From Dokdonia sinensis (GTDB lineage: Bacteria > Bacteroidota > Bacteroidia > Flavobacteriales > Flavobacteriaceae), in the NCBI RefSeq assembly GCF_003688895.1, contig NZ_REFV01000007.1:1-64000 (forward strand): a stretch of 64,000 nt of DNA. Reading direction: 5' to 3'. The notes beneath the pieces were generated by a model. It searched no databases. It was not told where the DNA came from and worked only from the letters and a program-made list of their open reading frames with translations. A program made the translations under genes and the position numbers. Positions 1-64,000 of this stretch are shown here, piece after piece; within the stretch, counting starts at the first letter, position 1; each line of letters opens with the position of its first letter.

Positions 1-2670
1 TACTCCTGATGCTATGGATGATACTGCCACTACAGATGAGGATGAGCCTGTAACGATCGATGTTCTTGACAACGATGGATTAGGTTCAGAGCCAACGACG
101 GTGACCGATGTGACCGATCCAGCGAATGGAACTGTGACCATCAATGCTGACGGAACAATCACCTATACTCCAGATCCAGACTTCAACGGTACGGATACCT
201 TTGAGTACACGATCACGGATGACGATGGTAACACAAGCACTGCTACAGTAACAGTTGTTGTTGTATCGACTCCTGATGCTGTGGATGATACTGCGAGCAC
301 GAATGAGGATACCCCTGTGGACATCGCTGTCCTTGACAATGACGATCTGGGTACAGAACCGACTACGATCACCGATGTGACTGATCCAGCCAATGGAACC
401 GTAACGATCAATGGTGACGGAACGGTGACCTATACTCCGGACCCAGACTTCAGTGGTACCGATACCTTTGAGTACACGATCACGGATGACAACGGGAATA
501 CGAGCACGGCTACGGTAGATGTAACGATCACTGCCACTCCAGATGCTGAGGATGATACGGCGACTACGGATGAAGACACTCCAGTAGACATTTCCGTATT
601 GGACAATGACGATCTGGGTACGGAGCCAACAACGATCACCGATGTCACTGATCCTGCTAATGGAACAGTAACGATCAATGCTGACGGAACAATCACCTAT
701 ACTCCAGATCCGGACTTCAACGGTACGGATACCTTTGAGTACACGATCACGGATGACGATGGTAACACGAGCACTGCTACAGTAACAGTTGTTGTTGTAT
801 CGACTCCTGATGCTGTGGATGATACTGCGAGCACGAATGAGAATACCCCTGTGGACATCGCTGTCCTTGACAATGACGATCTGGGTACGGAACCGACTAC
901 GATCACGGATGTGACTGATCCTGCGAATGGAACAGTGACTATCAACGGTGACGGCACGGTGACCTACACTCCAGACCCAGACTTCAGTGGTACCGATACC
1001 TTTGAGTATACGATCACGGATGACAACGGGAATACGAGCACGGCTACGGTAGATGTAACGATCACTGCCACTCCAGATGCTGAGGATGATACGGCGACTA
1101 CGGATGAAGACACTCCAGTAGACATTTCCGTATTGGACAATGACGATCTGGGTACGGAGCCAACAACGATCACCGATGTCACTGATCCTGCTAATGGAAC
1201 AGTAACGATCAATGCTGACGGAACAATCACCTATACTCCAGATCCAGACTTCAACGGTACGGATACCTTTGAGTACACGATCACGGATGACGATGGTAAC
1301 ACAAGCACTGCTACAGTAACAGTTGTTGTTGTATCGACTCCTGATGCTGTGGATGATACTGCGAGCACGAATGAGGATACCCCTGTGGACATCGCTGTCC
1401 TTGACAATGACGATCTGGGTACAGAACCGACTACGATCACCGATGTGACTGATCCTGCGAACGGAACAGTAACGATCAATGGTGACGGAACGGTGACCTA
1501 TACTCCAGATATGGATTTCAATGGCACGGATACCTTTGAGTACACGATCACGGATGACAACGGGAACACGAGCACTGCTACGGTAACAGTTGTGATCAGT
1601 GATACTCCTGATGCTATGGATGATACTGCCACTACAGATGAGGATGAGCCTGTAACGATCGATGTTCTTGACAACGATGGATTAGGTTCAGAGCCAACTA
1701 CGGTGACCGATGTGACCGATCCAGCCAATGGAACTGTGACCATCAATGCTGACGGAACGGTGACCTATACTCCAGATATGGATTTCAATGGCACGGATAC
1801 CTTTGAGTACACGATCACGGATGACAACGGGAACACGAGCACTGCTACGGTAACAGTTGTGATCAGTGATACTCCTGATGCTATGGATGATACTGCGAGC
1901 ACGAATGAGGATACCCCTGTGGACATCGCTGTCCTTGACAATGACGACCTGGGTACGGAACCGACTACGATCACGGATGTGACTGATCCTGCGAATGGAA
2001 CAGTGACTATCAACGGTGATGGCACGGTAACGTATACTCCTGATATGGATTTCAACGGAACGGATACTTTCGAGTACACGATCACGGATGACAACGGGAA
2101 CACGAGCACTGCTACGGTAACAGTTGTGATCAGTGATACTCCTGATGCTATGGATGATACTGCCACTACAGATGAGGATGAGCCTGTAACGATCGATGTT
2201 CTTGACAACGATGGATTAGGTTCAGAGCCAACGACGGTGACCGATGTGACCGATCCAGCCAATGGAACTGTGACCATCAATGCTGACGGAACAATCACCT
2301 ATACTCCAGATCCGGACTTCAACGGTACGGATACCTTTGAGTACACGATCACGGATGACGATGGTAACACGAGCACTGCAACGGTAACAGTTGTTGTTGT
2401 ATCGACTCCTGACGCTGTGGATGATACTGCGAGCACGAATGAGGATACCTCTGTGGACATCGCTGTCCTTGACAATGACGACCTGGGTACGGAACCGACT
2501 ACGATCACGGATGTAACGGATCCTGCGAACGGAACAGTAACGATCAACGGTGATGGCACGGTAACGTATACTCCTGATATGGATTTCAATGGCACGGATA
2601 CCTTTGAGTACACAATCACGGATGACAACGGAAACACAAGCACGGCTACGGTGACGATAATAGTGGATGC
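1..2670 (+). repeat. 267-bp tandem repeats with an alternating A/B pattern inside the adhesin
   Basis: Ten 89-residue units repeat at exactly 267 bp: the block starting at base 1 recurs at 1603, 1870 and 2137. Two variants alternate ('DDTATTDED' and 'DDTASTNE'), so the larger period is 534 bp. For example, the stretch at 541-700 is almost base-for-base the same as 1075-1234. Synonymous sites match as well as coding sites, which points to recent duplication or gene conversion. Copy number may vary between strains, and short-read assemblies may collapse it. Confidence 0.95.
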
Positions 2671-5600
2671 AGGACTTGACTTAGTGGATGACACAGCTAC
2701 AACGCCAGAAGATTTCCCAGTTAACATCGATGTGCTGGATAATGATACTTTTGATCCTGGGGCTACAGTAATAGTTTCGGAGGTTACAGATCCTATTAAT
2801 GGAACGGTAACGATTGAAGCAGATGGCACGGTAACCTATACTCCAGATCCAGATTTCAATGGAACTGATACTTTTGATTATACTGTAATTGTCACTAATC
2901 CTGATGGAACAACAACAACTGGAACTGCAACTGTAGTGGTTACGGTTACACCATTAGACGATATAGATGATGATGTTGCGACTACAGATGAAGATACCCC
3001 AGTGGATATCGATGTGTTAGAGAACGATGATTATGCAGGAACTTATGGAACAGACTTCGAAATTACCGAAGTATCTGATCCTGCAAATGGAACGGTAACT
3101 ATCGGACCTGACGGTACGCTTACCTATATCCCAGCAGATGACTTTAACGGTACAGATACGTTTACGTATACTGTAACGGTAACGAATCCTGATGGAACAA
3201 CTACTACAGAAACAGCTACAGTAACCGTGGGAGTTAATCCTATTGCAGATGTTGTGGACGATGCAGACAGCACACCTGAGGATACACCTGTAACGGTTGA
3301 TGTTCTGGCAAACGATACGTTTGAAGGAACGATGAACGAAGTGACTGATGTAACTGATCCTGCAAATGGAACAGTAACAATCAATGCTGACGGTACGGTA
3401 ACGTATACTCCAGATACTGGATTTACCGGAACTGATACGTTTGATTATACGGTAACGGTGACGAACCCAAATGGTTCTACTACTACAGAAACAGCCACGG
3501 TTGTTATCACGGTGACTGGTGCATTAGGTGCTCCAGATGTTGCTACTACAGATGAAGATACCCCTGTTGATATCGATGTGTTGGCAAACGATGGTTATAC
3601 AGGAACTTATGGAACAGACTTCGAAATTACAGAAGTATCTGATCCTGCAAATGGAACGGTAACTATCGGACCTGATGGTACGCTTACCTATATCCCTGCA
3701 GATGACTTTAACGGTACAGATACGTTTACATATACTGTAACGGTAACGAATCCTGATGGAAGTACATCTACAGAGACTACGACAGTAACCGTGGGAGTTA
3801 ATCCTATTGCAGATGTTGTGGATGATGCAGACAGTACACCTGAGGATACACCTGTAACGGTTGATGTTCTGGCAAACGATACGTTCGAAGGAACGATGAA
3901 CGAAGTGACTGATGTGACTGATCCTGCGAATGGAACTGTAACAATCAATGCGGACGGTACGGTAACGTATACTCCAGATACTGGATTCACGGGAACTGAT
4001 ACGTTTGATTACACGGTAACGGTAACGAACCCAGATGGTTCTACTACTACAGAAATAGCAACGGTTGTTATTACAGTAACAGGCGATCAAGGAGTTCCAG
4101 ATGTTGCAACAACAGATGAAGATACCCCTGTTGATATCGATGTGTTGGCAAACGATGGTTATACAGGAACTTATGGAACAGACTTCGAAATTACAGAAGT
4201 ATCTGATCCTGCAAATGGAACGGTAACTATCGGACCTGATGGAGTTCTTACATACATACCTGCGGATGACTTCAACGGAACGGATACTTTTACATATACC
4301 GTAACGGTAACTAACCCTGACGGTAGTACGTCTACAGAGACAACTACAGTTACAGTGGGAGTTACTCCTATTGCAGATGTTGTGGATGATGCAGCCAGTA
4401 CTCCTGAGGATACACCTGTAACGGTCGATGTACTTGCTAACGATACCTTCGAAGGAACGATGAACGAGGTCACCGATGTTACCGATCCAGCCAATGGAAC
4501 GGTGACGATCAACAATGACGGCACTGTGACCTATACTCCAGATGCTGGATTTACAGGCACAGATACCTTTGACTATACTGTAACGGTAACCAATCCTGAC
4601 GGTTCTACTACAACGGAGACCGCCACTGTTATTATTACAGTTACGGGAGCGCCTACTGGAACGGTTGAGGGTCATATTTATAATGATCTCAACGGTAACG
4701 GAACTCAGGATGCAGGCGAGCCAGACTTAGCGGGTGTAGACGTAGAAATAACAGATGCAAACGGAAATACTCAAACTGTTACTACAGATGCAAACGGAGA
4801 TTATACTGCAACGGTAGTAATTGGAGATGCCATTGTAGATATTGTAGAAGCTACGCTTCCGGCTGGAGCTGATCAAACGGAAGGGACGGATCCTACTACG
4901 GTAACTGTTACTGAAAATACTGTGACGTTTGAAGAGAACAATGGTTATACGATAGCAGATCCAATGTTAGACATAGAGAAGCTAAGCGTATACAATGTTG
5001 GGACTGGAGTCATAACTTATACCTATAATGTAGTTAATACAGGAAATGTAACGGTCTTTGATATTGCTATACTAGAGGATGCTACCATATTTACGGGAAC
5101 AGGAACACTTCCTGCTCCAGTATATCAATCTGGGGGTAGTGACGAGGATGGAGAAGGTGATGCTCTGGATATTTTACCAGGAGAAACGATAACATTTACT
5201 GCGACATACAATGTAACACAGGATGATATTGATGCTGGTACAATCGAGAATCAAGCAAGTGCTACAGGTGAAGATGAAGATGGTAATCCACAGTCGGATG
5301 TTTCAGATGACGGAGATGATACTGACGGTAATACGGAGGATGATGTGACAGTTACAGATGTAAGTGCTATGGCGCAGCTTACTTTCGCGAAAGCGTCATC
5401 ATCTACAGGAAATAATGTAGGAGATATCATCACGTACACATTTGAAGTGACTAACACTGGACTTGTGACTGTAGATAATATCACAATAGATGATCCTGTA
5501 TTAGGAATTACTGATTTACCAGTTACTCCATCATCATTGATGCCAGGTGAAGTGGGAACAGCAACAGCTACGTACACAATTACGCAGGCAGATGTTGATG

Positions 5601-7231
5601 CAGGTGAGGTCGTAAACTCTGCAACGGCGACTGGACAAGATCCTGATGGTAATGATGTGACAGATGTTTCGGATTCTGGTAATCCTGCAGATGATACGGG
5701 AGCTGGAGATGATGAAACTGTTACTACTATTACATCTAATCCTGAGCTCACTTTCGTGAAAACGTCTCAAGCATTAGGAACAGAGGTAGGTGACATTATT
5801 GTATATACGTTTACAGTAACGAATACAGGAAATGTTACGATTGCTAACATAACAGTGAGCGATCCTATCGTAGGGGTGACAAACTTGCCTATATCGCCAG
5901 ACACATTAGCTTCTGGAGAAACTGGAACAGCAATGGTTAACTATACCATTACTCAGGCTGATGTGGATCTTGGTTTTGTAGTTAATACTGCAACAACAAG
6001 CGGAACAGATCCTGATGGCAACCCTGTAGATGATACATCTGATTCCGGAAACCCAGGAGATGACACAGGTGCAGATGATGACGAAACAGTAACATCTCTT
6101 TCACCTAATCCTAATCTGGATTTACGTAAAACGGGTGTGGCTGTGGATATAAATGGCAATGGAATTATAGATGCAGGAGATGAGATTCAGTATACGTTTA
6201 CCATAAGAAATAATGGTAATGTTACTGTAACAGGTATTACAATAAATGATCCAATCTTAACGGTTGTAGGTGGACCTATTGATCTAGATCCAGGACAAAC
6301 AGATGCTACCACATTTACTGGGGTGTATACTATTATGCAAGCAGATGTTGAAGCGGGACAAGTATTAAATCAAGCTACGGCTTTAGGTACAGATCCTAGC
6401 GGAGTGTCGGTATCTGACGTATCTGACGATCCGAGTGATGATACTAATGTTGATGCGGATAGCGATGGTGATTTTGAAGATCCAACGATAGTTCCTATTG
6501 AAATTATCACAAACTTGGATCTCTTAAAAACAGCTACAGCTATTGACGTAAACGCAGACGGCTTAATTACTGCAGGAGATCAAATTCAATACGTATTTAG
6601 CGTTACGAATAATGGTAATGTTGGAGTATTTGGTATTGTAATAGGAGATCCTATTATTACAGTTGTTGGGGCACCTATTGACCTCCAACCTAGTGAAACA
6701 GATAGTACTACTTTTACAGCTCTTTACACGATAACAGCATTAGATCAAGAAAATGGATCTGTGATAAACTCTGCTACAGCAGAAGGGGTTAGCGTTATGG
6801 GAGTAGATGTTGTTGATATTTCTGATGACCCTAATGATCTAACTAATGTGGATCTTGATAATGATGGTGATTTTGAGGATCCTACAATTGTGTTGCTTGA
6901 TAGTGATGTTCCAATAGATGGGGGTAATACAATTGAAATTCCAAATGGAGTTTCTCCTAACGGAGATGGTATGAATGACACTTGGATAATACCGCTTCTG
7001 GATCGCTTCCCTAATAATACGGTCCGTTTATTTAACCGTTGGGGAGTTGAAGTTTATGGGGTAGACGGATATGGGCAAAATGGAAATACATTCCGTGGAT
7101 TCTCAGAAGGACGAGCAACCATAAGTCAAGATGAGATGCTGCCTGTAGGTACTTATTATTACGTGATTGAATACGTTAATAATGAGAACAAGACTATTCA
7201 TAGAGCAGGATATATCTATTTAACACGATAA
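2..7231 (+). CDS. Giant repeat adhesin with T9SS type B C-terminal domain (5' partial)
   Basis: A surface adhesin, probably exported by the type IX system and anchored or moved at the outer membrane, as SprB-class proteins are. The frame is open from base 2, so the ATG at 14 is only internal. In order: about 17 cadherin/Ig-like repeats of the 'DEDTPV..DVL.ND' type (to about 4.65 kb), one SdrD-B-like domain (about 4.66-4.97 kb), five DUF11-like repeats with 'TNTGNVTV' cores (about 4.97-6.89 kb), and a gliding-associated CHU_C domain (about 6.94 kb to the stop) with 'NGVSPNGDGMND' and 'LFNRWG'. The first ten repeats are 267 bp each and almost identical in DNA. Asp-rich loops such as 'DINGNGIIDAGD' suggest calcium binding. 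The SprF- and PorE-like genes follow directly. The domain calls are strong; the ligand is unknown. Confidence 0.93.
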   Translation, partial: TPDAMDDTATTDEDEPVTIDVLDNDGLGSEPTTVTDVTDPANGTVTINADGTITYTPDPDFNGTDTFEYTITDDDGNTSTATVTVVVVSTPDAVDDTASTNEDTPVDIAVLDNDDLGTEPTTITDVTDPANGTVTINGDGTVTYTPDPDFSGTDTFEYTITDDNGNTSTATVDVTITATPDAEDDTATTDEDTPVDISVLDNDDLGTEPTTITDVTDPANGTVTINADGTITYTPDPDFNGTDTFEYTITDDDGNTSTATVTVVVVSTPDAVDDTASTNENTPVDIAVLDNDDLGTEPTTITDVTDPANGTVTINGDGTVTYTPDPDFSGTDTFEYTITDDNGNTSTATVDVTITATPDAEDDTATTDEDTPVDISVLDNDDLGTEPTTITDVTDPANGTVTINADGTITYTPDPDFNGTDTFEYTITDDDGNTSTATVTVVVVSTPDAVDDTASTNEDTPVDIAVLDNDDLGTEPTTITDVTDPANGTVTINGDGTVTYTPDMDFNGTDTFEYTITDDNGNTSTATVTVVISDTPDAMDDTATTDEDEPVTIDVLDNDGLGSEPTTVTDVTDPANGTVTINADGTVTYTPDMDFNGTDTFEYTITDDNGNTSTATVTVVISDTPDAMDDTASTNEDTPVDIAVLDNDDLGTEPTTITDVTDPANGTVTINGDGTVTYTPDMDFNGTDTFEYTITDDNGNTSTATVTVVISDTPDAMDDTATTDEDEPVTIDVLDNDGLGSEPTTVTDVTDPANGTVTINADGTITYTPDPDFNGTDTFEYTITDDDGNTSTATVTVVVVSTPDAVDDTASTNEDTSVDIAVLDNDDLGTEPTTITDVTDPANGTVTINGDGTVTYTPDMDFNGTDTFEYTITDDNGNTSTATVTIIVDAGLDLVDDTATTPEDFPVNIDVLDNDTFDPGATVIVSEVTDPINGTVTIEADGTVTYTPDPDFNGTDTFDYTVIVTNPDGTTTTGTATVVVTVTPLDDIDDDVATTDEDTPVDIDVLENDDYAGTYGTDFEITEVSDPANGTVTIGPDGTLTYIPADDFNGTDTFTYTVTVTNPDGTTTTETATVTVGVNPIADVVDDADSTPEDTPVTVDVLANDTFEGTMNEVTDVTDPANGTVTINADGTVTYTPDTGFTGTDTFDYTVTVTNPNGSTTTETATVVITVTGALGAPDVATTDEDTPVDIDVLANDGYTGTYGTDFEITEVSDPANGTVTIGPDGTLTYIPADDFNGTDTFTYTVTVTNPDGSTSTETTTVTVGVNPIADVVDDADSTPEDTPVTVDVLANDTFEGTMNEVTDVTDPANGTVTINADGTVTYTPDTGFTGTDTFDYTVTVTNPDGSTTTEIATVVITVTGDQGVPDVATTDEDTPVDIDVLANDGYTGTYGTDFEITEVSDPANGTVTIGPDGVLTYIPADDFNGTDTFTYTVTVTNPDGSTSTETTTVTVGVTPIADVVDDAASTPEDTPVTVDVLANDTFEGTMNEVTDVTDPANGTVTINNDGTVTYTPDAGFTGTDTFDYTVTVTNPDGSTTTETATVIITVTGAPTGTVEGHIYNDLNGNGTQDAGEPDLAGVDVEITDANGNTQTVTTDANGDYTATVVIGDAIVDIVEATLPAGADQTEGTDPTTVTVTENTVTFEENNGYTIADPMLDIEKLSVYNVGTGVITYTYNVVNTGNVTVFDIAILEDATIFTGTGTLPAPVYQSGGSDEDGEGDALDILPGETITFTATYNVTQDDIDAGTIENQASATGEDEDGNPQSDVSDDGDDTDGNTEDDVTVTDVSAMAQLTFAKASSSTGNNVGDIITYTFEVTNTGLVTVDNITIDDPVLGITDLPVTPSSLMPGEVGTATATYTITQADVDAGEVVNSATATGQDPDGNDVTDVSDSGNPADDTGAGDDETVTTITSNPELTFVKTSQALGTEVGDIIVYTFTVTNTGNVTIANITVSDPIVGVTNLPISPDTLASGETGTAMVNYTITQADVDLGFVVNTATTSGTDPDGNPVDDTSDSGNPGDDTGADDDETVTSLSPNPNLDLRKTGVAVDINGNGIIDAGDEIQYTFTIRNNGNVTVTGITINDPILTVVGGPIDLDPGQTDATTFTGVYTIMQADVEAGQVLNQATALGTDPSGVSVSDVSDDPSDDTNVDADSDGDFEDPTIVPIEIITNLDLLKTATAIDVNADGLITAGDQIQYVFSVTNNGNVGVFGIVIGDPIITVVGAPIDLQPSETDSTTFTALYTITALDQENGSVINSATAEGVSVMGVDVVDISDDPNDLTNVDLDNDGDFEDPTIVLLDSDVPIDGGNTIEIPNGVSPNGDGMNDTWIIPLLDRFPNNTVRLFNRWGVEVYGVDGYGQNGNTFRGFSEGRATISQDEMLPVGTYYYVIEYVNNENKTIHRAGYIYLTR
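5380..5395. repeat. Palindrome copy, 2 mismatches, inside the adhesin gene
   Basis: TACTTTCGCGAAAGCG (12-bp perfect core 5382-5393), read as 'TFAKAS'. The equivalent site in the next DUF11-like repeat (5756-5769) reads CTTTCGTGAAAACG, so the palindrome is not fixed by the repeat structure. Confidence 0.85.
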
Positions 7232-7244
7232 GGATTGTAATTAT

Positions 7245-7273
7245 ACTGGCGTGGTAATAGTCACGCCAGTTTT
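7245..7273 (+). terminator. Hairpin after the adhesin gene
   Basis: ACTGGCGTG (7245-7253) pairs perfectly with CACGCCAGT (7262-7270), followed by a short T run. It lies between the adhesin stop and the SprF-like start, so it may only partly reduce transcription into the downstream genes. Confidence 0.7.
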
Positions 7274-7285
7274 AAACAAGACAAT

Positions 7286-8239
7286 ATGAAAATAAAAACA
7301 TTAATAGTAATTGTAATTGTTGCTTTTGGCTTTTATAGCCCTTCTAAGACTTATGCGCAACAAGATCCTCAATACACTCAATATATGTATAATACGGTTG
7401 CCATAAATCCAGCTTATGCAGGTAACCGGGGTGTAATGAGTATTGTTGGTTTACATCGGAGCCAATGGGTAGGATTAGAAGGTGCTCCACAGACGCAGAG
7501 TCTGAGTGTACACTCTCCTATAGGAGAAGGAAAGGTAGGTTTGGGTTTATCTATCGTAAACGATGCTTTAGGACCAGCAGATGAAACATATATAGGAGTA
7601 GACTTTAGCTACACTATAAACACTTCTGATGAAGGGAAATTGAGTTTTGGACTTAAAGGAGGTGGACATATTCTTGATGTAGATTTTACTAAACTTAATC
7701 TTCTTAATAACGGAGATCCACTTTTTGGTCAAAATATAGATAATAGGATATCTCCTATCATAGGCGTCGGACTTTATTACCACACGGATAATTTCTATGT
7801 AGGATTAAGTGCTCCTAATCTTATCGAGACGGATCACTTTGATGAAAGCAATAATAGTAATGACTCCTCCAGTTTTGTGGCTAAAGAGCGTATCCATTAT
7901 TATGGTATACTCGGATATACATTTGATTTGTCTGATCAATTAAAGTTTAAGCCGAGTACGCTAATAAAGGCAGTAGCTGGGGCGCCTCTTCAGGTTGATC
8001 TTACGGCAAATTTTTTGTTGTTTGAAAAATTACACGCTGGAGTAGCCTACCGCTGGAGCGCGGCGCTAAGCGGTCTAATAGGTTTTCAGGTGTCAGACAG
8101 TATGCTGATAGGTTTTGCCTATGACAGAGAAACTACAGACTTAGGAGATACGACCTACAATGACGGAAGTTTTGAAGTGTTTTTACGTTTTGAACTGTTT
8201 AATGAATATGATAGAATGTTAACACCTCGATTCTTTTAA
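7286..8239 (+). CDS. PorP/SprF family T9SS outer membrane protein
   Basis: 317 residues with a signal peptide ending about 'SKTYAQ'. The mature start 'QQDPQYTQYMYNTVAINPAYAG' and the following 'GLHRSQWVGLEGAPQTQ' are the hallmark of the PorP/SprF family. These are outer membrane beta-barrels that accompany T9SS type B cargo; in Flavobacterium johnsoniae SprF is needed for SprB to reach the surface. The gene sits 54 bp after the adhesin, so it is probably the dedicated partner of that protein. The barrel ends in aromatic 'TPRFF', as expected for an outer membrane barrel. The family is certain; the one-to-one pairing is inferred from position. Confidence 0.93.
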   Translation: MKIKTLIVIVIVAFGFYSPSKTYAQQDPQYTQYMYNTVAINPAYAGNRGVMSIVGLHRSQWVGLEGAPQTQSLSVHSPIGEGKVGLGLSIVNDALGPADETYIGVDFSYTINTSDEGKLSFGLKGGGHILDVDFTKLNLLNNGDPLFGQNIDNRISPIIGVGLYYHTDNFYVGLSAPNLIETDHFDESNNSNDSSSFVAKERIHYYGILGYTFDLSDQLKFKPSTLIKAVAGAPLQVDLTANFLLFEKLHAGVAYRWSAALSGLIGFQVSDSMLIGFAYDRETTDLGDTTYNDGSFEVFLRFELFNEYDRMLTPRFF

Positions 8240-8291
8240 TTATATTATCTTTTAATCCGTTACTGTTCCCCCATTAACAACTACAGAATTT

Positions 8292-10232
8292 ATGAAAATC
8301 ATTACATTTAAAATCACACTTATCTTGATTTTTTTAGTGGGATCAACAGCACTAGGTCAAGAGGGGAAGCTTAAGAGAGCTGACAAAAAATTCAATCAGT
8401 ATGCCTTTGTAGATGCGCGTAAGATCTATTTAGAAATTGCCGATGAGGGGTACAGCTCTGCAGAATTGTTTGAAAAACTAGGAGATTCTTATTATTTTAA
8501 TGCTCAGTATGAGGATGCAGAGCGCTGGTATCAAAAACTAGTTTCAAATTATGAGGCAGAGATTAGACCAGAGTATCTCTTTCGATACTCCCAGACGCTT
8601 CGTGCTTTAAAGAATTACGATGCTGCAGACCGTATGATGAATAAATTCAATGCGGTAAATGGGGATGATCTCAGAGCAGAACTTTTTGAGGAGGAGCCTA
8701 ACTATATTAGAAATATAGGATATCAAGAGAGCAACTATACCCTAGAAGATGTTAGAGCAATTAACTCACGATATAGTGATTTTGCACCCACAGAATATGA
8801 GGGTAAATTAATATTTGCCTCATCCAGAGATACCGGAGGTGCGAGTAAACGCATTCACAAATGGAATAATCAACCATTCTTAGATTTATATTCCACTCGA
8901 GTGAGCGAAGAATCCTATTCTAGGCCTTCACGTTTTAGCAAAGAGCTTAATTCTAAATTTCACGAGAGTACGACAACCTTTACTAATGACAGTAAAACAG
9001 TATACTTTACAAGAAATAATTACAATGAGGGTAATTATAGGAAATCAGAGAGCGGGACTAACAAATTAAAAATTTATAAGTCGACAAAAAAAGGATCTAC
9101 TTGGAGCACGCCAGTAGAGATGCCATTTAACAGTAACGAATACTCGACTGCTCACCCTACATTAAGTCCTGATAACACAAAGCTTTATTTTGCTTCAGAT
9201 ATGCCAGGGACGATAGGTCAGTCTGATATTTGGTTTGTAGATATAAATGAGGATGGTACTTATGGAGAGCCTAAGAATTTGGGGAGGCCTTTAAATACTG
9301 AAGGGCGCGAGACATTCCCTTTTAAAAGCCTAAATAACGATCTGTACTTTGCATCAGATGGTCATCCTGGACTTGGAGGTCTTGATATATATGTGCTAGG
9401 TACAAAGAAAGACGGAAGTCCTGATATTATAAATCTTGGAGAACCTATAAATAGTAGTTACGATGATTTTTCTTTTATAGTAAATGATAGTACGCAGGTG
9501 GGTTACCTTGCATCTAACCGTAAACGAGGAATGGGAAGTGACGATATTTATCGCTTTGTACAAGAAATTATCCCTCCTTGTGAGATGGTAATCACAGGTG
9601 TCGTAACAGATTCTGATTCGGGAGAGCTACTTCCTGGCGCTACAGTTTTACTTATGGATGAGGACAATGTACTTGTTGAAAAAGTAACTGTGGCAGATGA
9701 TGCTATATTTTCTTTCGATGTAGCGTGCGAGACATCGTATGTTGTGCGAGGATCTAAGGAGAAGTATAATCCAGCCGAAAAGTCAGCAGTCACACCCGCA
9801 AAAAGTGGTAAAGTAACTGTCGGAATCGCCCTTGAAAAGGTTATAAGAAAAGCAGCCGTTGGGGACGATTTATTCCAAACTTTGGGATTAAACCCAATTT
9901 ATTTCGATTTTGACCGCTTCAACATACGTCCAGATGCCGCATTCGAAATTTCTAAAGTACTAGCATACTTAAATGAATATCCTACCTCAAAAATTGATAT
10001 TCGTTCACATACAGACAGCAGAGGTAATGATGCTTATAATGAGAGCCTCTCTGATAAGAGAGCAAAGTCTACAATGGCTTGGCTCATAAGTAAGGGCGTA
10101 GATCGTAGCCGTCTTACGGCTAAAGGTTACGGCGAGAGTCAACTTGTAAACGAATGTAGTAATGGCGTTAAATGTACAGAAGAAGAACACCAGCTTAATA
10201 GACGATCTGAGTTTATCGTGATTAGTCAGTAG
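8292..10232 (+). CDS. PorE-like OmpA-family protein (TPR, PD40 propeller, regulatory domain, OmpA)
   Basis: 646 residues with a signal peptide (to about 'STALGQ'). In order: TPR-like helices (about 25-130), a PD40 beta-propeller with 'LIFASSRDTGG', 'KLYFASDMPG' and 'DLYFASDGHPGLGGLDIY' blades (about 165-420), a carboxypeptidase-regulatory-like domain ('ITGVVTDSDSGELLPGATV', about 435-510), and a C-terminal OmpA domain with 'YFDFDRFNIRPDA', 'SHTDSRG' and 'RRSEFIV'. This is the layout of PorE, which anchors the T9SS to peptidoglycan. With the upstream SprF-like gene it forms the usual adhesin-SprF-PorE-like cassette. It may be one of several paralogues in the genome, so no symbol is given. Confidence 0.92.
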   Translation: MKIITFKITLILIFLVGSTALGQEGKLKRADKKFNQYAFVDARKIYLEIADEGYSSAELFEKLGDSYYFNAQYEDAERWYQKLVSNYEAEIRPEYLFRYSQTLRALKNYDAADRMMNKFNAVNGDDLRAELFEEEPNYIRNIGYQESNYTLEDVRAINSRYSDFAPTEYEGKLIFASSRDTGGASKRIHKWNNQPFLDLYSTRVSEESYSRPSRFSKELNSKFHESTTTFTNDSKTVYFTRNNYNEGNYRKSESGTNKLKIYKSTKKGSTWSTPVEMPFNSNEYSTAHPTLSPDNTKLYFASDMPGTIGQSDIWFVDINEDGTYGEPKNLGRPLNTEGRETFPFKSLNNDLYFASDGHPGLGGLDIYVLGTKKDGSPDIINLGEPINSSYDDFSFIVNDSTQVGYLASNRKRGMGSDDIYRFVQEIIPPCEMVITGVVTDSDSGELLPGATVLLMDEDNVLVEKVTVADDAIFSFDVACETSYVVRGSKEKYNPAEKSAVTPAKSGKVTVGIALEKVIRKAAVGDDLFQTLGLNPIYFDFDRFNIRPDAAFEISKVLAYLNEYPTSKIDIRSHTDSRGNDAYNESLSDKRAKSTMAWLISKGVDRSRLTAKGYGESQLVNECSNGVKCTEEEHQLNRRSEFIVISQ

Positions 10233-10254
10233 GGAAGAATAATATAATATGTAC

Positions 10255-10286
10255 AAGGAGTGATAGCGATATCACTCCTTTTTTTA
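10255..10286 (+). terminator. Intrinsic terminator of the T9SS cassette
   Basis: An 11-bp perfect stem, AAGGAGTGATA (10255-10265) with TATCACTCCTT (10270-10280), closed by a GCGA tetraloop and followed by seven Ts. It ends the adhesin/SprF/PorE-like transcription unit. Confidence 0.93.
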
Positions 10287-10306
10287 TGCGTAAATGTTTA
10301 GGAGGC

Positions 10307-10322
10307 CGCTTTCGCGAAAGCG
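10307..10322. repeat. CGCTTTCGCGAAAGCG palindrome, exact, intergenic
   Basis: Exact 16-bp copy between the terminator of the PorE-like gene and the BlaI operator region. Confidence 0.97.
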
Positions 10323-10361
10323 TAAAAAGCACCATTTATAACCACGCAATTAAAATTTATA

Positions 10362-10421
10362 ACTAAATATTTAGTTTAAACTAATTATTTAGTTATATTT
10401 ACAGTGTTATATTAATACACT
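10362..10421 (+). promoter_or_regulatory. Candidate BlaI operators upstream of the first BlaI gene
   Basis: ACTAAATATTTAGT (10362-10375, perfect palindrome) and ACTAATTATTTAGT (10380-10393, near-perfect) have centres 18 bp apart. A looser dyad, AGTGT/ACACT (10403-10407 and 10417-10421), touches the start codon. BlaI/MecI dimers bind dyads of this size and usually control their own operon. The dyads are seen; binding is inferred. Confidence 0.75.
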
Positions 10422-10778
10422 ATGAAACAACTCACAAAGGCAGAAGAGGAAGTAATGCAAATTCTATGGCAACTTGAGGAAGGTAATGTCGCGTCGGTCA
10501 TAGAGGCGATGCCAGAGCCTAAACCAGCTTACAACACCATATCTACCATCATTAGAATTCTTGAGAACAAAGAATTTGTAGACTATCGTAAAGAAGGTCG
10601 AGGGCATATTTATTTCCCTAAGGTTACAAAGGAAAGTTACAGCGCAGCCTCTATGCACAAGATGGTAGATGGCTATTTTAACGGAAGTTTCAAGAGTATG
10701 GTAAGTTTCTTCGTAAAGAAAGATGATATGTCTGTAAAGGACCTCGAAGCGATTCTTAAAGAAATTGATAAAAAATAG
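10422..10778 (+). CDS. BlaI/MecI/CopY family transcriptional repressor
   Basis: 118 residues, the normal size for the family. The start 'MKQLTKAEEEVMQILWQLEEG' and the winged-helix segment 'PAYNTISTIIRILENKEFVDYRKEGRGHIYFP' are typical BlaI/MecI DNA-binding features, followed by a helical dimerisation tail. It is followed after 5 bp by an M56 metallopeptidase, the classic repressor/sensor pair in which the sensor protease triggers removal of the repressor. The family is certain. The signal need not be a beta-lactam; no beta-lactamase gene is nearby. Confidence 0.95.
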   Translation: MKQLTKAEEEVMQILWQLEEGNVASVIEAMPEPKPAYNTISTIIRILENKEFVDYRKEGRGHIYFPKVTKESYSAASMHKMVDGYFNGSFKSMVSFFVKKDDMSVKDLEAILKEIDKK

Positions 10779-10783
10779 AAACT

Positions 10784-12193
10784 ATGGGACAGTATATTAT
10801 AGAGGTGCTCTGCTTTCAAGCTATTTTCCTGGCGGTTTATCTTACATTTTTTAGAAAAGAAACATTTTTTCAGTGGAACCGGGGCTACCTCCTCCTTACA
10901 CCATTACTTTCTATGTTGCTTCCTTTTGTTTCGATCGCCGCATTTCGGGCAGCAGTCCCCTCGGGAGAATTTGCAACACTGCTACCAGAGATTTTTATAG
11001 GCTCTGGTCCAGATACTGGTATCGATTTAGGAACGGAGGCTGGTGGATTTGGAATTAATTGGTTGCTTATTTATAGTCTTGGTGTCTTGGGTGCGCTCGT
11101 GTTTTTCGGCAGTAAATTGTGGAGGCTTACCCAATATTTTAAGTACAGAACGGGTGGAGAAAAGATTATTCAGATTCCAGAAAGCAGTGCGGCATTTACA
11201 TTCCTCAACCATATTTTTATAGGGGAGGAGGTAGAACCGATTTCGCGAAAGCGTATTCTTGCCCACGAACACATTCACGTAAAGCAACGCCATACTTGGG
11301 ATCTGTTGTATTTTGAAATTTTGCGTGTGATATTTTGGTTCAATCCATTCATTTATATATTCCAAAAGGAGATTACCATCGTACACGAATATCTTGCAGA
11401 TGCCGAAGCTGTGCGCGATACCTCAAAAGAAGAATATTTTACACAGTTGCTCAATGCCACATTTGGCACCCAGCAGCTCTCATTTATAAATTCATTTTTT
11501 AATCATTCATTCATCAAAAACCGAATCATTATGTTACAGAAATCAAAATCAAAAAAAATCGCCATTGCAAAGTACGCACTCATCCTCCCGATGATTGTCG
11601 GAATGTTGTTTTATGTTTCCTGCTCTGAGGATAGTCAAGTAGAAAAGACAGAAACCTCTATAGAAACGCAGTTGGCAGACCTTAAATTGGCATTAGAAGA
11701 CAGAGAAAGTTTATCTGATGCAGAAACAGAACAGCTCCAAGCAATACTAAGGCAAGCTGAGAATAAGAATGCTTCAGATGTTGAAATCATTGAAGTTGTC
11801 GAAGTCCAAGAAGTGGATGATTTTGACCCTAATCTCGATATTCCTTTCGCCGTTATCGACAATGTTCCTGTGTTTCCGGGCTGTGAAAGCGCAGGAGATA
11901 ATACGGCCAGAAAGAAATGTATGTCTGAGTCTATTTCTAAAATGGTAAACCGTAGTTTTAATACAAAGCTAGGGTCTGATCTCGGTTTATCGGGAATTAA
12001 TAGAATCTTTGTCCAGTTTAAGATAGACAAAAATGGAAATGTCACAAACGTTCAGTCCAGAGCACCACATCCAGAATTAGAGACAGAAGCAGAGCGCGTC
12101 ATAAAACTATTGCCACAAATGAAGCCAGGATTACAAAAGGGAAAAGAAGTAGGTGTTCTTTATTCGTTACCTATTACTTTTAAGGTAGAGTAA
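10784..12193 (+). CDS. BlaR1-like M56 membrane metallopeptidase with TonB-like C-terminus
   Basis: 469 residues. Membrane helices lie at about 5-20, 35-50, 90-110 and 265-282. The M56 zinc motif HEHIH is at about 161-165 ('LAHEHIHVKQRHTWDLLYFE'), with 'VHEYLADAEAV' as the third zinc ligand region. After the last helix come a possible lipobox-like 'FYVSCSE', an acidic linker, and a TonB-C-like domain ('VPVFPGCE...INRIFVQFKIDKNGNVTNVQ'). Bacteroidota often replace the penicillin-binding sensor of BlaR1 with such a domain. A copy of the dispersed palindrome encodes 'ISRKR' just before the active site. It partners the BlaI gene upstream; the ligand is unknown. Confidence 0.92.
   Translation: MGQYIIEVLCFQAIFLAVYLTFFRKETFFQWNRGYLLLTPLLSMLLPFVSIAAFRAAVPSGEFATLLPEIFIGSGPDTGIDLGTEAGGFGINWLLIYSLGVLGALVFFGSKLWRLTQYFKYRTGGEKIIQIPESSAAFTFLNHIFIGEEVEPISRKRILAHEHIHVKQRHTWDLLYFEILRVIFWFNPFIYIFQKEITIVHEYLADAEAVRDTSKEEYFTQLLNATFGTQQLSFINSFFNHSFIKNRIIMLQKSKSKKIAIAKYALILPMIVGMLFYVSCSEDSQVEKTETSIETQLADLKLALEDRESLSDAETEQLQAILRQAENKNASDVEIIEVVEVQEVDDFDPNLDIPFAVIDNVPVFPGCESAGDNTARKKCMSESISKMVNRSFNTKLGSDLGLSGINRIFVQFKIDKNGNVTNVQSRAPHPELETEAERVIKLLPQMKPGLQKGKEVGVLYSLPITFKVE
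11238..11253. repeat. Palindrome copy, 1 mismatch, inside the M56 gene
   Basis: CGATTTCGCGAAAGCG, read in the 'ISRKR' frame, about 7 bp before the codons of the zinc-binding AHEHIH motif. Confidence 0.93.
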
Positions 12194-12196
12194 TTT

Positions 12197-13399
12197 ATGA
12201 GATATATTTTCATAATTCTTTTTGGGCTTATTATTTACAAAGCCGAGGCGCAGTCCTCGGCTTTGCGCGTGGCAGACAGTCTTGCGGCGGTAGGTAATCA
12301 TTCTAAAGCTATTGCCACATACTCAGATATTGGGATTATGAATGCACCGGTAGCCCTTAAAATTGCCAGATCTTACAAGGCATTGGGCAATGATAGTAAA
12401 GCATTACAATATTACCAGTCTTCTTTAGAACAGGACAAGACTCAAGTTATCGCAGCTACAGAGTACGGGCGCCTCCTCATTGCTACTCGAAAATTTAAAA
12501 AGGGCGATAGCATATTTAACAGCCTGTCGGAGAGATATCCTGGCAATCCAGAGTTTTACTACCAGCGAGGGAGAGCGCTTAAGGCTATGGGGCCGCAGAT
12601 TGCGGTTACAAATAGTGATACTATATGGAACTGGAGTGATGACGCTTTCGCGAAAGCGTTAAAAGCAGATTCTACACACCTCAAAGCAATGTATGAAATC
12701 GGGTTGGGGTATGTAAAAAACAGAACATACGACAAGCTGGAAAAGCTCGCGCCAAAAGGCCTAGCCATAGATCCAGAAAACATTGAATTATTAAGTCTAC
12801 TTGCTCAGAGTTACTCAAATAAAGGTTGGTACTCAGAGGCTATAGATTATTTTGAAAAACTTATAGACCTCGGTCAGTCCACACCTTTTATTCATCGTAA
12901 GCTTGGATTTGCTTATGCAAAAGATGGATTTCCGCAGCTTGCAATAGAGCAGTATGCGATTCTCATAAATGAAAAAGGGGAAGATAAAAATCCCGAACAC
13001 CATCTCGCACTTGCAAGATTATACCAACGTACTAAGGATTTAGATAAGGGCATTCGTCACGCAGAGATTGCACTGTTCTTAATGGACCAACCACTGGAAG
13101 ACCCCTATTTTACACTAGCAACGTTGCATAAACTTAAAGAAGAGTATCAGCTCGCATTAGAAAACTACCAGTTTGCAGTCCGGGAGAACCCTAAAAATAT
13201 TGCTGCACATTATGGAATAGCCGTTGCGGCAGATAATTTTTATAAGGATAAAAAGGAAGTCTTGAGACTTTATGAGCGATTTATAGAACTATTTAAGGAA
13301 GATAACCGCCGTCAGGCAAAATACTATAGAGATTTAGCGCAGTACCGTGTCGATATTTTGACCCAAGAAGTATTTATGAAAGCAGACAAGGGTGGATAA
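12197..13399 (+). CDS. Secreted tetratricopeptide repeat protein
   Basis: 400 residues with a signal peptide ('YIFIILFGLIIYKAEAQ'). The rest is TPR helices: 'ALRVADSLAAVGNHSKAIATYSDI', 'ALKIARSYKALGNDSKALQYYQSSL', 'AQSYSNKGWYSEAIDYFEKLI' and others to the C-terminus. It starts 3 bp after the M56 stop and is clearly part of that operon. A periplasmic or outer-membrane scaffold role is likely, but the partner is unknown. The dispersed palindrome encodes 'DAFAKALKAD', which fits a TPR helix without obvious disruption. Confidence 0.9.
   Translation: MRYIFIILFGLIIYKAEAQSSALRVADSLAAVGNHSKAIATYSDIGIMNAPVALKIARSYKALGNDSKALQYYQSSLEQDKTQVIAATEYGRLLIATRKFKKGDSIFNSLSERYPGNPEFYYQRGRALKAMGPQIAVTNSDTIWNWSDDAFAKALKADSTHLKAMYEIGLGYVKNRTYDKLEKLAPKGLAIDPENIELLSLLAQSYSNKGWYSEAIDYFEKLIDLGQSTPFIHRKLGFAYAKDGFPQLAIEQYAILINEKGEDKNPEHHLALARLYQRTKDLDKGIRHAEIALFLMDQPLEDPYFTLATLHKLKEEYQLALENYQFAVRENPKNIAAHYGIAVAADNFYKDKKEVLRLYERFIELFKEDNRRQAKYYRDLAQYRVDILTQEVFMKADKGG
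12643..12658. repeat. Palindrome copy, exact, inside the TPR gene
   Basis: Exact 16-mer (18-bp palindrome with its flanks, 12642-12659), read in the 'AFAKA' frame. Confidence 0.97.
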
Positions 13400-13459
13400 G
13401 AGGATTACGACCATTACTATGTGGTTTTTTCGTAATTTTCCCACTGTAAGTAGCTTTTT

Positions 13460-13939
13460 ATGATCCAGCGTTTTATTCTTCTCTTTCTGATGCTCCTTTT
13501 ATGGGGTTGCTCTCAATGGGAGACTAAAAAAATTCAATCAGAAACATATTTTGCAGAGGGTTGGAAAGCCATTGATATTAATGAAGTAGATTCCTATCCC
13601 ACTTTTCCTAATTGTGATAGTATAGAGAATCAGTCTGCGCTTAAAGCCTGCTTTGAGAACGAAATAGCAACTGCGTTTTACAATAGTTTACAAGCGCAGC
13701 CACTTGTGGTGACTTCTAGCTTAGAGGATACCGTCTGGATCGATTTAAAAATAAATCAGGAAGGGAAACTGTGTATAGACAGTCTTCACATTACTGAAGC
13801 CGTTTCTTTTGAAATTCCTGATTTCCCAGCATACATACACGACGCGGCACAGCAGTTACCCAAAGCTTTTCCAGCCACAAAAAGAGGCATTCCCGTAAAG
13901 ACTAAATTTAAGTTGCCCGTTGTTGTAAAAGCGGAATAG
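13460..13939 (+). CDS. Lipoprotein with TonB-C-like domain
   Basis: 159 residues. The N-terminus 'FILLFLMLLLWGCSQ' is a lipoprotein signal with a lipobox Cys at about 17. The body resembles the C-terminal domain of the M56 protein two genes upstream: 'DSYPTFPNCDSIENQSALKACFENEI' matches that protein's 'NVPVFPGCESAGDNTARKKC', and 'VWIDLKINQEGKLCIDSL' matches 'IFVQFKIDKNGNVTNVQ'. It therefore looks like a free-standing paralogue of the sensor domain in the same operon. Function is unproven; it could compete with or relay to the sensor. Confidence 0.75.
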   Translation: MIQRFILLFLMLLLWGCSQWETKKIQSETYFAEGWKAIDINEVDSYPTFPNCDSIENQSALKACFENEIATAFYNSLQAQPLVVTSSLEDTVWIDLKINQEGKLCIDSLHITEAVSFEIPDFPAYIHDAAQQLPKAFPATKRGIPVKTKFKLPVVVKAE

Positions 13940-13957
13940 TAACAAGTGTTAAGTGTG

Positions 13958-13989
13958 GCGCTCCCGTTTTTCAAAGTTTTTGGGAGTGC
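13958..13989. terminator. Bidirectional hairpin between convergent genes
   Basis: GCGCTCCC (13958-13965) pairs with GGGAGTGC (13982-13989) around a T-rich loop. It lies between the end of the BlaI/M56 operon and the end of the minus-strand envelope gene. Confidence 0.5.
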
Positions 13990-14075
13990 ATCCGGTGACT
14001 CTCCACGCAGCGTACTCCTTTTTGCGTCTCTTAGCAAGAAAAAGGAAATTCCATTTTTCAATTTCGATTTCACTC

Positions 14076-14960
14076 CTAAAGTCTAATCTTATAACCCGCG
14101 CTCACATCCACAGGAAACTCGTCGTTTGATTTGTTGAAAATAGAGACTGCATCGTGATAATTAACTGTGATAAAACCTGGTCCTACCTTTATATCTGCCC
14201 CTAGGCCAAAAATAATAGGCGCCTGTAAGCTTGTTCCTTCGTCATCTAGAGTTACTTCTGTCATATTTTCATCCGTAACAATTACTTCGGTGTCACGTTG
14301 GGCATTAGTAACAGTGATCAACTTTGTGTTGAGGAAAACATCAATAGTGTTGGACTTGATGAACTTTAAACGATGGTTTATAGAAAACTGTGAAGAACTG
14401 TAGTCAAATTCATCTGTGGACAGCGTCTGTTTGTACTGAAAAACCACAGAATGGCTGGGCAATGCAATCGCATCGTATAACTCAAAATCAATCCCAAATT
14501 GAGGTGTCGATTCATTGTTTGGGTTAAACGTAAAAATATTGTTTGTCACCCCGCCAAATGCTCCTAGACGATACTCCAGATTTGTAAGGAAGCTGTTGTC
14601 CTGATAAGTCGGATCCACCTTTTTATTGTAGTCATTTACAAATTTGCGTAAACTAGCGAGGGTAAGGTTAAGTCTATTGGTGTTCATAGCAACTCCAGCC
14701 GTAGCGTTTTGCAATTGCGCTTTGTATTCTTGTTGGTAATCGCCATTTTTCTCTGTATTAGTCAGCTCAGTCACGACATCATCTTTCTTGATAAAGTAGC
14801 GATATTCTTGAGCTATTACATTCCACAATAGGGTTAAGGGGCCTTCAACTTCAGTTTGAAGCTCATAGGAATTTCCATTAATCGTGTATGATTGAGTTTG
14901 GGCTGTGGCCACTGTAAAACAGCATAGAGCAACGCAAAGGGTAAGTAGGAGGCGTTTCAT
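14076..14960 (-). CDS. Secreted or outer membrane protein of unknown function
   Basis: 294 residues with a clear signal peptide ('LLLTLCVALCCFTVATAQTQ'). The C-terminal half reads as alternating beta strands ('YRLGAFGGVTNNIFTF', 'FGIDFELYDAIALPSHSVVFQYK', 'HRLKFIKSNTIDVFLNTKL', 'IIFGLGADIKVGPGFITVNYH') and ends 'DVSAGYKIRL', as a small outer membrane barrel would. I do not recognise the family. It follows the glycosyltransferase/flippase pair on the same strand, 33 bp downstream of the glycosyltransferase stop. Confidence 0.8.
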   Translation of the reverse strand: MKRLLLTLCVALCCFTVATAQTQSYTINGNSYELQTEVEGPLTLLWNVIAQEYRYFIKKDDVVTELTNTEKNGDYQQEYKAQLQNATAGVAMNTNRLNLTLASLRKFVNDYNKKVDPTYQDNSFLTNLEYRLGAFGGVTNNIFTFNPNNESTPQFGIDFELYDAIALPSHSVVFQYKQTLSTDEFDYSSSQFSINHRLKFIKSNTIDVFLNTKLITVTNAQRDTEVIVTDENMTEVTLDDEGTSLQAPIIFGLGADIKVGPGFITVNYHDAVSIFNKSNDEFPVDVSAGYKIRL

Positions 14961-14993
14961 AATTGTAGGTTTGGGTCGTAAATATAGTAAATT

Positions 14994-16172
14994 CTATTGT
15001 TTGAATTGCCTTCCCTTCCAGCGATACGTTCCGGTAAACGCGCGCATCGCAACATAAACACTTACAAACGGATAGAGCAGTGCCACTATAGGGTATGCGG
15101 TGAAGTCTCGTCTTGAATCTGTAAAGATTAAGCCTTTCCAGATCAAAATGGCGTCTATGATGAACTTCCAAAATATAATGAATAGTAATGTGGGTAATTC
15201 CGCTTTCGCGAAAGCAAAACCACTACCCATCAAAAGAACCTGATTGAGTAGAGTTATAAAAAGTCCTAAAACAACAAATACCGATGTAAGATTCGTCCAA
15301 AATACTAAAACTCCCACCACCTTAGGGAACACTGCCGAATATCCCGTAGCCTTTGCGGCCCAGCGCACCCGTTGAGAAATGAACCCGCCCCAATCCGTCT
15401 GCGCCGAAGTTTTAACAAGAACATCACGATGCTTTAGGTACATCACTTTCTGCGGAAAAGCTTTAAGAAATTTTTCAAGTATAAAAATATCATCACCACT
15501 CGCAATGTGGTCATTACCATCAAAACCGTTTACAGCTAGGAATGATACCTTTCGGTAACACAAGTTTGCACCATTTGCCATAAATGGTTTCCCTAACCCA
15601 AACGCACCTATGGTTGCGCCTAGCAAACTGTGAATATCAAGACTTTCAAAAGCATAGAGAAAACCAGAAGTCTTGGGTGTTGCTAACGTTACAGGAGCGG
15701 CAATAAGCTCTGGATGATGCGCTTGAATAAAACTGTCAGATGATAGCAACCACGTCGCTGGAACGAGACAATCTGCATCCGTAGTGAGTATCCATTCGTT
15801 TTGAGCACAGTGTATTGCCGTTCTAATAGCATCTTTTTTAGGTGAGGCAGACGTTCGAATATTTTCTAAAAGATGTATGTTGTTAAACTTTTGATTTGCA
15901 ATAAAATCAAGCACCGTTTGCGACGAGGTATCTTCTGAGCTATCATTTACCAAAAATATTTCATATAGTTCCCGAGGGTACTGCAGTTGAGAAAGACTTT
16001 GCAAAAGTGCTGGTAAATGCACTGCTTCATTACGAAAAGCGATAATAATACTAAAACAAGATTTGGGGGATTTCGCAGGTATCGGTACTATGGGTGTTCG
16101 ATTAAAACCAATAATAAAAAACAGTAAAAGAAGCGTGTAGATCCCTATTATGATATGGAGATAGAGTATCAT
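14994..16172 (-). CDS. Membrane glycosyltransferase, family 2
   Basis: 392 residues. An N-terminal membrane helix is followed by a GT-A domain with 'FSIIIAFRNEAVHLPALLQSL', 'LVNDSSEDTS', the DxD region 'LTTDADCLVP', the acceptor-site region 'ASGDDIFILEKF' and 'QRVRWAAKA' (QxxRW), then three or four C-terminal membrane helices. It transfers a sugar from a nucleotide donor to a lipid or cell-wall acceptor at the inner membrane. Its start overlaps the stop of the upstream flippase-like gene by 4 bp, so the two are translationally coupled. The dispersed palindrome encodes 'FAFAKAEL' in a C-terminal loop. The sugar is not predictable. Confidence 0.9.
   Translation of the reverse strand: MILYLHIIIGIYTLLLLFFIIGFNRTPIVPIPAKSPKSCFSIIIAFRNEAVHLPALLQSLSQLQYPRELYEIFLVNDSSEDTSSQTVLDFIANQKFNNIHLLENIRTSASPKKDAIRTAIHCAQNEWILTTDADCLVPATWLLSSDSFIQAHHPELIAAPVTLATPKTSGFLYAFESLDIHSLLGATIGAFGLGKPFMANGANLCYRKVSFLAVNGFDGNDHIASGDDIFILEKFLKAFPQKVMYLKHRDVLVKTSAQTDWGGFISQRVRWAAKATGYSAVFPKVVGVLVFWTNLTSVFVVLGLFITLLNQVLLMGSGFAFAKAELPTLLFIIFWKFIIDAILIWKGLIFTDSRRDFTAYPIVALLYPFVSVYVAMRAFTGTYRWKGRQFKQ
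15201..15216. repeat. Palindrome copy, 1 mismatch, inside the glycosyltransferase gene
   Basis: CGCTTTCGCGAAAGCA, read on the minus strand in the 'AFAKA' frame. Confidence 0.95.
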
Positions 16173-17146
16173 AATGTGGTATCTGTTAAATTATGGGAAG
16201 TGAGCAGGCTCTTAGACTTCAACAGTAAATAGCTTCCGGGTAACAGTGGTAAAACGATATTAAGGAGCCACATTGTTGTGGTAATGATTAAGATTACACT
16301 AGCGGGAATTTGTGCCAGTCCAAATAGAAGAACTGCAGTTCCGCCACGTACCACTACATCAAAAAACTGCATTACAGGAACTAGCGAACTCAACAGGTAC
16401 ATACTCGCAATAAGTGACAGGGCAGGAATATATGTAATCTCGATGTCGAGCATAATGAGTATAAAGTAAAATTGATGTGAGAAGACGAGATATTTTATCA
16501 CTGATAGGACTTTCGCTTTGTCACGGATGGATTTGGAAATACGCAGCACATATTCCTGAACCCGTTGCCAGGAGTATCCTTTAATACTCCACCGCAATCT
16601 ATTCAAATTTCGAGGGACTAAAAAGCTCACACCTATTACCGCAAGGACAAAGAGTATATACCATACAAAAGAAAGTGGCTTAAAAATAAAGCAAACAACT
16701 CCTAAACCGATTGCCCCAAAAAACAGTGTTGCCAGCATTTGATACATATTTCCCAAAAAATTGAGGACGACGATTTTTTTTCGATATTTTTTGGGGAAGT
16801 AAAGTGCTTTGGTTCCATATTCGCCAGTTTTTGCGGGAGTAACAAAAGCTGTGACGTGTGCAACAAGTGTTTGTCTAAAAGCCTCACCCATATGTATTTT
16901 ATGAATGCTACCTACGAGAACTTTCCAGCGATAGGCGTCTAGCGACCAATTTAGTGCTGTCAGAATTAGTAATATTGCAATATTTAAATATAGCGATGAT
17001 GGATCAATTTGATTTTGAAATATATCCTCAAAGGATTCCCAATCTTTTTGTAACCGTTCCCACACAAAAAGAAATGCGACAACCACGATCATAATTTTGA
17101 TAGTGACCGTAATGAAATGTTTAGCTTTGCGAGAAAAGTGCACCAT
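16169..17146 (-). CDS. Lysylphosphatidylglycerol synthase-like (YbhN/UPF0104) membrane protein
   Basis: 325 residues with about eight hydrophobic helices. The N-terminal 'FEDIFQNQIDPSSLYLNIAILLILTALNWSLDAYRWKVLVG' and 'TPAKTGEYGTKALYF' are typical of the flippase domain family related to MprF (PF03706). Such proteins are thought to move lipids or lipid-linked sugars across the inner membrane. It is the first gene of a minus-strand unit with the glycosyltransferase, which suggests a shared glycolipid or surface polysaccharide pathway. It diverges from ruvC with only 26 bp between the starts. Confidence 0.85.
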   Translation of the reverse strand: MVHFSRKAKHFITVTIKIMIVVVAFLFVWERLQKDWESFEDIFQNQIDPSSLYLNIAILLILTALNWSLDAYRWKVLVGSIHKIHMGEAFRQTLVAHVTAFVTPAKTGEYGTKALYFPKKYRKKIVVLNFLGNMYQMLATLFFGAIGLGVVCFIFKPLSFVWYILFVLAVIGVSFLVPRNLNRLRWSIKGYSWQRVQEYVLRISKSIRDKAKVLSVIKYLVFSHQFYFILIMLDIEITYIPALSLIASMYLLSSLVPVMQFFDVVVRGGTAVLLFGLAQIPASVILIITTTMWLLNIVLPLLPGSYLLLKSKSLLTSHNLTDTTL

Positions 17147-17172
17147 AGCGCAAAGAAACGATAAAAAGAGCA

Positions 17173-17727
17173 GTGGCAGAAGAACGTATCATTTTAGGCA
17201 TAGACCCTGGAACAACTATTATGGGATTTGGTCTTATAAAAGTGGTCAATAAGAAAATGGAGTTTATGCAACTCAATGAGTTGTTACTCTCTAAATACAA
17301 AGACCCTTATGTAAAGCTCAAACTCATATTTGAGAGGACTGTTGAACTTATAGATACCTATCATCCTGATGAGATTGCTATAGAGGCACCGTTCTTTGGC
17401 AAGAATGTACAAAGTATGCTCAAACTAGGAAGAGCGCAAGGAGTTGCAATGGCGGCAGGATTGAGTCGCGAAGTGCCCATCACAGAGTATCTTCCTAAAA
17501 AAATAAAAATGGCAATTACCGGCAATGGAAACGCTAGTAAAGAACAAGTGGCAAAAATGCTCCAAAGCCTTCTCAAGCTAAAGACCCTTCCTAAAAACCT
17601 GGATAGTACAGATGGGCTCGCAGCAGCCGTTTGTCATTTTTATAATTCAGGAAAAATTGAAACAGGGAAACAGTATTCTGGTTGGGACGCCTTTGTAAAA
17701 CAGAATGAGAAGAGGGTTAAGAAATGA
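17173..17727 (+). CDS. ruvC: Crossover junction endodeoxyribonuclease RuvC
   Basis: 184 residues, GTG start. RuvC cuts Holliday junctions with RuvAB in recombination. Catalytic acidic residues are visible in 'ILGIDPGTTIMGFG', 'IAIEAPFFGKNVQSMLKLGRAQG' and the C-terminal 'DSTDGLAAAVCH'. GTG at 17173 fits because the conserved 'RIILGIDPG' begins five codons later. It lies upstream of hemW but is separated from it by 178 bp of repeat-bearing DNA. Confidence 0.97.
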   Translation: MAEERIILGIDPGTTIMGFGLIKVVNKKMEFMQLNELLLSKYKDPYVKLKLIFERTVELIDTYHPDEIAIEAPFFGKNVQSMLKLGRAQGVAMAAGLSREVPITEYLPKKIKMAITGNGNASKEQVAKMLQSLLKLKTLPKNLDSTDGLAAAVCHFYNSGKIETGKQYSGWDAFVKQNEKRVKK

Positions 17728-17863
17728 GTTAACCGTGACAGTAGAAGTATGATACATCACTGTTTGTAATGACCTCATTTTAAATTTCCTTTTGGCCTCT
17801 GCAAAATAAACAGGAAAAGTACTCCTACAAATTTTTATAAAGCAAAAAAATCTATATATCTTA

Positions 17864-17907
17864 CCCTTAAACCCTTAAACCCTTAAACCCTTAAACCCTT
17901 AAACCCT
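17864..17907 (+). repeat. CCCTTAAA 8-bp tandem array, 5.5 copies, abutting the hemW start
   Basis: Five perfect CCCTTAAA units (17864-17903) and a partial CCCT (17904-17907). Every frame through the array meets TAA. The last partial unit contributes the first two bases of the CTG that appears to be the hemW start codon. Confidence 0.97.
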
Positions 17908-19066
17908 GGCCTCCATCTACATCCACATACCGTTCTGCAAGCAGGCGTGCCACTATTGTGACTTTCACTTTTCCACCTCCATGGGAAAGAAGGAAGCGAT
18001 GCTGGAAGCGATCTCAAAAGAGATTAAAATGCGTGCTCCCGAGTTCAAAAAAGAAACGGTTTCGAATATTTATTTTGGAGGAGGAACGCCGTCTGTGTTA
18101 GAGACTGGTGAGATAGATGCTCTTATCGATGCCTGTTACAACTATTATAACATCCAGGAGAGTCCAGAGATAACGCTGGAGGCAAATCCAGACGACCTCA
18201 CGGAGGAAAAGATAGAAGCTTTGGCGGCTTCACAGATCAATAGGTTGAGTATTGGTGTACAGTCTTTTTTTGAAGAAGATCTAAAGCTTATGAATCGGGC
18301 ACATAATGCTCGGGAGGCGGTGGATTGTATTACGCTTTCGCGAAAGCGGTTCAAAAACATTTCTCTAGACCTCATTTATGGGATTCCTGAGATGACAAAT
18401 GCTCGCTGGCTGGAAAATGTGGAAAAAGCGTTGGCCCTCGATGTTCCGCATATATCTGCGTATGCACTTACAGTAGAGCCCAAAACTGCGCTTGAAAATT
18501 TCATAAAAAAGGGTATTATTCCTCCAGTCGAAGATGAGGTGGCTCAGGAGCACCATACGTTGCTTATCGAGAAAATGGAAGCAACGGGATATGAAAACTA
18601 TGAATTTAGCAACTTTGCTTTGCCTGGTTTCTATTCCAGAAACAACACGGCCTACTGGCAGGGAGAGAAGTATATAGGCATAGGACCAAGTGCACACAGT
18701 TACGACGGTGAGCGTCGCGCTTGGAACATCAACAACAATCCTAGATACATTAAAGCAATTACTGCCAGCGAGCTACCTCAAGAGGTGGAAGTCTTGTCGC
18801 TTACAGATAGGTATAATGAGTATGTAATGACACGATTGCGCACGCAACAAGGACTGTCATTGGTTGAGATTGCCGAGAGTTTTGGCGAAAAATTCCAGGG
18901 CTACCTTCTGTCTCAAGCCCAAAAGCATCTAGAAGAACATTTACTCTTCCTAGACGAAGACCAGCTGGTTGTCACCAAAAAGGGGAAATTCCTAAGTGAT
19001 GGTATCGCTGCAGACTTATTTATGTTGAACTTGTTTCAGCATCCTGATAATGAACATACCAATTAA
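17906..19066 (+). CDS. hemW: HemW-like radical SAM protein (heme chaperone), CTG start
   Basis: 386 residues if translated from CTG at 17906, the normal HemW length. HemW carries an Fe-S cluster and SAM and is thought to insert heme into respiratory proteins. The cluster motif 'CKQACHYC' and the start 'ASIYIHIPFC' lie upstream of the first ATG (17981), so an ATG-started protein would lack the cluster. An in-frame TAA at 17900 leaves CTG as the only plausible start, aligned where other family members have Met. 'FGGGTPS', 'LEANPDD' and 'NRLSIGVQSF' follow. The palindrome at 18333 encodes 'TLSRKRF'. The last residues ('LNLFQHPDNEHTN') come from a dispersed repeat. Confidence 0.9.
   Translation: MASIYIHIPFCKQACHYCDFHFSTSMGKKEAMLEAISKEIKMRAPEFKKETVSNIYFGGGTPSVLETGEIDALIDACYNYYNIQESPEITLEANPDDLTEEKIEALAASQINRLSIGVQSFFEEDLKLMNRAHNAREAVDCITLSRKRFKNISLDLIYGIPEMTNARWLENVEKALALDVPHISAYALTVEPKTALENFIKKGIIPPVEDEVAQEHHTLLIEKMEATGYENYEFSNFALPGFYSRNNTAYWQGEKYIGIGPSAHSYDGERRAWNINNNPRYIKAITASELPQEVEVLSLTDRYNEYVMTRLRTQQGLSLVEIAESFGEKFQGYLLSQAQKHLEEHLLFLDEDQLVVTKKGKFLSDGIAADLFMLNLFQHPDNEHTN
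18333..18348. repeat. Palindrome copy, exact, inside hemW
   Basis: Exact 16-mer, read in the 'LSRKR' frame. The surrounding protein keeps the length expected of HemW, so it looks like substitution rather than added residues. Confidence 0.96.
19025..19043. repeat. Dispersed GATGCTGAAACAAGTTCA-type repeat at the 3' end of hemW
   Basis: TTGAACTTGTTTCAGCATC is the reverse complement of the repeat found at 19460-19481 and, in part, at 19380-19391 and 19414-19428. It encodes the C-terminal 'LNLFQH' of HemW. Confidence 0.85.
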
Positions 19067-19358
19067 TATGGGAGTTCCTGGTTATTTTTATATGCTTACA
19101 AATCACAAAAGAAAACTTTTGTACGCTGGAGCAACTAAGGATTTAAGAAAGAGATTAGTCCTGCATAAAACTGGATATGGGGCTCGATTTCCAAAACGAT
19201 ATGGAGTAGATGTCTTAGTTTACTATGAAAAGTTTCCAGATGTTCACGATGCTTTTTTGAGAGAAAAGCAGATTAAAAATTGGCATAAAGAATGGAAATG
19301 GAATCTCATTAAAACTAAAAACCCTAATTTAGAGGAGTTATCGGACTTTATCGATTAA
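19050..19358 (+). CDS. GIY-YIG domain nuclease-like protein
   Basis: 102 residues, a single UvrC/Slx1-type domain: 'GYFYMLTNHKRKLLYAGATKDLRKRLVLHKTG' holds the GIY-YIG core and its Arg, followed by 'YYEKFPDVHDAFLREKQIKNWHKEWKWNLI', in which the Glu of 'REKQ' is the metal ligand. Such short proteins are common in Bacteroidota and their role is uncertain (DNA repair or remnants of mobile nucleases). The ATG at 19050 overlaps hemW by 17 bp; ATG at 19068, just after the hemW stop, would also give a complete domain and is perhaps more likely. Confidence 0.88.
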   Translation: MNIPINMGVPGYFYMLTNHKRKLLYAGATKDLRKRLVLHKTGYGARFPKRYGVDVLVYYEKFPDVHDAFLREKQIKNWHKEWKWNLIKTKNPNLEELSDFID

Positions 19359-19379
19359 TAACCCTTTTTAAAGGGTTGT

Positions 19380-19481
19380 CAAACAAGTTCAGAATTCGGC
19401 ATTTCAATTCTAAGATGCTGAAACAAGTATAAATACAAATTTAGCGTTTTGGTTTACAAGATGCTGAAACAAGTTCAGCAT
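19380..19481. repeat. Cluster of dispersed inverted-repeat elements before the cyclase gene
   Basis: Partial copies at 19380-19391 (AAACAAGTTCAG) and 19414-19428 (GATGCTGAAACAAGT), and a complete one at 19460-19481 in which ATGCTGAA pairs with TTCAGCAT around an ACAAG loop. The complete copy ends 2 bp before the next gene's ATG. Confidence 0.88.
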
Positions 19482-19483
19482 AA

Positions 19484-20233
19484 ATGAAAGCAACCATCCA
19501 CCATAAAGACAAACTCTACAACGTAAATCTAGCCAAGCCGATTGATATTTCAATTCCGCTTTCTGCGGGTGAGAATCCGGTGGCTTGGTATCTGGATGCT
19601 CCCGTTTTTGAGGCAGTAACAGATGGCGATTGGGTAGGAAGAGTGAGTGCAGGTGGCGATGTGAATTTTACGACCATTACTTTTAACCCGCACGCACACG
19701 GCACGCATACAGAAACCGCCGGGCATATTACTGAGAAGATTCACTCTATAAATAAACACCTCAAACAATTCTTCTTTATAGCCGAAGTCATCACAGTCGT
19801 TCCTGAACCTGAAGGTGACGACCTTATTATTTCAAAAAAGCAGTGCGACGCTCTTCTCAAAGGAAAACATCCAGAAGCTTTGGTAATCCGCACCTTTCCC
19901 AATAGTCGTGATAAACAAACAAGGAAATGGTCGCATACCAACTGGCCATTTATAAAGGAAGATGCGATGATAAGCTTTCGCATGAGCGGTATAAAACACC
20001 TTCTTATAGACCTTCCTAGTGTGGATAAGGAAAAGGATGACGGCGAACTTCTTGCACATCACGCGTTCTGGGACGTTCACGGGAAGATTAGACTGGATGC
20101 CACGATTACAGAAATGATTTATGTACCCCATAATGTACCAGATGGCACCTATCTGCTCAATCTTCAGATAGCCCCTTTTGAAAACGACGCGTCTCCTAGT
20201 AAACCCATTTTATATGCTGTGGAAAATAGTTGA
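19484..20233 (+). CDS. Cyclase family protein (kynurenine formamidase-like hydrolase)
   Basis: 249 residues of the PF04199 cyclase fold. 'DISIPLSAGENPVAWY' opens the domain and 'NPHAHGTHTETAGHI' is the metal-binding HxGTHxxxxxH motif of these zinc or manganese hydrolases; 'HLLIDLPSVDKEKDDG' and 'HHAFW' are also family features. Members hydrolyse N-formylkynurenine or other cyclic and acyl compounds. No other tryptophan catabolism gene is nearby, so the substrate is open. A repeat hairpin fills the leader and leaves no clear ribosome binding site. Confidence 0.88.
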   Translation: MKATIHHKDKLYNVNLAKPIDISIPLSAGENPVAWYLDAPVFEAVTDGDWVGRVSAGGDVNFTTITFNPHAHGTHTETAGHITEKIHSINKHLKQFFFIAEVITVVPEPEGDDLIISKKQCDALLKGKHPEALVIRTFPNSRDKQTRKWSHTNWPFIKEDAMISFRMSGIKHLLIDLPSVDKEKDDGELLAHHAFWDVHGKIRLDATITEMIYVPHNVPDGTYLLNLQIAPFENDASPSKPILYAVENS

Positions 20234-20241
20234 TTTTAATT

Positions 20242-20586
20242 ATGAAGAAGGTTTTAAAACTTGAAGAAGTAGCTCAGTTTATATTTGGTATCTATCTTTT
20301 CTCACTGTTGGATTTTGAATGGTGGTGGTTCCTGATTTTAATATTGTCACCAGATATAGGAATGATAGGATATATTTTAGGCAATAGGGTGGGCGCTTGG
20401 AGTTATAATATATTTCATCATAAGGGTATTGCAATTCTAGTATACTTAGGAGGGGTATACCTCCAGTTAGAATGGCTTCAACTTGTAGGAATCATTTTAT
20501 TTGCTCACGCGTCCTTAGACAGAATGTTAGGATACGGCTTAAAATATGAAAAAGGATTTAAGTTCACGCACCTCGGAAATCTCTAA
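20242..20586 (+). CDS. DUF4260 family small membrane protein
   Basis: About 114 residues from ATG at 20242 ('MKKVLKLEEVAQFIFGIYLF'); an earlier TTG at 20230 is open but overlaps the cyclase stop and is less likely. It has three or four hydrophobic segments ('FDWWWFLILILSPDIGMIGYILG'-like, 'GIAILVYLGGVYLQLEWLQLVGIILFAHASLDRMLGYGLKY'). The ending 'FKFTHLGNL' is typical of DUF4260 proteins, which have no known function. Confidence 0.85.
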   Translation: MKKVLKLEEVAQFIFGIYLFSLLDFEWWWFLILILSPDIGMIGYILGNRVGAWSYNIFHHKGIAILVYLGGVYLQLEWLQLVGIILFAHASLDRMLGYGLKYEKGFKFTHLGNL

Positions 20587-20618
20587 TCTTCAAATCTCGG
20601 TTTTAGTATCTTTACACA

Positions 20619-21245
20619 ATGGAACTACTGTTTATAGGACTCGCTTTTGGGAGTGTGATCGCTTATTTTATTTATGGTCGTTTTGGCAAAAAGAGAAGTA
20701 AGCATAGATCTCAGACGCAATCCGTTATTCTTATGGAGAAGATACGTGCCGTATGTAAGTTCATAACGGTCGAAGGTGATTTTGCCGAAATCTATCATTA
20801 CGAAAGCCTTAAAACTAAATGGGTAAATAAACTACTAGGTACAAAAAAGGCGCTCATCCTTATCGATGCAAAAGCGCATATAGGCTTTGACCTCACAAAA
20901 GTAAAAATGGAGGCAGATGTGGATAAAAAAACGATCAAGCTTTACGACTTTCCACAACCAGAAATGCTCTCTGTCGACACAAACTTTAAATATTACAACA
21001 CAAAAGAAGGTTGGGCAAACCCTTTTACCAGCAACGACCTTACAGAAATTAATCGTGAGGCAAAGCAACACATTATCGATAAAATTCCAGATAGTGGCCT
21101 GTATATGGAAGCCTCAAAGCAGGCATTAAATACCATAGGACTTATGGAGCAACTCGTTGAGACTATAGGGTGGAAACTGGATTATCAAGCACTTAAGGTG
21201 GATACCGTAACACAACCAAAGCTGGAAGAAACCACACAAGGATGA
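20619..21245 (+). CDS. DUF4230 domain protein
   Basis: 208 residues: an N-terminal membrane anchor ('LLFIGLAFGSVIAYFIYG') and a soluble DUF4230 domain ('RAVCKFITVEGDFAEIYHYES', 'KKALILIDAKAHIGFDLTKVKMEADVDKKTIKLYDFPQPEM'). The family is widespread and uncharacterised. The stop overlaps the start of the following P-loop gene by 4 bp, so translation is probably coupled. Confidence 0.88.
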   Translation: MELLFIGLAFGSVIAYFIYGRFGKKRSKHRSQTQSVILMEKIRAVCKFITVEGDFAEIYHYESLKTKWVNKLLGTKKALILIDAKAHIGFDLTKVKMEADVDKKTIKLYDFPQPEMLSVDTNFKYYNTKEGWANPFTSNDLTEINREAKQHIIDKIPDSGLYMEASKQALNTIGLMEQLVETIGWKLDYQALKVDTVTQPKLEETTQG

Positions 21246-21736
21246 TCCATTTTATATTTGGAAATACAGGTGCTGGAAAAACAACGTATGCTCAGAAGTT
21301 ATGGGACGAGCAGGGCGCCATTGTGTTCTCGATAGATGAGTGGAACAATGCTCTATTTATCCCAGATAAAACGGAAAACGACGGCGTAGATTGGTTTTTG
21401 GAACGTATCGCTCGGGTAGACGCAATGATCAAAAAGCTGGTCGTCCAGTTAGAAAGCGTGGGTAGTGACTGTATTCTAGATTTAGGATTTGCAAAACGGG
21501 AGCGGAGGGATGATTTTTACGCTTTCGCGAAAGCGCACAACTTCCCCACAACCGTTCATTTTCTAGATACCGAATATCAGGTAAGGAAGTCACGTGTTGT
21601 CAAAAGAAATATCGAAAAAGGAGATACCTTTCAGTTTGAAGTCTCCGAAAGTGATTTTGACTTTATGGAATCTTGGTTTGAGCGCCCCACAGCATCCGAA
21701 TTGAAAGGTGCCAAAATCATAACAGATAACCTATGA
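21242..21736 (+). CDS. P-loop kinase/ATPase-like protein
   Basis: 164 residues with a Walker A 'FGNTGAGKTTYA' at the N-terminus and 'VFSIDEWNNALF', which resembles the zeta-toxin/kinase-type P-loop proteins that phosphorylate small substrates. 'CILDLGFAKRERRDDF' and 'VKRNIEKGDTFQFEVSE' are typical of the small 'AAA family ATPase' group in Bacteroidota. The substrate is unknown. The palindrome at 21520 encodes 'YAFAKAHN'. The stop overlaps the next start by 4 bp. Confidence 0.82.
   Translation: MIHFIFGNTGAGKTTYAQKLWDEQGAIVFSIDEWNNALFIPDKTENDGVDWFLERIARVDAMIKKLVVQLESVGSDCILDLGFAKRERRDDFYAFAKAHNFPTTVHFLDTEYQVRKSRVVKRNIEKGDTFQFEVSESDFDFMESWFERPTASELKGAKIITDNL
21520..21535. repeat. Palindrome copy, exact, inside the P-loop gene
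   Basis: Exact 16-mer, read in the 'AFAKA' frame. Confidence 0.97.
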
Positions 21737-22653
21737 GATATGTTTTCGTTCTAGTCTTTGTGTGTATAGGTCTACATTCCCAGGCGCAGGATACAGATGA
21801 AGTAGATCGCATCGTGTCTCTATATCCCAAACGTTTTGAGTCCGCGCAAAATCTGGCAACTTTAATCAAGCGAGATTTTAAGAATCCAGAGCAACAGCTC
21901 AAAGCATCCTATTCCTGGCTCATCCACAATGTGGAATATGACCCGAAAGAGTATTACAACTTTAAATTTCAATATCGTGACCTTGCGGAGAAAAACCAGA
22001 AAGCCGCAACGTCACGTGAGGCGATGATAAATAGAACGCTGATTAATGGAAAAGCAGTTTGTGAGGGCTATGCGCTTACATTAGAACGGTTGTGTGAGTT
22101 ATTAGGGATAAATAGTTACATCGTACGTGGTGATACGAAAACACGACCGCAGGATATAGGTAGGAAGTTTGATAAAAATCATATGTGGAATGTAGCGATC
22201 ATAGATGATGAGCCGTATCTCATAGATGCCACCTGGGGAGCAGGGCGTTATAATGGAAAATTTATAAAAGCACCTACGTCCTATTACTTTAAAACACCTC
22301 CAGATGATTTTATAAAAAACCATTTTCCAGAAGTTTTTGACGATGCTTATGTTAATGAAGAAATATCAAGAGTTGCGTTTTCAAATAGACCCTTATTAAT
22401 AGACAGAAGCTTACGTCTAGATGCAATATCACCCAACGAAGGAACGATCGCTGCAAAAGTGCTCAAAAAAGGATTGCTTTTTGAATTACCAGTAGATGAT
22501 ACTGCAGACATTACATATTCCTTAAATGGTGGTACACAATGGCCTGTAGAGCGATTAGAAGGCAATAGATTTATGATTACGGAACGGGAGAAAAGCACAT
22601 CCCTGATTATTTATGTAAATGCTGAACCAGTCATCGGTTATAAAATTAAATAG
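21733..22653 (+). CDS. Secreted transglutaminase-like protein
   Basis: 306 residues with a signal peptide ('YVFVLVFVCIGLHSQAQ'). The Cys-His-Asp triad of the transglutaminase-like fold is visible in 'GKAVCEGYALTLERLCELLG', 'KNHMWNVAIID' and 'EPYLIDATWGAG'. These act as cysteine proteases or cross-linkers in the envelope. A C-terminal beta-rich region (about 225-306) has no clear match. It is fourth in a tightly packed run with the DUF4230 and P-loop genes. Confidence 0.9.
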   Translation: MRYVFVLVFVCIGLHSQAQDTDEVDRIVSLYPKRFESAQNLATLIKRDFKNPEQQLKASYSWLIHNVEYDPKEYYNFKFQYRDLAEKNQKAATSREAMINRTLINGKAVCEGYALTLERLCELLGINSYIVRGDTKTRPQDIGRKFDKNHMWNVAIIDDEPYLIDATWGAGRYNGKFIKAPTSYYFKTPPDDFIKNHFPEVFDDAYVNEEISRVAFSNRPLLIDRSLRLDAISPNEGTIAAKVLKKGLLFELPVDDTADITYSLNGGTQWPVERLEGNRFMITEREKSTSLIIYVNAEPVIGYKIK

Positions 22654-22655
22654 GG

Positions 22656-23012
22656 ATGGATATAGAATCATTCAGATCGTATTGCATAGCAAAGAAAGGA
22701 GTTACAGAAGAATTTCCCTTTGACGCCCAGACGCTCGTTTTTAAAGTAATGGGCAAGATGTTTGCCCTAAGTGGTTTAGAGCGATTTCCTTCTCAAGTAA
22801 ATCTAAAATGCGACCCAGAGCGCGGTATCAAATTGCGTGAAGAGTACGATGGTGCCATCATCCCTGGGTATCATATGAGTAAAGTGCATTGGAACACGCT
22901 AATACTCGAGCAGTTGCCACCTAAACTCATTCTGGAGCTCATAGATCATAGTTATGAATTAGTAGTTGCTGGATTGACAAAGAAACTTAAGGCGGAGCTT
23001 CAGACCTTGTGA
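22656..23012 (+). CDS. MmcQ/YjbR family protein
   Basis: 118 residues of the MmcQ/YjbR-like DNA-binding fold: 'LVFKVMGKMFALSGLERFPSQVNLKCDPERGIKLREEYDGAIIPGYHMSKVHWNTL'. The family is often annotated as DNA-binding, but its function is not established. It starts 2 bp after the transglutaminase stop, in the same unit. Confidence 0.92.
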   Translation: MDIESFRSYCIAKKGVTEEFPFDAQTLVFKVMGKMFALSGLERFPSQVNLKCDPERGIKLREEYDGAIIPGYHMSKVHWNTLILEQLPPKLILELIDHSYELVVAGLTKKLKAELQTL

Positions 23013-23046
23013 ATTTTCTATTAGTTCGTTCAATTAATAATAAGAG

Positions 23047-23063
23047 TTGGCAAGAAATTTGCA
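23047..23063 (+). promoter_or_regulatory. Candidate sigma-54 (-24/-12) promoter
   Basis: TTGGCAAGAAATTTGCA has GG (23049-23050) and GC (23061-23062) exactly 10 bp apart, the fixed spacing RpoN requires. Transcription would begin near 23074, a few bases before the ATG at 23083, so the leader would be very short. The match is seen; use by RpoN is inferred. Confidence 0.55.
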
Positions 23064-23082
23064 CAACAGTATTTAAAATATA

Positions 23083-23754
23083 ATGATGAAGAGTTTATAC
23101 ATAGTACTTGCTGCAATCCTGACATTGCAAGTGGCCACAAGCCAGACATTACCCACAAATACAGAGTTTTATAAGAATAAGGGAATCGAGGCAAAGCTCG
23201 AAGATTTTAATGGTTCAAAATATCTGAATGATAATTTTGCGCCCTCTGTTGTAGAAGATAGGCTTACTCAGAAAAAGACTGACAAATACCTTCGTTATGA
23301 TGCGCTCAATGATTTTTTTGAGATGCGAGATACTAAAGAAGCAAGTAAGCCTGCGTTTTTAAAAAAAGAGATTGGTTTAGATGTTGTGTATGACGGTAAG
23401 CCATTTGTTTATATGTTATATTTTGATGAGAGTGGACAGCAGCAATATGGATACTTACACAGACTTGGGACTTTAGGTAATAAGGTCGTATATGCAAAAT
23501 ATGGTAAGACATTGAGAATGCCAGAAAAGGCCAAAACAACATTAGAAAATGACCGCAAAGGGCGCATAAGCGACGAAAAGTATTTCCTAGTAGAGAACCG
23601 TGGAAGCGTATCCCCTATAGACATAGACAGAAAAAGTGTCGTTGATTTTTATGAGAAAAATCAGCAAGCTGCAATTAAAAATTATATCAAAGAGAATAAG
23701 TTAAAATTCAAAGAGGTTGATGATGTAATACAACTCTCTCAGTTTATGAACTAA
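23083..23754 (+). CDS. Secreted protein of unknown function
   Basis: 223 residues with a signal peptide ('SLYIVLAAILTLQVATSQ'). The mature part has no repeated motif that I recognise. Segments include 'KYLRYDALNDFFEMRDTKEASK', 'GKPFVYMLYFDESGQQQYGYLHRLG' and a basic, helical C-terminus ('DFYEKNQQAAIKNYIKENKLKFKEVDDVIQ'), a pattern seen in several flavobacterial proteins annotated only as hypothetical. A sigma-54-type promoter lies just upstream and a strong terminator downstream, so it is probably a single-gene unit. Confidence 0.8.
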   Translation: MMKSLYIVLAAILTLQVATSQTLPTNTEFYKNKGIEAKLEDFNGSKYLNDNFAPSVVEDRLTQKKTDKYLRYDALNDFFEMRDTKEASKPAFLKKEIGLDVVYDGKPFVYMLYFDESGQQQYGYLHRLGTLGNKVVYAKYGKTLRMPEKAKTTLENDRKGRISDEKYFLVENRGSVSPIDIDRKSVVDFYEKNQQAAIKNYIKENKLKFKEVDDVIQLSQFMN

Positions 23755-23783
23755 AAGACTTTACAAGATATTTTTTTTAAAAG

Positions 23784-23816
23784 AGCATCTGCTTTATAGC
23801 AGGTGCTTTTTTTTTT
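23784..23816 (+). terminator. Intrinsic terminator
   Basis: AGCATCTGC (23784-23792) pairs with GCAGGTGCT (23799-23807; one G-U pair), then ten Ts. Confidence 0.92.
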
Positions 23817-23834
23817 CTTACCACAAAATTTTAC

Positions 23835-23875
23835 TCTACACTTGTAGAATTAAAATATTATTCTACATTTGTAGA
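23835..23875 (+). promoter_or_regulatory. Paired BlaI operator dyads of the second BlaI/M56 operon
   Basis: TCTACACTTGTAGA (23835-23848) and TCTACATTTGTAGA (23862-23875) are two 14-bp dyads 27 bp apart, upstream of the BlaI gene. They share the 'CTACA..TGTAG' core of MecI/BlaI sites (TACA/TGTA) and differ from the AT-rich dyads of the first operon. Confidence 0.85.
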
Positions 23876-23899
23876 GTAATTAGTCTAAACAAAATAAAA

Positions 23900-24271
23900 A
23901 TGGCACTCTCCACCTCCGAAGAACAATTAATGCAATTACTCTGGAAACAAGAAAAGGCACTTATGAAAGATCTTATAGAGGCCTATCCAGATCCAAAACC
24001 TGCCACGACTACTGTTGCTACGCTACTTAAACGTATGCAGGATAAGAAGTTTGTAGATTATAAGCAGCTGGGGAGATCACGGGAATACTTCCCGCTCGTA
24101 AAAAAGGCAGATTATTTTTCAAAACACGTAAATGGCCTGATTAAAAATTTTTTTAATGACAGCGCTGGGCAATTTGCCTCCTTTTTTACTAGAGAGACCA
24201 ATCTTTCTCAAAAGGAACTCGAGGAACTGAAGGCCATAATTGATAGTCAACTCAAAGCCAAAAAGCAATGA
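23900..24271 (+). CDS. BlaI/MecI/CopY family transcriptional repressor (second copy)
   Basis: 123 residues. The winged helix 'LSTSEEQLMQLLWKQEKALMKDLIEAYPDPKPATTTVATLLKRMQDKKFVDYKQLGRSREYFPLV' is clear, followed by a dimerisation tail. The gene overlaps the next M56 gene by 4 bp. Compared with the first BlaI (10422) the recognition helix differs (PATTTVATLLKRM against PAYNTISTIIRIL), which fits the different operator sequences. Family certain; signal unknown. Confidence 0.95.
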   Translation: MALSTSEEQLMQLLWKQEKALMKDLIEAYPDPKPATTTVATLLKRMQDKKFVDYKQLGRSREYFPLVKKADYFSKHVNGLIKNFFNDSAGQFASFFTRETNLSQKELEELKAIIDSQLKAKKQ

Positions 24272-27200
24272 TACTTCCTTACCTCCTAAAGAGCACGCTC
24301 TGTCTGGCGATTTTGTTTGGATTTTACAAACTCGTCTTGGAGCCTAAAGCGATGCACCAGTTCAAGCGGTTTTATCTTTTGGCAAGTTTAATTTTTGCCT
24401 TTACCATACCGCTTATCACATTTACCTACACCACCGAAGTTCCTGAGGAAGAAATTTGGATTCAAGATTTTGCGCAGGCGTATGAAGTATCAACTCAAGA
24501 AATACAGATGCCTCACGAGACTCCAGAAAAAGAGGATACAAATGTCATTCTTTGGAGCATTTATGGATTGGGAGTGCTACTTTTTGGAGTGCGGTTTGGG
24601 TTAAATTTATTTCGCTTAAAGCGAAAAATCTATGCGGCAAAAACCATCGAGGAGCCTGATTTTACGCTTGCATTAATGTCACAGGCTGTAATTCCGCATT
24701 CTTTTTTATGGTGGATTTTCCTTTCGCGCAAGCAGTATGAACACCAAGAAATCGCACCCGAAGTATTGGCTCACGAGGCGACTCACGTAAGAGAAAAGCA
24801 TACGATAGATATACTTTTTATAGAGTTGTTACAAGTTGTTTTCTGGTTTAATCCTATGGTCTGGCTGGCCAAAACATCCATAAAACTCAATCACGAATTC
24901 CTTGCAGATCAGGGAGCCCTGCGTGAGCAAAAAGATATCACACATTATCAAAACATACTCCTAAGCTATGCAAGCAGTACTCATCATACTGTGCTCGAGA
25001 GTCCTTTTAATTATTCATTAACCAAAAAACGAATCGTTATGTTATCACAATCATTTAGTAAGAAGCGGGTAGTGCTCAGAGCACTGCTCCTTGTTCCCGT
25101 CCTTGTGGGATGCGGGCTATTGTTTAATCAGGCTATTGTAGCTCAGGAGAAGGAAAGGAAAGAAATCCCAATTATAGGAGAATGGATTACAGAAACAGCG
25201 GAAATGCCATTTGTTAACATTTATGAGGAGAATGACTCACTTTGGTGCGCAATAGGTAAAGACAAGTTCTTGATGCTTGAAGATAATAAAGGATATTATC
25301 TTAAAACTGGTGTTGAGAATAAACTCAAGCATTATGTCGCTGTTAACATGGATGGCTCTCTTAAATTTGGAGACTACGGTTATAAAATAATTCCAGCATC
25401 TAGAGGTGTCAAACAATCGTTATTAGGAACCTGGAAAAAAGAGAATTCTGGAGAAGAAATTGTAAACTTTGTTCTAAATAACGGAGGATTGATATGTCAT
25501 ATAGTCACGAGCGACCAAAAAAGCACTAGATATTATCCTAAATTAAAGGATGGAGGCGTAACCTTTACTATGGGAAATAAATGGGTTTCCTTTAAGCGTA
25601 AAGGAGAGGTGCTTATAGATGGAGATGGCAATAGGTATATCCAGCAAGAGATTCGTATTCCAAAAGGGGTAACAGCTCAAAAATATTTGGATTTATGGCA
25701 AGATACCAATGAATACAAATTATTTCTAGATGAACAACCTATTGCAAATGCAGATATTCTAAACTATAAGCCTGAAGAATTACCCCACTACGAGACCAAG
25801 TTTGAAAATGGTCAAACAGTTGTCTCTATCTGGACACAACCGTTTTACGAGAAAATGTCAAAAATAGGCTACTCCGCATTTTCAGATACAGATTTTAGTC
25901 GAGTACCCGTAGTAGTTGTTGAGGAAAACACGGTTACTATAAACGGAAAAAAATCCAGCACCGAAACCTACGTAGAGGATATGAACTCGGTGACTGCTGG
26001 ATGGACGCAAAAGGAGATGAGACAGGCATTTCCAGGACAATTTATAACTAAAAATGCAGATCCTGAATTACTGGAAGCGCTAGATGAGCAACTCAGGAAA
26101 ACAGACTACTGGAAAGCAAACATCAGTCACTCAGCACAGATTATGAAGGATGTTATTATATATAGCAAAAAACCTATCCTCATCTCTATAAATAATGATG
26201 AAATCAGTATAAACGGTAAATTGTCTTCTCTAGCAAATCTAAGAAAGGATATAGACGCAATAACCGAGGACTGGACCCCTACGGAATATAGAAAAACTCC
26301 TGTAAGCACTTTTATGACTAAGGGCAACACTCCAAGCTTTCTTCAAAAAGCCGAAGCTGAGTTTCAAAAAACAAAGCTTGCTCAGGCAAATGACGGTATA
26401 AAACTAGTGCCGCCTCCACCAGCATCGCCATCCCCAGGTTCTGAAGATTTCTTACCGCCTCCTCCACCTCCTCAAAAAAGTTACGCAAATGAATTTATAC
26501 AAGGAGCCGCCCAAAACGGCAAAAAAGCTCTCGTCATTCAGATCCTTAATGATCAAATCAAAATAAATGGACACCAGTCCTCGCTTTCTAAACTGAGGGA
26601 GGACATTGATGCCATCACGAGAGACTGGGAGGAAGAGGATTATAAAGATGCGGTACCTTCTTTTTTAGTTAAAAACGGCGGCTCCTCTTTCTTAGAAATT
26701 GCAAATGAAGAGTTCTTAAAAACTCATTTCTCTCGGGCAAATGGAGGGATGAAGTTAGTACCTCCACCACCACCTGCGCCTCCAGCTCCTGGGGCACCAT
26801 TGCCACCGCCACCTCCGCCACCGCCAAGCCCTTTGAAGTATCTTCAGAAGATGAATGAGCTAGGTGGAAAATTTTATCAAGAGGAAAAAGAAATTTCTTA
26901 TGAGAAAGCTGTTGCAATTTTAAAAGCAAATAAGAATTTGAATATCCAAACACCTGTACCATATTCAAATCCACCTAAAACGTATATAACTGAGTACCCT
27001 ATGCTTGGTAGTTATAATAGTATTCACTCAGCTAAGGATAATTTCAGGCGAGATAAAAAAATAGGCGATACGGTAGTATACTCAGATGGCTACGATCAGA
27101 AATTTTTAATGGTAAAGGATAGTGATAATGGTGGACGTACCATTGTTAAAAGACCCAAAGATGCAGGTGTGGATAAAGTGCAATTAGACACTTACAATAA

Positions 27201-27582
27201 ACTTGCAAGAAAGTATAATAAACAGCCCAAAGCAACTCGTAAAATTCCAGCGGGAGAACTTAAAGTGATAGAAGATATTTATCGCAATATGAACACGACT
27301 CAAAAAATAAAAAACGAACCTTTTCCAGAATGTGAAATTAAATCGACTGAGAAAGGAAGTGGATTTTCTGATAATGCTCAAGGGACTGGAGACTTCAAAT
27401 TAGATGACAGACCATCATCATCTTTAGCCCTAGGAGGTTCTAATTATGCGCCAAGAATCGAGATTGGAGAGATAAAAATTAAAACAAGACTTTTAGGAAA
27501 AGCAGAGAATGATGTTAAAGTATCTCCTTTTAATAAAACATATTTCTCTAGCCAGAAATCCACTTACAAGAAGTTAGAGTAA
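24268..27582 (+). CDS. Enlarged M56 membrane metallopeptidase with three repeated domains and polyproline linkers
   Basis: 1104 residues, more than twice the usual size. The N-terminal M56 unit has membrane helices (about 10-20, 35-50, 90-105, 275-290), the zinc motif HEATH at about 169-173 and 'LNHEFLADQGAL'. After the last helix comes a lipocalin-like region ('IGEWITETAEMPFVNIYEE', 'LLGTWKKENSGEEIVNF'; about 300-450). Then three copies of an about 80-residue module begin near 548, 637 and 754, each with a 'V.I.....I.ING..SS...L..DI.AIT.DW' core that resembles the periplasmic domain of ExbD/TolR. The second and third end in proline-rich stretches (about 714-735 and 831-856). The C-terminal 250 residues are unrecognised. 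It is the sensor partner of the BlaI gene before it; the repeats are probably the sensing part. Confidence 0.88.
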   Translation: MILPYLLKSTLCLAILFGFYKLVLEPKAMHQFKRFYLLASLIFAFTIPLITFTYTTEVPEEEIWIQDFAQAYEVSTQEIQMPHETPEKEDTNVILWSIYGLGVLLFGVRFGLNLFRLKRKIYAAKTIEEPDFTLALMSQAVIPHSFLWWIFLSRKQYEHQEIAPEVLAHEATHVREKHTIDILFIELLQVVFWFNPMVWLAKTSIKLNHEFLADQGALREQKDITHYQNILLSYASSTHHTVLESPFNYSLTKKRIVMLSQSFSKKRVVLRALLLVPVLVGCGLLFNQAIVAQEKERKEIPIIGEWITETAEMPFVNIYEENDSLWCAIGKDKFLMLEDNKGYYLKTGVENKLKHYVAVNMDGSLKFGDYGYKIIPASRGVKQSLLGTWKKENSGEEIVNFVLNNGGLICHIVTSDQKSTRYYPKLKDGGVTFTMGNKWVSFKRKGEVLIDGDGNRYIQQEIRIPKGVTAQKYLDLWQDTNEYKLFLDEQPIANADILNYKPEELPHYETKFENGQTVVSIWTQPFYEKMSKIGYSAFSDTDFSRVPVVVVEENTVTINGKKSSTETYVEDMNSVTAGWTQKEMRQAFPGQFITKNADPELLEALDEQLRKTDYWKANISHSAQIMKDVIIYSKKPILISINNDEISINGKLSSLANLRKDIDAITEDWTPTEYRKTPVSTFMTKGNTPSFLQKAEAEFQKTKLAQANDGIKLVPPPPASPSPGSEDFLPPPPPPQKSYANEFIQGAAQNGKKALVIQILNDQIKINGHQSSLSKLREDIDAITRDWEEEDYKDAVPSFLVKNGGSSFLEIANEEFLKTHFSRANGGMKLVPPPPPAPPAPGAPLPPPPPPPPSPLKYLQKMNELGGKFYQEEKEISYEKAVAILKANKNLNIQTPVPYSNPPKTYITEYPMLGSYNSIHSAKDNFRRDKKIGDTVVYSDGYDQKFLMVKDSDNGGRTIVKRPKDAGVDKVQLDTYNKLARKYNKQPKATRKIPAGELKVIEDIYRNMNTTQKIKNEPFPECEIKSTEKGSGFSDNAQGTGDFKLDDRPSSSLALGGSNYAPRIEIGEIKIKTRLLGKAENDVKVSPFNKTYFSSQKSTYKKLE

Positions 27583-27612
27583 ACAAGCCGTAATCCGTAT
27601 AAATACATATTT

Positions 27613-27647
27613 AAACCTGTTAGGTCTTTGAGACCTGACAGGTTTTT
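27613..27647. terminator. Long inverted repeat/terminator after the second M56 gene
   Basis: A 15-bp stem (27613-27627 with 27631-27645, one G-U) around a TTG loop, followed by Ts. The AACCTGT..ACAGGTT form is, from memory, a dispersed element in many Bacteroidota genomes. It also serves as an intrinsic terminator. Confidence 0.85.
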
Positions 27648-27652
27648 AAGAA

Positions 27653-27671
27653 TAATGATACCCTGGATTAA
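27653..27671. repeat. Short repeat shared with 49085-49104
   Basis: TAATGATACCCTGGATTAA here and TAATGATACCCTGGGATTAA at 49085-49104 differ by one inserted G. Both lie just after the end of a gene. Confidence 0.7.
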
Positions 27672-27750
27672 GTGATGTGTCCCTTATAAAGAAAGAATAG
27701 CGTTATTCATTTTAAATTACTGCATTCAAAGTACCTGAAAAATCTTTTAG

Positions 27751-27758
27751 TAGCTTTG
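27751..27758 (+). promoter_or_regulatory. -7 element of the rsmI promoter
   Basis: TAGCTTTG matches the Bacteroidota TAnnTTTG element, 33 bp before the TTG start of rsmI. No good -33 TTTG is visible. Confidence 0.5.
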
Positions 27759-27791
27759 TAGTTATTCCTACCAACTATAATACACTCAATT

Positions 27792-28463
27792 TTGAAACTA
27801 TACCTCGTTCCTACACCCATAGGTAATTTAGAAGATATGACTTTTCGCGCTGTGAGGGTGCTTAAAGAGGCAGACCTCATTCTTGCCGAGGATACTCGAA
27901 CGAGCGGCAAACTCCTCAAGCATTTTGATATAGGTACCCAGATGATGAGTCATCATATGCACAATGAGCATCAAACGGTGCAGGGAATTGTAAAGCGTAT
28001 TCAAGCTGGAGAGACAGTCGCGTGTATAAGCGATGCAGGAACACCAGCGATTTCTGATCCAGGATTCTTACTCACAAGAGCCTGTGTAGAAGCAGGAATA
28101 GAGGTAGACTGTCTTCCAGGAGCAACTGCATTTGTGCCTGCCCTTGTAAATAGTGGTTTTCCTAATGATAAATTTGTTTTTGAGGGATTTCTTCCCGTTA
28201 AAAAGGGACGCCAGACACGATTTCTTCAGCTTCAAGAGGAGACACGCACTATGATCTTTTACGAGTCCCCTCACAAACTGGTTAAGACTTTGGGACACTT
28301 TGTATCGTATTTTGGCGAAGATCGTCCTGTTTCTGTATCAAGAGAGCTTACTAAATTGTTTGAGGAAACAATACGAGGAACGGCCTCAGAAGTTCTTGCG
28401 TATTATACGAATAAGCCTCCTAAGGGTGAGATTGTAATTGTTGTGGGTGGTAAGGGGAGATAG
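27792..28463 (+). CDS. rsmI: 16S rRNA (cytidine(1402)-2'-O)-methyltransferase RsmI
   Basis: 223 residues, TTG start. RsmI 2'-O-methylates C1402 in the ribosomal P site using SAM. The tetrapyrrole-methylase fold motifs are all present: 'LYLVPTPIGNLEDMTFRAVRVLKEADLILAEDTRTSGKLLKHF', 'SDAGTPAISDPGFLL', 'PGATAFVPALVNSG' and 'ESPHKLVKTL'. TTG at 27792 begins exactly where the family's conserved start lies, and no ATG fits. It is a single gene ending at a copy of the palindrome. Confidence 0.97.
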   Translation: MKLYLVPTPIGNLEDMTFRAVRVLKEADLILAEDTRTSGKLLKHFDIGTQMMSHHMHNEHQTVQGIVKRIQAGETVACISDAGTPAISDPGFLLTRACVEAGIEVDCLPGATAFVPALVNSGFPNDKFVFEGFLPVKKGRQTRFLQLQEETRTMIFYESPHKLVKTLGHFVSYFGEDRPVSVSRELTKLFEETIRGTASEVLAYYTNKPPKGEIVIVVGGKGR

Positions 28464-28485
28464 TTACGCTTTCGCGAAAGCGTAA
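28464..28485. repeat. Palindrome copy extended to 22 bp, intergenic
   Basis: The exact 16-mer (28467-28482) is flanked by TTA and TAA, giving a 22-bp perfect palindrome that begins at the first base after the rsmI stop codon. It lies between convergent rsmI and the TonB receptor gene and could act as a weak hairpin. Confidence 0.97.
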
Positions 28486-28526
28486 AAGAAAAATTAAACC
28501 TTTGCTAGTAAAAAGTGACTTAGCTT

Positions 28527-30938
28527 TTAAAAATTATAAGTTGCCGCCAGAATTAAATTTCTTCCAGCCGCCGAAATTCCAGAGGAATATGTACGATACC
28601 GTTGATCTGTAATATTCTCAAGATTTGCGGTAAAAGACCAAGTGTCAGAGAGCACATACTGACTGCCCAGATTTAAGGTGTACCAACCTGGTGAGAATGG
28701 ATTGCCATCAGCATCTGTAGCATACAAATCAGGACTCGCCTGCTGACTAGGCGCAAGATCGTCAAAATCAAACTTGCCGCTGTATTCCACAAAAGCATCT
28801 AACGTTAATTTCTTTTTCTTCCATATCAAATGCCCATTCCCAAAAAGCGGCGCGACGTGTCTTACTGGAACATAACTGCCGTCTTCTTCCTGCTCCACAC
28901 CGTTTGTATAATTAAAGTTTCCAGTAAGTTGTAAGTGCTTTGTTAGGTTTGCTTTTGCTCCCAATTCAACACCATACACTTCGGATTTTGAGGCGTTTTG
29001 TATCGCTTGTATGTTGCTCACTTCGCCCTGATATTCTATTTCTGTAACACCGTTCAGGTTAAAATCACGACGTACCAAGGCATCGTTAAGCAAAGTATAG
29101 TAGCCATTAATGTCAAACCTTAGCATATTAGAGAAGTTTAGGTTTATACCTAATTCTCCATTGTAGGCGTATTCAGATTTCAAATCAGGATTGGGCACTA
29201 CAACAGAGCCGGGCTCACTATCAAAAATCTTTCCTACGTCGTCTATGTTAGGCGCCCTGAAGGCTGTTCCTAAATTTGCTTTAAGCCCTACGGTTTTAGA
29301 CAGCTGGTGTGTTACCCCGATACTTCCAGTTAGATTTCCTGTACTCAAATCTGCTTTATCAAAGGGAAAGGCAAAAAACGCATTGTTCTCTGTAAAATCT
29401 GCTGTGAGCCAAATATGATTATAGCGCAGTCCAGATTGTAATCTTGTTTTTGGATCCAGCTCAATTTGAGTGCTTACATAAGCGGCGAGTGATTGCCAAG
29501 TGGATCCATCAGGATACCTAGAAGCTGTTCGGGTTACATCTCCTGTCGTTATATCTGTGACCTGACCACTAGACCCTACTTTATTATACACGTATTCTAA
29601 ACCGTAAAAAAGTTTGTTTTTTCGATTTTTTAAATTCCTGGTAAAATCTAGTCCTACAGAAACGGCATCGACATTCTCATCGGTCTCAAAAAAATCTGCC
29701 CCACCAAAATCTCTATCATTTCTGCTTTCTTGCGAGTTTTGATAGGTGATAGTTGCCTGAGCGCGATTATAAATTATACCATTACCTTCTTTGTTTATTT
29801 GGAAGTTGGTCATAAACCATTTTTGTGGCCCATAAAACCACTCGGCCGATCTAAATTCTCCGTCCCGTTTGCGCGTTAAGCGGTCGTAACGGTCGTAGTC
29901 CGAGGTTGTCGCATATACGAGTCCGAGATTAAAATCCCAAATCTCATTAGGAGCAAAACGTACTTTTTGCATTAGGTTTAGGCTATTAAAAGCAGAACCT
30001 ACTTGGATAAGAGGGTCGTCATTTTGAACCGTAGTATCTACACCATCTATAACCTGCACAAAATTATTACGCAAGTAGTCGTCTGGACCGTGTTTACCCT
30101 GTCGCGTGTCGTCATAATCCGAGTAGCTCGCACTAGTAAGAAATGACCATTTTCGTTTTCCAAGAGTAATATCAAAATGTCCCGTACGCTCATTATTTGC
30201 TGTATTTACACGCGCAACCGCAGTCCCAGAGATAGTAATCTCGTCTGTAAAGGATAATTTAGGTTGCTTCGTGTAAAAGTTCATTACACCACCTATCGCA
30301 TCACTTCCGTAGATCACGGAGCCTGGACCCAGTAAAACTTCGGTTCGGTCTATAATGAAGGGGTCTATAGAAATTATATTTTGAACGTTTCCACCCCTAA
30401 AAATAGCGGTGTTAAAACGCACTCCGTCTAGGGTAATTAATAACCTGTTTGTCGAGAAGCCTCTTATCAGAGGACTCCCACCACCTTGCTGGCTTTTTTG
30501 TACAAAAACAGAGCCACTCGCTTCGAGTAAATCTGCTGCTGTTTGTGGATTTGCTCGGGTGATATCGTCAGATGAGATTCCCACAATTTTTTGCGGAACA
30601 TTCTTTCGGCTTTGGGCAAATTTACTCGAAGAGAGTACAATCTCACCCAGCATATTTTCTTTCTGCTTCAGGAATACCCTGTATTTAAAGGTTTCAAGCT
30701 GCGCTTTAGTATACTGTGCAGTCTTGTGAGCTACGTCTTGAAAGGTGATTAATTCCGCTTTCGCGAAAGCGGACACATCTACCTTCCCATCAAAATCTGA
30801 TACAGCCGTCTTACTTTTATCTACATTATAAATTGCAACACCTACAATGGGTTCACGGGTATCAACGTCGAGCACAGTAACTTCTTGAGCCGAAAGAGTA
30901 AGCGAAAATAAGATGAAGAGAGATACTATTAATCGCAT
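28527..30938 (-). CDS. TonB-dependent outer membrane receptor
   Basis: 803 residues with a signal peptide ('LIVSLFILFSLTLSAQ'). A carboxypeptidase-regulatory-like domain (about 17-95) precedes the plug ('VPQKIVGISSDDITRANPQTAADLLEASGSVFVQKSQQGGGSPLIRGFSTNRLLITLDGVRFN') and a 22-strand-type barrel ending 'GRNLILAATYNF' with the usual terminal Phe. 'RGFSTNRLLITLDGVR' and 'YGSDAIGGVMNF' are of the heme/siderophore receptor type, so iron or heme uptake is likely but not certain. It directly abuts recO (0 bp). The palindrome encodes 'SAFAKAEL' in the N-terminal domain. Confidence 0.93.
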   Translation of the reverse strand: MRLIVSLFILFSLTLSAQEVTVLDVDTREPIVGVAIYNVDKSKTAVSDFDGKVDVSAFAKAELITFQDVAHKTAQYTKAQLETFKYRVFLKQKENMLGEIVLSSSKFAQSRKNVPQKIVGISSDDITRANPQTAADLLEASGSVFVQKSQQGGGSPLIRGFSTNRLLITLDGVRFNTAIFRGGNVQNIISIDPFIIDRTEVLLGPGSVIYGSDAIGGVMNFYTKQPKLSFTDEITISGTAVARVNTANNERTGHFDITLGKRKWSFLTSASYSDYDDTRQGKHGPDDYLRNNFVQVIDGVDTTVQNDDPLIQVGSAFNSLNLMQKVRFAPNEIWDFNLGLVYATTSDYDRYDRLTRKRDGEFRSAEWFYGPQKWFMTNFQINKEGNGIIYNRAQATITYQNSQESRNDRDFGGADFFETDENVDAVSVGLDFTRNLKNRKNKLFYGLEYVYNKVGSSGQVTDITTGDVTRTASRYPDGSTWQSLAAYVSTQIELDPKTRLQSGLRYNHIWLTADFTENNAFFAFPFDKADLSTGNLTGSIGVTHQLSKTVGLKANLGTAFRAPNIDDVGKIFDSEPGSVVVPNPDLKSEYAYNGELGINLNFSNMLRFDINGYYTLLNDALVRRDFNLNGVTEIEYQGEVSNIQAIQNASKSEVYGVELGAKANLTKHLQLTGNFNYTNGVEQEEDGSYVPVRHVAPLFGNGHLIWKKKKLTLDAFVEYSGKFDFDDLAPSQQASPDLYATDADGNPFSPGWYTLNLGSQYVLSDTWSFTANLENITDQRYRTYSSGISAAGRNLILAATYNF
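30756..30771. repeat. Palindrome copy, exact, inside the TonB receptor gene
   Basis: Exact 16-mer (20-bp palindrome with its flanks, 30754-30773), read on the minus strand in the 'AFAKA' frame. Confidence 0.97.
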
Positions 30939-31658
30939 TTAATTAAAAATTGTATTGAGTACTGCTAGCGAACGTGGTTTTTTAAAACCGTGCAAATGTA
31001 ACTCATAATAAAGGAGCAACATGTTTACAAAAGCGGTACGCTGGTTTTGGTTAAGTTTTATCGTTTCCAACGTATCAAATTTTGTGCCTAAGAGCTGTTT
31101 TAGAAGCTCAATGATTTCTCCATTCCAACAGTAGTTATTGAGCTCAGATAACTCAAAGGTGCCGTCTATAAGATTAAAGTACTCTCTATCAATGTCTGAG
31201 TCATCTGGATAGAAACCCAGATACTGGGACAATCGCAATAAAAATAATAGGTGAAAATTTGCAATAACATCGTTGCTATCAAGCCAGCTAGTTGCCGCTA
31301 CGAGAAAATTAAAAAGCTCTAGATTTTCCTCCTCTTCTTGAATAGCAGAGCGTAGTATGTCTGAAAGGAAGAAAACAATAGCGCTTTTTGCCACATTAGT
31401 GTAGAGCGTCTGGTAATGATAAGCAACTTTGGCCTCTCGTATACTTTCGAGTGTTCCTTTATCCTTGTGGTTTGCCTCAATGTCGAGTTGAGTGAGTGGT
31501 TGGAACATTGCGGTTCTTAACTTCCCTTTTTTTGACTTAAGGATTCCGCGGAGTAGGTAACTTTTGAGTCCGCTGGAGGCGGTGTAGCATTTTACAATGA
31601 GATCTGCCTCTCCATATTTGAGTGCAGAGATAACAATTGCTTGGGTTTTGACAAGCAT
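30939..31658 (-). CDS. recO: DNA repair protein RecO
   Basis: 239 residues. RecO works with RecFR to load RecA on gapped DNA. The N-terminal OB fold is clear ('MLVKTQAIVISALKYGEADLIVKCYTASSGLKSYLLRGILKSKKGKL', 'MFQPLTQLDIEA'), and the helical C-terminal domain follows ('LFNFLVAATSWLDSN', 'FHLLFLLRLSQYLGFYPD'). The usual zinc cysteines are absent, which is common in this phylum. Its ATG overlaps the porZ stop by one base (TAATG). Confidence 0.96.
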   Translation of the reverse strand: MLVKTQAIVISALKYGEADLIVKCYTASSGLKSYLLRGILKSKKGKLRTAMFQPLTQLDIEANHKDKGTLESIREAKVAYHYQTLYTNVAKSAIVFFLSDILRSAIQEEEENLELFNFLVAATSWLDSNDVIANFHLLFLLRLSQYLGFYPDDSDIDREYFNLIDGTFELSELNNYCWNGEIIELLKQLLGTKFDTLETIKLNQNQRTAFVNMLLLYYELHLHGFKKPRSLAVLNTIFN

Positions 31659-33967
31659 TATCTGATGATGAGTAGTTTTACGATATTCGTCTCTAGTGCA
31701 TCTGGACCTGTTACAAGTATGAGATAAACGCCGGAGGCCACTTTATGCCTCCCAAAGGCTGTGGTATCCCAAGTGAGATTTCCTGAGCTTGCCACCTCCT
31801 CATAAACGAGATTTCCTACAAGGTCTGTGATTTTTACATTAGAACGAGCCGTGAGTCCATCTATAGTTACGAGCCCAGAAAATGTAGGTCTCACAGGGTT
31901 GGGATAAACCCCGACATTTTCTAAAGTTTCTGCAGGTGGTTGAGACGTCCCATCAAAGGAAACCATACCTCTGTCTGTAGCAAAATAAATAGTACCGCTC
32001 TGAGGATCAATGCTCATTGAGTTTACATTGTTTGAAGGTAACGGCGAGTTCCTGGTTGTAAAGTTGGCTAGTGTTTCCTGACCATTAGGAGAGACAAAAA
32101 ACACTCCAGAGCCTATTGTAGATATCCACTTATTATTGGAACCGTCTACAACAATCTCTGTGATAACTTGATCATTAAGTAGCTCCTGTGGAATATCATC
32201 CTGTAATATGATAATAGGGTTTGTCGTAGTTTCCCCTTCTTCAAATATGGAAGAGGGTGAGAATAATAATCGTAAACCTCTTCGAGTTCCTATCCATAGC
32301 GTACCGCCACGATCTACTGCAAGTGCGCGAATATCATTTGAGGGTAGGTTTGCAGCACCTTCATCTCCAGAAATTCGAGCAATAGCGCCGTTACTTGGAT
32401 TGTATCCTATGAGTCCAGCGCTATTTGTTCCTAGGAATAGGTTCCCATCAGAACCAAAAACAATATCATCCAGCCCGCTGGGTCTGTCTCCATCTGGAAA
32501 AACCTCTGCAATACTTATACCTTGGAATTGCCCTCCTGGAGTAACTTTAAAAAGACCATTACTGGAAAGCGAATTTGAAATCCAGAGATTATTACTGCTG
32601 TCAAAAGTGCCGCTGTTTACTCTTACCCCACCATTAGATCCGTTAGAGTCAAAAACCCTTTCTAAAGGACTATTAGTGTCGTCAAAAAGCATTGTAGGTA
32701 TTTCTTCGTTTATTTCCAATAATCCTGCTGAGAATGATGGGACAAATACTTGAGTTGGATTTTGAGGGTTTATTGCCACGTTAACCATGTCGGTGGTAAA
32801 TAGAGCGTCCTCAAAGCTGATGTTTTTCCAACCGCTATCTATTACAAAGTGACTCAACCCTTTTTCATTAAATGGGAAAGGGTTATAGAAAACATCGTAG
32901 TCACCATAAACTGCCCAAACCTCATTAGTTGCAGCCTGGATATTAAAAATATCATTTTCTAAAGGACCATCTGGTAGATACTGCCTAGGCATCCCATTTG
33001 CCAGAGGTACTTCTATCATTCCAGAGCCTCTGGTACTTATGTATGCAGAGTTGTTTAACGTGAGCGCTGTATTGTAGTCATTAACAAATTCACCCACCGT
33101 TCCTATGGTTCTGGTGAGATTGTCGTTCTCATCATATATAAGGATGCTTTCTGGTAATGTAACGGTAAGTTCTGTATCTGTTGCGCGGATATCCCGAGGT
33201 GTTATATTATCATACCTAAATGCAAAAGAAAAGTTTACTCCATTTGTGGTTTTAAAGGCGTTACGACCTGCAATTCCGTAGAGCGTTTCGTTAAAAATGG
33301 CAAGTCCTCTAAAGGTATTCCCATTTGTCGTGCTCCAATTATTAAAGTCAATGATATTAGAATTTCCTACAAGAGCTCGTCGTAAGCCAGATGATGTGGC
33401 TGCATATACGTAGTCGCCAAAGACGGATGTTTCAAAAATATTGAGCGAGGCACCATTATCTCCTATAAAATAAGAGTCATCGAACTCTAGCCGTCCCAAG
33501 TCAAATAGGGATATACCAAAACCAGTAGAGATGTATACAAACCCGTTAAACTCGTGAAAATGGTTAATGCGCTTCTCGGTAGGAGTGATAGAGGGTTTGT
33601 TAAGAATGTCAACTACGGTTAAAACATTTGCATTGCCATCTATAATAACATCTATAAGCCCATTCTCATAACCCACGAGCAATGTTTCAAAAGCCGCACT
33701 ATAGTATATACTAGAGATTGGTTGTCCCGAGAGACCGTTAATAGTAGATCGAGTAGTAAGTGATCCATCTAGGGTAGAATATGCAAAAACTGCATTATCT
33801 GACGCGACATAAACTACGCCATTTCCTTCGGTGATATCCTTTGTTTGAGCATAGGCAAAATAGCCTGTCCACTCATCAGAAAAATTTTGGCCTTGTAGCC
33901 AAAATGAAATACTTAAAAATAGAAGTATTAGCAGGTTCTTCACGCACACAATTTTGTAATTATACAA
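31658..33967 (-). CDS. porZ: PorZ-like type IX secretion protein (beta-propellers, T9SS type A C-terminus)
   Basis: 769 residues with a signal peptide. The start of the mature protein, 'WTGYFAYAQTKDITEGNGVVYVASDNAVFAYSTLDGSLTTRSTINGLSGQPISSIYYS', matches the N-terminal propeller of PorZ, the surface component of the T9SS attachment complex that binds anionic LPS in Porphyromonas. Further 'two-component-regulator' propeller blades follow ('VRALAVDRGGTLWIGTRRGL', 'PSNNVNSMSIDPQSGTIYFATDRG'), then a type A sorting domain (about 688-769, 'VYPNPVRPTFSG' to 'NIVKLLIIR'). PorZ next to recO is, from memory, a conserved arrangement in flavobacteria. Confidence 0.9.
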   Translation of the reverse strand: MYNYKIVCVKNLLILLFLSISFWLQGQNFSDEWTGYFAYAQTKDITEGNGVVYVASDNAVFAYSTLDGSLTTRSTINGLSGQPISSIYYSAAFETLLVGYENGLIDVIIDGNANVLTVVDILNKPSITPTEKRINHFHEFNGFVYISTGFGISLFDLGRLEFDDSYFIGDNGASLNIFETSVFGDYVYAATSSGLRRALVGNSNIIDFNNWSTTNGNTFRGLAIFNETLYGIAGRNAFKTTNGVNFSFAFRYDNITPRDIRATDTELTVTLPESILIYDENDNLTRTIGTVGEFVNDYNTALTLNNSAYISTRGSGMIEVPLANGMPRQYLPDGPLENDIFNIQAATNEVWAVYGDYDVFYNPFPFNEKGLSHFVIDSGWKNISFEDALFTTDMVNVAINPQNPTQVFVPSFSAGLLEINEEIPTMLFDDTNSPLERVFDSNGSNGGVRVNSGTFDSSNNLWISNSLSSNGLFKVTPGGQFQGISIAEVFPDGDRPSGLDDIVFGSDGNLFLGTNSAGLIGYNPSNGAIARISGDEGAANLPSNDIRALAVDRGGTLWIGTRRGLRLLFSPSSIFEEGETTTNPIIILQDDIPQELLNDQVITEIVVDGSNNKWISTIGSGVFFVSPNGQETLANFTTRNSPLPSNNVNSMSIDPQSGTIYFATDRGMVSFDGTSQPPAETLENVGVYPNPVRPTFSGLVTIDGLTARSNVKITDLVGNLVYEEVASSGNLTWDTTAFGRHKVASGVYLILVTGPDALETNIVKLLIIR

Positions 33968-34024
33968 CCCGCCAAAAGTACAATTATTGCCTGAAGGTTA
34001 AAAGAAGGGATATCGTTAGGTTTT

Positions 34025-34040
34025 AGCTTTTGCAAAAGCG
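34025..34040. repeat. Diverged palindrome AGCTTTTGCAAAAGCG
   Basis: Relative to CGCTTTCGCGAAAGCG the centre TCGCGA has become TTGCAA, so the palindrome is preserved by matching changes in both arms. It is intergenic, between porZ and gdhA. Confidence 0.6.
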
Positions 34041-34078
34041 TAACATTTATAATCATCACGCTTTAAAGGTAACAGAAT

Positions 34079-34106
34079 AAAAAAAGGACGACTAGAAGCC
34101 GTCCTT
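34079..34106 (-). terminator. Intrinsic terminator of gdhA
   Basis: On the minus strand AAGGACG (from 34106) pairs with CGTCCTT (34090-34084), followed by a T run (34085-34079). Confidence 0.9.
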
Positions 34107-34127
34107 AAATATTTAAAAGCTGAAGGG

Positions 34128-35477
<1,350 letters not shown>

Positions 35478-35655
35478 TTAGGTTGTATATAATTAATGTC
35501 GTTTTTAAACGTTTTTTAATAATGCAAATATAAGTTATCCTAAGATTTTGCTCTTTTATTTTTCGATTTTCGTAAAAATATGTATGTATTTTTAGGATTT
35601 TCCACTTTCAGGTCGGTATAGGGTAGTAAAAATTTCCCTGTGTCGCTAGATTTTA

Positions 35656-35663
35656 TATATTTG
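35656..35663 (+). promoter_or_regulatory. -7 element upstream of the THC0290_0291-type gene
   Basis: TATATTTG matches TAnnTTTG. The start site would be near 35670, which makes the ATG at 35688, not the GTG at 35640, the real start. Confidence 0.5.
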
Positions 35664-35687
35664 TCGCTGTCTCAAACTACCCCTCCT

Positions 35688-36518
35688 ATGAAAGCCAAAT
35701 ACCTACCATTGGCAATTTTAATGTTGTTTTTGACTCATACAGAGTTAAAAGCGCAATTTGGATTTTCTCACGAGATCGGTTTTATTACCGGTCCTGTGGC
35801 TTTTCAATCCGATTATGGTGAGCGAAGTGATTTTGAAACTAACGCAGGAAATGTTGGTTTTGGAATTGGAATCGTTCACTATCTCAATTTCTCTTATCGT
35901 GCAGACTGTAACTGTTACTCTCGCGACACCTACTTTAATGACCATTTTAAGGTGCGCAATGAGATAGATTATCACGTGACAAATCTTAACAATTTTGGAC
36001 CGGAAGCAAGTGATGATGATTTTGGAGGTCTAAAGCTAAGGAATCATAATGGTAAGGCAAAGGTTCTTGAATTAGGTACTCAACTAGAGTATTTTCCTAT
36101 GAGTATTCGCGATTTTGCCGCAGGGGTTTATAAAATTGCTCCATATTTTAGTTTTGGGGCACATTTTGTGTCTTACAATCCAGAAATAAGTTCAGATTTT
36201 GAAAATTATAACGGTTTAAATTCTCAAGTTCAGAATCCAAACACCGGCCAATTTGAATCTGTATTTTTTCAAGGTTTTCTTCCAGGTGATGGAAAATTCG
36301 GAGGATTAGATGATAGTCCAGGTTCTACTTGGGCAATTACCTTCAGCACAGGAATACGTTATAAATTAAGCGCCTACAGCGATTTGCTTCTGGATGCGAG
36401 ATGGCACTACTATACGAGTAACTGGGTAGACGGTTTAAATCCAGATCCGAGACCAGTTAACAGAGCAAACGATTGGATTTTCTGGTTAAATGTAGGGTAT
36501 ATTTATTACTTAGATTAA
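35688..36518 (+). CDS. Secreted THC0290_0291-like protein, probable outer membrane barrel
   Basis: 276 residues from ATG at 35688, where a signal peptide begins ('KYLPLAILMLFLTHTELKAQ'). 'FGFSHEIGFITGPVAFQSDYGERSDFETNAGNVGFGIGIVHYLNFSYR' and the Cys pair in 'DCNCYSRDTYFNDHFKVRNEIDYH' are typical of a flavobacterium-specific barrel family named after THC0290_0291. It ends in 'DWIFWLNVGYIYYLD', an amphipathic strand. Function unknown. An earlier GTG (35640) would place 16 residues before the signal peptide and is rejected. Confidence 0.85.
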   Translation: MKAKYLPLAILMLFLTHTELKAQFGFSHEIGFITGPVAFQSDYGERSDFETNAGNVGFGIGIVHYLNFSYRADCNCYSRDTYFNDHFKVRNEIDYHVTNLNNFGPEASDDDFGGLKLRNHNGKAKVLELGTQLEYFPMSIRDFAAGVYKIAPYFSFGAHFVSYNPEISSDFENYNGLNSQVQNPNTGQFESVFFQGFLPGDGKFGGLDDSPGSTWAITFSTGIRYKLSAYSDLLLDARWHYYTSNWVDGLNPDPRPVNRANDWIFWLNVGYIYYLD

Positions 36519-36527
36519 AGGTGTTTA

Positions 36528-36543
36528 AGCTTTCGCGAAAGCA
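36528..36543. repeat. Palindrome copy, 2 end mismatches, intergenic
   Basis: AGCTTTCGCGAAAGCA keeps a perfect 14-bp core (36529-36542). It lies 9 bp after the barrel gene, before the shared terminator. Confidence 0.93.
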
Positions 36544-36555
36544 AGATAAAAATAA

Positions 36556-36582
36556 AACAGCCTCCTACTTTAGAGGCTGTTG
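36556..36582. terminator. Bidirectional terminator
   Basis: ACAGCCTC (36557-36564) pairs with GAGGCTGT (36573-36580), flanked by an A-rich left side and T-rich right side. It serves the convergent barrel gene and the PLP enzyme gene. Confidence 0.85.
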
Positions 36583-36605
36583 TTTGTTTACAAAGCAGCG
36601 GGTGC

Positions 36606-37745
36606 TTATCCCAACGCTTGTTTAAGATCGTTTATTAAGTCTTCTTCATCTTCAATGCCTACACTTAATCTGATTAAAGAATCGCTTATGCCTAATTCCT
36701 CACGTTCTTTTTTGGGAATAGAGCCGTGGGTCATTGTTGCTGGATGTCCAGCAAGAGATTCTACACCTCCTAAACTTTCAGCAAGTGTTATTATTTTAAA
36801 TTTTTTTAAAATCTGTAACGCTCCCGCGAGCGAGTCTTCCTTAGTTGAAAAGGACATCATCCCTCCGAAATCGCTCATCTGATCCTTTGCAATATGGTGA
36901 TTGGGGTGATCTTCAAAACCAGGCCAGTACACTTTATTTACTTTAGGATGGTTTTTTAGATAGTGAGCTATGGCTTTTCCATTTTCACAATGGCGCTGCA
37001 TTCGTACATGCAAAGTTTTGATACCTCTCAGAGCTAGAAAACTGTCTTGCGGGCCGCAAATAGCACCGCTGGCATTTTGAATAAAATATAGCCTTTCTGC
37101 AAGTTTTTTATCTTTTACAACAAGAGCTCCTAAAACGAGATCGCTGTGCCCTCCTATATACTTTGTAGCGCTGTGCATCACGATGTCTGCTCCTAAGTCT
37201 AATGGCTGTTGTAGGTAAGGTGTGGCAAATGTATTATCTACCGCTAGGAGGATGTTATGCGCTTTGGCAACGTGTGCAACCGCTTTAATATCTATGATGT
37301 TCATCATAGGGTTCGTAGGGGTTTCTACCCAGATGAGTTTTGTATTATTAGTTACATAGTTTGCAATATTTTCTGCATTTTGCATCTTAACAAAATGAAA
37401 CTTAATCCCCCATTTTTTAAAAATGTTGGTAAATAATCTGTAGGTTCCTCCGTAAAGGTCGCTGGTAGATATAACCTCGTCTCCTGGATCGAGCAATTTT
37501 ATAATAGCATCTATAGCCGCAAGCCCAGAACCAAAGGCCAACCCAAATTCACCATTTTCAATACTTGCAAAAGCTTCCTCTAGGGCGTGGCGTGTAGGAT
37601 TTTTAGAACGACTATAAGCATAGCCTTTATGGTCGCCAGGAGCAGACTGTGCGTACGTTGAGGTCTGATAAATAGGAGTCATAACTGCTCCATAGGCTTT
37701 ATCTGGATGTTGCTTGCCGTGAATGGTCTTTGTGTTAAATTTCAT
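36606..37745 (-). CDS. Cystathionine gamma-synthase-like PLP enzyme
   Basis: 379 residues of the Cys/Met metabolism PLP family. 'YAYSRSKNPTRHALEEAFASIENGEFGLAFGSGLAAIDAI' is the N-terminal signature, 'AVDNTFATPYLQQPLDLGADIVMHSATKYIGGHSD' holds the PLP Asp and the Schiff-base Lys, and 'ESLGGVESLAGHPATMTH' is the C-terminal substrate site. It could be cystathionine gamma-synthase, gamma-lyase or an O-acylhomoserine sulfhydrylase; sequence reading alone does not separate these. Single gene. Confidence 0.92.
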   Translation of the reverse strand: MKFNTKTIHGKQHPDKAYGAVMTPIYQTSTYAQSAPGDHKGYAYSRSKNPTRHALEEAFASIENGEFGLAFGSGLAAIDAIIKLLDPGDEVISTSDLYGGTYRLFTNIFKKWGIKFHFVKMQNAENIANYVTNNTKLIWVETPTNPMMNIIDIKAVAHVAKAHNILLAVDNTFATPYLQQPLDLGADIVMHSATKYIGGHSDLVLGALVVKDKKLAERLYFIQNASGAICGPQDSFLALRGIKTLHVRMQRHCENGKAIAHYLKNHPKVNKVYWPGFEDHPNHHIAKDQMSDFGGMMSFSTKEDSLAGALQILKKFKIITLAESLGGVESLAGHPATMTHGSIPKKEREELGISDSLIRLSVGIEDEEDLINDLKQALG

Positions 37746-37792
37746 AAATGTAATTTGTAGTGTCTTACTCGAGTTATAAATGTACCACTCCC

Positions 37793-37824
37793 TTTGTGCA
37801 ATCCCAAAATTGCTCCTACCTTTA
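37793..37824 (+). promoter_or_regulatory. Bacteroidota-type promoter of the DUF3298 lipoprotein gene
   Basis: TTTG (37793-37796) and TACCTTTA (37817-37824) are 20 bp apart, close to the TTTG-N19-TAnnTTTG consensus. The predicted start (about 37831) lies after the first ATG (37829), which supports ATG 37853. Confidence 0.6.
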
Positions 37825-37852
37825 GGCTATGATTAACACCCCTTGCTACAGT

Positions 37853-38596
37853 ATGCGTATTTCTATCGTCACTTTAATTCTGTTTTTCTTTTTTTCAAGT
37901 TGTAAAGAGGCAGTTATATATGATTTTAAGCCCATTACTATACAAACAGAAGACTTTAAGGAATGTGTAGATGAGCAATGTCCCACCTTGTTCTTAGATT
38001 ATTTTGAGCTCACTTCCCCAAAATCCCTCACCGAAACGGTAAATCTCACCATTAAGAAACAATTCATCTCTCAGTTGGTTATCGATGGGCAGCAGTCCGA
38101 GACGATACAACAAGCTGCCGAAGTTTATTTAAATAACAGCCAGACCGCATATCCAGAAGACTCTATAATGTCTGCTCAGCACGAGCTAGAAATGATTCTT
38201 ACGCCCACCTATACCTCAGATGAGGTGTTAAGTATACAAACCAATTTTTATCAATTTTCAGGTGGAGCACACGGATATGGTGGCGTACTTTTTCAAAATT
38301 TTAATGTCAAGACCGGTGCCGAAATGACCATCCCAGAACTGTTTAAAGATGTGGAGGCGTTTACCGCTTTCGCGAAAGCGGAATTCCGCACCCAACAAGA
38401 AATACCTGATGGAGCATCCATAAACAGCACAGGATTTATGTTTGAAGACGATGTGTTTGCATTACCTGAAAACATAGGTTTTACAGACGAGGGAATGGTA
38501 CTTTATTACAATTCTTATGAAGTCTCTGCATATGCAGACGGCGCACAAGAAATCATTATCCCCTGGGAAACTGCCGAAGCGTATCTTAGCTTTTAA
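37853..38596 (+). CDS. Lipoprotein with PdaC/DUF4163 and DUF3298 domains
   Basis: 247 residues from ATG at 37853 ('RISIVTLILFFFFSSCKE', a lipobox with Cys at about 16). A DUF4163/PdaC-like domain (about 40-140, 'TLFLDYFELTSPKSLTETVNLTIKKQF') precedes a DUF3298 domain ('ANFYQFSGGAHGYGG'-type, here 'TNFYQFSGGAHGYGGVLFQNFNVKTGAEMTIPELFK'). Proteins of this layout (as in RsiV) bind envelope ligands; no catalytic residues are evident. The palindrome encodes 'TAFAKAEF' in DUF3298. The gene overlaps the convergent DinB gene by 11 bp. Confidence 0.88.
   Translation: MRISIVTLILFFFFSSCKEAVIYDFKPITIQTEDFKECVDEQCPTLFLDYFELTSPKSLTETVNLTIKKQFISQLVIDGQQSETIQQAAEVYLNNSQTAYPEDSIMSAQHELEMILTPTYTSDEVLSIQTNFYQFSGGAHGYGGVLFQNFNVKTGAEMTIPELFKDVEAFTAFAKAEFRTQQEIPDGASINSTGFMFEDDVFALPENIGFTDEGMVLYYNSYEVSAYADGAQEIIIPWETAEAYLSF
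38365..38380. repeat. Palindrome copy, exact, inside the DUF3298 gene
   Basis: Exact 16-mer (18-bp palindrome with its flanks, 38364-38381), read in the 'AFAKA' frame. Confidence 0.97.
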
Positions 38597-39050
38597 CTAA
38601 ACGTGAAAGCTGGATACAACATCCTAAATGTAATCCCTCGTGAAAATTGTTGAACTCAATCGCGTGCTCCACCTTAGAAAGCACACCTCCGGTAGTCGAT
38701 AGGGTGTACTCTTTAAAGTCTTTAAATACGCCAGCATTATAGTCTGCTTCTAGTTGCTGTAGCGTAGTATAGAGCATCTCTTTAATACTATCTACTTCGT
38801 CTTGAGTAACGGTGCGCTCTGGTTTTGTTCCTTTTTTATAGCTACTTATAAAATCCATTGGGATTTTAGGCGTGAGCCCAGAAAGTCCGTAAGTAAGTAA
38901 TTGTTGTGTAGCAAGTGAGTGACCGATATTCCAGATAATATTATTATTAAAACCTGACGGAATTGCATTGAGCTGCGCCAGCGTGTGGCCGTCTATAAAG
39001 CGTTCTAATATTTTTCTGTTTTTTAAATTAATATCAAAAGAGTAGTCCAT
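38586..39050 (-). CDS. DinB family protein
   Basis: 154 residues of the DinB/YfiT four-helix fold. 'IIWNIGHSLATQQLLTYGLSGL' carries one metal-binding His and 'EHAIEFNNFHEGLHLGCCIQL' the other two. Members are metal-dependent thiol transferases or have no known role. Convergent overlap with the DUF3298 gene. Confidence 0.88.
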   Translation of the reverse strand: MDYSFDINLKNRKILERFIDGHTLAQLNAIPSGFNNNIIWNIGHSLATQQLLTYGLSGLTPKIPMDFISSYKKGTKPERTVTQDEVDSIKEMLYTTLQQLEADYNAGVFKDFKEYTLSTTGGVLSKVEHAIEFNNFHEGLHLGCCIQLSRLVKS

Positions 39051-39097
39051 ACTGTTTAATTTTTTCTAAAAATACCCAAATCTGAAATGAGAGAAGG

Positions 39098-39105
39098 TAT
39101 TTTTG
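39098..39105 (+). promoter_or_regulatory. -7 element of the ArsC-like gene
   Basis: TATTTTTG (TAnnTTTG type) 50 bp before the ATG; no clear -33 element. Confidence 0.4.
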
Positions 39106-39154
39106 CACTTGAAAAAAAGATTAAACGCTATCATTTTTTTAATCGATTATCATT

Positions 39155-39508
39155 ATGAAGAAAATATACCACTTAAGCACTTGTAACACTTGCCAGCGTA
39201 TTATCAAGGAAATAAACCCAAGCGACGATGTCATTTTACAAGACATAAAAACTGAGGCTATTACTGAAGAGCAGCTAGAGGAAATGAAGGCTATGGTCGG
39301 CACTTATGAAGCATTATTCAGCAAGCGGGCACAATTGTACCGACAGCGAGGACTCAACGAGCAAAATTTATCCGAAGATGATTATAAACGATTGATTCTA
39401 GAACATTACACCTTCCTTAAACGTCCTGTGATGATTGTAAACGATGAGATTTTGGTAGGGAATAGTAAAAAAGTAGTCGCTGCTGCGACAGAAGCATTTT
39501 CTAAATAA
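39155..39508 (+). CDS. ArsC/Spx-family thioredoxin-fold protein
   Basis: 117 residues. 'KIYHLSTCNTCQRIIKEI' holds the CxxC active site at about residues 10-13, and 'FLKRPVMIVNDEILVGNSK' is the conserved C-terminal ArsC motif with its Arg and cis-Pro. It could be a glutaredoxin-dependent arsenate reductase or a thiol-stress protein of the YffB/Spx group; no arsenic resistance genes are adjacent. It is followed after 6 bp by an EamA transporter on the same strand. Confidence 0.92.
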   Translation: MKKIYHLSTCNTCQRIIKEINPSDDVILQDIKTEAITEEQLEEMKAMVGTYEALFSKRAQLYRQRGLNEQNLSEDDYKRLILEHYTFLKRPVMIVNDEILVGNSKKVVAAATEAFSK

Positions 39509-39514
39509 CGTTTT

Positions 39515-40423
39515 ATGTCTAAGCGCCACCTTGCGTTTCTTGCAGCCTTTGGCGCTAGTTTTATTTACGGGGTAAACCACACCCTTGCCAAAGATTTAAT
39601 GCCTACCTATATTCAAGCATATGGGTTTATAATGCTGAGGGTTTTGGGCGCGGCTGTTTTGTTCTGGATTACGAGTTTATTTTTTCCTCGCGAGAAGATT
39701 TACCGTAAAGACTGGTGGAGAATGATTCTATGTGCTCTCTTTGGGATGACCATTAATATGTTGATGTTTTTTAAGGGATTAGAGCTATCGACTCCTATTA
39801 ATAGTAGTGTTGTTATTACACTTTCACCTGTGATATTGCTCATTCTTTCAGCCTTTATGCTTAAAGAAAAAATCACCTTACTTAAAGGGGCAGGAATCGT
39901 GATTGGACTTGTTGGAGCGTTAGTCCTGATTTTATTTGGAGCGCAGCAGCAGGAAAATGCGCCTAATATACCGCTGGGCAATATTTTGTTTATTATTAAT
40001 GCGACGGCATATTCTTTTTATCTTGTTTTGGTAAAACCCTTAACTGCAAAATATTCGTCTGTAACCTTAATGAAATGGTTCTTTTTAATCGCGGTATTTA
40101 CAAATGCACCTGTCGCGCTACCCCAATTCCTGGAAGTACAATGGACGGAGCTGCCTCCTCGGGTAATGGGTGTGATGGCGTTTGTAGTCATAGGGACGAC
40201 CTATCTTACGTATCTTTTTAATGTTTTTGCGTTAAAGCAATTACGTCCTTCGACAATAGGAGCTTTTATTTATTTGCAGCCCGTTATTGCAACTTTAGTG
40301 GCAATACTTTTGGGCGCAGATTCTCTTACAACCATCCGTGTTCTTGCGGCCGCACTTATTTTCTTAGGCGTATATTTGAGTACAAGAAAAAACAAGAAGG
40401 CTGTTGAAGGTATTAAAAACTAA
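39515..40423 (+). CDS. EamA/DMT family transporter
   Basis: 302 residues with ten hydrophobic helices in two EamA repeats. The first ends near 'PVILLILSAFMLKEKITLLKGAGIVIGLVGALVLI', the second near 'LQPVIATLVAILLGADSLTTIRVLAAALIFLGVYLS', the typical internal duplication of drug/metabolite exporters. The substrate is not predictable. It follows the ArsC-like gene, and its 3' end overlaps the next gene by 20 bp. Confidence 0.93.
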   Translation: MSKRHLAFLAAFGASFIYGVNHTLAKDLMPTYIQAYGFIMLRVLGAAVLFWITSLFFPREKIYRKDWWRMILCALFGMTINMLMFFKGLELSTPINSSVVITLSPVILLILSAFMLKEKITLLKGAGIVIGLVGALVLILFGAQQQENAPNIPLGNILFIINATAYSFYLVLVKPLTAKYSSVTLMKWFFLIAVFTNAPVALPQFLEVQWTELPPRVMGVMAFVVIGTTYLTYLFNVFALKQLRPSTIGAFIYLQPVIATLVAILLGADSLTTIRVLAAALIFLGVYLSTRKNKKAVEGIKN

Positions 40424-41567
40424 GTATTGTTTCTCTATTTCTGAAGTGTCAGAGGATACTTTTAGGACTTTAGGTTGCGACCATAGTTTCTATTTTTCAA
40501 GGCATTTTCTCGCCGCTTTTGAAACCTCAAATCCTCACATCTCCTTTTCATACTTGCTTTTTTACGAGGATAAGAGTCCTGTTGCGCTTGCCATTTTACA
40601 ACAAATGGATGTAGCACTAGACAATGCTATAGAGAATCTTCCGCTTTCGGATAGGATTGCGAGGTCAGTGCAATGCTATCTTAACAACAGAAAATCCCGA
40701 GTTCTAGTTTGCGGGAACATTTTCTTGAGCGGTTCTTTTGGGTTGTATGTAAAAAATGGATTTTCTAAGAGAATGGTGTACGATACGCTTTCGCGAAAAC
40801 TTGCCCCGAACTTATTTCGGGAGTTCAAAAGTCTCAAAACTCAGCGTTCCAGCAATGTTTTTTTCCTCAAGGACTTCAATGCACAAGAAGATGCCTACGC
40901 AAACGTAGCTGAGCAACACCAGTTTCAATCATTTACGATGGAGCCGAACATGAGACTAGCGATAAATTGGCCAAGTTTTGAGAGATATAAAGAAAGTCTA
41001 AAGTCAAAATACCGTGTCAAGGTGAACAAGGCAGACACGACAAGTGCGTCTCTGATCGTTAAGCATTTGAACTCTGCAGAAATTTTAGAACACAAAAAAC
41101 GACTTGAAGAATTATACAGTAACGTAACAGAAGGAGCCACTTTTAATGCAGGCAAACTCAATATTGAAACCTATGTCCAGTTAAAAGATGCCTTCGGTAA
41201 AAATTTAATTTTCAACACCTATTGGAAAGATCAAGAATTAGTGGGCTTTGCAACCGGATTTAAGGTCGGAAAGCAACTAGATGCACATTTTATCGGGATA
41301 GATTATGAGTACAATAAACAGTTTGCCATTTACCCGCGTATGCTCAATGATTATGTGAGAATGGCAATCGATTTAGGTGTTGCAGAGGTAAATCTAGGAC
41401 GGACCGCCGCTGAAATTAAGAGCACATTAGGTGCTGTTCCAGAGCATTTACGCTGTTATGTTAAACACAAACGTTCTGTAGCAAATATGCTGTTTAAACC
41501 TTTAATTCGCCAGATTAAAATGACAGAGTTCAAACAGCATACGCCATTTAAGTCACTAAGCAAATAA
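40404..41567 (+). CDS. GNAT/FemAB-like acyltransferase
   Basis: 387 residues, TTG start overlapping the EamA gene. The C-terminal half is the double-GNAT type found in FemAB and BioF2 proteins: 'YKESLKSKYRVKVNKA', 'NTYWKDQELVGFATGFKVGKQLDAHFIGIDYEYNKQFAIYPRMLNDYVRMAIDLGVAEVNLGRTAAEIKSTLGA'. It probably transfers an acyl or aminoacyl group to a cell-wall or lipid substrate, which is unknown. The palindrome (two mismatches) encodes 'TLSRKL'. The start is uncertain because no good ATG lies near the conserved region. Confidence 0.82.
   Translation: MKVLKTKYCFSISEVSEDTFRTLGCDHSFYFSRHFLAAFETSNPHISFSYLLFYEDKSPVALAILQQMDVALDNAIENLPLSDRIARSVQCYLNNRKSRVLVCGNIFLSGSFGLYVKNGFSKRMVYDTLSRKLAPNLFREFKSLKTQRSSNVFFLKDFNAQEDAYANVAEQHQFQSFTMEPNMRLAINWPSFERYKESLKSKYRVKVNKADTTSASLIVKHLNSAEILEHKKRLEELYSNVTEGATFNAGKLNIETYVQLKDAFGKNLIFNTYWKDQELVGFATGFKVGKQLDAHFIGIDYEYNKQFAIYPRMLNDYVRMAIDLGVAEVNLGRTAAEIKSTLGAVPEHLRCYVKHKRSVANMLFKPLIRQIKMTEFKQHTPFKSLSK
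40786..40801. repeat. Palindrome copy, 2 mismatches, inside the acyltransferase gene
   Basis: CGCTTTCGCGAAAACT, read in the 'LSRK' frame. Confidence 0.88.
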
Positions 41568-41954
41568 TGGTCTATAGTGATTCCAGTACTTGTACATTAA
41601 ATATCCATTTAAAACTGCAACTAAAAGTGCTGGTCCTATATTAGGAAGATTTACAAATGCGTGAAACAAGACAATATTTACCGAAATGGGAACGAGTATT
41701 ACAAGTGCGAGTGGCACCCATTTCTTAATAACCAGTAACAATCCTACAAGGACCTCTGTAAAGCCCACAAGACCCATAACATATCCTTTTCCAGTAGCTT
41801 CCTGCCCAGAAAAACGAAGTGCTCTAAAGAGATGTTCTGCTTCTGGGTAGCCCGTAAAATCAAAGTCAGGCATAAACCAGAAAAATTTATTGAGTCCAAA
41901 GGTGAGGAGCAAAAGACCGAGTCCTACGCGGATGATTAAATTTACAATTTTCAT
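41556..41954 (-). CDS. DoxX family membrane protein
   Basis: 132 residues with four hydrophobic helices: 'LIIRVGLGLLLLTFGLNKFFWFMP' (the DoxX N-terminal signature), 'YVMGLVGFTEVLVGLLLVI', 'LALVILVPISVNIVLFHAFVNLP' and 'IGPALLVAVLNGYLMYKYW'. DoxX-like proteins are linked to redox balance; a specific partner is not evident here. It overlaps the convergent acyltransferase by 12 bp. Confidence 0.9.
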   Translation of the reverse strand: MKIVNLIIRVGLGLLLLTFGLNKFFWFMPDFDFTGYPEAEHLFRALRFSGQEATGKGYVMGLVGFTEVLVGLLLVIKKWVPLALVILVPISVNIVLFHAFVNLPNIGPALLVAVLNGYLMYKYWNHYRPLFA

Positions 41955-42038
41955 ATTAGTTGGTTTTTGGTTATTATGTTGTCTTAAGACGAAAATACAG
42001 AAAGCCCCTTACAAACAGCAAAGTACTTACTTCTTTAG

Positions 42039-42111
42039 ATCTCCCATCTCCCATCTCCCATCTCCCATCTCCCATCTCCCTGCTTCCTGCTTCCTGCTTC
42101 CTGCTTCCTGC
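42039..42111 (+). repeat. Two adjoining 7-bp tandem arrays upstream of trhO
   Basis: ATCTCCC is repeated six times (42039-42080), followed immediately by TGCTTCC four times (42081-42108) plus TGC. They end 12 bp before the -7 element of trhO. Confidence 0.97.
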
Positions 42112-42122
42112 AGTCTTTTCCC

Positions 42123-42130
42123 TATCTTTG
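42123..42130 (+). promoter_or_regulatory. -7 element of the trhO promoter
   Basis: TATCTTTG is a perfect TAnnTTTG. The region where a -33 element would lie (about 42100) falls inside the TGCTTCC array, which has no TTTG. Confidence 0.65.
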
Positions 42131-42165
42131 CACCTCATTTTTCATAACCCTTAAAAAAGTATAGC

Positions 42166-43203
42166 ATGCAACTGTACAACAGACTAAGCGCTATTGAAAG
42201 AGCAGCCCTCATCGACAAAGCGGGAGAGGAACGATTTACGCTGTCTTTCTATCAGTATGCCCGTATTGGGAATCCAGAAATATTTAGAAATCACTTATTC
42301 ATTGCTTGGGATGCAATGGAAGTCTTAGGGCGCATTTATGTGGCTCACGAGGGTATCAACGCCCAACTTTCGGTTCCTGCAAAGCGGTTCAATGAATTTA
42401 AAGATTTTCTAGACGGTATCGATTTTCTTGAAAATGTGCGTCTCAACATTGCGATAGAGCAAGACAACAAATCTTTCTTAAAACTTAAAGTAAAAGTGCG
42501 CAACAAGATTGTAGCAGATGGACTGAATGATGAAACCTTTGATGTTACTAATAAAGGAGTGCACGTAGATGCGGCAGCTTTTAATGAACTTATTGAGGAT
42601 GACAATACTGTTTTGGTAGATATGCGCAATCATTACGAGAGTGAGATCGGCCATTTTAAAAATGCCGTTACTCCAGATGTAGATACATTTAGAGACTCAT
42701 TAGATATCATCGAAGAAGATTTAAAAGACCACAAGGAAGACAAGAAACTTGTGATGTATTGTACAGGTGGCATACGATGTGAGAAAGCGAGTGCCTATTT
42801 TAAACACAAGGGCTTTAAAAATGTGTACCAGTTGGAAGGTGGAATTATCGAGTATGCGCGCCAAGTAAAGTCACAACATCTAGAGAATAAATTTAAGGGA
42901 AAGAACTTCGTTTTTGACCATCGTCGTGGTGAACGTATTTCTGATGATGTAATTTCCAATTGTCATCAATGCGGTAAGCCTTGTGATACTCATGAGAATT
43001 GTGCAAACGAGGCCTGTCACTTGCTTTTTATACAATGTGAAGAATGTGCAGCGGTAATGGAAAATTGCTGTAGTACGGATTGTATGGAGATAAATAGACT
43101 TCCTTACGAGGAGCAAAAGGCATTACGTAGCGGTAAAGGAAACAGTAATAAAATATTTAAGAAAGGACGCTCTGAGAAGTTGAAATTCCAGAAGAAGACT
43201 TAA
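42166..43203 (+). CDS. trhO: tRNA uridine(34) hydroxylase TrhO (rhodanese-related)
   Basis: 345 residues. TrhO makes 5-hydroxyuridine at the tRNA wobble position. An N-terminal acylphosphatase-like domain ('YVAHEGINAQLSVPAKRFNEF') precedes a rhodanese domain ('NTVLVDMRNHYESEIGHFKNAV', active loop 'MYCTGGIRCEKASAYFKHKGFKNVYQLEGGI'). A Cys-rich tail ('CHQCGKPCDTHENCANEACHLLFIQCEECAAVMENCC') probably binds zinc and is shared by longer family members. Its promoter adjoins two tandem repeat arrays; a strong terminator follows. Confidence 0.96.
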   Translation: MQLYNRLSAIERAALIDKAGEERFTLSFYQYARIGNPEIFRNHLFIAWDAMEVLGRIYVAHEGINAQLSVPAKRFNEFKDFLDGIDFLENVRLNIAIEQDNKSFLKLKVKVRNKIVADGLNDETFDVTNKGVHVDAAAFNELIEDDNTVLVDMRNHYESEIGHFKNAVTPDVDTFRDSLDIIEEDLKDHKEDKKLVMYCTGGIRCEKASAYFKHKGFKNVYQLEGGIIEYARQVKSQHLENKFKGKNFVFDHRRGERISDDVISNCHQCGKPCDTHENCANEACHLLFIQCEECAAVMENCCSTDCMEINRLPYEEQKALRSGKGNSNKIFKKGRSEKLKFQKKT

Positions 43204-43224
43204 TTTTAAAAATGATTAAAAAAG

Positions 43225-43254
43225 AACGGGCAGCAAATTTTTGCTGCCCGTTTT
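43225..43254. terminator. Strong bidirectional terminator
   Basis: A 13-bp perfect stem, AACGGGCAGCAAA (43225-43237) with TTTGCTGCCCGTT (43240-43252), with A-rich left and T-rich right flanks. It serves convergent trhO and the M23 gene. Confidence 0.95.
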
Positions 43255-43273
43255 ATTATATACAATAATAAGC

Positions 43274-44680
43274 TTATTGTTTTACAACCCGTATCGTCAT
43301 TTGCGCATCACTGTTAAGTGCATTAGCATTTATAAAATAAACGCCAGCTGCATACGCCGAAAGGTCGATAGTAGATTTAAAGTCATTTACAGCTTGCTCT
43401 TGAGAAAGAATTCTTCCAGAAATATCATAAAGAACAAGGGATCTTAATGGAACAGCTGCTTGAATATTTATTTGATCACTTGCTGGGTTTGGGTATGCCT
43501 CTAGCTGGATAAGAGCCTCATCAGTAACTGAAAGTTGCCCTACGTTAAAAGTCTTAGTTACCGTTTCTCCCTCATAGGATGCGCTAAATTCCCAAACTCC
43601 TTCTACAGATGTGGTAGGAACCGTATAATACCAGTAAGAAGAGCCAAAGGTGTCTGTAAAGTCCTGTGTCCAAGCAGCAACGGTATCGCCATTGCCGTCT
43701 TTTACGTTGTAAGAAACAGATGTCCCATTCTGTTGTGCACGATAGTAGGCTGCCACAATTACATCATCACCCGGGGTAAACTGATCACTATCATTGGGAA
43801 CTTCTGTCACGCCACATTGATTAAAATTAAATTGAGGTGGAGCGCTGTGTGTGAGTAATGTATTGATTTTTGGATTGTAATATGGTTTTTGTTCGCTCCA
43901 CCAAGTAGAAGAATTAAGATCATTGCAATTCCCATCATAAGGGTCTATGAGGTTGTTGTTACTATCATATATTTCCATATGTAAATGCGGCCCTGTTGAG
44001 TTTCCAGAGCTTCCTATAACTCCTAGGTATTCTCCTATCTCTACCATATCGCCTACACTTTTTGTGGTAAGACTTCCGTCTTTCATATGTCCATACCAAG
44101 CTATGCTTCCATCACTATGTTCTACATATACGGCATTCCATTGATCATTATTAAAGGCACAATTACGATCAAAGGAACCATCGTTTTTGTAAACAATCTG
44201 GCCAGCTTGTGCTGCAATGATATTTGTTTGATCTTCGTCCATTTGTTTCCACCAGAAAGGCCAAGTATAAATGTCAATTCCTTGATGATTATAACCACCT
44301 CCAGTATCATATGAGCGTGTACCACAATCCCAATCTGAAATTTGATTTGGGAAGGATGTATTATGATCTACGTAGTTTGAAATTGCCCACGTGCTATTGT
44401 AATCAAAACCATCTGCTTGAGCTATAGGCCAGTCAAAAAGAACTTGCTGGGAAGCTCTATTTACATTAAAGGCACGTTTATTTTGTGCCTCGAGATTTGT
44501 TATATTTTCTGCAACGGCTTGGTGATAAAAGTCATAATCTTCGTCAGTAAGGCAGGGAACACCTTCTGGATTAGGATGTAACTCACCTCCTTGAGGCACT
44601 ACAGAGCGTTGTCCATACATCGCAAGTCCAGAAAAAAGGAGGATAGCGACAGCTAAAGCTCGGTGGGTAAAATGTTTCAT
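43274..44680 (-). CDS. Secreted M23 family metallopeptidase with T9SS type A C-terminus
   Basis: 468 residues with a signal peptide ('LAVAILLFSGLAMYGQ'). The M23 (LytM) domain has 'YNHQGIDIYTWPFWW' (zinc His and Asp), 'VYVEHSDGSIAWYGHM' and 'STGPHLHMEIYDSNNNLIDP' (HxH). A beta domain (about 275-380) precedes a type A sorting domain ('LEAYPNPASDQINIQ' to 'MTIRVVKQ'), so it is exported by the T9SS. It probably cuts peptidoglycan or glycine-rich peptides outside the cell. A wide 5' region (44681-44928) is shared with divergent ricT. Confidence 0.94.
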   Translation of the reverse strand: MKHFTHRALAVAILLFSGLAMYGQRSVVPQGGELHPNPEGVPCLTDEDYDFYHQAVAENITNLEAQNKRAFNVNRASQQVLFDWPIAQADGFDYNSTWAISNYVDHNTSFPNQISDWDCGTRSYDTGGGYNHQGIDIYTWPFWWKQMDEDQTNIIAAQAGQIVYKNDGSFDRNCAFNNDQWNAVYVEHSDGSIAWYGHMKDGSLTTKSVGDMVEIGEYLGVIGSSGNSTGPHLHMEIYDSNNNLIDPYDGNCNDLNSSTWWSEQKPYYNPKINTLLTHSAPPQFNFNQCGVTEVPNDSDQFTPGDDVIVAAYYRAQQNGTSVSYNVKDGNGDTVAAWTQDFTDTFGSSYWYYTVPTTSVEGVWEFSASYEGETVTKTFNVGQLSVTDEALIQLEAYPNPASDQINIQAAVPLRSLVLYDISGRILSQEQAVNDFKSTIDLSAYAAGVYFINANALNSDAQMTIRVVKQ

Positions 44681-44928
44681 AGGTCGTCGTATTAGTATAA
44701 TTTTGTTTCCGCGATTTATGCTTAATTTATTTCGCGCAAAGCGTAATCGTTACATCATTTGTGGATAACAACGATACACTCCTCAAAATATGAAGATAAA
44801 GATGTCTTAAAAATACTATCTTTAACGGACTTTGATTACCAAATATAATAATAATCACGAGTAATGCAACTTATAATCGGGTGTTAGTAACACGTTTTTA
44901 GGGGCTTACCTCAATATATAGATAGAAT
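44681..44928. other. Divergent intergenic region, M23 gene / ricT
   Basis: 248 bp with no gene. It holds a diverged palindrome (TTTCGCGCAAAGCG, 44730-44743, one base added in the middle) and is otherwise AT-rich. Promoters for both genes are expected, but I could not place them with confidence. Confidence 0.5.
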
Positions 44929-46257
44929 ATGGCGTGTGGAAATTGCGGTACGGGTGCCGATGGGCAACCTAAAGGCTGCAAGAATAATGGTACCTGCGGT
45001 ACCGATGGATGTAATAAACTTACCGTTTTTGACTGGCTGTCTAATATGCAACTTCCTGAAGGGCAAGAACCTTTCAACTATGCGGAAGTACGCTTTAAAA
45101 ACGGTAGAAAAGATTACTATAAAAATAGTGAGAACTTACAATTAAGTATTGGTGATATTGTGGCGACAGAGGCTGCATCTGGTCACGATGTAGGAATGGT
45201 AACACTCACCGGAGAACTTGTACGAGTACAAATGAAGCGTAAGAAGGTCAAAGCAGATACAGACGAAACGCTTAAAATATACCGCAAGGCTTCTCAACGT
45301 GATATCGACATCTGGACAACGGCACGTGAGAAAGAAGAGCCGATGAAAGTTAAGGCAAGGCAAATTGCCATACGGCTGGACTTACAGATGAAAATCTCGG
45401 ATATCGAGTTTCAGGGTGACGGTTCTAAATGTACTTTTTACTACACGGCAGAAGATCGTGTAGATTTTAGACAGCTTATCAAGGAGTTTGCTCAAGAATT
45501 TAGAACGAGGATCGAGATGCGACAGATTGGTCTGCGCCAGGAAGCTTCCCGTCTGGGTGGCATAGGTTCTTGTGGCCGCGAGTTGTGTTGCTCTACTTGG
45601 TTAACAGATTTTAGATCGGTAACCACAAGTGCAGCGCGATACCAGCAACTTTCTCTCAATCCGCAAAAGCTTGCTGGGCAATGCGGGAAACTTAAATGTT
45701 GTCTTAACTATGAGCTGGATGCTTATATGGATGCGCTCAAGGATTTTCCTAAAACAGATCAAAAATTATATACTCAGAAGGGGATTGCCGTTTGCCAGAA
45801 AATTGACATTTTCCGGGGCGAACTTTGGTATGCTTATGAAGGAGAATGGATGAACTGGCACAAGCTCACCACCGCTCACGCAAACGAGATTATTGCTGCA
45901 AACCGTGCCAAAGAACCTATAGCTAGCCTAGAAGAATTTGCCGCCGAACTTATTGCAGACACTAAAATCGATTTTGGTAACGTTGTAGGACAAGACAGTT
46001 TAACCCGTTTTGATCAACCCAAGACCCATAAAAAACGTCGCAATAACCGAAAGAAAAAACAACCCGCAACTGCTCAAAAAGGAAATCAAAGAAATCCAAA
46101 AGCGAGGCAGGAACGTACAAAAGATAACCCAAAGGGGCCGAGACCAAAGCGTAACAATGACCAGCAATCCAGCATGGATACAAAGCGCAAGACATCGCAA
46201 CCTAAAACGCGCAGGCGTGATACTCCACGTAAACCAAAACCAGGTACAGATGCGTAG
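44929..46257 (+). CDS. ricT: RicT (PSP1/YaaT) family Fe-S complex subunit
   Basis: 442 residues. A Cys-rich start ('MACGNCGTGADGQPKGCKNNGTCG') leads into the PSP1 domain, with 'LGGIGSCGRELCCSTWL' and 'LAGQCGKLKCCLNYELDAY' as the CCxxC-type cluster ligands seen in RicT. In Bacillus the Ric complex helps RNase Y; the role in Bacteroidota is not established. A long basic tail (about 365-442, rich in Lys, Arg and Pro) suggests RNA contact. It is the first gene of the ricT-gldH-PBP1A unit. Confidence 0.94.
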   Translation: MACGNCGTGADGQPKGCKNNGTCGTDGCNKLTVFDWLSNMQLPEGQEPFNYAEVRFKNGRKDYYKNSENLQLSIGDIVATEAASGHDVGMVTLTGELVRVQMKRKKVKADTDETLKIYRKASQRDIDIWTTAREKEEPMKVKARQIAIRLDLQMKISDIEFQGDGSKCTFYYTAEDRVDFRQLIKEFAQEFRTRIEMRQIGLRQEASRLGGIGSCGRELCCSTWLTDFRSVTTSAARYQQLSLNPQKLAGQCGKLKCCLNYELDAYMDALKDFPKTDQKLYTQKGIAVCQKIDIFRGELWYAYEGEWMNWHKLTTAHANEIIAANRAKEPIASLEEFAAELIADTKIDFGNVVGQDSLTRFDQPKTHKKRRNNRKKKQPATAQKGNQRNPKARQERTKDNPKGPRPKRNNDQQSSMDTKRKTSQPKTRRRDTPRKPKPGTDA

Positions 46258-46732
46258 CTTTTTAGGTTTGATTATTGTTTTGGCGTTTTCTGTTTCCTGT
46301 GACGATGCCAGTATTTATACTAGTTACGAGACTTTAAATGGTGGTTGGGACAAACAGGAGCCAGTTACTTTTAAATTACCAGAGCTAGATAGTGTTGCAT
46401 CATATAATACCTTTATTACTATGCGTGTAAATCACGAGTACGCTTATAGTAATCTTTTTTTGATAACGCGTATGGGTTACCCTAACGGCAAGGTTGAGAC
46501 GGACACATTAGAGTACAAAATGGCCGAACCCTCGGGGGAGCTCTTAGGTAAAGGTATAGGAGATATAAAGGAAAATAAATTGTGGTATAAGGAAGGAGTA
46601 CGCTTTCGCGAAAGCGGAACCTACACCGTTACCATAGAACAAGCAATGCGCGCAAACGGAAATGTCGCGGCAGACCAAAAATTAAAAGGAATCACCGAAA
46701 TAGGATTACGTATAGAACGTCAAGCGGAATAA
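46250..46732 (+). CDS. gldH: Gliding motility lipoprotein GldH
   Basis: 160 residues from ATG at 46250, overlapping the ricT stop by 8 bp. The lipoprotein signal 'SFLGLIIVLAFSVSCDD' has its lipobox Cys at about 16, and the body ('WDKQEPVTFKLPELDSVASYNTFITMRVNHEYAYSNLFLIT', 'IGDIKENKLWYKEGVRF') matches GldH, a lipoprotein needed for gliding in F. johnsoniae. The frame is open upstream, but that part lies inside ricT. The palindrome encodes 'RFRESG', the only copy in this frame. Confidence 0.93.
   Translation: MRSFLGLIIVLAFSVSCDDASIYTSYETLNGGWDKQEPVTFKLPELDSVASYNTFITMRVNHEYAYSNLFLITRMGYPNGKVETDTLEYKMAEPSGELLGKGIGDIKENKLWYKEGVRFRESGTYTVTIEQAMRANGNVAADQKLKGITEIGLRIERQAE
46601..46616. repeat. Palindrome copy, exact, inside gldH
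   Basis: Exact 16-mer, read in the 'RFRES' frame, the third possible frame. Confidence 0.97.
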
Positions 46733-46736
46733 ATTA

Positions 46737-49079
46737 ATGGCACAGCAGAAAAAAACAACAAAAAAGAAAACAGCAGTGGCTGGAAACTCTTTTACGAGAT
46801 ACATAAAATGGTTCTGGGGACTCTTTCTAGGAGGAGTGCTAGCTTTTGTTTTATTGTTCTTGCTCGCGAGTTGGAATGTTTTTGGCGAGTTGCCCACCTT
46901 TGAGGAATTAGAAAACCCGGAGAGTAACCTTGCGACAAAGATTTTATCTGTTGATGGGAAACAGCTTGGTACGTATTATAATGAAAACCGTACACCGATT
47001 AAATATGAAGATCTACCTCAAAACCTTGTAGATGCACTTGTCGCTACAGAAGATGAGAGATACTATGAGCATTCTGGAATTGATTTTTGGGGTACTACAC
47101 GAGCCGTAGCATATCTGGGACAAAAAGGTGGTGCAAGTACGGTGACGCAACAACTGGCAAAGCTTTTGTTTTCTAATCCTCCTAGCTCCACATTTGAGCG
47201 GCTTATTCAGAAAGTAAAGGAGTATGTGATATCTACGCGACTTGAGCGTCAGTACACCAAGCAAGAAATCATTGCGATGTACTTAAACAAGCAAGGATTT
47301 CTTTTTAATGCCATTGGGATCAGTAGTGCTTCTCGTATTTATTTTAATAAGGAAGTACAAGATTTAGAACTGCACGAGAGCGCTGTTTTTGTGGCAATGC
47401 TTAAAAATCCGAGACAATACAATCCTTACCGCACCATTTCAAGAGAAAAATCACTGGGGAGAAGAAATCAGGTCTTCAAGCAGATGGAGATTAACGGTAT
47501 GATTACTACTGCCGAAAAGGATTCCCTACAGGCGTTGCCTATGGAGGTGAAGTTCACCCCAGAAGGTCACGCAGATGGGATTGCGACGTACTTTAGGGAA
47601 AACCTCAAGAAGTTCCTTGCAGAGTGGATTGAAGAAAACCCGAAAGGAGAGGATGCAGATGGAAACTTAGAATACTACAATATCTATCGGGATGGTCTCA
47701 CCATTACGACGACTATAGACAGTCGTATGCAAAAAATGGCCGAAGAAGCTGTAGCAAAGCATATGTCAAAGCTACAAGCGGAATTCGATAGTCAGAATGA
47801 GAAGAACAAAACGGCTCCATTTAGAGATATAGATGAGTCCGAAATAGACCTCATTTTTGAAAGAGCAATGAAATCTTCCTCCAGATGGAGACTTATGGCT
47901 CGTGAAGGAAAAAGCGAAGAAGAAATACGGAAGTCGTTTGATGTAAAAACGGATATGAGTATTTTCTCTTGGCAAGGTAACATCGATACCATAATGACCC
48001 CTAAGGATTCTATTAGATATTACAAGCGTTTCTTACGCACAGGTGTGATGTCTATGGTACCACAAACAGGAGAAGTACGTGCTTGGGTAGGGGGAATTAA
48101 TATGCAACACTTCCAATACGACCACGTACAGACAGGAAAACGTCAGGTAGGTTCAACCTTTAAACCTTTCTTATATGCAACTGCCGTAGACCAGTTACAC
48201 TTGTCGCCTTGCGATACTTTGCCTAACACCATTTATAGTATTCCAGCTGGAAAACACGGAAACACAAAAGACTGGGCTCCTAAAAACTCCGGAGGAGAAT
48301 ACGGTGGGATGATAACAATGAAAAAAGCGCTAGCACAATCTGTAAATACAGTTTCTGCCAGACTTATGGACAAAGTGGGGCCACGACCAGTTCTAGAGCT
48401 TGTAGAAAAGCTAGGTATCGACACAAAGAATATCCCAGAAGTTCCATCTATTGCTTTGGGAACTGCAGATTTGAGCTTGTACGAAATGGTAAGTGCCTAC
48501 TCTGCATTTGCAAATCAAGGTGTTTATGTGACACCACAAATCGTAAGTACCATTCAGGATAAAAATGGAACAATCTTATATCAACACGTACCGGAGACAC
48601 GCGATGTATTAAGTGCAGAGGCGGCCTATGTAACCCTGCAACTTATGGAAGGCGTGACTCAAGCAGGTTCTGGACAACGATTGAGAACAACGTGGGCATC
48701 TAACCGCGCCGATTATAAAAAAGCAGTTACGGGATATCCTTACGGATTTACAAACCCTATCGCAGGAAAAACAGGAACTACTCAGAATCAATCTGACGGT
48801 TGGTTTATGGGAATAGTCCCTAACCTTGTGACGGGCGTTTGGGTAGGAGGAGATGATCGCGCAGTTCATTTCCCAAGCTTGCGTTACGGGCAGGGAGCGA
48901 CAATGGCATTACCTATATGGGGAATGTATATGAGAGATGTTTATAAGGATAAAGATCTAGAAATCTCTGATGATGCCTTTGAAAAACCAGATAACCTTAC
49001 TATTGAAATAGATTGTGACAAGTACAATTCTGAAGGTGTAAGTGACGAGCTTCCAGAGGAACTTGAAGATTTCTTTTAA
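46737..49079 (+). CDS. Class A penicillin-binding protein (PBP1A-like)
   Basis: 780 residues. A membrane helix (about 18-42) precedes a GT51 transglycosylase domain ('ALVATEDERYYEHSGIDFWGTTRA', 'GASTVTQQLAKLLF') and a transpeptidase domain with the Ser in 'GSTFKPF', 'AQSVNTVSARLM' and 'KTGTTQNQSDGWF'. It polymerises and cross-links peptidoglycan. It starts 4 bp after gldH; ricT-gldH-PBP is a recurring flavobacterial order. A low-complexity acidic end ('DELPEELEDFF') follows the catalytic domain. Confidence 0.95.
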   Translation: MAQQKKTTKKKTAVAGNSFTRYIKWFWGLFLGGVLAFVLLFLLASWNVFGELPTFEELENPESNLATKILSVDGKQLGTYYNENRTPIKYEDLPQNLVDALVATEDERYYEHSGIDFWGTTRAVAYLGQKGGASTVTQQLAKLLFSNPPSSTFERLIQKVKEYVISTRLERQYTKQEIIAMYLNKQGFLFNAIGISSASRIYFNKEVQDLELHESAVFVAMLKNPRQYNPYRTISREKSLGRRNQVFKQMEINGMITTAEKDSLQALPMEVKFTPEGHADGIATYFRENLKKFLAEWIEENPKGEDADGNLEYYNIYRDGLTITTTIDSRMQKMAEEAVAKHMSKLQAEFDSQNEKNKTAPFRDIDESEIDLIFERAMKSSSRWRLMAREGKSEEEIRKSFDVKTDMSIFSWQGNIDTIMTPKDSIRYYKRFLRTGVMSMVPQTGEVRAWVGGINMQHFQYDHVQTGKRQVGSTFKPFLYATAVDQLHLSPCDTLPNTIYSIPAGKHGNTKDWAPKNSGGEYGGMITMKKALAQSVNTVSARLMDKVGPRPVLELVEKLGIDTKNIPEVPSIALGTADLSLYEMVSAYSAFANQGVYVTPQIVSTIQDKNGTILYQHVPETRDVLSAEAAYVTLQLMEGVTQAGSGQRLRTTWASNRADYKKAVTGYPYGFTNPIAGKTGTTQNQSDGWFMGIVPNLVTGVWVGGDDRAVHFPSLRYGQGATMALPIWGMYMRDVYKDKDLEISDDAFEKPDNLTIEIDCDKYNSEGVSDELPEELEDFF

Positions 49080-49084
49080 CCGCG

Positions 49085-49104
49085 TAATGATACCCTGGGA
49101 TTAA
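49085..49104. repeat. Short repeat shared with 27653-27671
   Basis: TAATGATACCCTGGGATTAA, one base longer than the copy at 27653. It lies just after the PBP stop. Confidence 0.7.
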
Positions 49105-49178
49105 ATTTAATGAGGCTTGCTTCTGGATGAAATCTATATTCGATGATCGCTTAATATTAGGAAAAGCGGCACGCTTTT

Positions 49179-49811
49179 ATGACAACCATTTCCATACACA
49201 ACAATACGTTTAGACTACAGCCTACGGGCACAATGTTTTGGGAAGAGCGAGCAATGCTTCTCATTGCAGATGTGCATTTGGGAAAAGTAGCTCATTTTAG
49301 AAAGCACGGGAGTGCCGTTCCTCAAGAAGCTATTTCAAAGAACTTTGAACAATTGGACACAGCAATTGACTGTTGTGAGGCAAAGGAAATTTGTTTTCTC
49401 GGCGACCTTTTTCATTCCACTCTTAATACAGAGTGGTTGCATTTTGAACAATGGGTACAGCGTCAGGAGACAGAACTTTCACTCGTCATAGGAAACCACG
49501 ATATTATATCGCCGTTGCGCTTTGAGAAGCTTGGTATTACATTATATGAGGAGCGTATTCTAGAAAGCTTCTTACTCACGCATCATCCCGAGGAACGAGA
49601 AAATCTGTTTAATTTTTGTGGTCATATACACCCAGGCGTTCGACTTAAGGGTATGGGGAGGCAAATTCTCAAGATGCCTTGCTTTTTTAAGAAGCCTAGT
49701 CAGATGATATTACCGGCATTTGGAGAATTTACAGGGAATTACATGCTAGAGCCAAAGGATGGAGATGAGATTTTTGTCGTGACCCCAGATGAGGTAATTC
49801 TTGTGGAATAG
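49179..49811 (+). CDS. pdeM: Ligase-associated DNA damage response endonuclease PdeM-like
   Basis: 210 residues of the calcineurin-like phosphoesterase fold: 'LLIADVHLGKVAHFRKHGSAVP', 'ICFLGDLFHSTLNTEWLHFE', 'LVIGNHD', 'LTHHPEERENLFNFCGHIHPGV'. The sequence fits PdeM, the nuclease that often travels with a DNA ligase and Lhr-type helicase; those partners are not adjacent here. Alone in its unit, ending just before a palindrome copy. Confidence 0.92.
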   Translation: MTTISIHNNTFRLQPTGTMFWEERAMLLIADVHLGKVAHFRKHGSAVPQEAISKNFEQLDTAIDCCEAKEICFLGDLFHSTLNTEWLHFEQWVQRQETELSLVIGNHDIISPLRFEKLGITLYEERILESFLLTHHPEERENLFNFCGHIHPGVRLKGMGRQILKMPCFFKKPSQMILPAFGEFTGNYMLEPKDGDEIFVVTPDEVILVE

Positions 49812-49823
49812 GTTTTTTTCTTA

Positions 49824-49839
49824 CGCTTTCGCGAAAGCG
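49824..49839. repeat. Palindrome copy, exact, intergenic
   Basis: Exact 16-mer 13 bp after the pdeM stop, followed later by the promoter of the decarboxylase gene. Confidence 0.97.
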
Positions 49840-49891
49840 GAATCCCCACAACACAACACCTTCATTATTTTTAATGGTCTGAGCAATAGTC

Positions 49892-49899
49892 TACCTTTG
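49892..49899 (+). promoter_or_regulatory. -7 element of the decarboxylase promoter
   Basis: TACCTTTG matches TAnnTTTG, 18 bp before the start codons ATGATG. No clear -33 element. Confidence 0.55.
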
Positions 49900-49916
49900 T
49901 CATTCCCTAAAAGAGA

Positions 49917-51347
49917 ATGATGAATAAAGACACTTTAGAGCTCTCTGCCGAAGAAATGAGAAGCTACGGCTACAGTATTGTAGATACGGTTGTAGAGCAT
50001 TTTCATACGCAACGAGAAAAACAGCCCAATGCTTCTGGAACGCGAGAAGAGATGGATACACTCTTTTTAGAAGAAGCTCCAGAAAAATCTTCTGACCCAC
50101 AGGAGGTACTCGATTTTGTGGTGGAAAAAGTGATGAAAAAGAGTGCCATTCCCTCACATCCCAAAGCATTTTCATTTGTGCCGGGACCGAGCAACTATAT
50201 TAGTGCGATGGCAGATACGCTGGCCACTGGATTCAATATTTTTGGCGGAGGCTGGTCGCAATCACCACCTGCAGCTGAGTTAGAAATTGTGACGATAAGT
50301 TGGTTGCTCAAGATTTTTGGTTTTCCTGTAAAAAAGGGAGGTGGGATTTTTACAAGCGGTGGCTCTATGGCAAATCTGACGGCAATCGTTACCGCAAGAC
50401 GAGTAAAATGTGGAGACGATTTCTCTAAGGCGGTTATCTATCTTTCTGACCAAGCGCACTCTTCTAACATTAAGGCGCTACGAATTATTGGATTTCTTAA
50501 AGAGCAAATACGACTCATCCCAACAGATTCTGAGTTCAAATTTTCAACCATAAAGTTAAAAAGTGCCATCGCTAGAGATAGACTGGAAGGCTATCAACCT
50601 TTTTGTGTCATAGCGACAGCGGGAACGACAAACACGGGAACTGTAGACCCGCTGGGAGATATTTCAAAAATCTGTAAGGCAGAGGATCTTTGGTTTCATA
50701 TAGATGGAGCGTACGGTGGCGCGGCCATTCTTGCCAAAAACGGTAAACAGCTCCTCAAAGGCATTTCAAAGGCAGATTCACTCACCGTAGACCCGCACAA
50801 GTGGTTTTTTCAACCGTATGAAATGGGATGCCTCCTCATAAGACATCACAAACACTTAAAGAGCACTTTTGTTGAGAAGCCTGAGTATTTAAGAGATATT
50901 GAGGGTAACGAATCTGAAATCAATTTTTACGACCACGGCGTGCAACTCACCAGACGTTTCCGCGCTTTAAAGTTTTATATATCCATCAAGACTTTTGGCC
51001 TCAAGGCCTTTAGAAACGCCATCACCTACAACATAGAAATCGCCGAAAAAACCGAACGTTTCCTCCGGAAAAGTGCCAAATGGGAAGTGGTTTCTCCTGC
51101 CACGCTCGCTATAATAAACTTTAGATTTAATCCTATAGGGAACAGCTATTCGGAAAAACAACTTGATGCGTTAAATCAAAAAATTTCTGGGGCCGTGATG
51201 GATTCTCGAGAGGCACAACTGGTCACCACGGTGCTCAACGGGCAGGTGGTGTTGCGTATGTGCTTGATAAATCCGCGCACGACGTTTCAGGATGTGAAGG
51301 ATACTTTGGCTTTGTGCGAGCGTTTTGCTTCAGAGATAGAGGGTTGA
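49917..51347 (+). CDS. PLP-dependent group II decarboxylase
   Basis: 476 residues of the aromatic-amino-acid/glutamate decarboxylase family. 'FTSGGSMANLTAIVTAR' is the PLP phosphate site, 'WFHIDGAYGGAAILAKNG' holds the PLP-nitrogen Asp, and 'SLTVDPHKWFFQPYEMGCLLIR' the Schiff-base Lys. The substrate (aromatic amino acid, 2,4-diaminobutyrate or other) cannot be read from sequence. Two consecutive ATG codons start the frame. No transporter or pathway partner is adjacent. Confidence 0.93.
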   Translation: MMNKDTLELSAEEMRSYGYSIVDTVVEHFHTQREKQPNASGTREEMDTLFLEEAPEKSSDPQEVLDFVVEKVMKKSAIPSHPKAFSFVPGPSNYISAMADTLATGFNIFGGGWSQSPPAAELEIVTISWLLKIFGFPVKKGGGIFTSGGSMANLTAIVTARRVKCGDDFSKAVIYLSDQAHSSNIKALRIIGFLKEQIRLIPTDSEFKFSTIKLKSAIARDRLEGYQPFCVIATAGTTNTGTVDPLGDISKICKAEDLWFHIDGAYGGAAILAKNGKQLLKGISKADSLTVDPHKWFFQPYEMGCLLIRHHKHLKSTFVEKPEYLRDIEGNESEINFYDHGVQLTRRFRALKFYISIKTFGLKAFRNAITYNIEIAEKTERFLRKSAKWEVVSPATLAIINFRFNPIGNSYSEKQLDALNQKISGAVMDSREAQLVTTVLNGQVVLRMCLINPRTTFQDVKDTLALCERFASEIEG

Positions 51348-51374
51348 GCTGTAAATTCTTAGGATAATTTTGGG

Positions 51375-51394
51375 TACGCTTTCGCGAAAGCGTA
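51375..51394. repeat. Palindrome copy extended to 20 bp, intergenic
   Basis: The exact 16-mer (51377-51392) is flanked by TA on both sides in inverted form (TACGC..GCGTA). It lies 28 bp after the decarboxylase stop and 28 bp before the TspO-like start. Confidence 0.97.
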
Positions 51395-51422
51395 ATTACC
51401 TTTATATAAAATTTTGGGCATT

Positions 51423-52220
51423 ATGAAAAAAACCTACGCTATTGTAAACGCACTTTCTGTCATCCTTGTGCTTGCCGTAAACGGATTCTCCCAATCCCAA
51501 CGGTGGAATGATACGACCATAGGCGAGATGTCTGACCAGTATAGCAATCTTTTTACACCGGCGGGTTACGCCTTTGCAATTTGGGGGCTAATCTTTTTGA
51601 TGCTTGTGGGGTACTCCATTTTTCAAATAAGGCGCGCTTTTTTTAGCAAGAAAGAGTCGCCATTTATAGAACAAACGGGATGGTGGTTTGCACTCGCAAA
51701 TGTTTTTAACTCGGCTTGGGTCGTTGCTTTTATGTATGGCTACGTGGGACTTTCTGTGATTATTATGTTAGGTATTTTAGTGAGTTTGTTACAGATCGTC
51801 AGAAAAACAAATATGGAACGCTGGGATGCGCCCATTGAGGTTATCGCCTTTGTCTGGTGGCCTATCTGTATTTATTCTGGGTGGATTGCCGTTGCGACTA
51901 TTGCAAATGTGAGCGCTTTTCTAGTGAGTATGGATATGGGCGGGAGCGAACTCAATCAAATCATCTGGACAATGGTGATGATTACAATTGCGGTCTTGGT
52001 AAACGTTCTTATGGTCTGGTTGCGCAATATGAGGGAGTTTGCTGGAGTGGCCATCTGGGCGCTTATCGCCATATTTGTAAGACATAAGGACAGTCTGGAG
52101 AGTGTGGCATATTATGCACTTTTAGGGGCCATCGTTTTATTTGTAATTGTGGGATTGCACGGTTTTAGTAATCGCGATACTGCGCCCCATATAAAATTGA
52201 AAGAGCGACTGCAAGGGTAG
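51423..52220 (+). CDS. TspO/MBR-related tryptophan-rich membrane protein
   Basis: 265 residues from ATG at 51423, with seven or eight hydrophobic helices. 'NLFTPAGYAFAIWGLIFLMLVGYSIFQI', 'WWFALANVFNSAWVVAFMYGYVGLSVIIML' and 'AFVWWPICIYSGWIAVATIANVSAFLV' carry the Trp-rich pattern of the TspO-related group. TspO proteins bind porphyrins; this longer bacterial branch is uncharacterised. An earlier TTG (51414) is possible but less likely. Confidence 0.83.
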   Translation: MKKTYAIVNALSVILVLAVNGFSQSQRWNDTTIGEMSDQYSNLFTPAGYAFAIWGLIFLMLVGYSIFQIRRAFFSKKESPFIEQTGWWFALANVFNSAWVVAFMYGYVGLSVIIMLGILVSLLQIVRKTNMERWDAPIEVIAFVWWPICIYSGWIAVATIANVSAFLVSMDMGGSELNQIIWTMVMITIAVLVNVLMVWLRNMREFAGVAIWALIAIFVRHKDSLESVAYYALLGAIVLFVIVGLHGFSNRDTAPHIKLKERLQG

Positions 52221-52223
52221 TTT

Positions 52224-53126
52224 CTAAAAATAGATCTCTTGCGCCAGCCTAAAGGTGTTTGCGTGCGCATCTATAATGACCTTGATATCTGGAGAATATC
52301 CACCACCCATACTGCATTGTACAGGGATTTTTAAGTCGTGACACGTCTGTAGGACAAAGCGGTCGCGCTCTTTGCATCCTTCAATAGAACAGCCTAATTT
52401 TCCCAGCTTATCACTTGCCAAAATATCCACTCCACACAGATAGAAAATAAAGTCGGGTTGTTGCTCTTTAATGAGTTTTGGTAGGGTTTCTTTTAAAATT
52501 TTCAAGTATTCCTCATCTTCCGTATTGGTTTCTAAGGCAATGTCGAGGTCTGAAGTTTCTTTTTTAAAGGGATAGTTTGCCTTGCCGTGCATAGAGAAGG
52601 TGAAAACGGACTCATCATCTTGAAATATTTCTGCCGTGCCGTTGCCTTGATGCACGTCTAGGTCTACAATCAGTATTTTTTCAGCAAGGTTTTGGGATTG
52701 TAAATAGCGCGCGCCCACAGCTTGGTCGTTTAACAAGCAAAAAGCCTCACCGTGGTCGGTGTAGGCGTGATGAGTACCGCCCGCAATGTTCATTGCGATG
52801 CCATTTTCTAGGGCGTAGTGGCAACCGTCTATAGTTCCTTGGGTAATGATAAGTTCACGGTCTACTAGCTCCTGCGAAAGCGGAAACCCAGTCTTCCGTT
52901 GTGCTTTTGGAGTGATATTAAGCGCTTTTAGATTTTCAAAATACTCTTGAGTATGACAGCGGAGTACGTGCTCGTCTCTTACTTTCTCTGGAGCAAAAAG
53001 ATTGTCTTCGCTACAAGTACCTTCGTGTTTGAGTTGGCGGGGGAGCAAGTCGTATTTTTCCATCGGGAAGCGGTGTCCTTCTGGGAGTGGGTGTTTGTAG
53101 ATGGGGTGGAAGGCGATTTTGAGCAT
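52224..53126 (-). CDS. Histone deacetylase-like amidohydrolase
   Basis: 300 residues from ATG at 53126 ('MLKIAFHPIYKHPLPEGHRFPMEKYDLLP'), which is the family's usual start; the frame extends 48 codons upstream but without family features. 'NIAGGTHHAYTDHGEAFCLLND' has the catalytic His pair, 'ILIVDLDVHQGNGTAEIF' two zinc ligands, and 'FYLCGVDILASDKLGKLGCS' the third. It probably removes acetyl groups from small molecules such as acetoin or polyamines, or from proteins. A half copy of the palindrome (CGCTTTCGC on the minus strand) encodes 'PLSQE'. Confidence 0.9.
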   Translation of the reverse strand: MLKIAFHPIYKHPLPEGHRFPMEKYDLLPRQLKHEGTCSEDNLFAPEKVRDEHVLRCHTQEYFENLKALNITPKAQRKTGFPLSQELVDRELIITQGTIDGCHYALENGIAMNIAGGTHHAYTDHGEAFCLLNDQAVGARYLQSQNLAEKILIVDLDVHQGNGTAEIFQDDESVFTFSMHGKANYPFKKETSDLDIALETNTEDEEYLKILKETLPKLIKEQQPDFIFYLCGVDILASDKLGKLGCSIEGCKERDRFVLQTCHDLKIPVQCSMGGGYSPDIKVIIDAHANTFRLAQEIYF

Positions 53127-53308
53127 TAATGTGTATAGATTCTGGTCTGTTCTCAAAGATACAGGCGCTACTATTTTTCTCGCAACCGTTTTAAAGGAAT
53201 TTAAAGAATAGAACCTTTGTAAAAGGTATAATAGGGTCAATATCGCCTCACTAAAAATTAAAAGCGCCATAATATTTATTCGTATTTTTAAGTCAAATAA
53301 CAGAATAG

Positions 53309-54013
53309 ATGATTACAAAAAAAGTAGCCAATGTAACCGAAGCCTTAAAAGGTGTTAAAAGCGGGATGACGATGATGCTGGGAGGTTTTGGGTTGAGTGG
53401 AATCCCAGAAAATGCCATTGCAGAGCTTGTAAAGCTCAATGTAGATAACCTTACCTGCATTTCTAATAATGCAGGTGTTGATGATTTTGGGCTAGGACTT
53501 TTACTGCAGAAAAAGCAAATCAAGAAAATGGTGTCCTCCTATGTAGGAGAAAATGCAGAGTTTGAACGACAGATGCTCAGCGGCGAACTCGATGTAGAGC
53601 TTATTCCGCAAGGTACACTGGCAGAACGTTGCAGAGCGGCACAGGGAGGTTTTCCAGCTTTCTGGACTCCTGCGGGATACGGGACTGAGGTGGCCGAAGG
53701 AAAAGAATCTCGTGAATTTAACGGAAAAATGCACATACTAGAATATGCCTTTGATGCCGATTTTGCTTTTGTAAAAGCTTGGAAAGGTGATGCCGCTGGT
53801 AATCTTATTTTTAAAGGAACTGCACGCAACTTTAATCCGAATATGTGTGGAGCTGCAAGAATCACCGTTGCCGAAGTAGAGGAACTAGTCCTTGTGGGTG
53901 AACTAGACCCAAATCAAATCCATATTCCAGGGATTTTTGTACAACGCATTTTTGAAGGAAAAGACTACGAAAAGCGTATCGAGCAACGCACAGTGAGAGA
54001 AAAGACGACATAA
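53309..54013 (+). CDS. scoA: 3-oxoacid CoA-transferase subunit A
   Basis: 234 residues. Succinyl-CoA:3-ketoacid CoA-transferase moves CoA between succinate and acetoacetate in ketone-body use. '[26 protein letters not shown]', '[19 protein letters not shown]', '[28 protein letters not shown]' and '[20 protein letters not shown]' are all SCOT alpha features. It pairs with the subunit at 54539, but a VOC-family gene lies between them. No clear terminator separates them. Confidence 0.93.
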
Positions 54014-54064
54014 GTTTAAGGCATCTATCGCTCTTTTAAAGTTCTCTAGTAAAACCAAAATACG

Positions 54065-54478
54065 ATGTCACGAATGAAACATCCTATGAAAGTTGCAATG
54101 GTGAGTGTTCTTGTAGCTGACCCTGTAAAGGCCTTTACTTATTATACAGAAGTTTTAGGTTTTGAAGAGGTGATGTACGACCCTGTTAATTATCTCGCGA
54201 TTGTAAAATCGCCATTAGATCCAGATGGGGTAAACATCCTACTTGAACCTACAGAACCCGGAGGTATTGAAATTGCTAAAAAATTTAAAGCGCAAATCTA
54301 TAAAATGGGTTATCCTATAATATCTTTTAGCGCAATGGATATTGAGAAAACAGTTAAGGAGCTTAAGGAAAAAGGGGTCACTTTTAAAAAGGAACTCACA
54401 AAAACGGATTATGGGTTTGACGCCGTTTTTGACGATGACAATGGGAATTATATACAATTACTAGAATTTAATGTTTAG
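54065..54478 (+). CDS. VOC family (glyoxalase-like) protein
   Basis: 137 residues of the vicinal-oxygen-chelate fold: 'VAMVSVLVADPVKAFTYYTEVLGFEEVMYDPVNYLAIVKSPLDPDGVNILLEP' and 'DAVFDDDNGNYIQLLEFN', where the Glu is the usual C-terminal metal ligand. Its position between the two CoA transferase subunits suggests co-transcription, but no functional link is known. Substrate unknown. Confidence 0.9.
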   Translation: MSRMKHPMKVAMVSVLVADPVKAFTYYTEVLGFEEVMYDPVNYLAIVKSPLDPDGVNILLEPTEPGGIEIAKKFKAQIYKMGYPIISFSAMDIEKTVKELKEKGVTFKKELTKTDYGFDAVFDDDNGNYIQLLEFNV

Positions 54479-54538
54479 TGTGCTCCCAAAATAAATTCGA
54501 GATAAATTTCGCAATAGCGGAAACTTTAAAATAAAATT

Positions 54539-55195
54539 ATGGCTTTAGATAAGAATCAAATTGCACAACGCATTGCAAGAGAGGTAAAGGATGGGTACTA
54601 CGTAAATCTAGGTATCGGGATTCCTACGCTCGTAGCAAATTATGTGCGGGAGGATATTGACGTGGAATTTCAAAGTGAGAATGGCGTCCTGGGGATGGGT
54701 CCATTCCCGTATGCAGGTGAAGAAGATGCAGATGTGATTAATGCTGGAAAGCAAACGATAACCACTTTACCTGGAGCAAGCTTTTTTGACAGTGCTACAA
54801 GTTTTGGGATGATACGCGGGCAACATGTGGACCTCACTATATTAGGCGCCATGGAAGTTTCTCAAGATGGTGATATTGCAAATTGGAAAATTCCCGGTAA
54901 GATGGTAAAAGGTATGGGCGGGGCCATGGATCTTGTAGCCAGTGCCGAAAATATCATTGTTGCGATGATGCATACGAACAGAGCTGGTGAATCTAAACTT
55001 CTAAAAAAATGCAGTCTCCCACTTACGGGAGTAAAGTGCGTTAAGAAAATCGTTACAAATCTAGCAGTGCTTGAAGTAGTGGATGGAGGTTTCAAACTTT
55101 TAGAAAGAGCTCCAGGAGTTTCGGTAGAGGAGATAGATAAATCTACAGAAGGAAATTTAATAGTAGGGGGGGGAATTCCTGAGATGCAATTTTGA
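54539..55195 (+). CDS. scoB: 3-oxoacid CoA-transferase subunit B
   Basis: 218 residues. 'GYYVNLGIGIPTLVANYVREDIDVEFQSENGVLGMGPFP' contains the catalytic Glu of the SENG motif that forms the acyl-CoA intermediate, and 'VIVAMMHTNRAGESKLLKKCSLPLTGVKCVKKIVTNLAVLEV'-like sequence follows (here 'IIVAMMHTNRAGESKLL'). It is the beta partner of scoA. It ends just before a perfect 38-bp palindrome that acts as a terminator. Confidence 0.94.
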   Translation: MALDKNQIAQRIAREVKDGYYVNLGIGIPTLVANYVREDIDVEFQSENGVLGMGPFPYAGEEDADVINAGKQTITTLPGASFFDSATSFGMIRGQHVDLTILGAMEVSQDGDIANWKIPGKMVKGMGGAMDLVASAENIIVAMMHTNRAGESKLLKKCSLPLTGVKCVKKIVTNLAVLEVVDGGFKLLERAPGVSVEEIDKSTEGNLIVGGGIPEMQF

Positions 55196-55214
55196 GATTA
55201 CACAATAACTAGTT

Positions 55215-55252
55215 AAAAATCCCAAGATCAAAATTTTGATCTTGGGATTTTT
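55215..55252. terminator. 38-bp perfect palindromic terminator after scoB
   Basis: All 19 base pairs match (AAAAATCCC.. to ..GGGATTTTT), so it can form a hairpin with a U tail in either direction. It ends the CoA transferase unit. Confidence 0.9.
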
Positions 55253-55422
55253 AGTGAGTACCCGCTCTTAAAAGTGTTGAAAAGGATCAAAATGGGGCCT
55301 ATGCATTTGGACGTCAAAATCTACTTTTAATCTTTTGATTCATTTTTATCCGATTAAAAACGTAATATTTTCGATGAAATACACGTTTTTTTAACATTTA
55401 TCTATAAAAATTAAGAATAAAG

Positions 55423-55453
55423 TTTGGTGGATTGGATTTTTATGCTACTTTAG
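55423..55453 (+). promoter_or_regulatory. Promoter of the candidate small RNA
   Basis: TTTG (55423-55426) and TACTTTAG (55446-55453) are 19 bp apart, close to the Bacteroidota consensus; start near 55460. Confidence 0.55.
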
Positions 55454-55459
55454 CAGTCC

Positions 55460-55617
55460 CCAAAAACATAATTGAAATAGTGATGAAAACATAAACGCTT
55501 CGCCCCCACGTTGCGATTGTGTATCATCAGAAAGTATAACTTTGATACCTCATACGAGTGTTACGAGTTATGATTTGTTAGAAATCCGCGGGGGGAGCCC
55601 TGCGGATTTTGTTTTTA
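55460..55617 (+). ncRNA. Candidate structured small RNA (about 157 nt)
   Basis: The segment runs from a promoter to an intrinsic terminator and contains an internal compound hairpin: GTATC (55521-55525) with GATAC (55544-55548), and inside it AAAGT (55531-55535) with ACTTT (55539-55543) around an ATA loop. It does not read as 4.5S, tmRNA, RNase P or 6S RNA to my eye. No protein frame longer than a few codons fits. It could be a stand-alone sRNA or an attenuator for the tiny frame at 55642. Confidence 0.45.
55582..55617 (+). terminator. Terminator of the candidate small RNA
   Basis: AAATCCGC (55582-55589) pairs perfectly with GCGGATTT (55602-55609), with additional G-C pairs inside the loop, then a T-rich tail. 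Confidence 0.85.
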
Positions 55618-55641
55618 AATTTTTGTCAAAATATCCTACAG

Positions 55642-55743
55642 ATGCAAACATTAAGAACGCTAGCCCAAAACACAAAAGAAGCTTTTCAATTTGTAGGCAA
55701 TTGCGCCCATCTCGCTAAGAAGGTATTTTTATTTATGTTCTAG
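55642..55743 (+). CDS. Possible 33-residue peptide
   Basis: ATG to TAG with a helical, partly basic sequence ('MQTLRTLAQNTKEAFQF' to 'AHLAKKVFLFMF'). It follows the candidate sRNA terminator by 25 bp and stops 9 bp before the end of the convergent ABC gene. No ribosome binding site is evident. It may be chance. Confidence 0.25.
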   Translation: MQTLRTLAQNTKEAFQFVGNCAHLAKKVFLFMF

Positions 55744-55751
55744 TAAGAGGA

Positions 55752-57437
55752 TTAACCTCTAGGAATAGCTCCTATTAATTTTTCAGTATAGCCACTTTGA
55801 GGATTAGCATAAATAGCATCTGCCTCTCCCAGTTCCTCTATTTTTCCAGATTGCATAACCACTAGTTGGTCTGCCATATATTTTACCACAGCAAGATCGT
55901 GTGAAATAAAGATGTATGTAAAATTGTACCCTTCTTTAAGTTCATTAAGAAGATTTAAAACCTGCGCCTGTACTGAGATATCCAGCGCACTCACAGACTC
56001 ATCACAAATTATCAGTTTAGGTTGCACAGCAATAGTACGGGCAATGCCTATGCGCTGTCTCTGCCCTCCACTAAACTCGTGAGGATATCTATTATAATGC
56101 TCACGTTCTAATCCTACCCGTTCTAGCAATTCCATCACTTTTTCTTTGCGTTCAGGTTTAGAGCCATATAGCTTATGAACGTCCATAGGTTCTATAATCG
56201 CCTGCCCAACCGTTAAACGAGGATTAAGAGAGGCAAATGGATCTTGAAAGATAATTTGGATTTCCCGACGTAAGTTTCGCAATGCCTTCCCTTTGAGCTT
56301 CGTGATGTCTATTCCTTTATATAAGATGCTTCCTTTAGTTGCTGGATCAAGTTGCAATATGGCCTTGCCCAATGTTGATTTGCCACATCCGGACTCTCCC
56401 ACTAGACCTAAAGTTTCGCCCTCATAAAGTTTAAATGAAACATCGTCCACAGCTCTTACAGCTTTGTTTTTTGCAAATAGACCACTACTTGAGAAATAGG
56501 TCTTCTCCACATTAACAACTTCAAGTAGTGGTTTTTGGGCGTATATATCCTTATGTTTCCTTGACCTTTGATCTGTCGTAATAACTTCGGTTTTTGGAGT
56601 TCCGTTTAAAAAATCTGAAATCGTAGGTAATACCTTTAACCTGCTATCTAAAGAGGGTCTGGCACTTAAAAGCGCCTTTGTATACTGGTGTTTAGGGGTT
56701 TGGAATATCGCTTTCGCGAAAGCGGACTCCACAATCTCACCTTGATACATTACCATTACCCTGTCTGCAATCTCACGTACTAGTGCAAGATCGTGCGAAA
56801 TGAAAATCACACTCATTCCCGTCTCCTGCTGAAGTTCCTTTAAAAGTAAAATAATTTCTTTCTGAACAGTCACATCAAGAGCAGTCGTGGGCTCATCTGC
56901 AATGAGGATATCAGGTTTGCAGGCAATGGCCATCGCAATCATCACGCGCTGTTTCTGTCCCCCACTAATCTCGTGCGGGTAAGTATTAAAAATTTCTTCT
57001 GGTCTCGGGAGTTTAACCTTATTAAATAGCGTAATGGTTTCTTCTTTTGCCCTCGCACGGGAGACATCTGTATGTTGCAGGAGAATCTCCGTCACTTGTG
57101 CTCCACATTTCATAGAAGGATTAAGCGAGCTCATAGGCTCCTGAAAAATCATCGAAATTTTGTTCCCACGTATTTTTCTAAATTCCTTTTCTGAGAATGT
57201 TGAAAGTTCTTGATCGTTAAAATCGATATCACCAGAAATCACCGCTTTCTTTTTAGGTAAAAGGCTTAAAATGGCTAGTGTTGATATGGATTTTCCCGAT
57301 CCCGACTCCCCAACGATAGCGAGAATCTCATTCTTATTTAATTCAAAATCAATACCGTGCACAACGGTATGATATTTACCCTGACGTTCAAATTGAATTT
57401 TGAGATTTTTTACGGTAAGAATAGTTTCGTCTTTCAC
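55752..57437 (-). CDS. Peptide-type ABC transporter, fused double ATP-binding protein
   Basis: 561 residues with two ATPase domains in one chain, as in YejF and similar oligopeptide/dipeptide transporters. Domain 1 (about 1-260): 'GESGSGKSIST', 'EISGGQKQRVMIA', 'LIADEPTTALD'. Domain 2 (about 305-561): 'GESGCGKSTLGKA', 'EFSGGQRQRIGIA', 'LIICDESVSALD'. It would power a peptide or nickel permease in the inner membrane; the permease genes are not adjacent. The palindrome encodes 'SAFAKAIF' near residue 238, in the linker after the first domain. Confidence 0.95.
   Translation of the reverse strand: MKDETILTVKNLKIQFERQGKYHTVVHGIDFELNKNEILAIVGESGSGKSISTLAILSLLPKKKAVISGDIDFNDQELSTFSEKEFRKIRGNKISMIFQEPMSSLNPSMKCGAQVTEILLQHTDVSRARAKEETITLFNKVKLPRPEEIFNTYPHEISGGQKQRVMIAMAIACKPDILIADEPTTALDVTVQKEIILLLKELQQETGMSVIFISHDLALVREIADRVMVMYQGEIVESAFAKAIFQTPKHQYTKALLSARPSLDSRLKVLPTISDFLNGTPKTEVITTDQRSRKHKDIYAQKPLLEVVNVEKTYFSSSGLFAKNKAVRAVDDVSFKLYEGETLGLVGESGCGKSTLGKAILQLDPATKGSILYKGIDITKLKGKALRNLRREIQIIFQDPFASLNPRLTVGQAIIEPMDVHKLYGSKPERKEKVMELLERVGLEREHYNRYPHEFSGGQRQRIGIARTIAVQPKLIICDESVSALDISVQAQVLNLLNELKEGYNFTYIFISHDLAVVKYMADQLVVMQSGKIEELGEADAIYANPQSGYTEKLIGAIPRG
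56709..56724. repeat. Palindrome copy, exact, inside the ABC gene
   Basis: Exact 16-mer, read on the minus strand in the 'AFAKA' frame, in the linker between the two ATPase domains. Confidence 0.97.
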
Positions 57438-57630
57438 ACTTTAAAAGTACGTAATCCTATCATTTTGTTTAATGTTTTTAATAGAAGCTTATACTCTTAA
57501 TTTATTGTTAAAAATTTTTGTGTAGTTCATCGAAAAAATTAGAGACTTTAATAAATATTTAAGATATTCAGCAAATCTTTGAGAAAAAAGCACTCAAAGA
57601 GCTCAATAATTAATCAATACTCAAACTATT

Positions 57631-60600
57631 ATGAAGAAGCAGTACTTTTTTGTTTTGGCATTTATGATGCTAACGCAACTTATTTACGCTCAAGATGTAA
57701 GGAGTGTCGTAAATGACTATCTCAATGACCTTACGAGCGCATCTAGTCTCAAGACAACAGATGTTACCGATTTTAAAATTACTGATGTGGTGCCATCTAT
57801 TAACCCACAAATTAAGCACGTTTACGTGCAACAAGTTCATCAGGGAATCCCTGTAGAAAATGGTAGATTTAAGCTCACGCTAAAGAATGGACAGATTTCT
57901 TATGCCATTAATAATTTTGTAGGAAACATTGCTGAACAAGCAAGTAAGCTTCAAGGTTCTCTTACTCCAGAAGATGCAGTAATGAGACTTGTAACGGCAA
58001 AAGGATTAGCTACGCCTCAACTTAGAGCCACGAGTAAGACGGCTTTTACTGCTAATTATAGCGATTCTAGAGTAAGTAGTGAGCCTATCAAGGCCGAAAA
58101 AGTTTACGTAAGTGAGAACAACAACCTAAAACTTGCTTGGAAGGTAAACTATTATGAATTAGACGGATCACATTGGTGGGATGCTCTAATAGACGCCAGT
58201 TCAGGACAAGTTATTAAGGCTAATGATTGGGTTATTACATGTTCTTTTGAGGATCCAGATGGAACTCATAATCATAATCACAACCCAGAAAGTGATAATA
58301 ATCTTAATGTTGGTCCTCAAACTGAGGAGGCATTTTTTGATACTAAAGCCACACTTGTGGGTGGTGGTTCGTATAATGTCTACCCATTAGGAATTGAAAG
58401 TCCAAGTCACGGTAGCCGTTCTATAGTTACAGATCCTGCGGTTGCTAACGCCTCTCCTTTTGGATGGCACGATACAAACGGAGCGTCTGGTGCGGAGTTT
58501 ACAACAACCCGTGGTAACAATGTATGGGCTCAAGACGATACGAATGGTAATAATGGGACTGGAGTGGCTCCTAATGGAGGCTCTAGTTTAAATTTTGATT
58601 TCCCTTTAAATCTAAATAACGCGCCGTCTACTTTTTTACCTGCGGCGACAACTAACCTTTTCTACTGGAATAATATTATGCACGATGTGTGGTATCAGTA
58701 CGGTTTTACAGAGGCAGCTGGAAATTTCCAAGAAAATAATTACGGTAAAGGTGGTGCAGGAAGTGACTCTGTAAACGCAGATGCACAAGATGGAAGCGGT
58801 ACAAATAACGCAAACTTTGCAACTCCTCCAGATGGCAGTAACCCTAGAATGCAAATGTTCTTATTTACGAACCCTACTAGAGATGGAGATTTAGATAACG
58901 TAATTATCGCGCACGAATACGGTCACGGGATTTCTACAAGACTTGTAGGAGGTCCAGGAACAAATGCGTTAGGTGGTTCTGAGCAAATGGGAGAAGGATG
59001 GTCAGACTGGTTTGGACTTGTAATGACAATTCGCCCAGGTGATACGAGAGATACTGCCCGTGGCGTAGGTACCTATGCTATAGGACAACCTACTACTGGG
59101 GCAGGAATACGCCCTACGCGATACTCTACAGACACAGCGGTTAATGGAACAACTTATGGAAGCATAGGGTCACTTTCTATACCACATGGAGTAGGATATG
59201 GATTTGCCACTATTTTATGGGATATGACTTGGGATCTTATAGATCTAGAAGGATATGATAGTGATCAATATAATGGTACGGGCGGTAATAATATCGCTAT
59301 GGCATTAGTTATCGAAGGATTAAAGAATACTGCAAACAATCCAGGATATGTTTCTGGACGTGATGGTATTCTTCAGGCAGATCAAGATCTTTACGGAGGT
59401 CAGTACAACTGTTTAATTTGGGATGCTTTTGCTGCTAGAGGTGTAGGTGTAGATGCTGTAGAAAATAATAACGGAGGTACAAATACGAATACCGACCAAA
59501 CTGTCTCGTTTACAAGTGGATGTTCTGGACCACCACCACCAGCAAGTTGTGATTCTCAAGTATCATCTTTCCCTTATAGTGAAGGTTTTGAAAACACACT
59601 TGGAGCTTGGACTCAAGGTTCAGGAGATGATTTTGACTGGACGCTACGTACAGGAGGAACACCGTCTAACAGTACTGGACCTTCTGGGGCTTTTGAGGGA
59701 ACTCACTATGTATACGTAGAAGCTTCTGATCCAAATTTTGGAAATAAATCTACTATTTTAAATTCACCTTGTTTTGAACTCCCATCGGCTGTTGCAACTG
59801 TAGGGTTCCATTTTCAAATGACTGGAAACTCAGTAGGAACAATTCAATTAGAAGTGCGCAAGGATGGAGAAAACACTTGGACAGAAATTTGGTCGCAATC
59901 TGGTGATCAAGGTGCAAACTGGATAGAAGCTTCTGTTTCTCTAGCGGCTTATGCAGGGCAAAACATACAGCTTCGTTTTAATGGCACTACTTCAACTTCT
60001 TGGCAAGGTGATATTGCTATTGATGCATTTGAAATTACTGCTGCAACAGCAGACACTCAAGCGCCTACTGTGCCTACTAGCTTAGTTGCTGGAGGAGCGA
60101 CAGATACAACAATAGACTTATCTTGGAATGCCTCTTCTGATAATGTGGCGGTAACGGCTTATGACGTATATCAAGGAGCTACCCTTCTTGGAGAAGTTGC
60201 CGGAACGACAGCGCAAGTAACCGGGCTTACTGAAGCAACGGCTTACACCTTCCGTGTAAGAGCAAAGGATGCTGCAGGTAATGTATCAGGTTTCAGTAAT
60301 ACCGCAAGTGCAACAACAACTGGAGGTTCATCCGGTGGATGTGCTGGAGGTGTTACCTCATTCCCTTATGCAGAGAGTTTTGAAGCAAACTTAGGTCTGT
60401 GGTCTCAGGGTGGTGGAGATGACATAAACTGGACAAGAGATGCTAGTGGCACTCCATCTAGTGGAACTGGACCATCTTCGGGAAGTGCTGGTTCTTTCTA
60501 TATGTATGTAGAAGCTTCTGGAAACGGTACAGGATATCCTAATAAGAGAGCAATTTTAAATTCTCCTTGTTTTGATCTTTCTGGAGAAACAACGGCAGAT

Positions 60601-61578
60601 TTCACCTTTAGCTACCACGCAAATGGTTCTGGAACAATGGGAAGTATTGCTCTAGAAGCGAGTAATGATGATGGTTCAACGTGGACTTCATTATGGAGTC
60701 AGACTGCACATCAAGGCAATGCTTGGAATACACAAACAGTAAGTCTAGCAGCTTATGTAGGCGGAAGCGTTCAGTTGAGATTTAATAGAGTTACTGGAAA
60801 CACTTGGCAATCTGATGTTGCTATAGACAATACTCGTCTAACTGCGGGTGCTGACCAAAACCCACCTTCTGGATACTGTGCATCAAATGGAAATAATACA
60901 AATGATGAGTACATTCAGAGAGTACAGATAGGTAGCATAAACAATGCAACTGGAGCATCCGCTGGAGGTTATGGAGATTTTACAAATCTTTCTACTAATT
61001 TAGGTTCTAGTAATACTATCACAATCACTCCAGCGTGGACTGGAACAGTTTATAGTGAAGGTTATGCTGTATTTGTAGACTGGAACCGTGACGGTGACTT
61101 TACAGATGCTGGAGAAACTGTTTACACAAGAGCTGCCTCTACCGCAACTCCTGTTACTGGAACATTTAGTGTGCCATCTGGAGCATCGCAAGGACCTACA
61201 CGTATGCGAGTTTCTATGAAGTACAATGGAGTACCAACAGCTTGTGAGAGCTTTACTTATGGCGAGGTAGAAGACTACATCGTGAATATAGGTAATACAG
61301 CATCATTTGGCGGAAACGAAGTTGCCCAAGACAACCTCTTATCGTCAGAAGCTTTTGAATTCTCGATTTATCCTAATCCGGTAACTCGTGGTCAACTCAA
61401 TGTAGAAGTTCTAGGAGCAACTGCAGATCGTTACACGATTTACAATATGCTAGGGCAAACGGTACGCGCCGGAGAATTTACGAGCACGCTAGACGTCTCA
61501 AATCTTCAAACTGGCGTATATATGATTGAAGTACAAGTGGGAGACACCACAATGAACAAACGCTTCATCAAAAAATAA
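57631..61578 (+). CDS. Secreted M36 (fungalysin) metalloprotease with T9SS type A C-terminus
   Basis: 1315 residues with a signal peptide. An FTP/PepSY-like propeptide (about 35-200) precedes the M36 catalytic domain with HEYGH at about 428-432 and the third zinc ligand Glu in 'GEGWSDWFGLVM'. Then come a MAM-like domain (about 644-804), a fibronectin type III domain (about 811-897), a second MAM-like domain (about 904-1070), a GEVEDY domain (about 1090-1215, 'YGEVEDYIVN') and a type A sorting domain ('SIYPNPVTRGQLNVEV' to 'NKRFIKK'). It is a probable extracellular protease for marine protein degradation. A terminator with a GAGA tetraloop follows. Confidence 0.95.
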   Translation: MKKQYFFVLAFMMLTQLIYAQDVRSVVNDYLNDLTSASSLKTTDVTDFKITDVVPSINPQIKHVYVQQVHQGIPVENGRFKLTLKNGQISYAINNFVGNIAEQASKLQGSLTPEDAVMRLVTAKGLATPQLRATSKTAFTANYSDSRVSSEPIKAEKVYVSENNNLKLAWKVNYYELDGSHWWDALIDASSGQVIKANDWVITCSFEDPDGTHNHNHNPESDNNLNVGPQTEEAFFDTKATLVGGGSYNVYPLGIESPSHGSRSIVTDPAVANASPFGWHDTNGASGAEFTTTRGNNVWAQDDTNGNNGTGVAPNGGSSLNFDFPLNLNNAPSTFLPAATTNLFYWNNIMHDVWYQYGFTEAAGNFQENNYGKGGAGSDSVNADAQDGSGTNNANFATPPDGSNPRMQMFLFTNPTRDGDLDNVIIAHEYGHGISTRLVGGPGTNALGGSEQMGEGWSDWFGLVMTIRPGDTRDTARGVGTYAIGQPTTGAGIRPTRYSTDTAVNGTTYGSIGSLSIPHGVGYGFATILWDMTWDLIDLEGYDSDQYNGTGGNNIAMALVIEGLKNTANNPGYVSGRDGILQADQDLYGGQYNCLIWDAFAARGVGVDAVENNNGGTNTNTDQTVSFTSGCSGPPPPASCDSQVSSFPYSEGFENTLGAWTQGSGDDFDWTLRTGGTPSNSTGPSGAFEGTHYVYVEASDPNFGNKSTILNSPCFELPSAVATVGFHFQMTGNSVGTIQLEVRKDGENTWTEIWSQSGDQGANWIEASVSLAAYAGQNIQLRFNGTTSTSWQGDIAIDAFEITAATADTQAPTVPTSLVAGGATDTTIDLSWNASSDNVAVTAYDVYQGATLLGEVAGTTAQVTGLTEATAYTFRVRAKDAAGNVSGFSNTASATTTGGSSGGCAGGVTSFPYAESFEANLGLWSQGGGDDINWTRDASGTPSSGTGPSSGSAGSFYMYVEASGNGTGYPNKRAILNSPCFDLSGETTADFTFSYHANGSGTMGSIALEASNDDGSTWTSLWSQTAHQGNAWNTQTVSLAAYVGGSVQLRFNRVTGNTWQSDVAIDNTRLTAGADQNPPSGYCASNGNNTNDEYIQRVQIGSINNATGASAGGYGDFTNLSTNLGSSNTITITPAWTGTVYSEGYAVFVDWNRDGDFTDAGETVYTRAASTATPVTGTFSVPSGASQGPTRMRVSMKYNGVPTACESFTYGEVEDYIVNIGNTASFGGNEVAQDNLLSSEAFEFSIYPNPVTRGQLNVEVLGATADRYTIYNMLGQTVRAGEFTSTLDVSNLQTGVYMIEVQVGDTTMNKRFIKK

Positions 61579-61611
61579 TTCTTAATAGACACTAACCGTC
61601 AATTATGAAAG

Positions 61612-61643
61612 AAAGCCCGATATCGAGAGATATCGGGCTTTTG
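61612..61643 (+). terminator. Intrinsic terminator of the M36 gene
   Basis: AAAGCCCGATATC (61612-61624) pairs perfectly with GATATCGGGCTTT (61629-61641) around a GAGA tetraloop, then Ts. Confidence 0.93.
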
Positions 61644-61665
61644 CTTTTATTGATTGTTGCTTTTA

Positions 61666-61705
61666 CGCTTTCGCCATTTATCCTGAGCTTCTCTCAAGGA
61701 AAGCG
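61666..61705. repeat. Palindrome split by a 24-bp insertion
   Basis: CGCTTTCGC (61666-61674) and GAAAGCG (61699-61705) rejoin to give the exact 16-mer; the 24 bp between them contain an imperfect CCTGAG..CTCAAGG dyad of the kind seen in other dispersed bacterial repeats. Confidence 0.75.
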
Positions 61706-61719
61706 AAACAATAATCTCT

Positions 61720-61917
61720 TTAACTATTCAGAAATCCCTTAAAATCCTTTATCGTTAACAATTTCCAAATAAGCAGAAACCCAGCAATCACAGAAACACC
61801 CATCCCAAAAATGAGCAATTCGGGAGCAAACTGCCAATGCATTACTTTAAACAAAGAACCCGCAATGGTCAGTGTAAATCCCAGTACAAATAGTGCCAAA
61901 ATATGTTTTACTTTCAT
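61720..61917 (-). CDS. Small two-helix membrane protein (GldL-like fragment)
   Basis: 65 residues from ATG at 61917 ('MKVKHILALFVLGFTLTIAGSLFKVMHWQFAPELLIFGMGVSVIAGFLLIWKLL'). 'GSLFKVMHW' followed by a second helix resembles the N-terminal hairpin of GldL, the T9SS motor protein, but the long cytoplasmic part is missing. Such GldL-like short proteins occur in flavobacteria; whether this one interacts with the motor is unknown. The upstream 19 codons of the frame are probably not translated. Confidence 0.7.
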   Translation of the reverse strand: MKVKHILALFVLGFTLTIAGSLFKVMHWQFAPELLIFGMGVSVIAGFLLIWKLLTIKDFKGFLNS

Positions 61918-61933
61918 AGTCTTTGTTTTAATA

Positions 61934-62647
61934 TTAAACAGATAAGATTTCGTGTTCCTCGAGAATAGGTTCATTGCGCAAGCGCAATAAGATTTGAGCT
62001 ACTGCAACAGTGTCCTTCTCACAATAAATGATAATTCTATCGATGTCTTTGTCTTCGTAAAAGACCTTTCTTACTTGGCTACCGTCTATATCATCTTTAG
62101 GTGAAGGAATTCCTAAAATTTTGGTCATTAATTTGAGCGAAGTATAATGTTTATAGTCACCAAACTTCCACAAATCCAGCGTATCAATATGTGGGATCTC
62201 CCAAGGTTTCTTGCCAAAAAGATTAAGCTTTATGGGTAAGGATATCCCATTTATGACCATTCTTCTTGCGATGTACGGGAAGTCAAACTCTTTACCATTA
62301 TGCGCACACAACAAGTGGTTGCGATGGTTAAAATGAGTCTCCAGTAGATTTTTAAATTCTTGGAGCAACGAGCGTTCTTCTCCGTGATAAGAAGTTGTTC
62401 TAAAACTCCTACCATCACCACCATTTGTAAAGTATCCTACAGAGATACAGACTATTTTCCCAAACTCCGCCCAGATTCCAGCACGCTCATAATAATCTTC
62501 TGGCGTAAATTCATCTTTGCGCAGGTATTTAGTTTTATCTGCGTACAATTGTTTTTCCGTATCGTCCAGCGCATCAAATTGTTCGTGCTGAGGTACGGTC
62601 TCTATATCGAGAAATAATATATTCTCAAGTTGTAGTCGGTCTATCAT
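61934..62647 (-). CDS. 3'-5' exonuclease, PolB-like (DnaQ-fold)
   Basis: 237 residues. The RNase H-like exonuclease motifs are 'ILFLDIETVPQ' (Exo I), 'LLCAHNGKEFDFPYIARRM' (Exo II) and 'IIYCEKDTVAVAQILLRL' (Exo III). It fits the group predicted from the proofreading domain of DNA polymerase B (PF10108). Its stop lies 16 bp before the small membrane protein, and its start overlaps the DUF4153 stop by 4 bp. Confidence 0.9.
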   Translation of the reverse strand: MIDRLQLENILFLDIETVPQHEQFDALDDTEKQLYADKTKYLRKDEFTPEDYYERAGIWAEFGKIVCISVGYFTNGGDGRSFRTTSYHGEERSLLQEFKNLLETHFNHRNHLLCAHNGKEFDFPYIARRMVINGISLPIKLNLFGKKPWEIPHIDTLDLWKFGDYKHYTSLKLMTKILGIPSPKDDIDGSQVRKVFYEDKDIDRIIIYCEKDTVAVAQILLRLRNEPILEEHEILSV

Positions 62648-64000
62648 TTATTGAGTTTAAAAAGTACCATAACGTTACAATATGCCACTTGAAATTGAGT
62701 GTCCTCCTTTACGAGTTCTAGTTGTTTGAAATAAACTTTTACAGCGATACTGTCATTGTTTCCTGTGGCATAAATAAGCTCACTATCAAACGAACCATTA
62801 TTACCCCCGTTCTTACGCAACTCAGCCGTTACGGTGTCTAATGAGATACTAAGGACCTGCTCTTGATCTTTTGTGACTTGAATAGCATTGGAATTTTCTT
62901 CTAATGAAAAGCGATACCCTTGTATGATGTTTTCTGGATTATTATGTCGCTGTTGCTTATTGAGATACAAGTCCTTTATATAATCGTATCCAGAAACCAC
63001 GTATGCATTTGCCTCGTCATTATAGTAGGCTAGTCGCTCTGGATTTTGGTTATAAAGAGAGATTTTCAGTCCCAAACTGTCTAAAATCTTATCTCCCATA
63101 TTCCAACTTCTAGCATCAGGAAACGCTACTTTGGGGTTGTATCCTAAAGTGCTTTCGGTTTTATCTAATGTATTTCGGTCAGAGAGATATCTTGTTATGG
63201 AAACAAAGCGATCAGCGGTTTCACGAGATAATGTGGTGGAGTCCGCTTTCGCGAAAGCGTTATAAACCTCCTCAAACTGCTCCAGCTGACTGCGCTCCGA
63301 AACCGAAAACGCTCCCCAAAATCCAAAAGAACCCACCATTGCCATCACCGCCAAAGCCATAGGTAAAAATCGCAACTGTTGCTTCCTGCTGAAAATTAAG
63401 TAAAGCGTCGCTCCTGTGATAAAAACGGCTATGAGTACTAGAAAATATCGCGCCTCTGTCACACCATAATCCGCAATCCGCCTGTATATGGCAACGTAAA
63501 ATAGAAATAATAACGGGAGCATCGCCCAGTAAAACGCTGGTTGAAATTTCCGAATGAGTCGTGATGAATGACTCAGTCGCACAGGATGAATGATAATCTG
63601 AATGATAAAAAGTAAGGTCGCAAGCGCAATAATAAGGTAGCTTACCCAGCCCTTTGGCAATTCCCAAAGCGCCAAAATTTTAATAGCATAAGCATACAAA
63701 ATAACAACATAAAGTCCCGCCAGCGGGATCAAAATAAACTTTACAAAAACCTCAACAGGCTTATGAAATTCCATCCGAATATCGTGCTGGATTTCTTTTG
63801 GAAAATCGGACAGGTAAACCCAAGTGTTTACAATCCCCAAACAAATAATAAAGAGTTGAAAATAACGTATCCCGTCTATATCTATTTCAAACAGAAACTG
63901 TACAGCGAGCATCGCCAGTACAAGTCCCAAATATAATACACCAGAAAATAGAGCGCTCCGAGCAATCGCAATAATAATATTACTTAGGTAATTCCAGTAC
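62644..64000 (-). CDS. DUF4153 membrane protein (5' partial)
   Basis: At least 450 residues; the frame is open to the window edge ('YWNYLSNIIIAIARSALFSGVLYLGLVL' precedes the listed part), so the start lies outside. Seven or more hydrophobic helices fill the N-terminal two thirds, then a soluble domain ('FEEVYNAFAKADSTTLSRETADRF' onward). DUF4153 proteins are common and uncharacterised. The palindrome encodes 'NAFAKADS' just after the last membrane helix. Confidence 0.85.
   Translation of the reverse strand, partial: YWNYLSNIIIAIARSALFSGVLYLGLVLAMLAVQFLFEIDIDGIRYFQLFIICLGIVNTWVYLSDFPKEIQHDIRMEFHKPVEVFVKFILIPLAGLYVVILYAYAIKILALWELPKGWVSYLIIALATLLFIIQIIIHPVRLSHSSRLIRKFQPAFYWAMLPLLFLFYVAIYRRIADYGVTEARYFLVLIAVFITGATLYLIFSRKQQLRFLPMALAVMAMVGSFGFWGAFSVSERSQLEQFEEVYNAFAKADSTTLSRETADRFVSITRYLSDRNTLDKTESTLGYNPKVAFPDARSWNMGDKILDSLGLKISLYNQNPERLAYYNDEANAYVVSGYDYIKDLYLNKQQRHNNPENIIQGYRFSLEENSNAIQVTKDQEQVLSISLDTVTAELRKNGGNNGSFDSELIYATGNNDSIAVKVYFKQLELVKEDTQFQVAYCNVMVLFKLNK
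63244..63259. repeat. Palindrome copy, exact, inside the DUF4153 gene
   Basis: Exact 16-mer, read on the minus strand in the 'AFAKA' frame. Confidence 0.97.

Follow-up and report, generated by a model that had tools for sequence, protein, structure and literature searches.

The window, i.e., the whole 64-kb stretch of Dokdonia sinensis DNA analysed here, carries a 16-bp palindrome repeated in genes and in gaps. All 17 copies reported by the first-pass annotation were found at the positions and in the mismatch classes it had given: 12 are exact 16-mers, two have one mismatch (11238 and 15201) and three have two mismatches (5380, 36528 and 40786). That list lacked a further two sites, at 24719 and 34025, which are degenerate and have strong arms, and it took no account of the flanking arms, with which a site measures about 52 bp. 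The sites are as follows (no strand is assigned to any of them):

5380..5395, 16-mer with 2 mismatches (14-mer with 1), within the large cadherin/Ig-like ORF 14-7231
10307..10322, exact, between ORFs (10232/10422), with arms 10289-10340
11238..11253, 1 mismatch, within the M56 peptidase/TonB ORF 10784-12193
12643..12658, exact, within the TPR ORF 12197-13399, arms 12625-12676
15201..15216, 16-mer with 1 mismatch, 14-mer exact, within the glycosyltransferase ORF 14994-16172 (minus strand)
18333..18348, exact, within the HemN/HemW-like radical SAM ORF 17981-19066, arms 18315-18366
21520..21535, exact, within the AAA_33 ORF 21242-21736, arms 21502-21553
24719..24734, degenerate, 14-mer with 2 mismatches, strong arms, within ORF 24268-27582
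28467..28482, exact, 4 bp past the end of the TP_methylase ORF 27792-28463, arms 28449-28500
30756..30771, exact, within the TonB-dependent receptor ORF 28527-30938 (minus strand), arms 30738-30789
34025..34040, degenerate, 14-mer with 2 mismatches, strong arms
36528..36543, 16-mer with 2 mismatches, 14-mer exact, directly after ORF 35640-36518
38365..38380, exact, within the DUF3298/PdaC ORF 37829-38596, arms 38347-38398
40786..40801, 2 mismatches, within ORF 40404-41567
46601..46616, exact, within the gldH ORF 46010-46732 (GldH_lipo), encoding RFRESG
49824..49839, exact, between ORFs (49811/49917), arms 49806-49857
51377..51392, exact, between ORFs (51347/51414), arms 51359-51410
56709..56724, exact, within the ABC-transporter ATPase ORF 55752-57437 (minus strand), arms 56691-56742
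63244..63259, exact, within the DUF4153 ORF 62644-63930 (minus strand), arms 63226-63277

The 14-mer GCTTTCGCGAAAGC is present in 857 exact copies in the 3.65-Mb genome, i.e., one per 4.26 kb, and shuffles of the window contained 0.01 sites on average (maximum 1). A 400-kb stretch of contig C1 held 90 exact 14-mers together with 19 one-mismatch and 26 two-mismatch copies, and three 5th-order Markov simulations of this stretch (1.2 Mb together), from a model whose training sequence included the motif itself, gave 0, 10 and 20. The motif is, accordingly, spread over the genome rather than confined to the window and far exceeds the Markov expectation, the two points on which the first-pass annotation had made its proposal depend.

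The same 14-mer was counted at 369-905 copies per genome in all 18 Dokdonia genomes searched and at 578 in one Nonlabens genome, the remaining 40 genomes having 0-6. For the 12-mer core, Nonlabens and one sister genus (G230) had 445-685 copies. Across 397 genomes of the family, high counts were confined to Dokdonia, Nonlabens and G230, the rest having 0-21 copies of the 12-mer, and among 395 genomes of the phylum none besides the carrier lineages was above 6. In motif-free genera, 17 stretches of 20 kb yielded a single one-mismatch copy. In two Nonlabens phages lacking an integrase annotation, no site at up to 2 mismatches was present in 71 kb, where about 15 would be expected at the host density.

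The full site of about 52 bp consists of the palindromic core and an arm of about 17 nt per half, the arms reaching to -19. On each strand the arm sits 5' of the core. It is C-poor and G/T-rich and follows a 3-nt rhythm in a fixed register; arms and register were seen at sites inside genes and between genes alike (permutation test for period 3: 63 intergenic sites, p 0.031; 128 coding sites, p 0.0079). A half-site has as its core an element of 9-10 nt, (C)GCTTTCGCG, with about 17 nt upstream on the same strand that avoid C and favor G/T in a triplet rhythm, and the palindrome is formed by two such elements overlapping by the central CGCG. The left and right arms have a symmetric consensus and are statistically independent, the pair excess being near zero at most offsets. 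At sites with one damaged half, the intact-side arm was better kept than the damaged-side arm (6.8 vs 5.6 of 10, Wilcoxon p 0.004). Core-arm compensation was sought and not seen, with mismatched cores carrying weaker arms, not stronger. Of 38 one-mismatch sites, 10 are changed at the central C of TTTC, which puts it among the core positions that mutate more often, and lone GCTTTCGCG elements outside full sites, some of them decayed full sites, numbered 38 vs 2.2 expected in 0.98 Mb. The arms were also scored at ten positions picked on Dokdonia sites: the score, out of 20, was 15.5 in Nonlabens (31 sites), 13.0 in G230 (55 sites) and 14.8 in mobile islands (21 sites), values that are independent of the Dokdonia-based choice of positions. 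Random positions scored 10.0 and chance core matches in GC-rich viral DNA 10.3; chance core copies elsewhere are without arms.

The sites are evenly spaced, with a CV of 0.596 for 135 sites compared to 0.988 for random placement and 0 of 2000 draws as low. Across 20 stretches, the variance/mean ratio was 0.30 in G016 and 0.78 in G230, two complete genomes in which no significant origin-terminus trend was found over these numbers of stretches (p 0.08 and 0.75, respectively). Among sites with at most one mismatch, 83 of 126 were in ORFs and 43 between them, the latter sitting in the roughly 7.5% of the sequence outside crude ORF calls (longest non-overlapping); by these calls, whose coding shares shift with the settings, the density per kb between genes was 4- to 10-fold above that within genes. 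In a larger set of exact sites, 128 were entirely within coding sequence and 104 fell in gaps. Intergenic density per kb was 1.58 for tandem, 1.21 for convergent and 0.92 for divergent genes. The first-pass annotation had described the copies as not tied to a gene class or position, which is right insofar as both genes and gaps are used, but gaps are several times denser per kb. Overall, the results show a signal of about 52 bp that is specific to the clade, evenly spaced along the whole chromosome and built of two inverted half-sites that are read independently.

Two genes of the window illustrate how individual sites come and go. In gldH, all 22 clade genomes examined have the exact site and none of 8 relatives has it; the clade encodes RFRESG at this place, as opposed to forms such as QFSEAG or VFNEAG in the relatives, with no indels. 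Single sites can persist in this manner. The hemW site is in place in 8 of 21 clade genomes, and a site is found within the gene ±1.5 kb in 18 of 21 (0 of 8 relatives), a distribution which indicates turnover that keeps a site nearby. Sites are made and maintained by point substitution, with the protein sequence paying the cost, and they are under selection even within genes.

By analogy, the signal may act in the manner of DNA uptake sequences and mark self DNA; this is the preferred reading, to which we assign a probability of roughly 0.35. As with DUS of Neisseria and USS of Haemophilus, a motif of more than 10 bp is iterated a thousandfold, restricted to a lineage, evenly spaced, and placed in genes and gaps, whereby protein changes are tolerated and flanks are conserved beyond the core. 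Known uptake sequences are described as evenly spaced, with 65% of those of H. influenzae lying in ORFs, and as not palindromic (PMC1939737). Unlike them, the present motif is a perfect palindrome with symmetric triplet-phased arms and without a common pilus machinery. T2SSF, the pilus platform family used by the known DUS/USS systems, was present in 6 of 16 carriers and 6 of 30 motif-free genomes; since it is missing in 10 of 16 carriers and equally patchy in motif-free genomes, uptake machinery of the pilus type cannot be what the carriers have in common and was rejected in this role. ComEC was found in 26 of 26 genomes tested, including all 15 carriers, and is equally present in motif-free genera. 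Further points count against the uptake reading: no reading protein was found, and a surface receptor does not account for arms phased in triplets. A literature search, for Nonlabens alone, found no report of transformation. The first-pass annotation had placed the motif in a class comprising uptake sequences, HIP1 and protein-binding sites; this general class was right and its specifics only partly so. Its uptake analogy agrees with how dense and how evenly spaced the sites are, with their presence in genes as well as gaps and with their confinement to one lineage, but leaves the palindrome, the 3-nt-phased G/T arms and the pilus gap (10 of 16 carriers without T2SSF) unaccounted for. If the motif is a self-DNA mark, a clade-specific factor would import or recombine site-bearing fragments with higher efficiency, and these would thereby replace site-free ones. 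Such a drive would add sites in gaps exceeding the typical fragment length and so even out the spacing. With a palindrome, it might not matter which strand of a fragment is used, and a strand-exchange filament on the incoming strand may profit from the G/T arms; these ideas, like the drive itself, are conjectures.

HIP1 of cyanobacteria (GCGATCGC) is likewise a high-copy palindrome spread across genes and gaps in one lineage, and HIP1 has been linked with orphan methyltransferases (PMC4390886). A similar by-product here, in which an orphan methyltransferase would modify a site within the palindrome (e.g., TCGCGA) and a repair system would rebuild it, is nevertheless very unlikely. Neither of the two methylase families tested is universal in carriers, as C5 methylase (PF00145) was present in 6 of 15 and N6/N4 methylase (PF01555) over the cut-off in 2 of 15; these counts leave the methylase site proposed by the first-pass annotation unsupported. 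Moreover, the C of TTTC is often mutated (see above), and the 17-nt arms would be left unexplained. The motif further differs from HIP1 in having a 14-16-bp core plus arms rather than 8-10 bp, and in occurring once per 4.3 kb in G000. Hardly credible at all is an ordinary repeat or RNA feature, either a REP/MITE family or a bidirectional transcription terminator, albeit the palindrome can form a hairpin and is denser between genes. Most sites lie in ORFs, where residues are replaced by point substitution without indels, which contradicts REP/MITE insertion. A terminator or hairpin was rejected, as the arms are independent, left-right pairing being no better than chance, and intergenic density is high in every gene orientation; there was also no Rfam match in the window.

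A rather improbable alternative to the self-DNA mark is a chromosome-organizing protein of the clade's own, binding the palindrome as a dimer in which each subunit reads an arm in 3-bp steps, with the evenly spaced sites organizing, anchoring or marking the nucleoid. The perfect palindrome, arms that are symmetric yet independent, as two subunits would give, even spacing, the very long retention of the gldH site and the lack of the motif in the two phages fit this. The sites of Noc/ParB, MatP and SlmA are also long palindromic chromosomal sites, but the present motif has hundreds of copies; matS, Noc sites and parS have far fewer per genome. In addition, a strict dimer would not predict the preference for the intact-side arm at half-damaged sites. 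A single ParB_N match was obtained in each of 14 out of 15 carriers, G011 having two, and a Noc-like reading was dropped for want of a ParB paralogue; with no significant chromosome-scale trend either, the segregation-protein site suggested by the first-pass annotation is weakened. The HIP1-type methylation, Noc/ParB, terminator and repeat-element readings fail or are weak. The arms recall a two-way Chi, which we regard as unlikely: a signal of about 10 nt per strand would be read by AddAB from the 3' side, the 5' triplet-phased G/T zone would load RecA, and the palindrome would make it work in both directions. Known Chi sites are 5-8 nt long and not palindromic, as opposed to the 14-mer palindromic core with arms. 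In favor of Chi are the position of the arm (5' on each strand, G/T-rich, 3-nt rhythm, about 17 nt), the enrichment of single GCTTTCGCG elements, and a density near the one per 4.5 kb given for E. coli Chi (PMC5959072). A RecA monomer takes up 3 nt and a turn six monomers, nucleation involves more than five of them, and TGG repeats are preferred; the same source found nucleation to be enhanced by neither Chi nor TTG repeats (PMC3763553). The AddB-type nuclease gene (PF12705) was present in 13 of 13 carriers tested but equally in 13 of 13 motif-free genomes (26 of 26 overall), so that its presence does not discriminate. An alignment of 11 AddB sequences, inspected by eye, had no obvious clade-specific change, and a phmmer search with AddB found no solved relative. 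E. coli Chi is also without such a local arm: 47 sites in 200 kb had no G/T excess in the 5' 20 nt (0.519 vs 0.515 for 180 NNTGGTGG controls).

Chromosome-wide iterated motifs are rare, and the function of some, e.g., HIP1, is still open. The signal described here looks like an unrecognized means for the Dokdonia–Nonlabens group to handle or recognize its own DNA. We tentatively propose a new kind of chromosomal signal: a site of about 52 bp with two overlapping inverted elements, whose arms would each be scanned three nucleotides at a time by a protein that forms filaments or is modular in build (RecA-like, AAA+ or finger-like) and is new to bacteria in such a role. Placed every ~4 kb clade-wide and imprinted on resident DNA, it would label self DNA and betray the source of transferred islands. 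Should it serve in uptake or recombination, no earlier signal of that kind is described for Bacteroidota, as far as the literature searched shows. The motif is long, sharply confined to one marine Bacteroidota group and absent from close relatives, and its phased arms are a structural clue; with these features, the search for the reader becomes practical, both experimentally and comparatively. In the low-count genera, the copies examined are clustered, several of them in metal-efflux islands. Mobile DNA that has resided in the clade carries the motif, with 21 exact sites in 156 kb of islands and the arm score given above, and motif clusters in other genera, metal-efflux islands included, serve as a tracer of DNA from this clade.

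The palindrome is the centre of a double-stranded signal 52 bp long, whose halves are independent and strand-directed and which is under selection or drive in one clade. All 17 sites listed by the first-pass annotation were found at their positions in the window, and across the window's own genome (G000; 3,647,482 bases in 43 contigs) the 14-mer core GCTTTCGCGAAAGC occurs in 857 exact copies, one per 4.26 kb, while its reversed, uncomplemented form, used as a control, has none. A search of 59 genomes gave 369–905 copies in all 18 genomes of genus g1, 578 in one g11 genome, six in one g13 genome and zero in the remaining 39. The family-wide count with the 12-mer CTTTCGCGAAAG (397 genomes) was high only in g1 (917 and 933 copies; two genomes sampled), g11 (586, 685 and 627 in three genomes) and g210 (445 in its genome G230), with 0–21 copies in all other family genomes; the phylum scan of 395 genomes with the 14-mer found more than six copies nowhere except in the window's own genome. 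Among named relatives, the window's PBP1A comes closest to that of a MAG labelled Cytophagaceae (86%) and of a Dokdonia MAG (82%), with Nonlabens next (59%); g1 thus most probably corresponds to Dokdonia, and g11 is Nonlabens. In a PBP1A tree with 33 rows, a modestly supported branch (67/73) has the motif-bearing genomes (carriers) all on the same side, and a single origin of the motif is therefore likely.

The arm consensus, built from 273 Dokdonia sites with at most one mismatch, reads outward of the core as C, A, T, followed by C-avoiding positions on the 5′ side to −19, with background composition again at −20. K (G or T) is enriched at −3/−4, −6/−7, −9/−10 and −12/−13 and dips at −5, −8 and −14. 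Codons are ruled out as the source of this rhythm, because the dips recur in 63 clean intergenic sites (period-3 permutation p 0.031) and 128 coding sites (p 0.0079). Likewise, the site is not a longer hairpin, since pairing of the left with the right arm showed no excess over that given by the arm compositions. The core itself consists of two overlapping, inverted 9-mers GCTTTCGCG, which beyond the sites with at most one mismatch were observed 38 times versus 2.2 expected (0.98 Mb). Both mismatches lay on the same side in 36 of 49 two-mismatch sites (p 0.0001), and in 47 sites damaged on one side the arm score was 6.8 of 10 on the intact side vs 5.6 on the damaged one (Wilcoxon p 0.004). Many lone 9-mers and one-side-damaged sites are probably full sites in decay; stronger arms at mismatched cores were looked for and not seen.

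Over 400 kb, the sites were spaced more evenly than random (CV 0.596 vs 0.988). In 20 evenly placed stretches from each of two complete genomes, the circular trend in site counts was not significant, neither in G016 (p 0.08; mean 5.25, var/mean 0.30) nor in G230 (p 0.75; mean 2.5, var/mean 0.78). One 20-kb stretch of G230 (C1:1816000-1835999) was motif-free with an unusually low GC of 0.395, perhaps as recently acquired DNA. With ORFs called crudely, 83 of 126 sites fell in coding sequence, the frame read as AFAKA being favoured (50) over LSRK (21) and RFRES (12), and the intergenic site density was 0.9–1.6 per kb whatever the gene orientation. In most other Dokdonia genomes a site follows within about 100 bp of the PBP1A gene; in G000 (window 49080-49917) an ORF at 49179-49811 separates the two, reflecting either a gained gene or a shifted site.

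Individual sites can reach great age, but the density is preserved better than any one of them. The gldH site (window 46601; GldH_lipo) is exact in 22/22 carriers and in none of eight non-carrier relatives, and is shared by Nonlabens and Dokdonia, yet their PBP1A identity is only about 60%. The GldH residues at the site are RFRESG in all 22 carriers, and QFSEAG, VFNEAG, TFFEDG or SFREAG in relatives with a readable frame. At hemW (window 18333), by contrast, 8 of 21 carriers have the exact site in place and in the others it is decayed or absent, but some site lay within the gene or up to 1.5 kb to either side of it in 18 of 21, and in none of eight relatives. Between G016 and G000, 5/8 and 5/7 comparable sites were exact at a flank identity of 75%; comparisons with Nonlabens and G230 were few and of mixed outcome. 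In genome G017, the hemW site (gene position ~353) is split by about seven in-frame residues, LSAEQAG, whose DNA contains another palindrome-like sequence; a small insertion may have entered the motif there.

In other genera the copy numbers are low and the copies often clustered. G118, G127, G141, G200 and G254 all have a pair of copies separated by 933 bp. Of the cluster stretches from six genomes (the five named next and G141), gene content was annotated for those of G118, G127, G254, G376 and G029, which code for RND efflux pumps, outer-membrane efflux proteins and heavy-metal P-type ATPases, with a ParB-domain protein additionally in G029. These stretches, with 21 exact sites of clade-strength arms in 156 kb, are read as islands transferred out of the Dokdonia–Nonlabens clade, and the motif thus traces DNA exported from it. 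Genomes with 11–21 copies of the 12-mer were G116, G326 (g96), G091 (g71), G184 (g164) and G082 (g62), the genera g71 and g96 having 19–21; these may be either further islands or remnants left by loss of the system. A first viral scan returned at least 120 stretches with the motif and a stricter pattern 17; the GC-rich matches of the first scan, among the matches listed, look mostly like chance. Among the multi-site viral contigs are phages that encode capsid and tape-measure proteins and an integrase. Two Nonlabens phages without an annotated integrase had no site at up to two mismatches in 35.7 kb each, where about 15 would be expected in both together at Nonlabens density. Arm scores (ten positions per side, maximum 20) were 15.0 at exact Dokdonia sites vs 10.0 at random positions, 15.5 in Nonlabens (31 sites), 13.0 in G230 (55 sites), 14.8 in the islands (21 sites), 13.6 in eight low-GC viral loci with at least one site (17 sites, partly from the same phage) and 10.3 for 44 chance matches in GC-rich viral DNA. 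The arms are therefore a property of the functional site rather than of the core sequence by itself.

The motif would serve as a self-DNA signal for DNA uptake or recombination, which we infer because it matches uptake sequences in density, even spacing, share in ORFs, confinement to one lineage and the mark left on resident mobile DNA. Excerpts of one source place 65% of H. influenzae uptake sites in ORFs and relate that others reported their even spacing (PMC1939737). However, uptake sequences are described there as not palindromic, unlike the motif, and the uptake reading leaves the triplet arms without explanation. The failure to find pilus genes common to the carriers (T2SSF in 6/16 carriers vs 6/30 others) also counts against it. 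The arm rhythm suggests that the reader protein takes DNA three nucleotides per step. RecA, according to excerpts of PMC3763553, handles DNA three nucleotides at a time and favours TGG repeats, its nucleation being helped neither by Chi nor by TTG repeats. A two-way Chi would fit the motif, although 47 E. coli Chi sites had no comparable arm; alternatively, a chromosome-binding dimer may bind it. A methylation reading, tested on two methylase families, and a ParB/Noc reading found no support. The comparison with HIP1 draws on PMC4390886, and that of the site density with E. coli Chi, one per 4.5 kb, on PMC5959072. A full-text literature search covering few subscription journals did not find the 16-mer; the 10-mer TTTCGCGAAA occurs in ten published texts, none of them, judged by listing, on this motif.

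Two observations concern other genes. AddA-type nuclease domain matches in G016, G003, G009 and G011 end with in-frame stops, one or two in each, probably where the match extends beyond the gene. At 14-7231 the window encodes a repetitive surface protein of 2405 residues, cadherin/Ig-like in type and carrying a C-terminal domain for type IX secretion.
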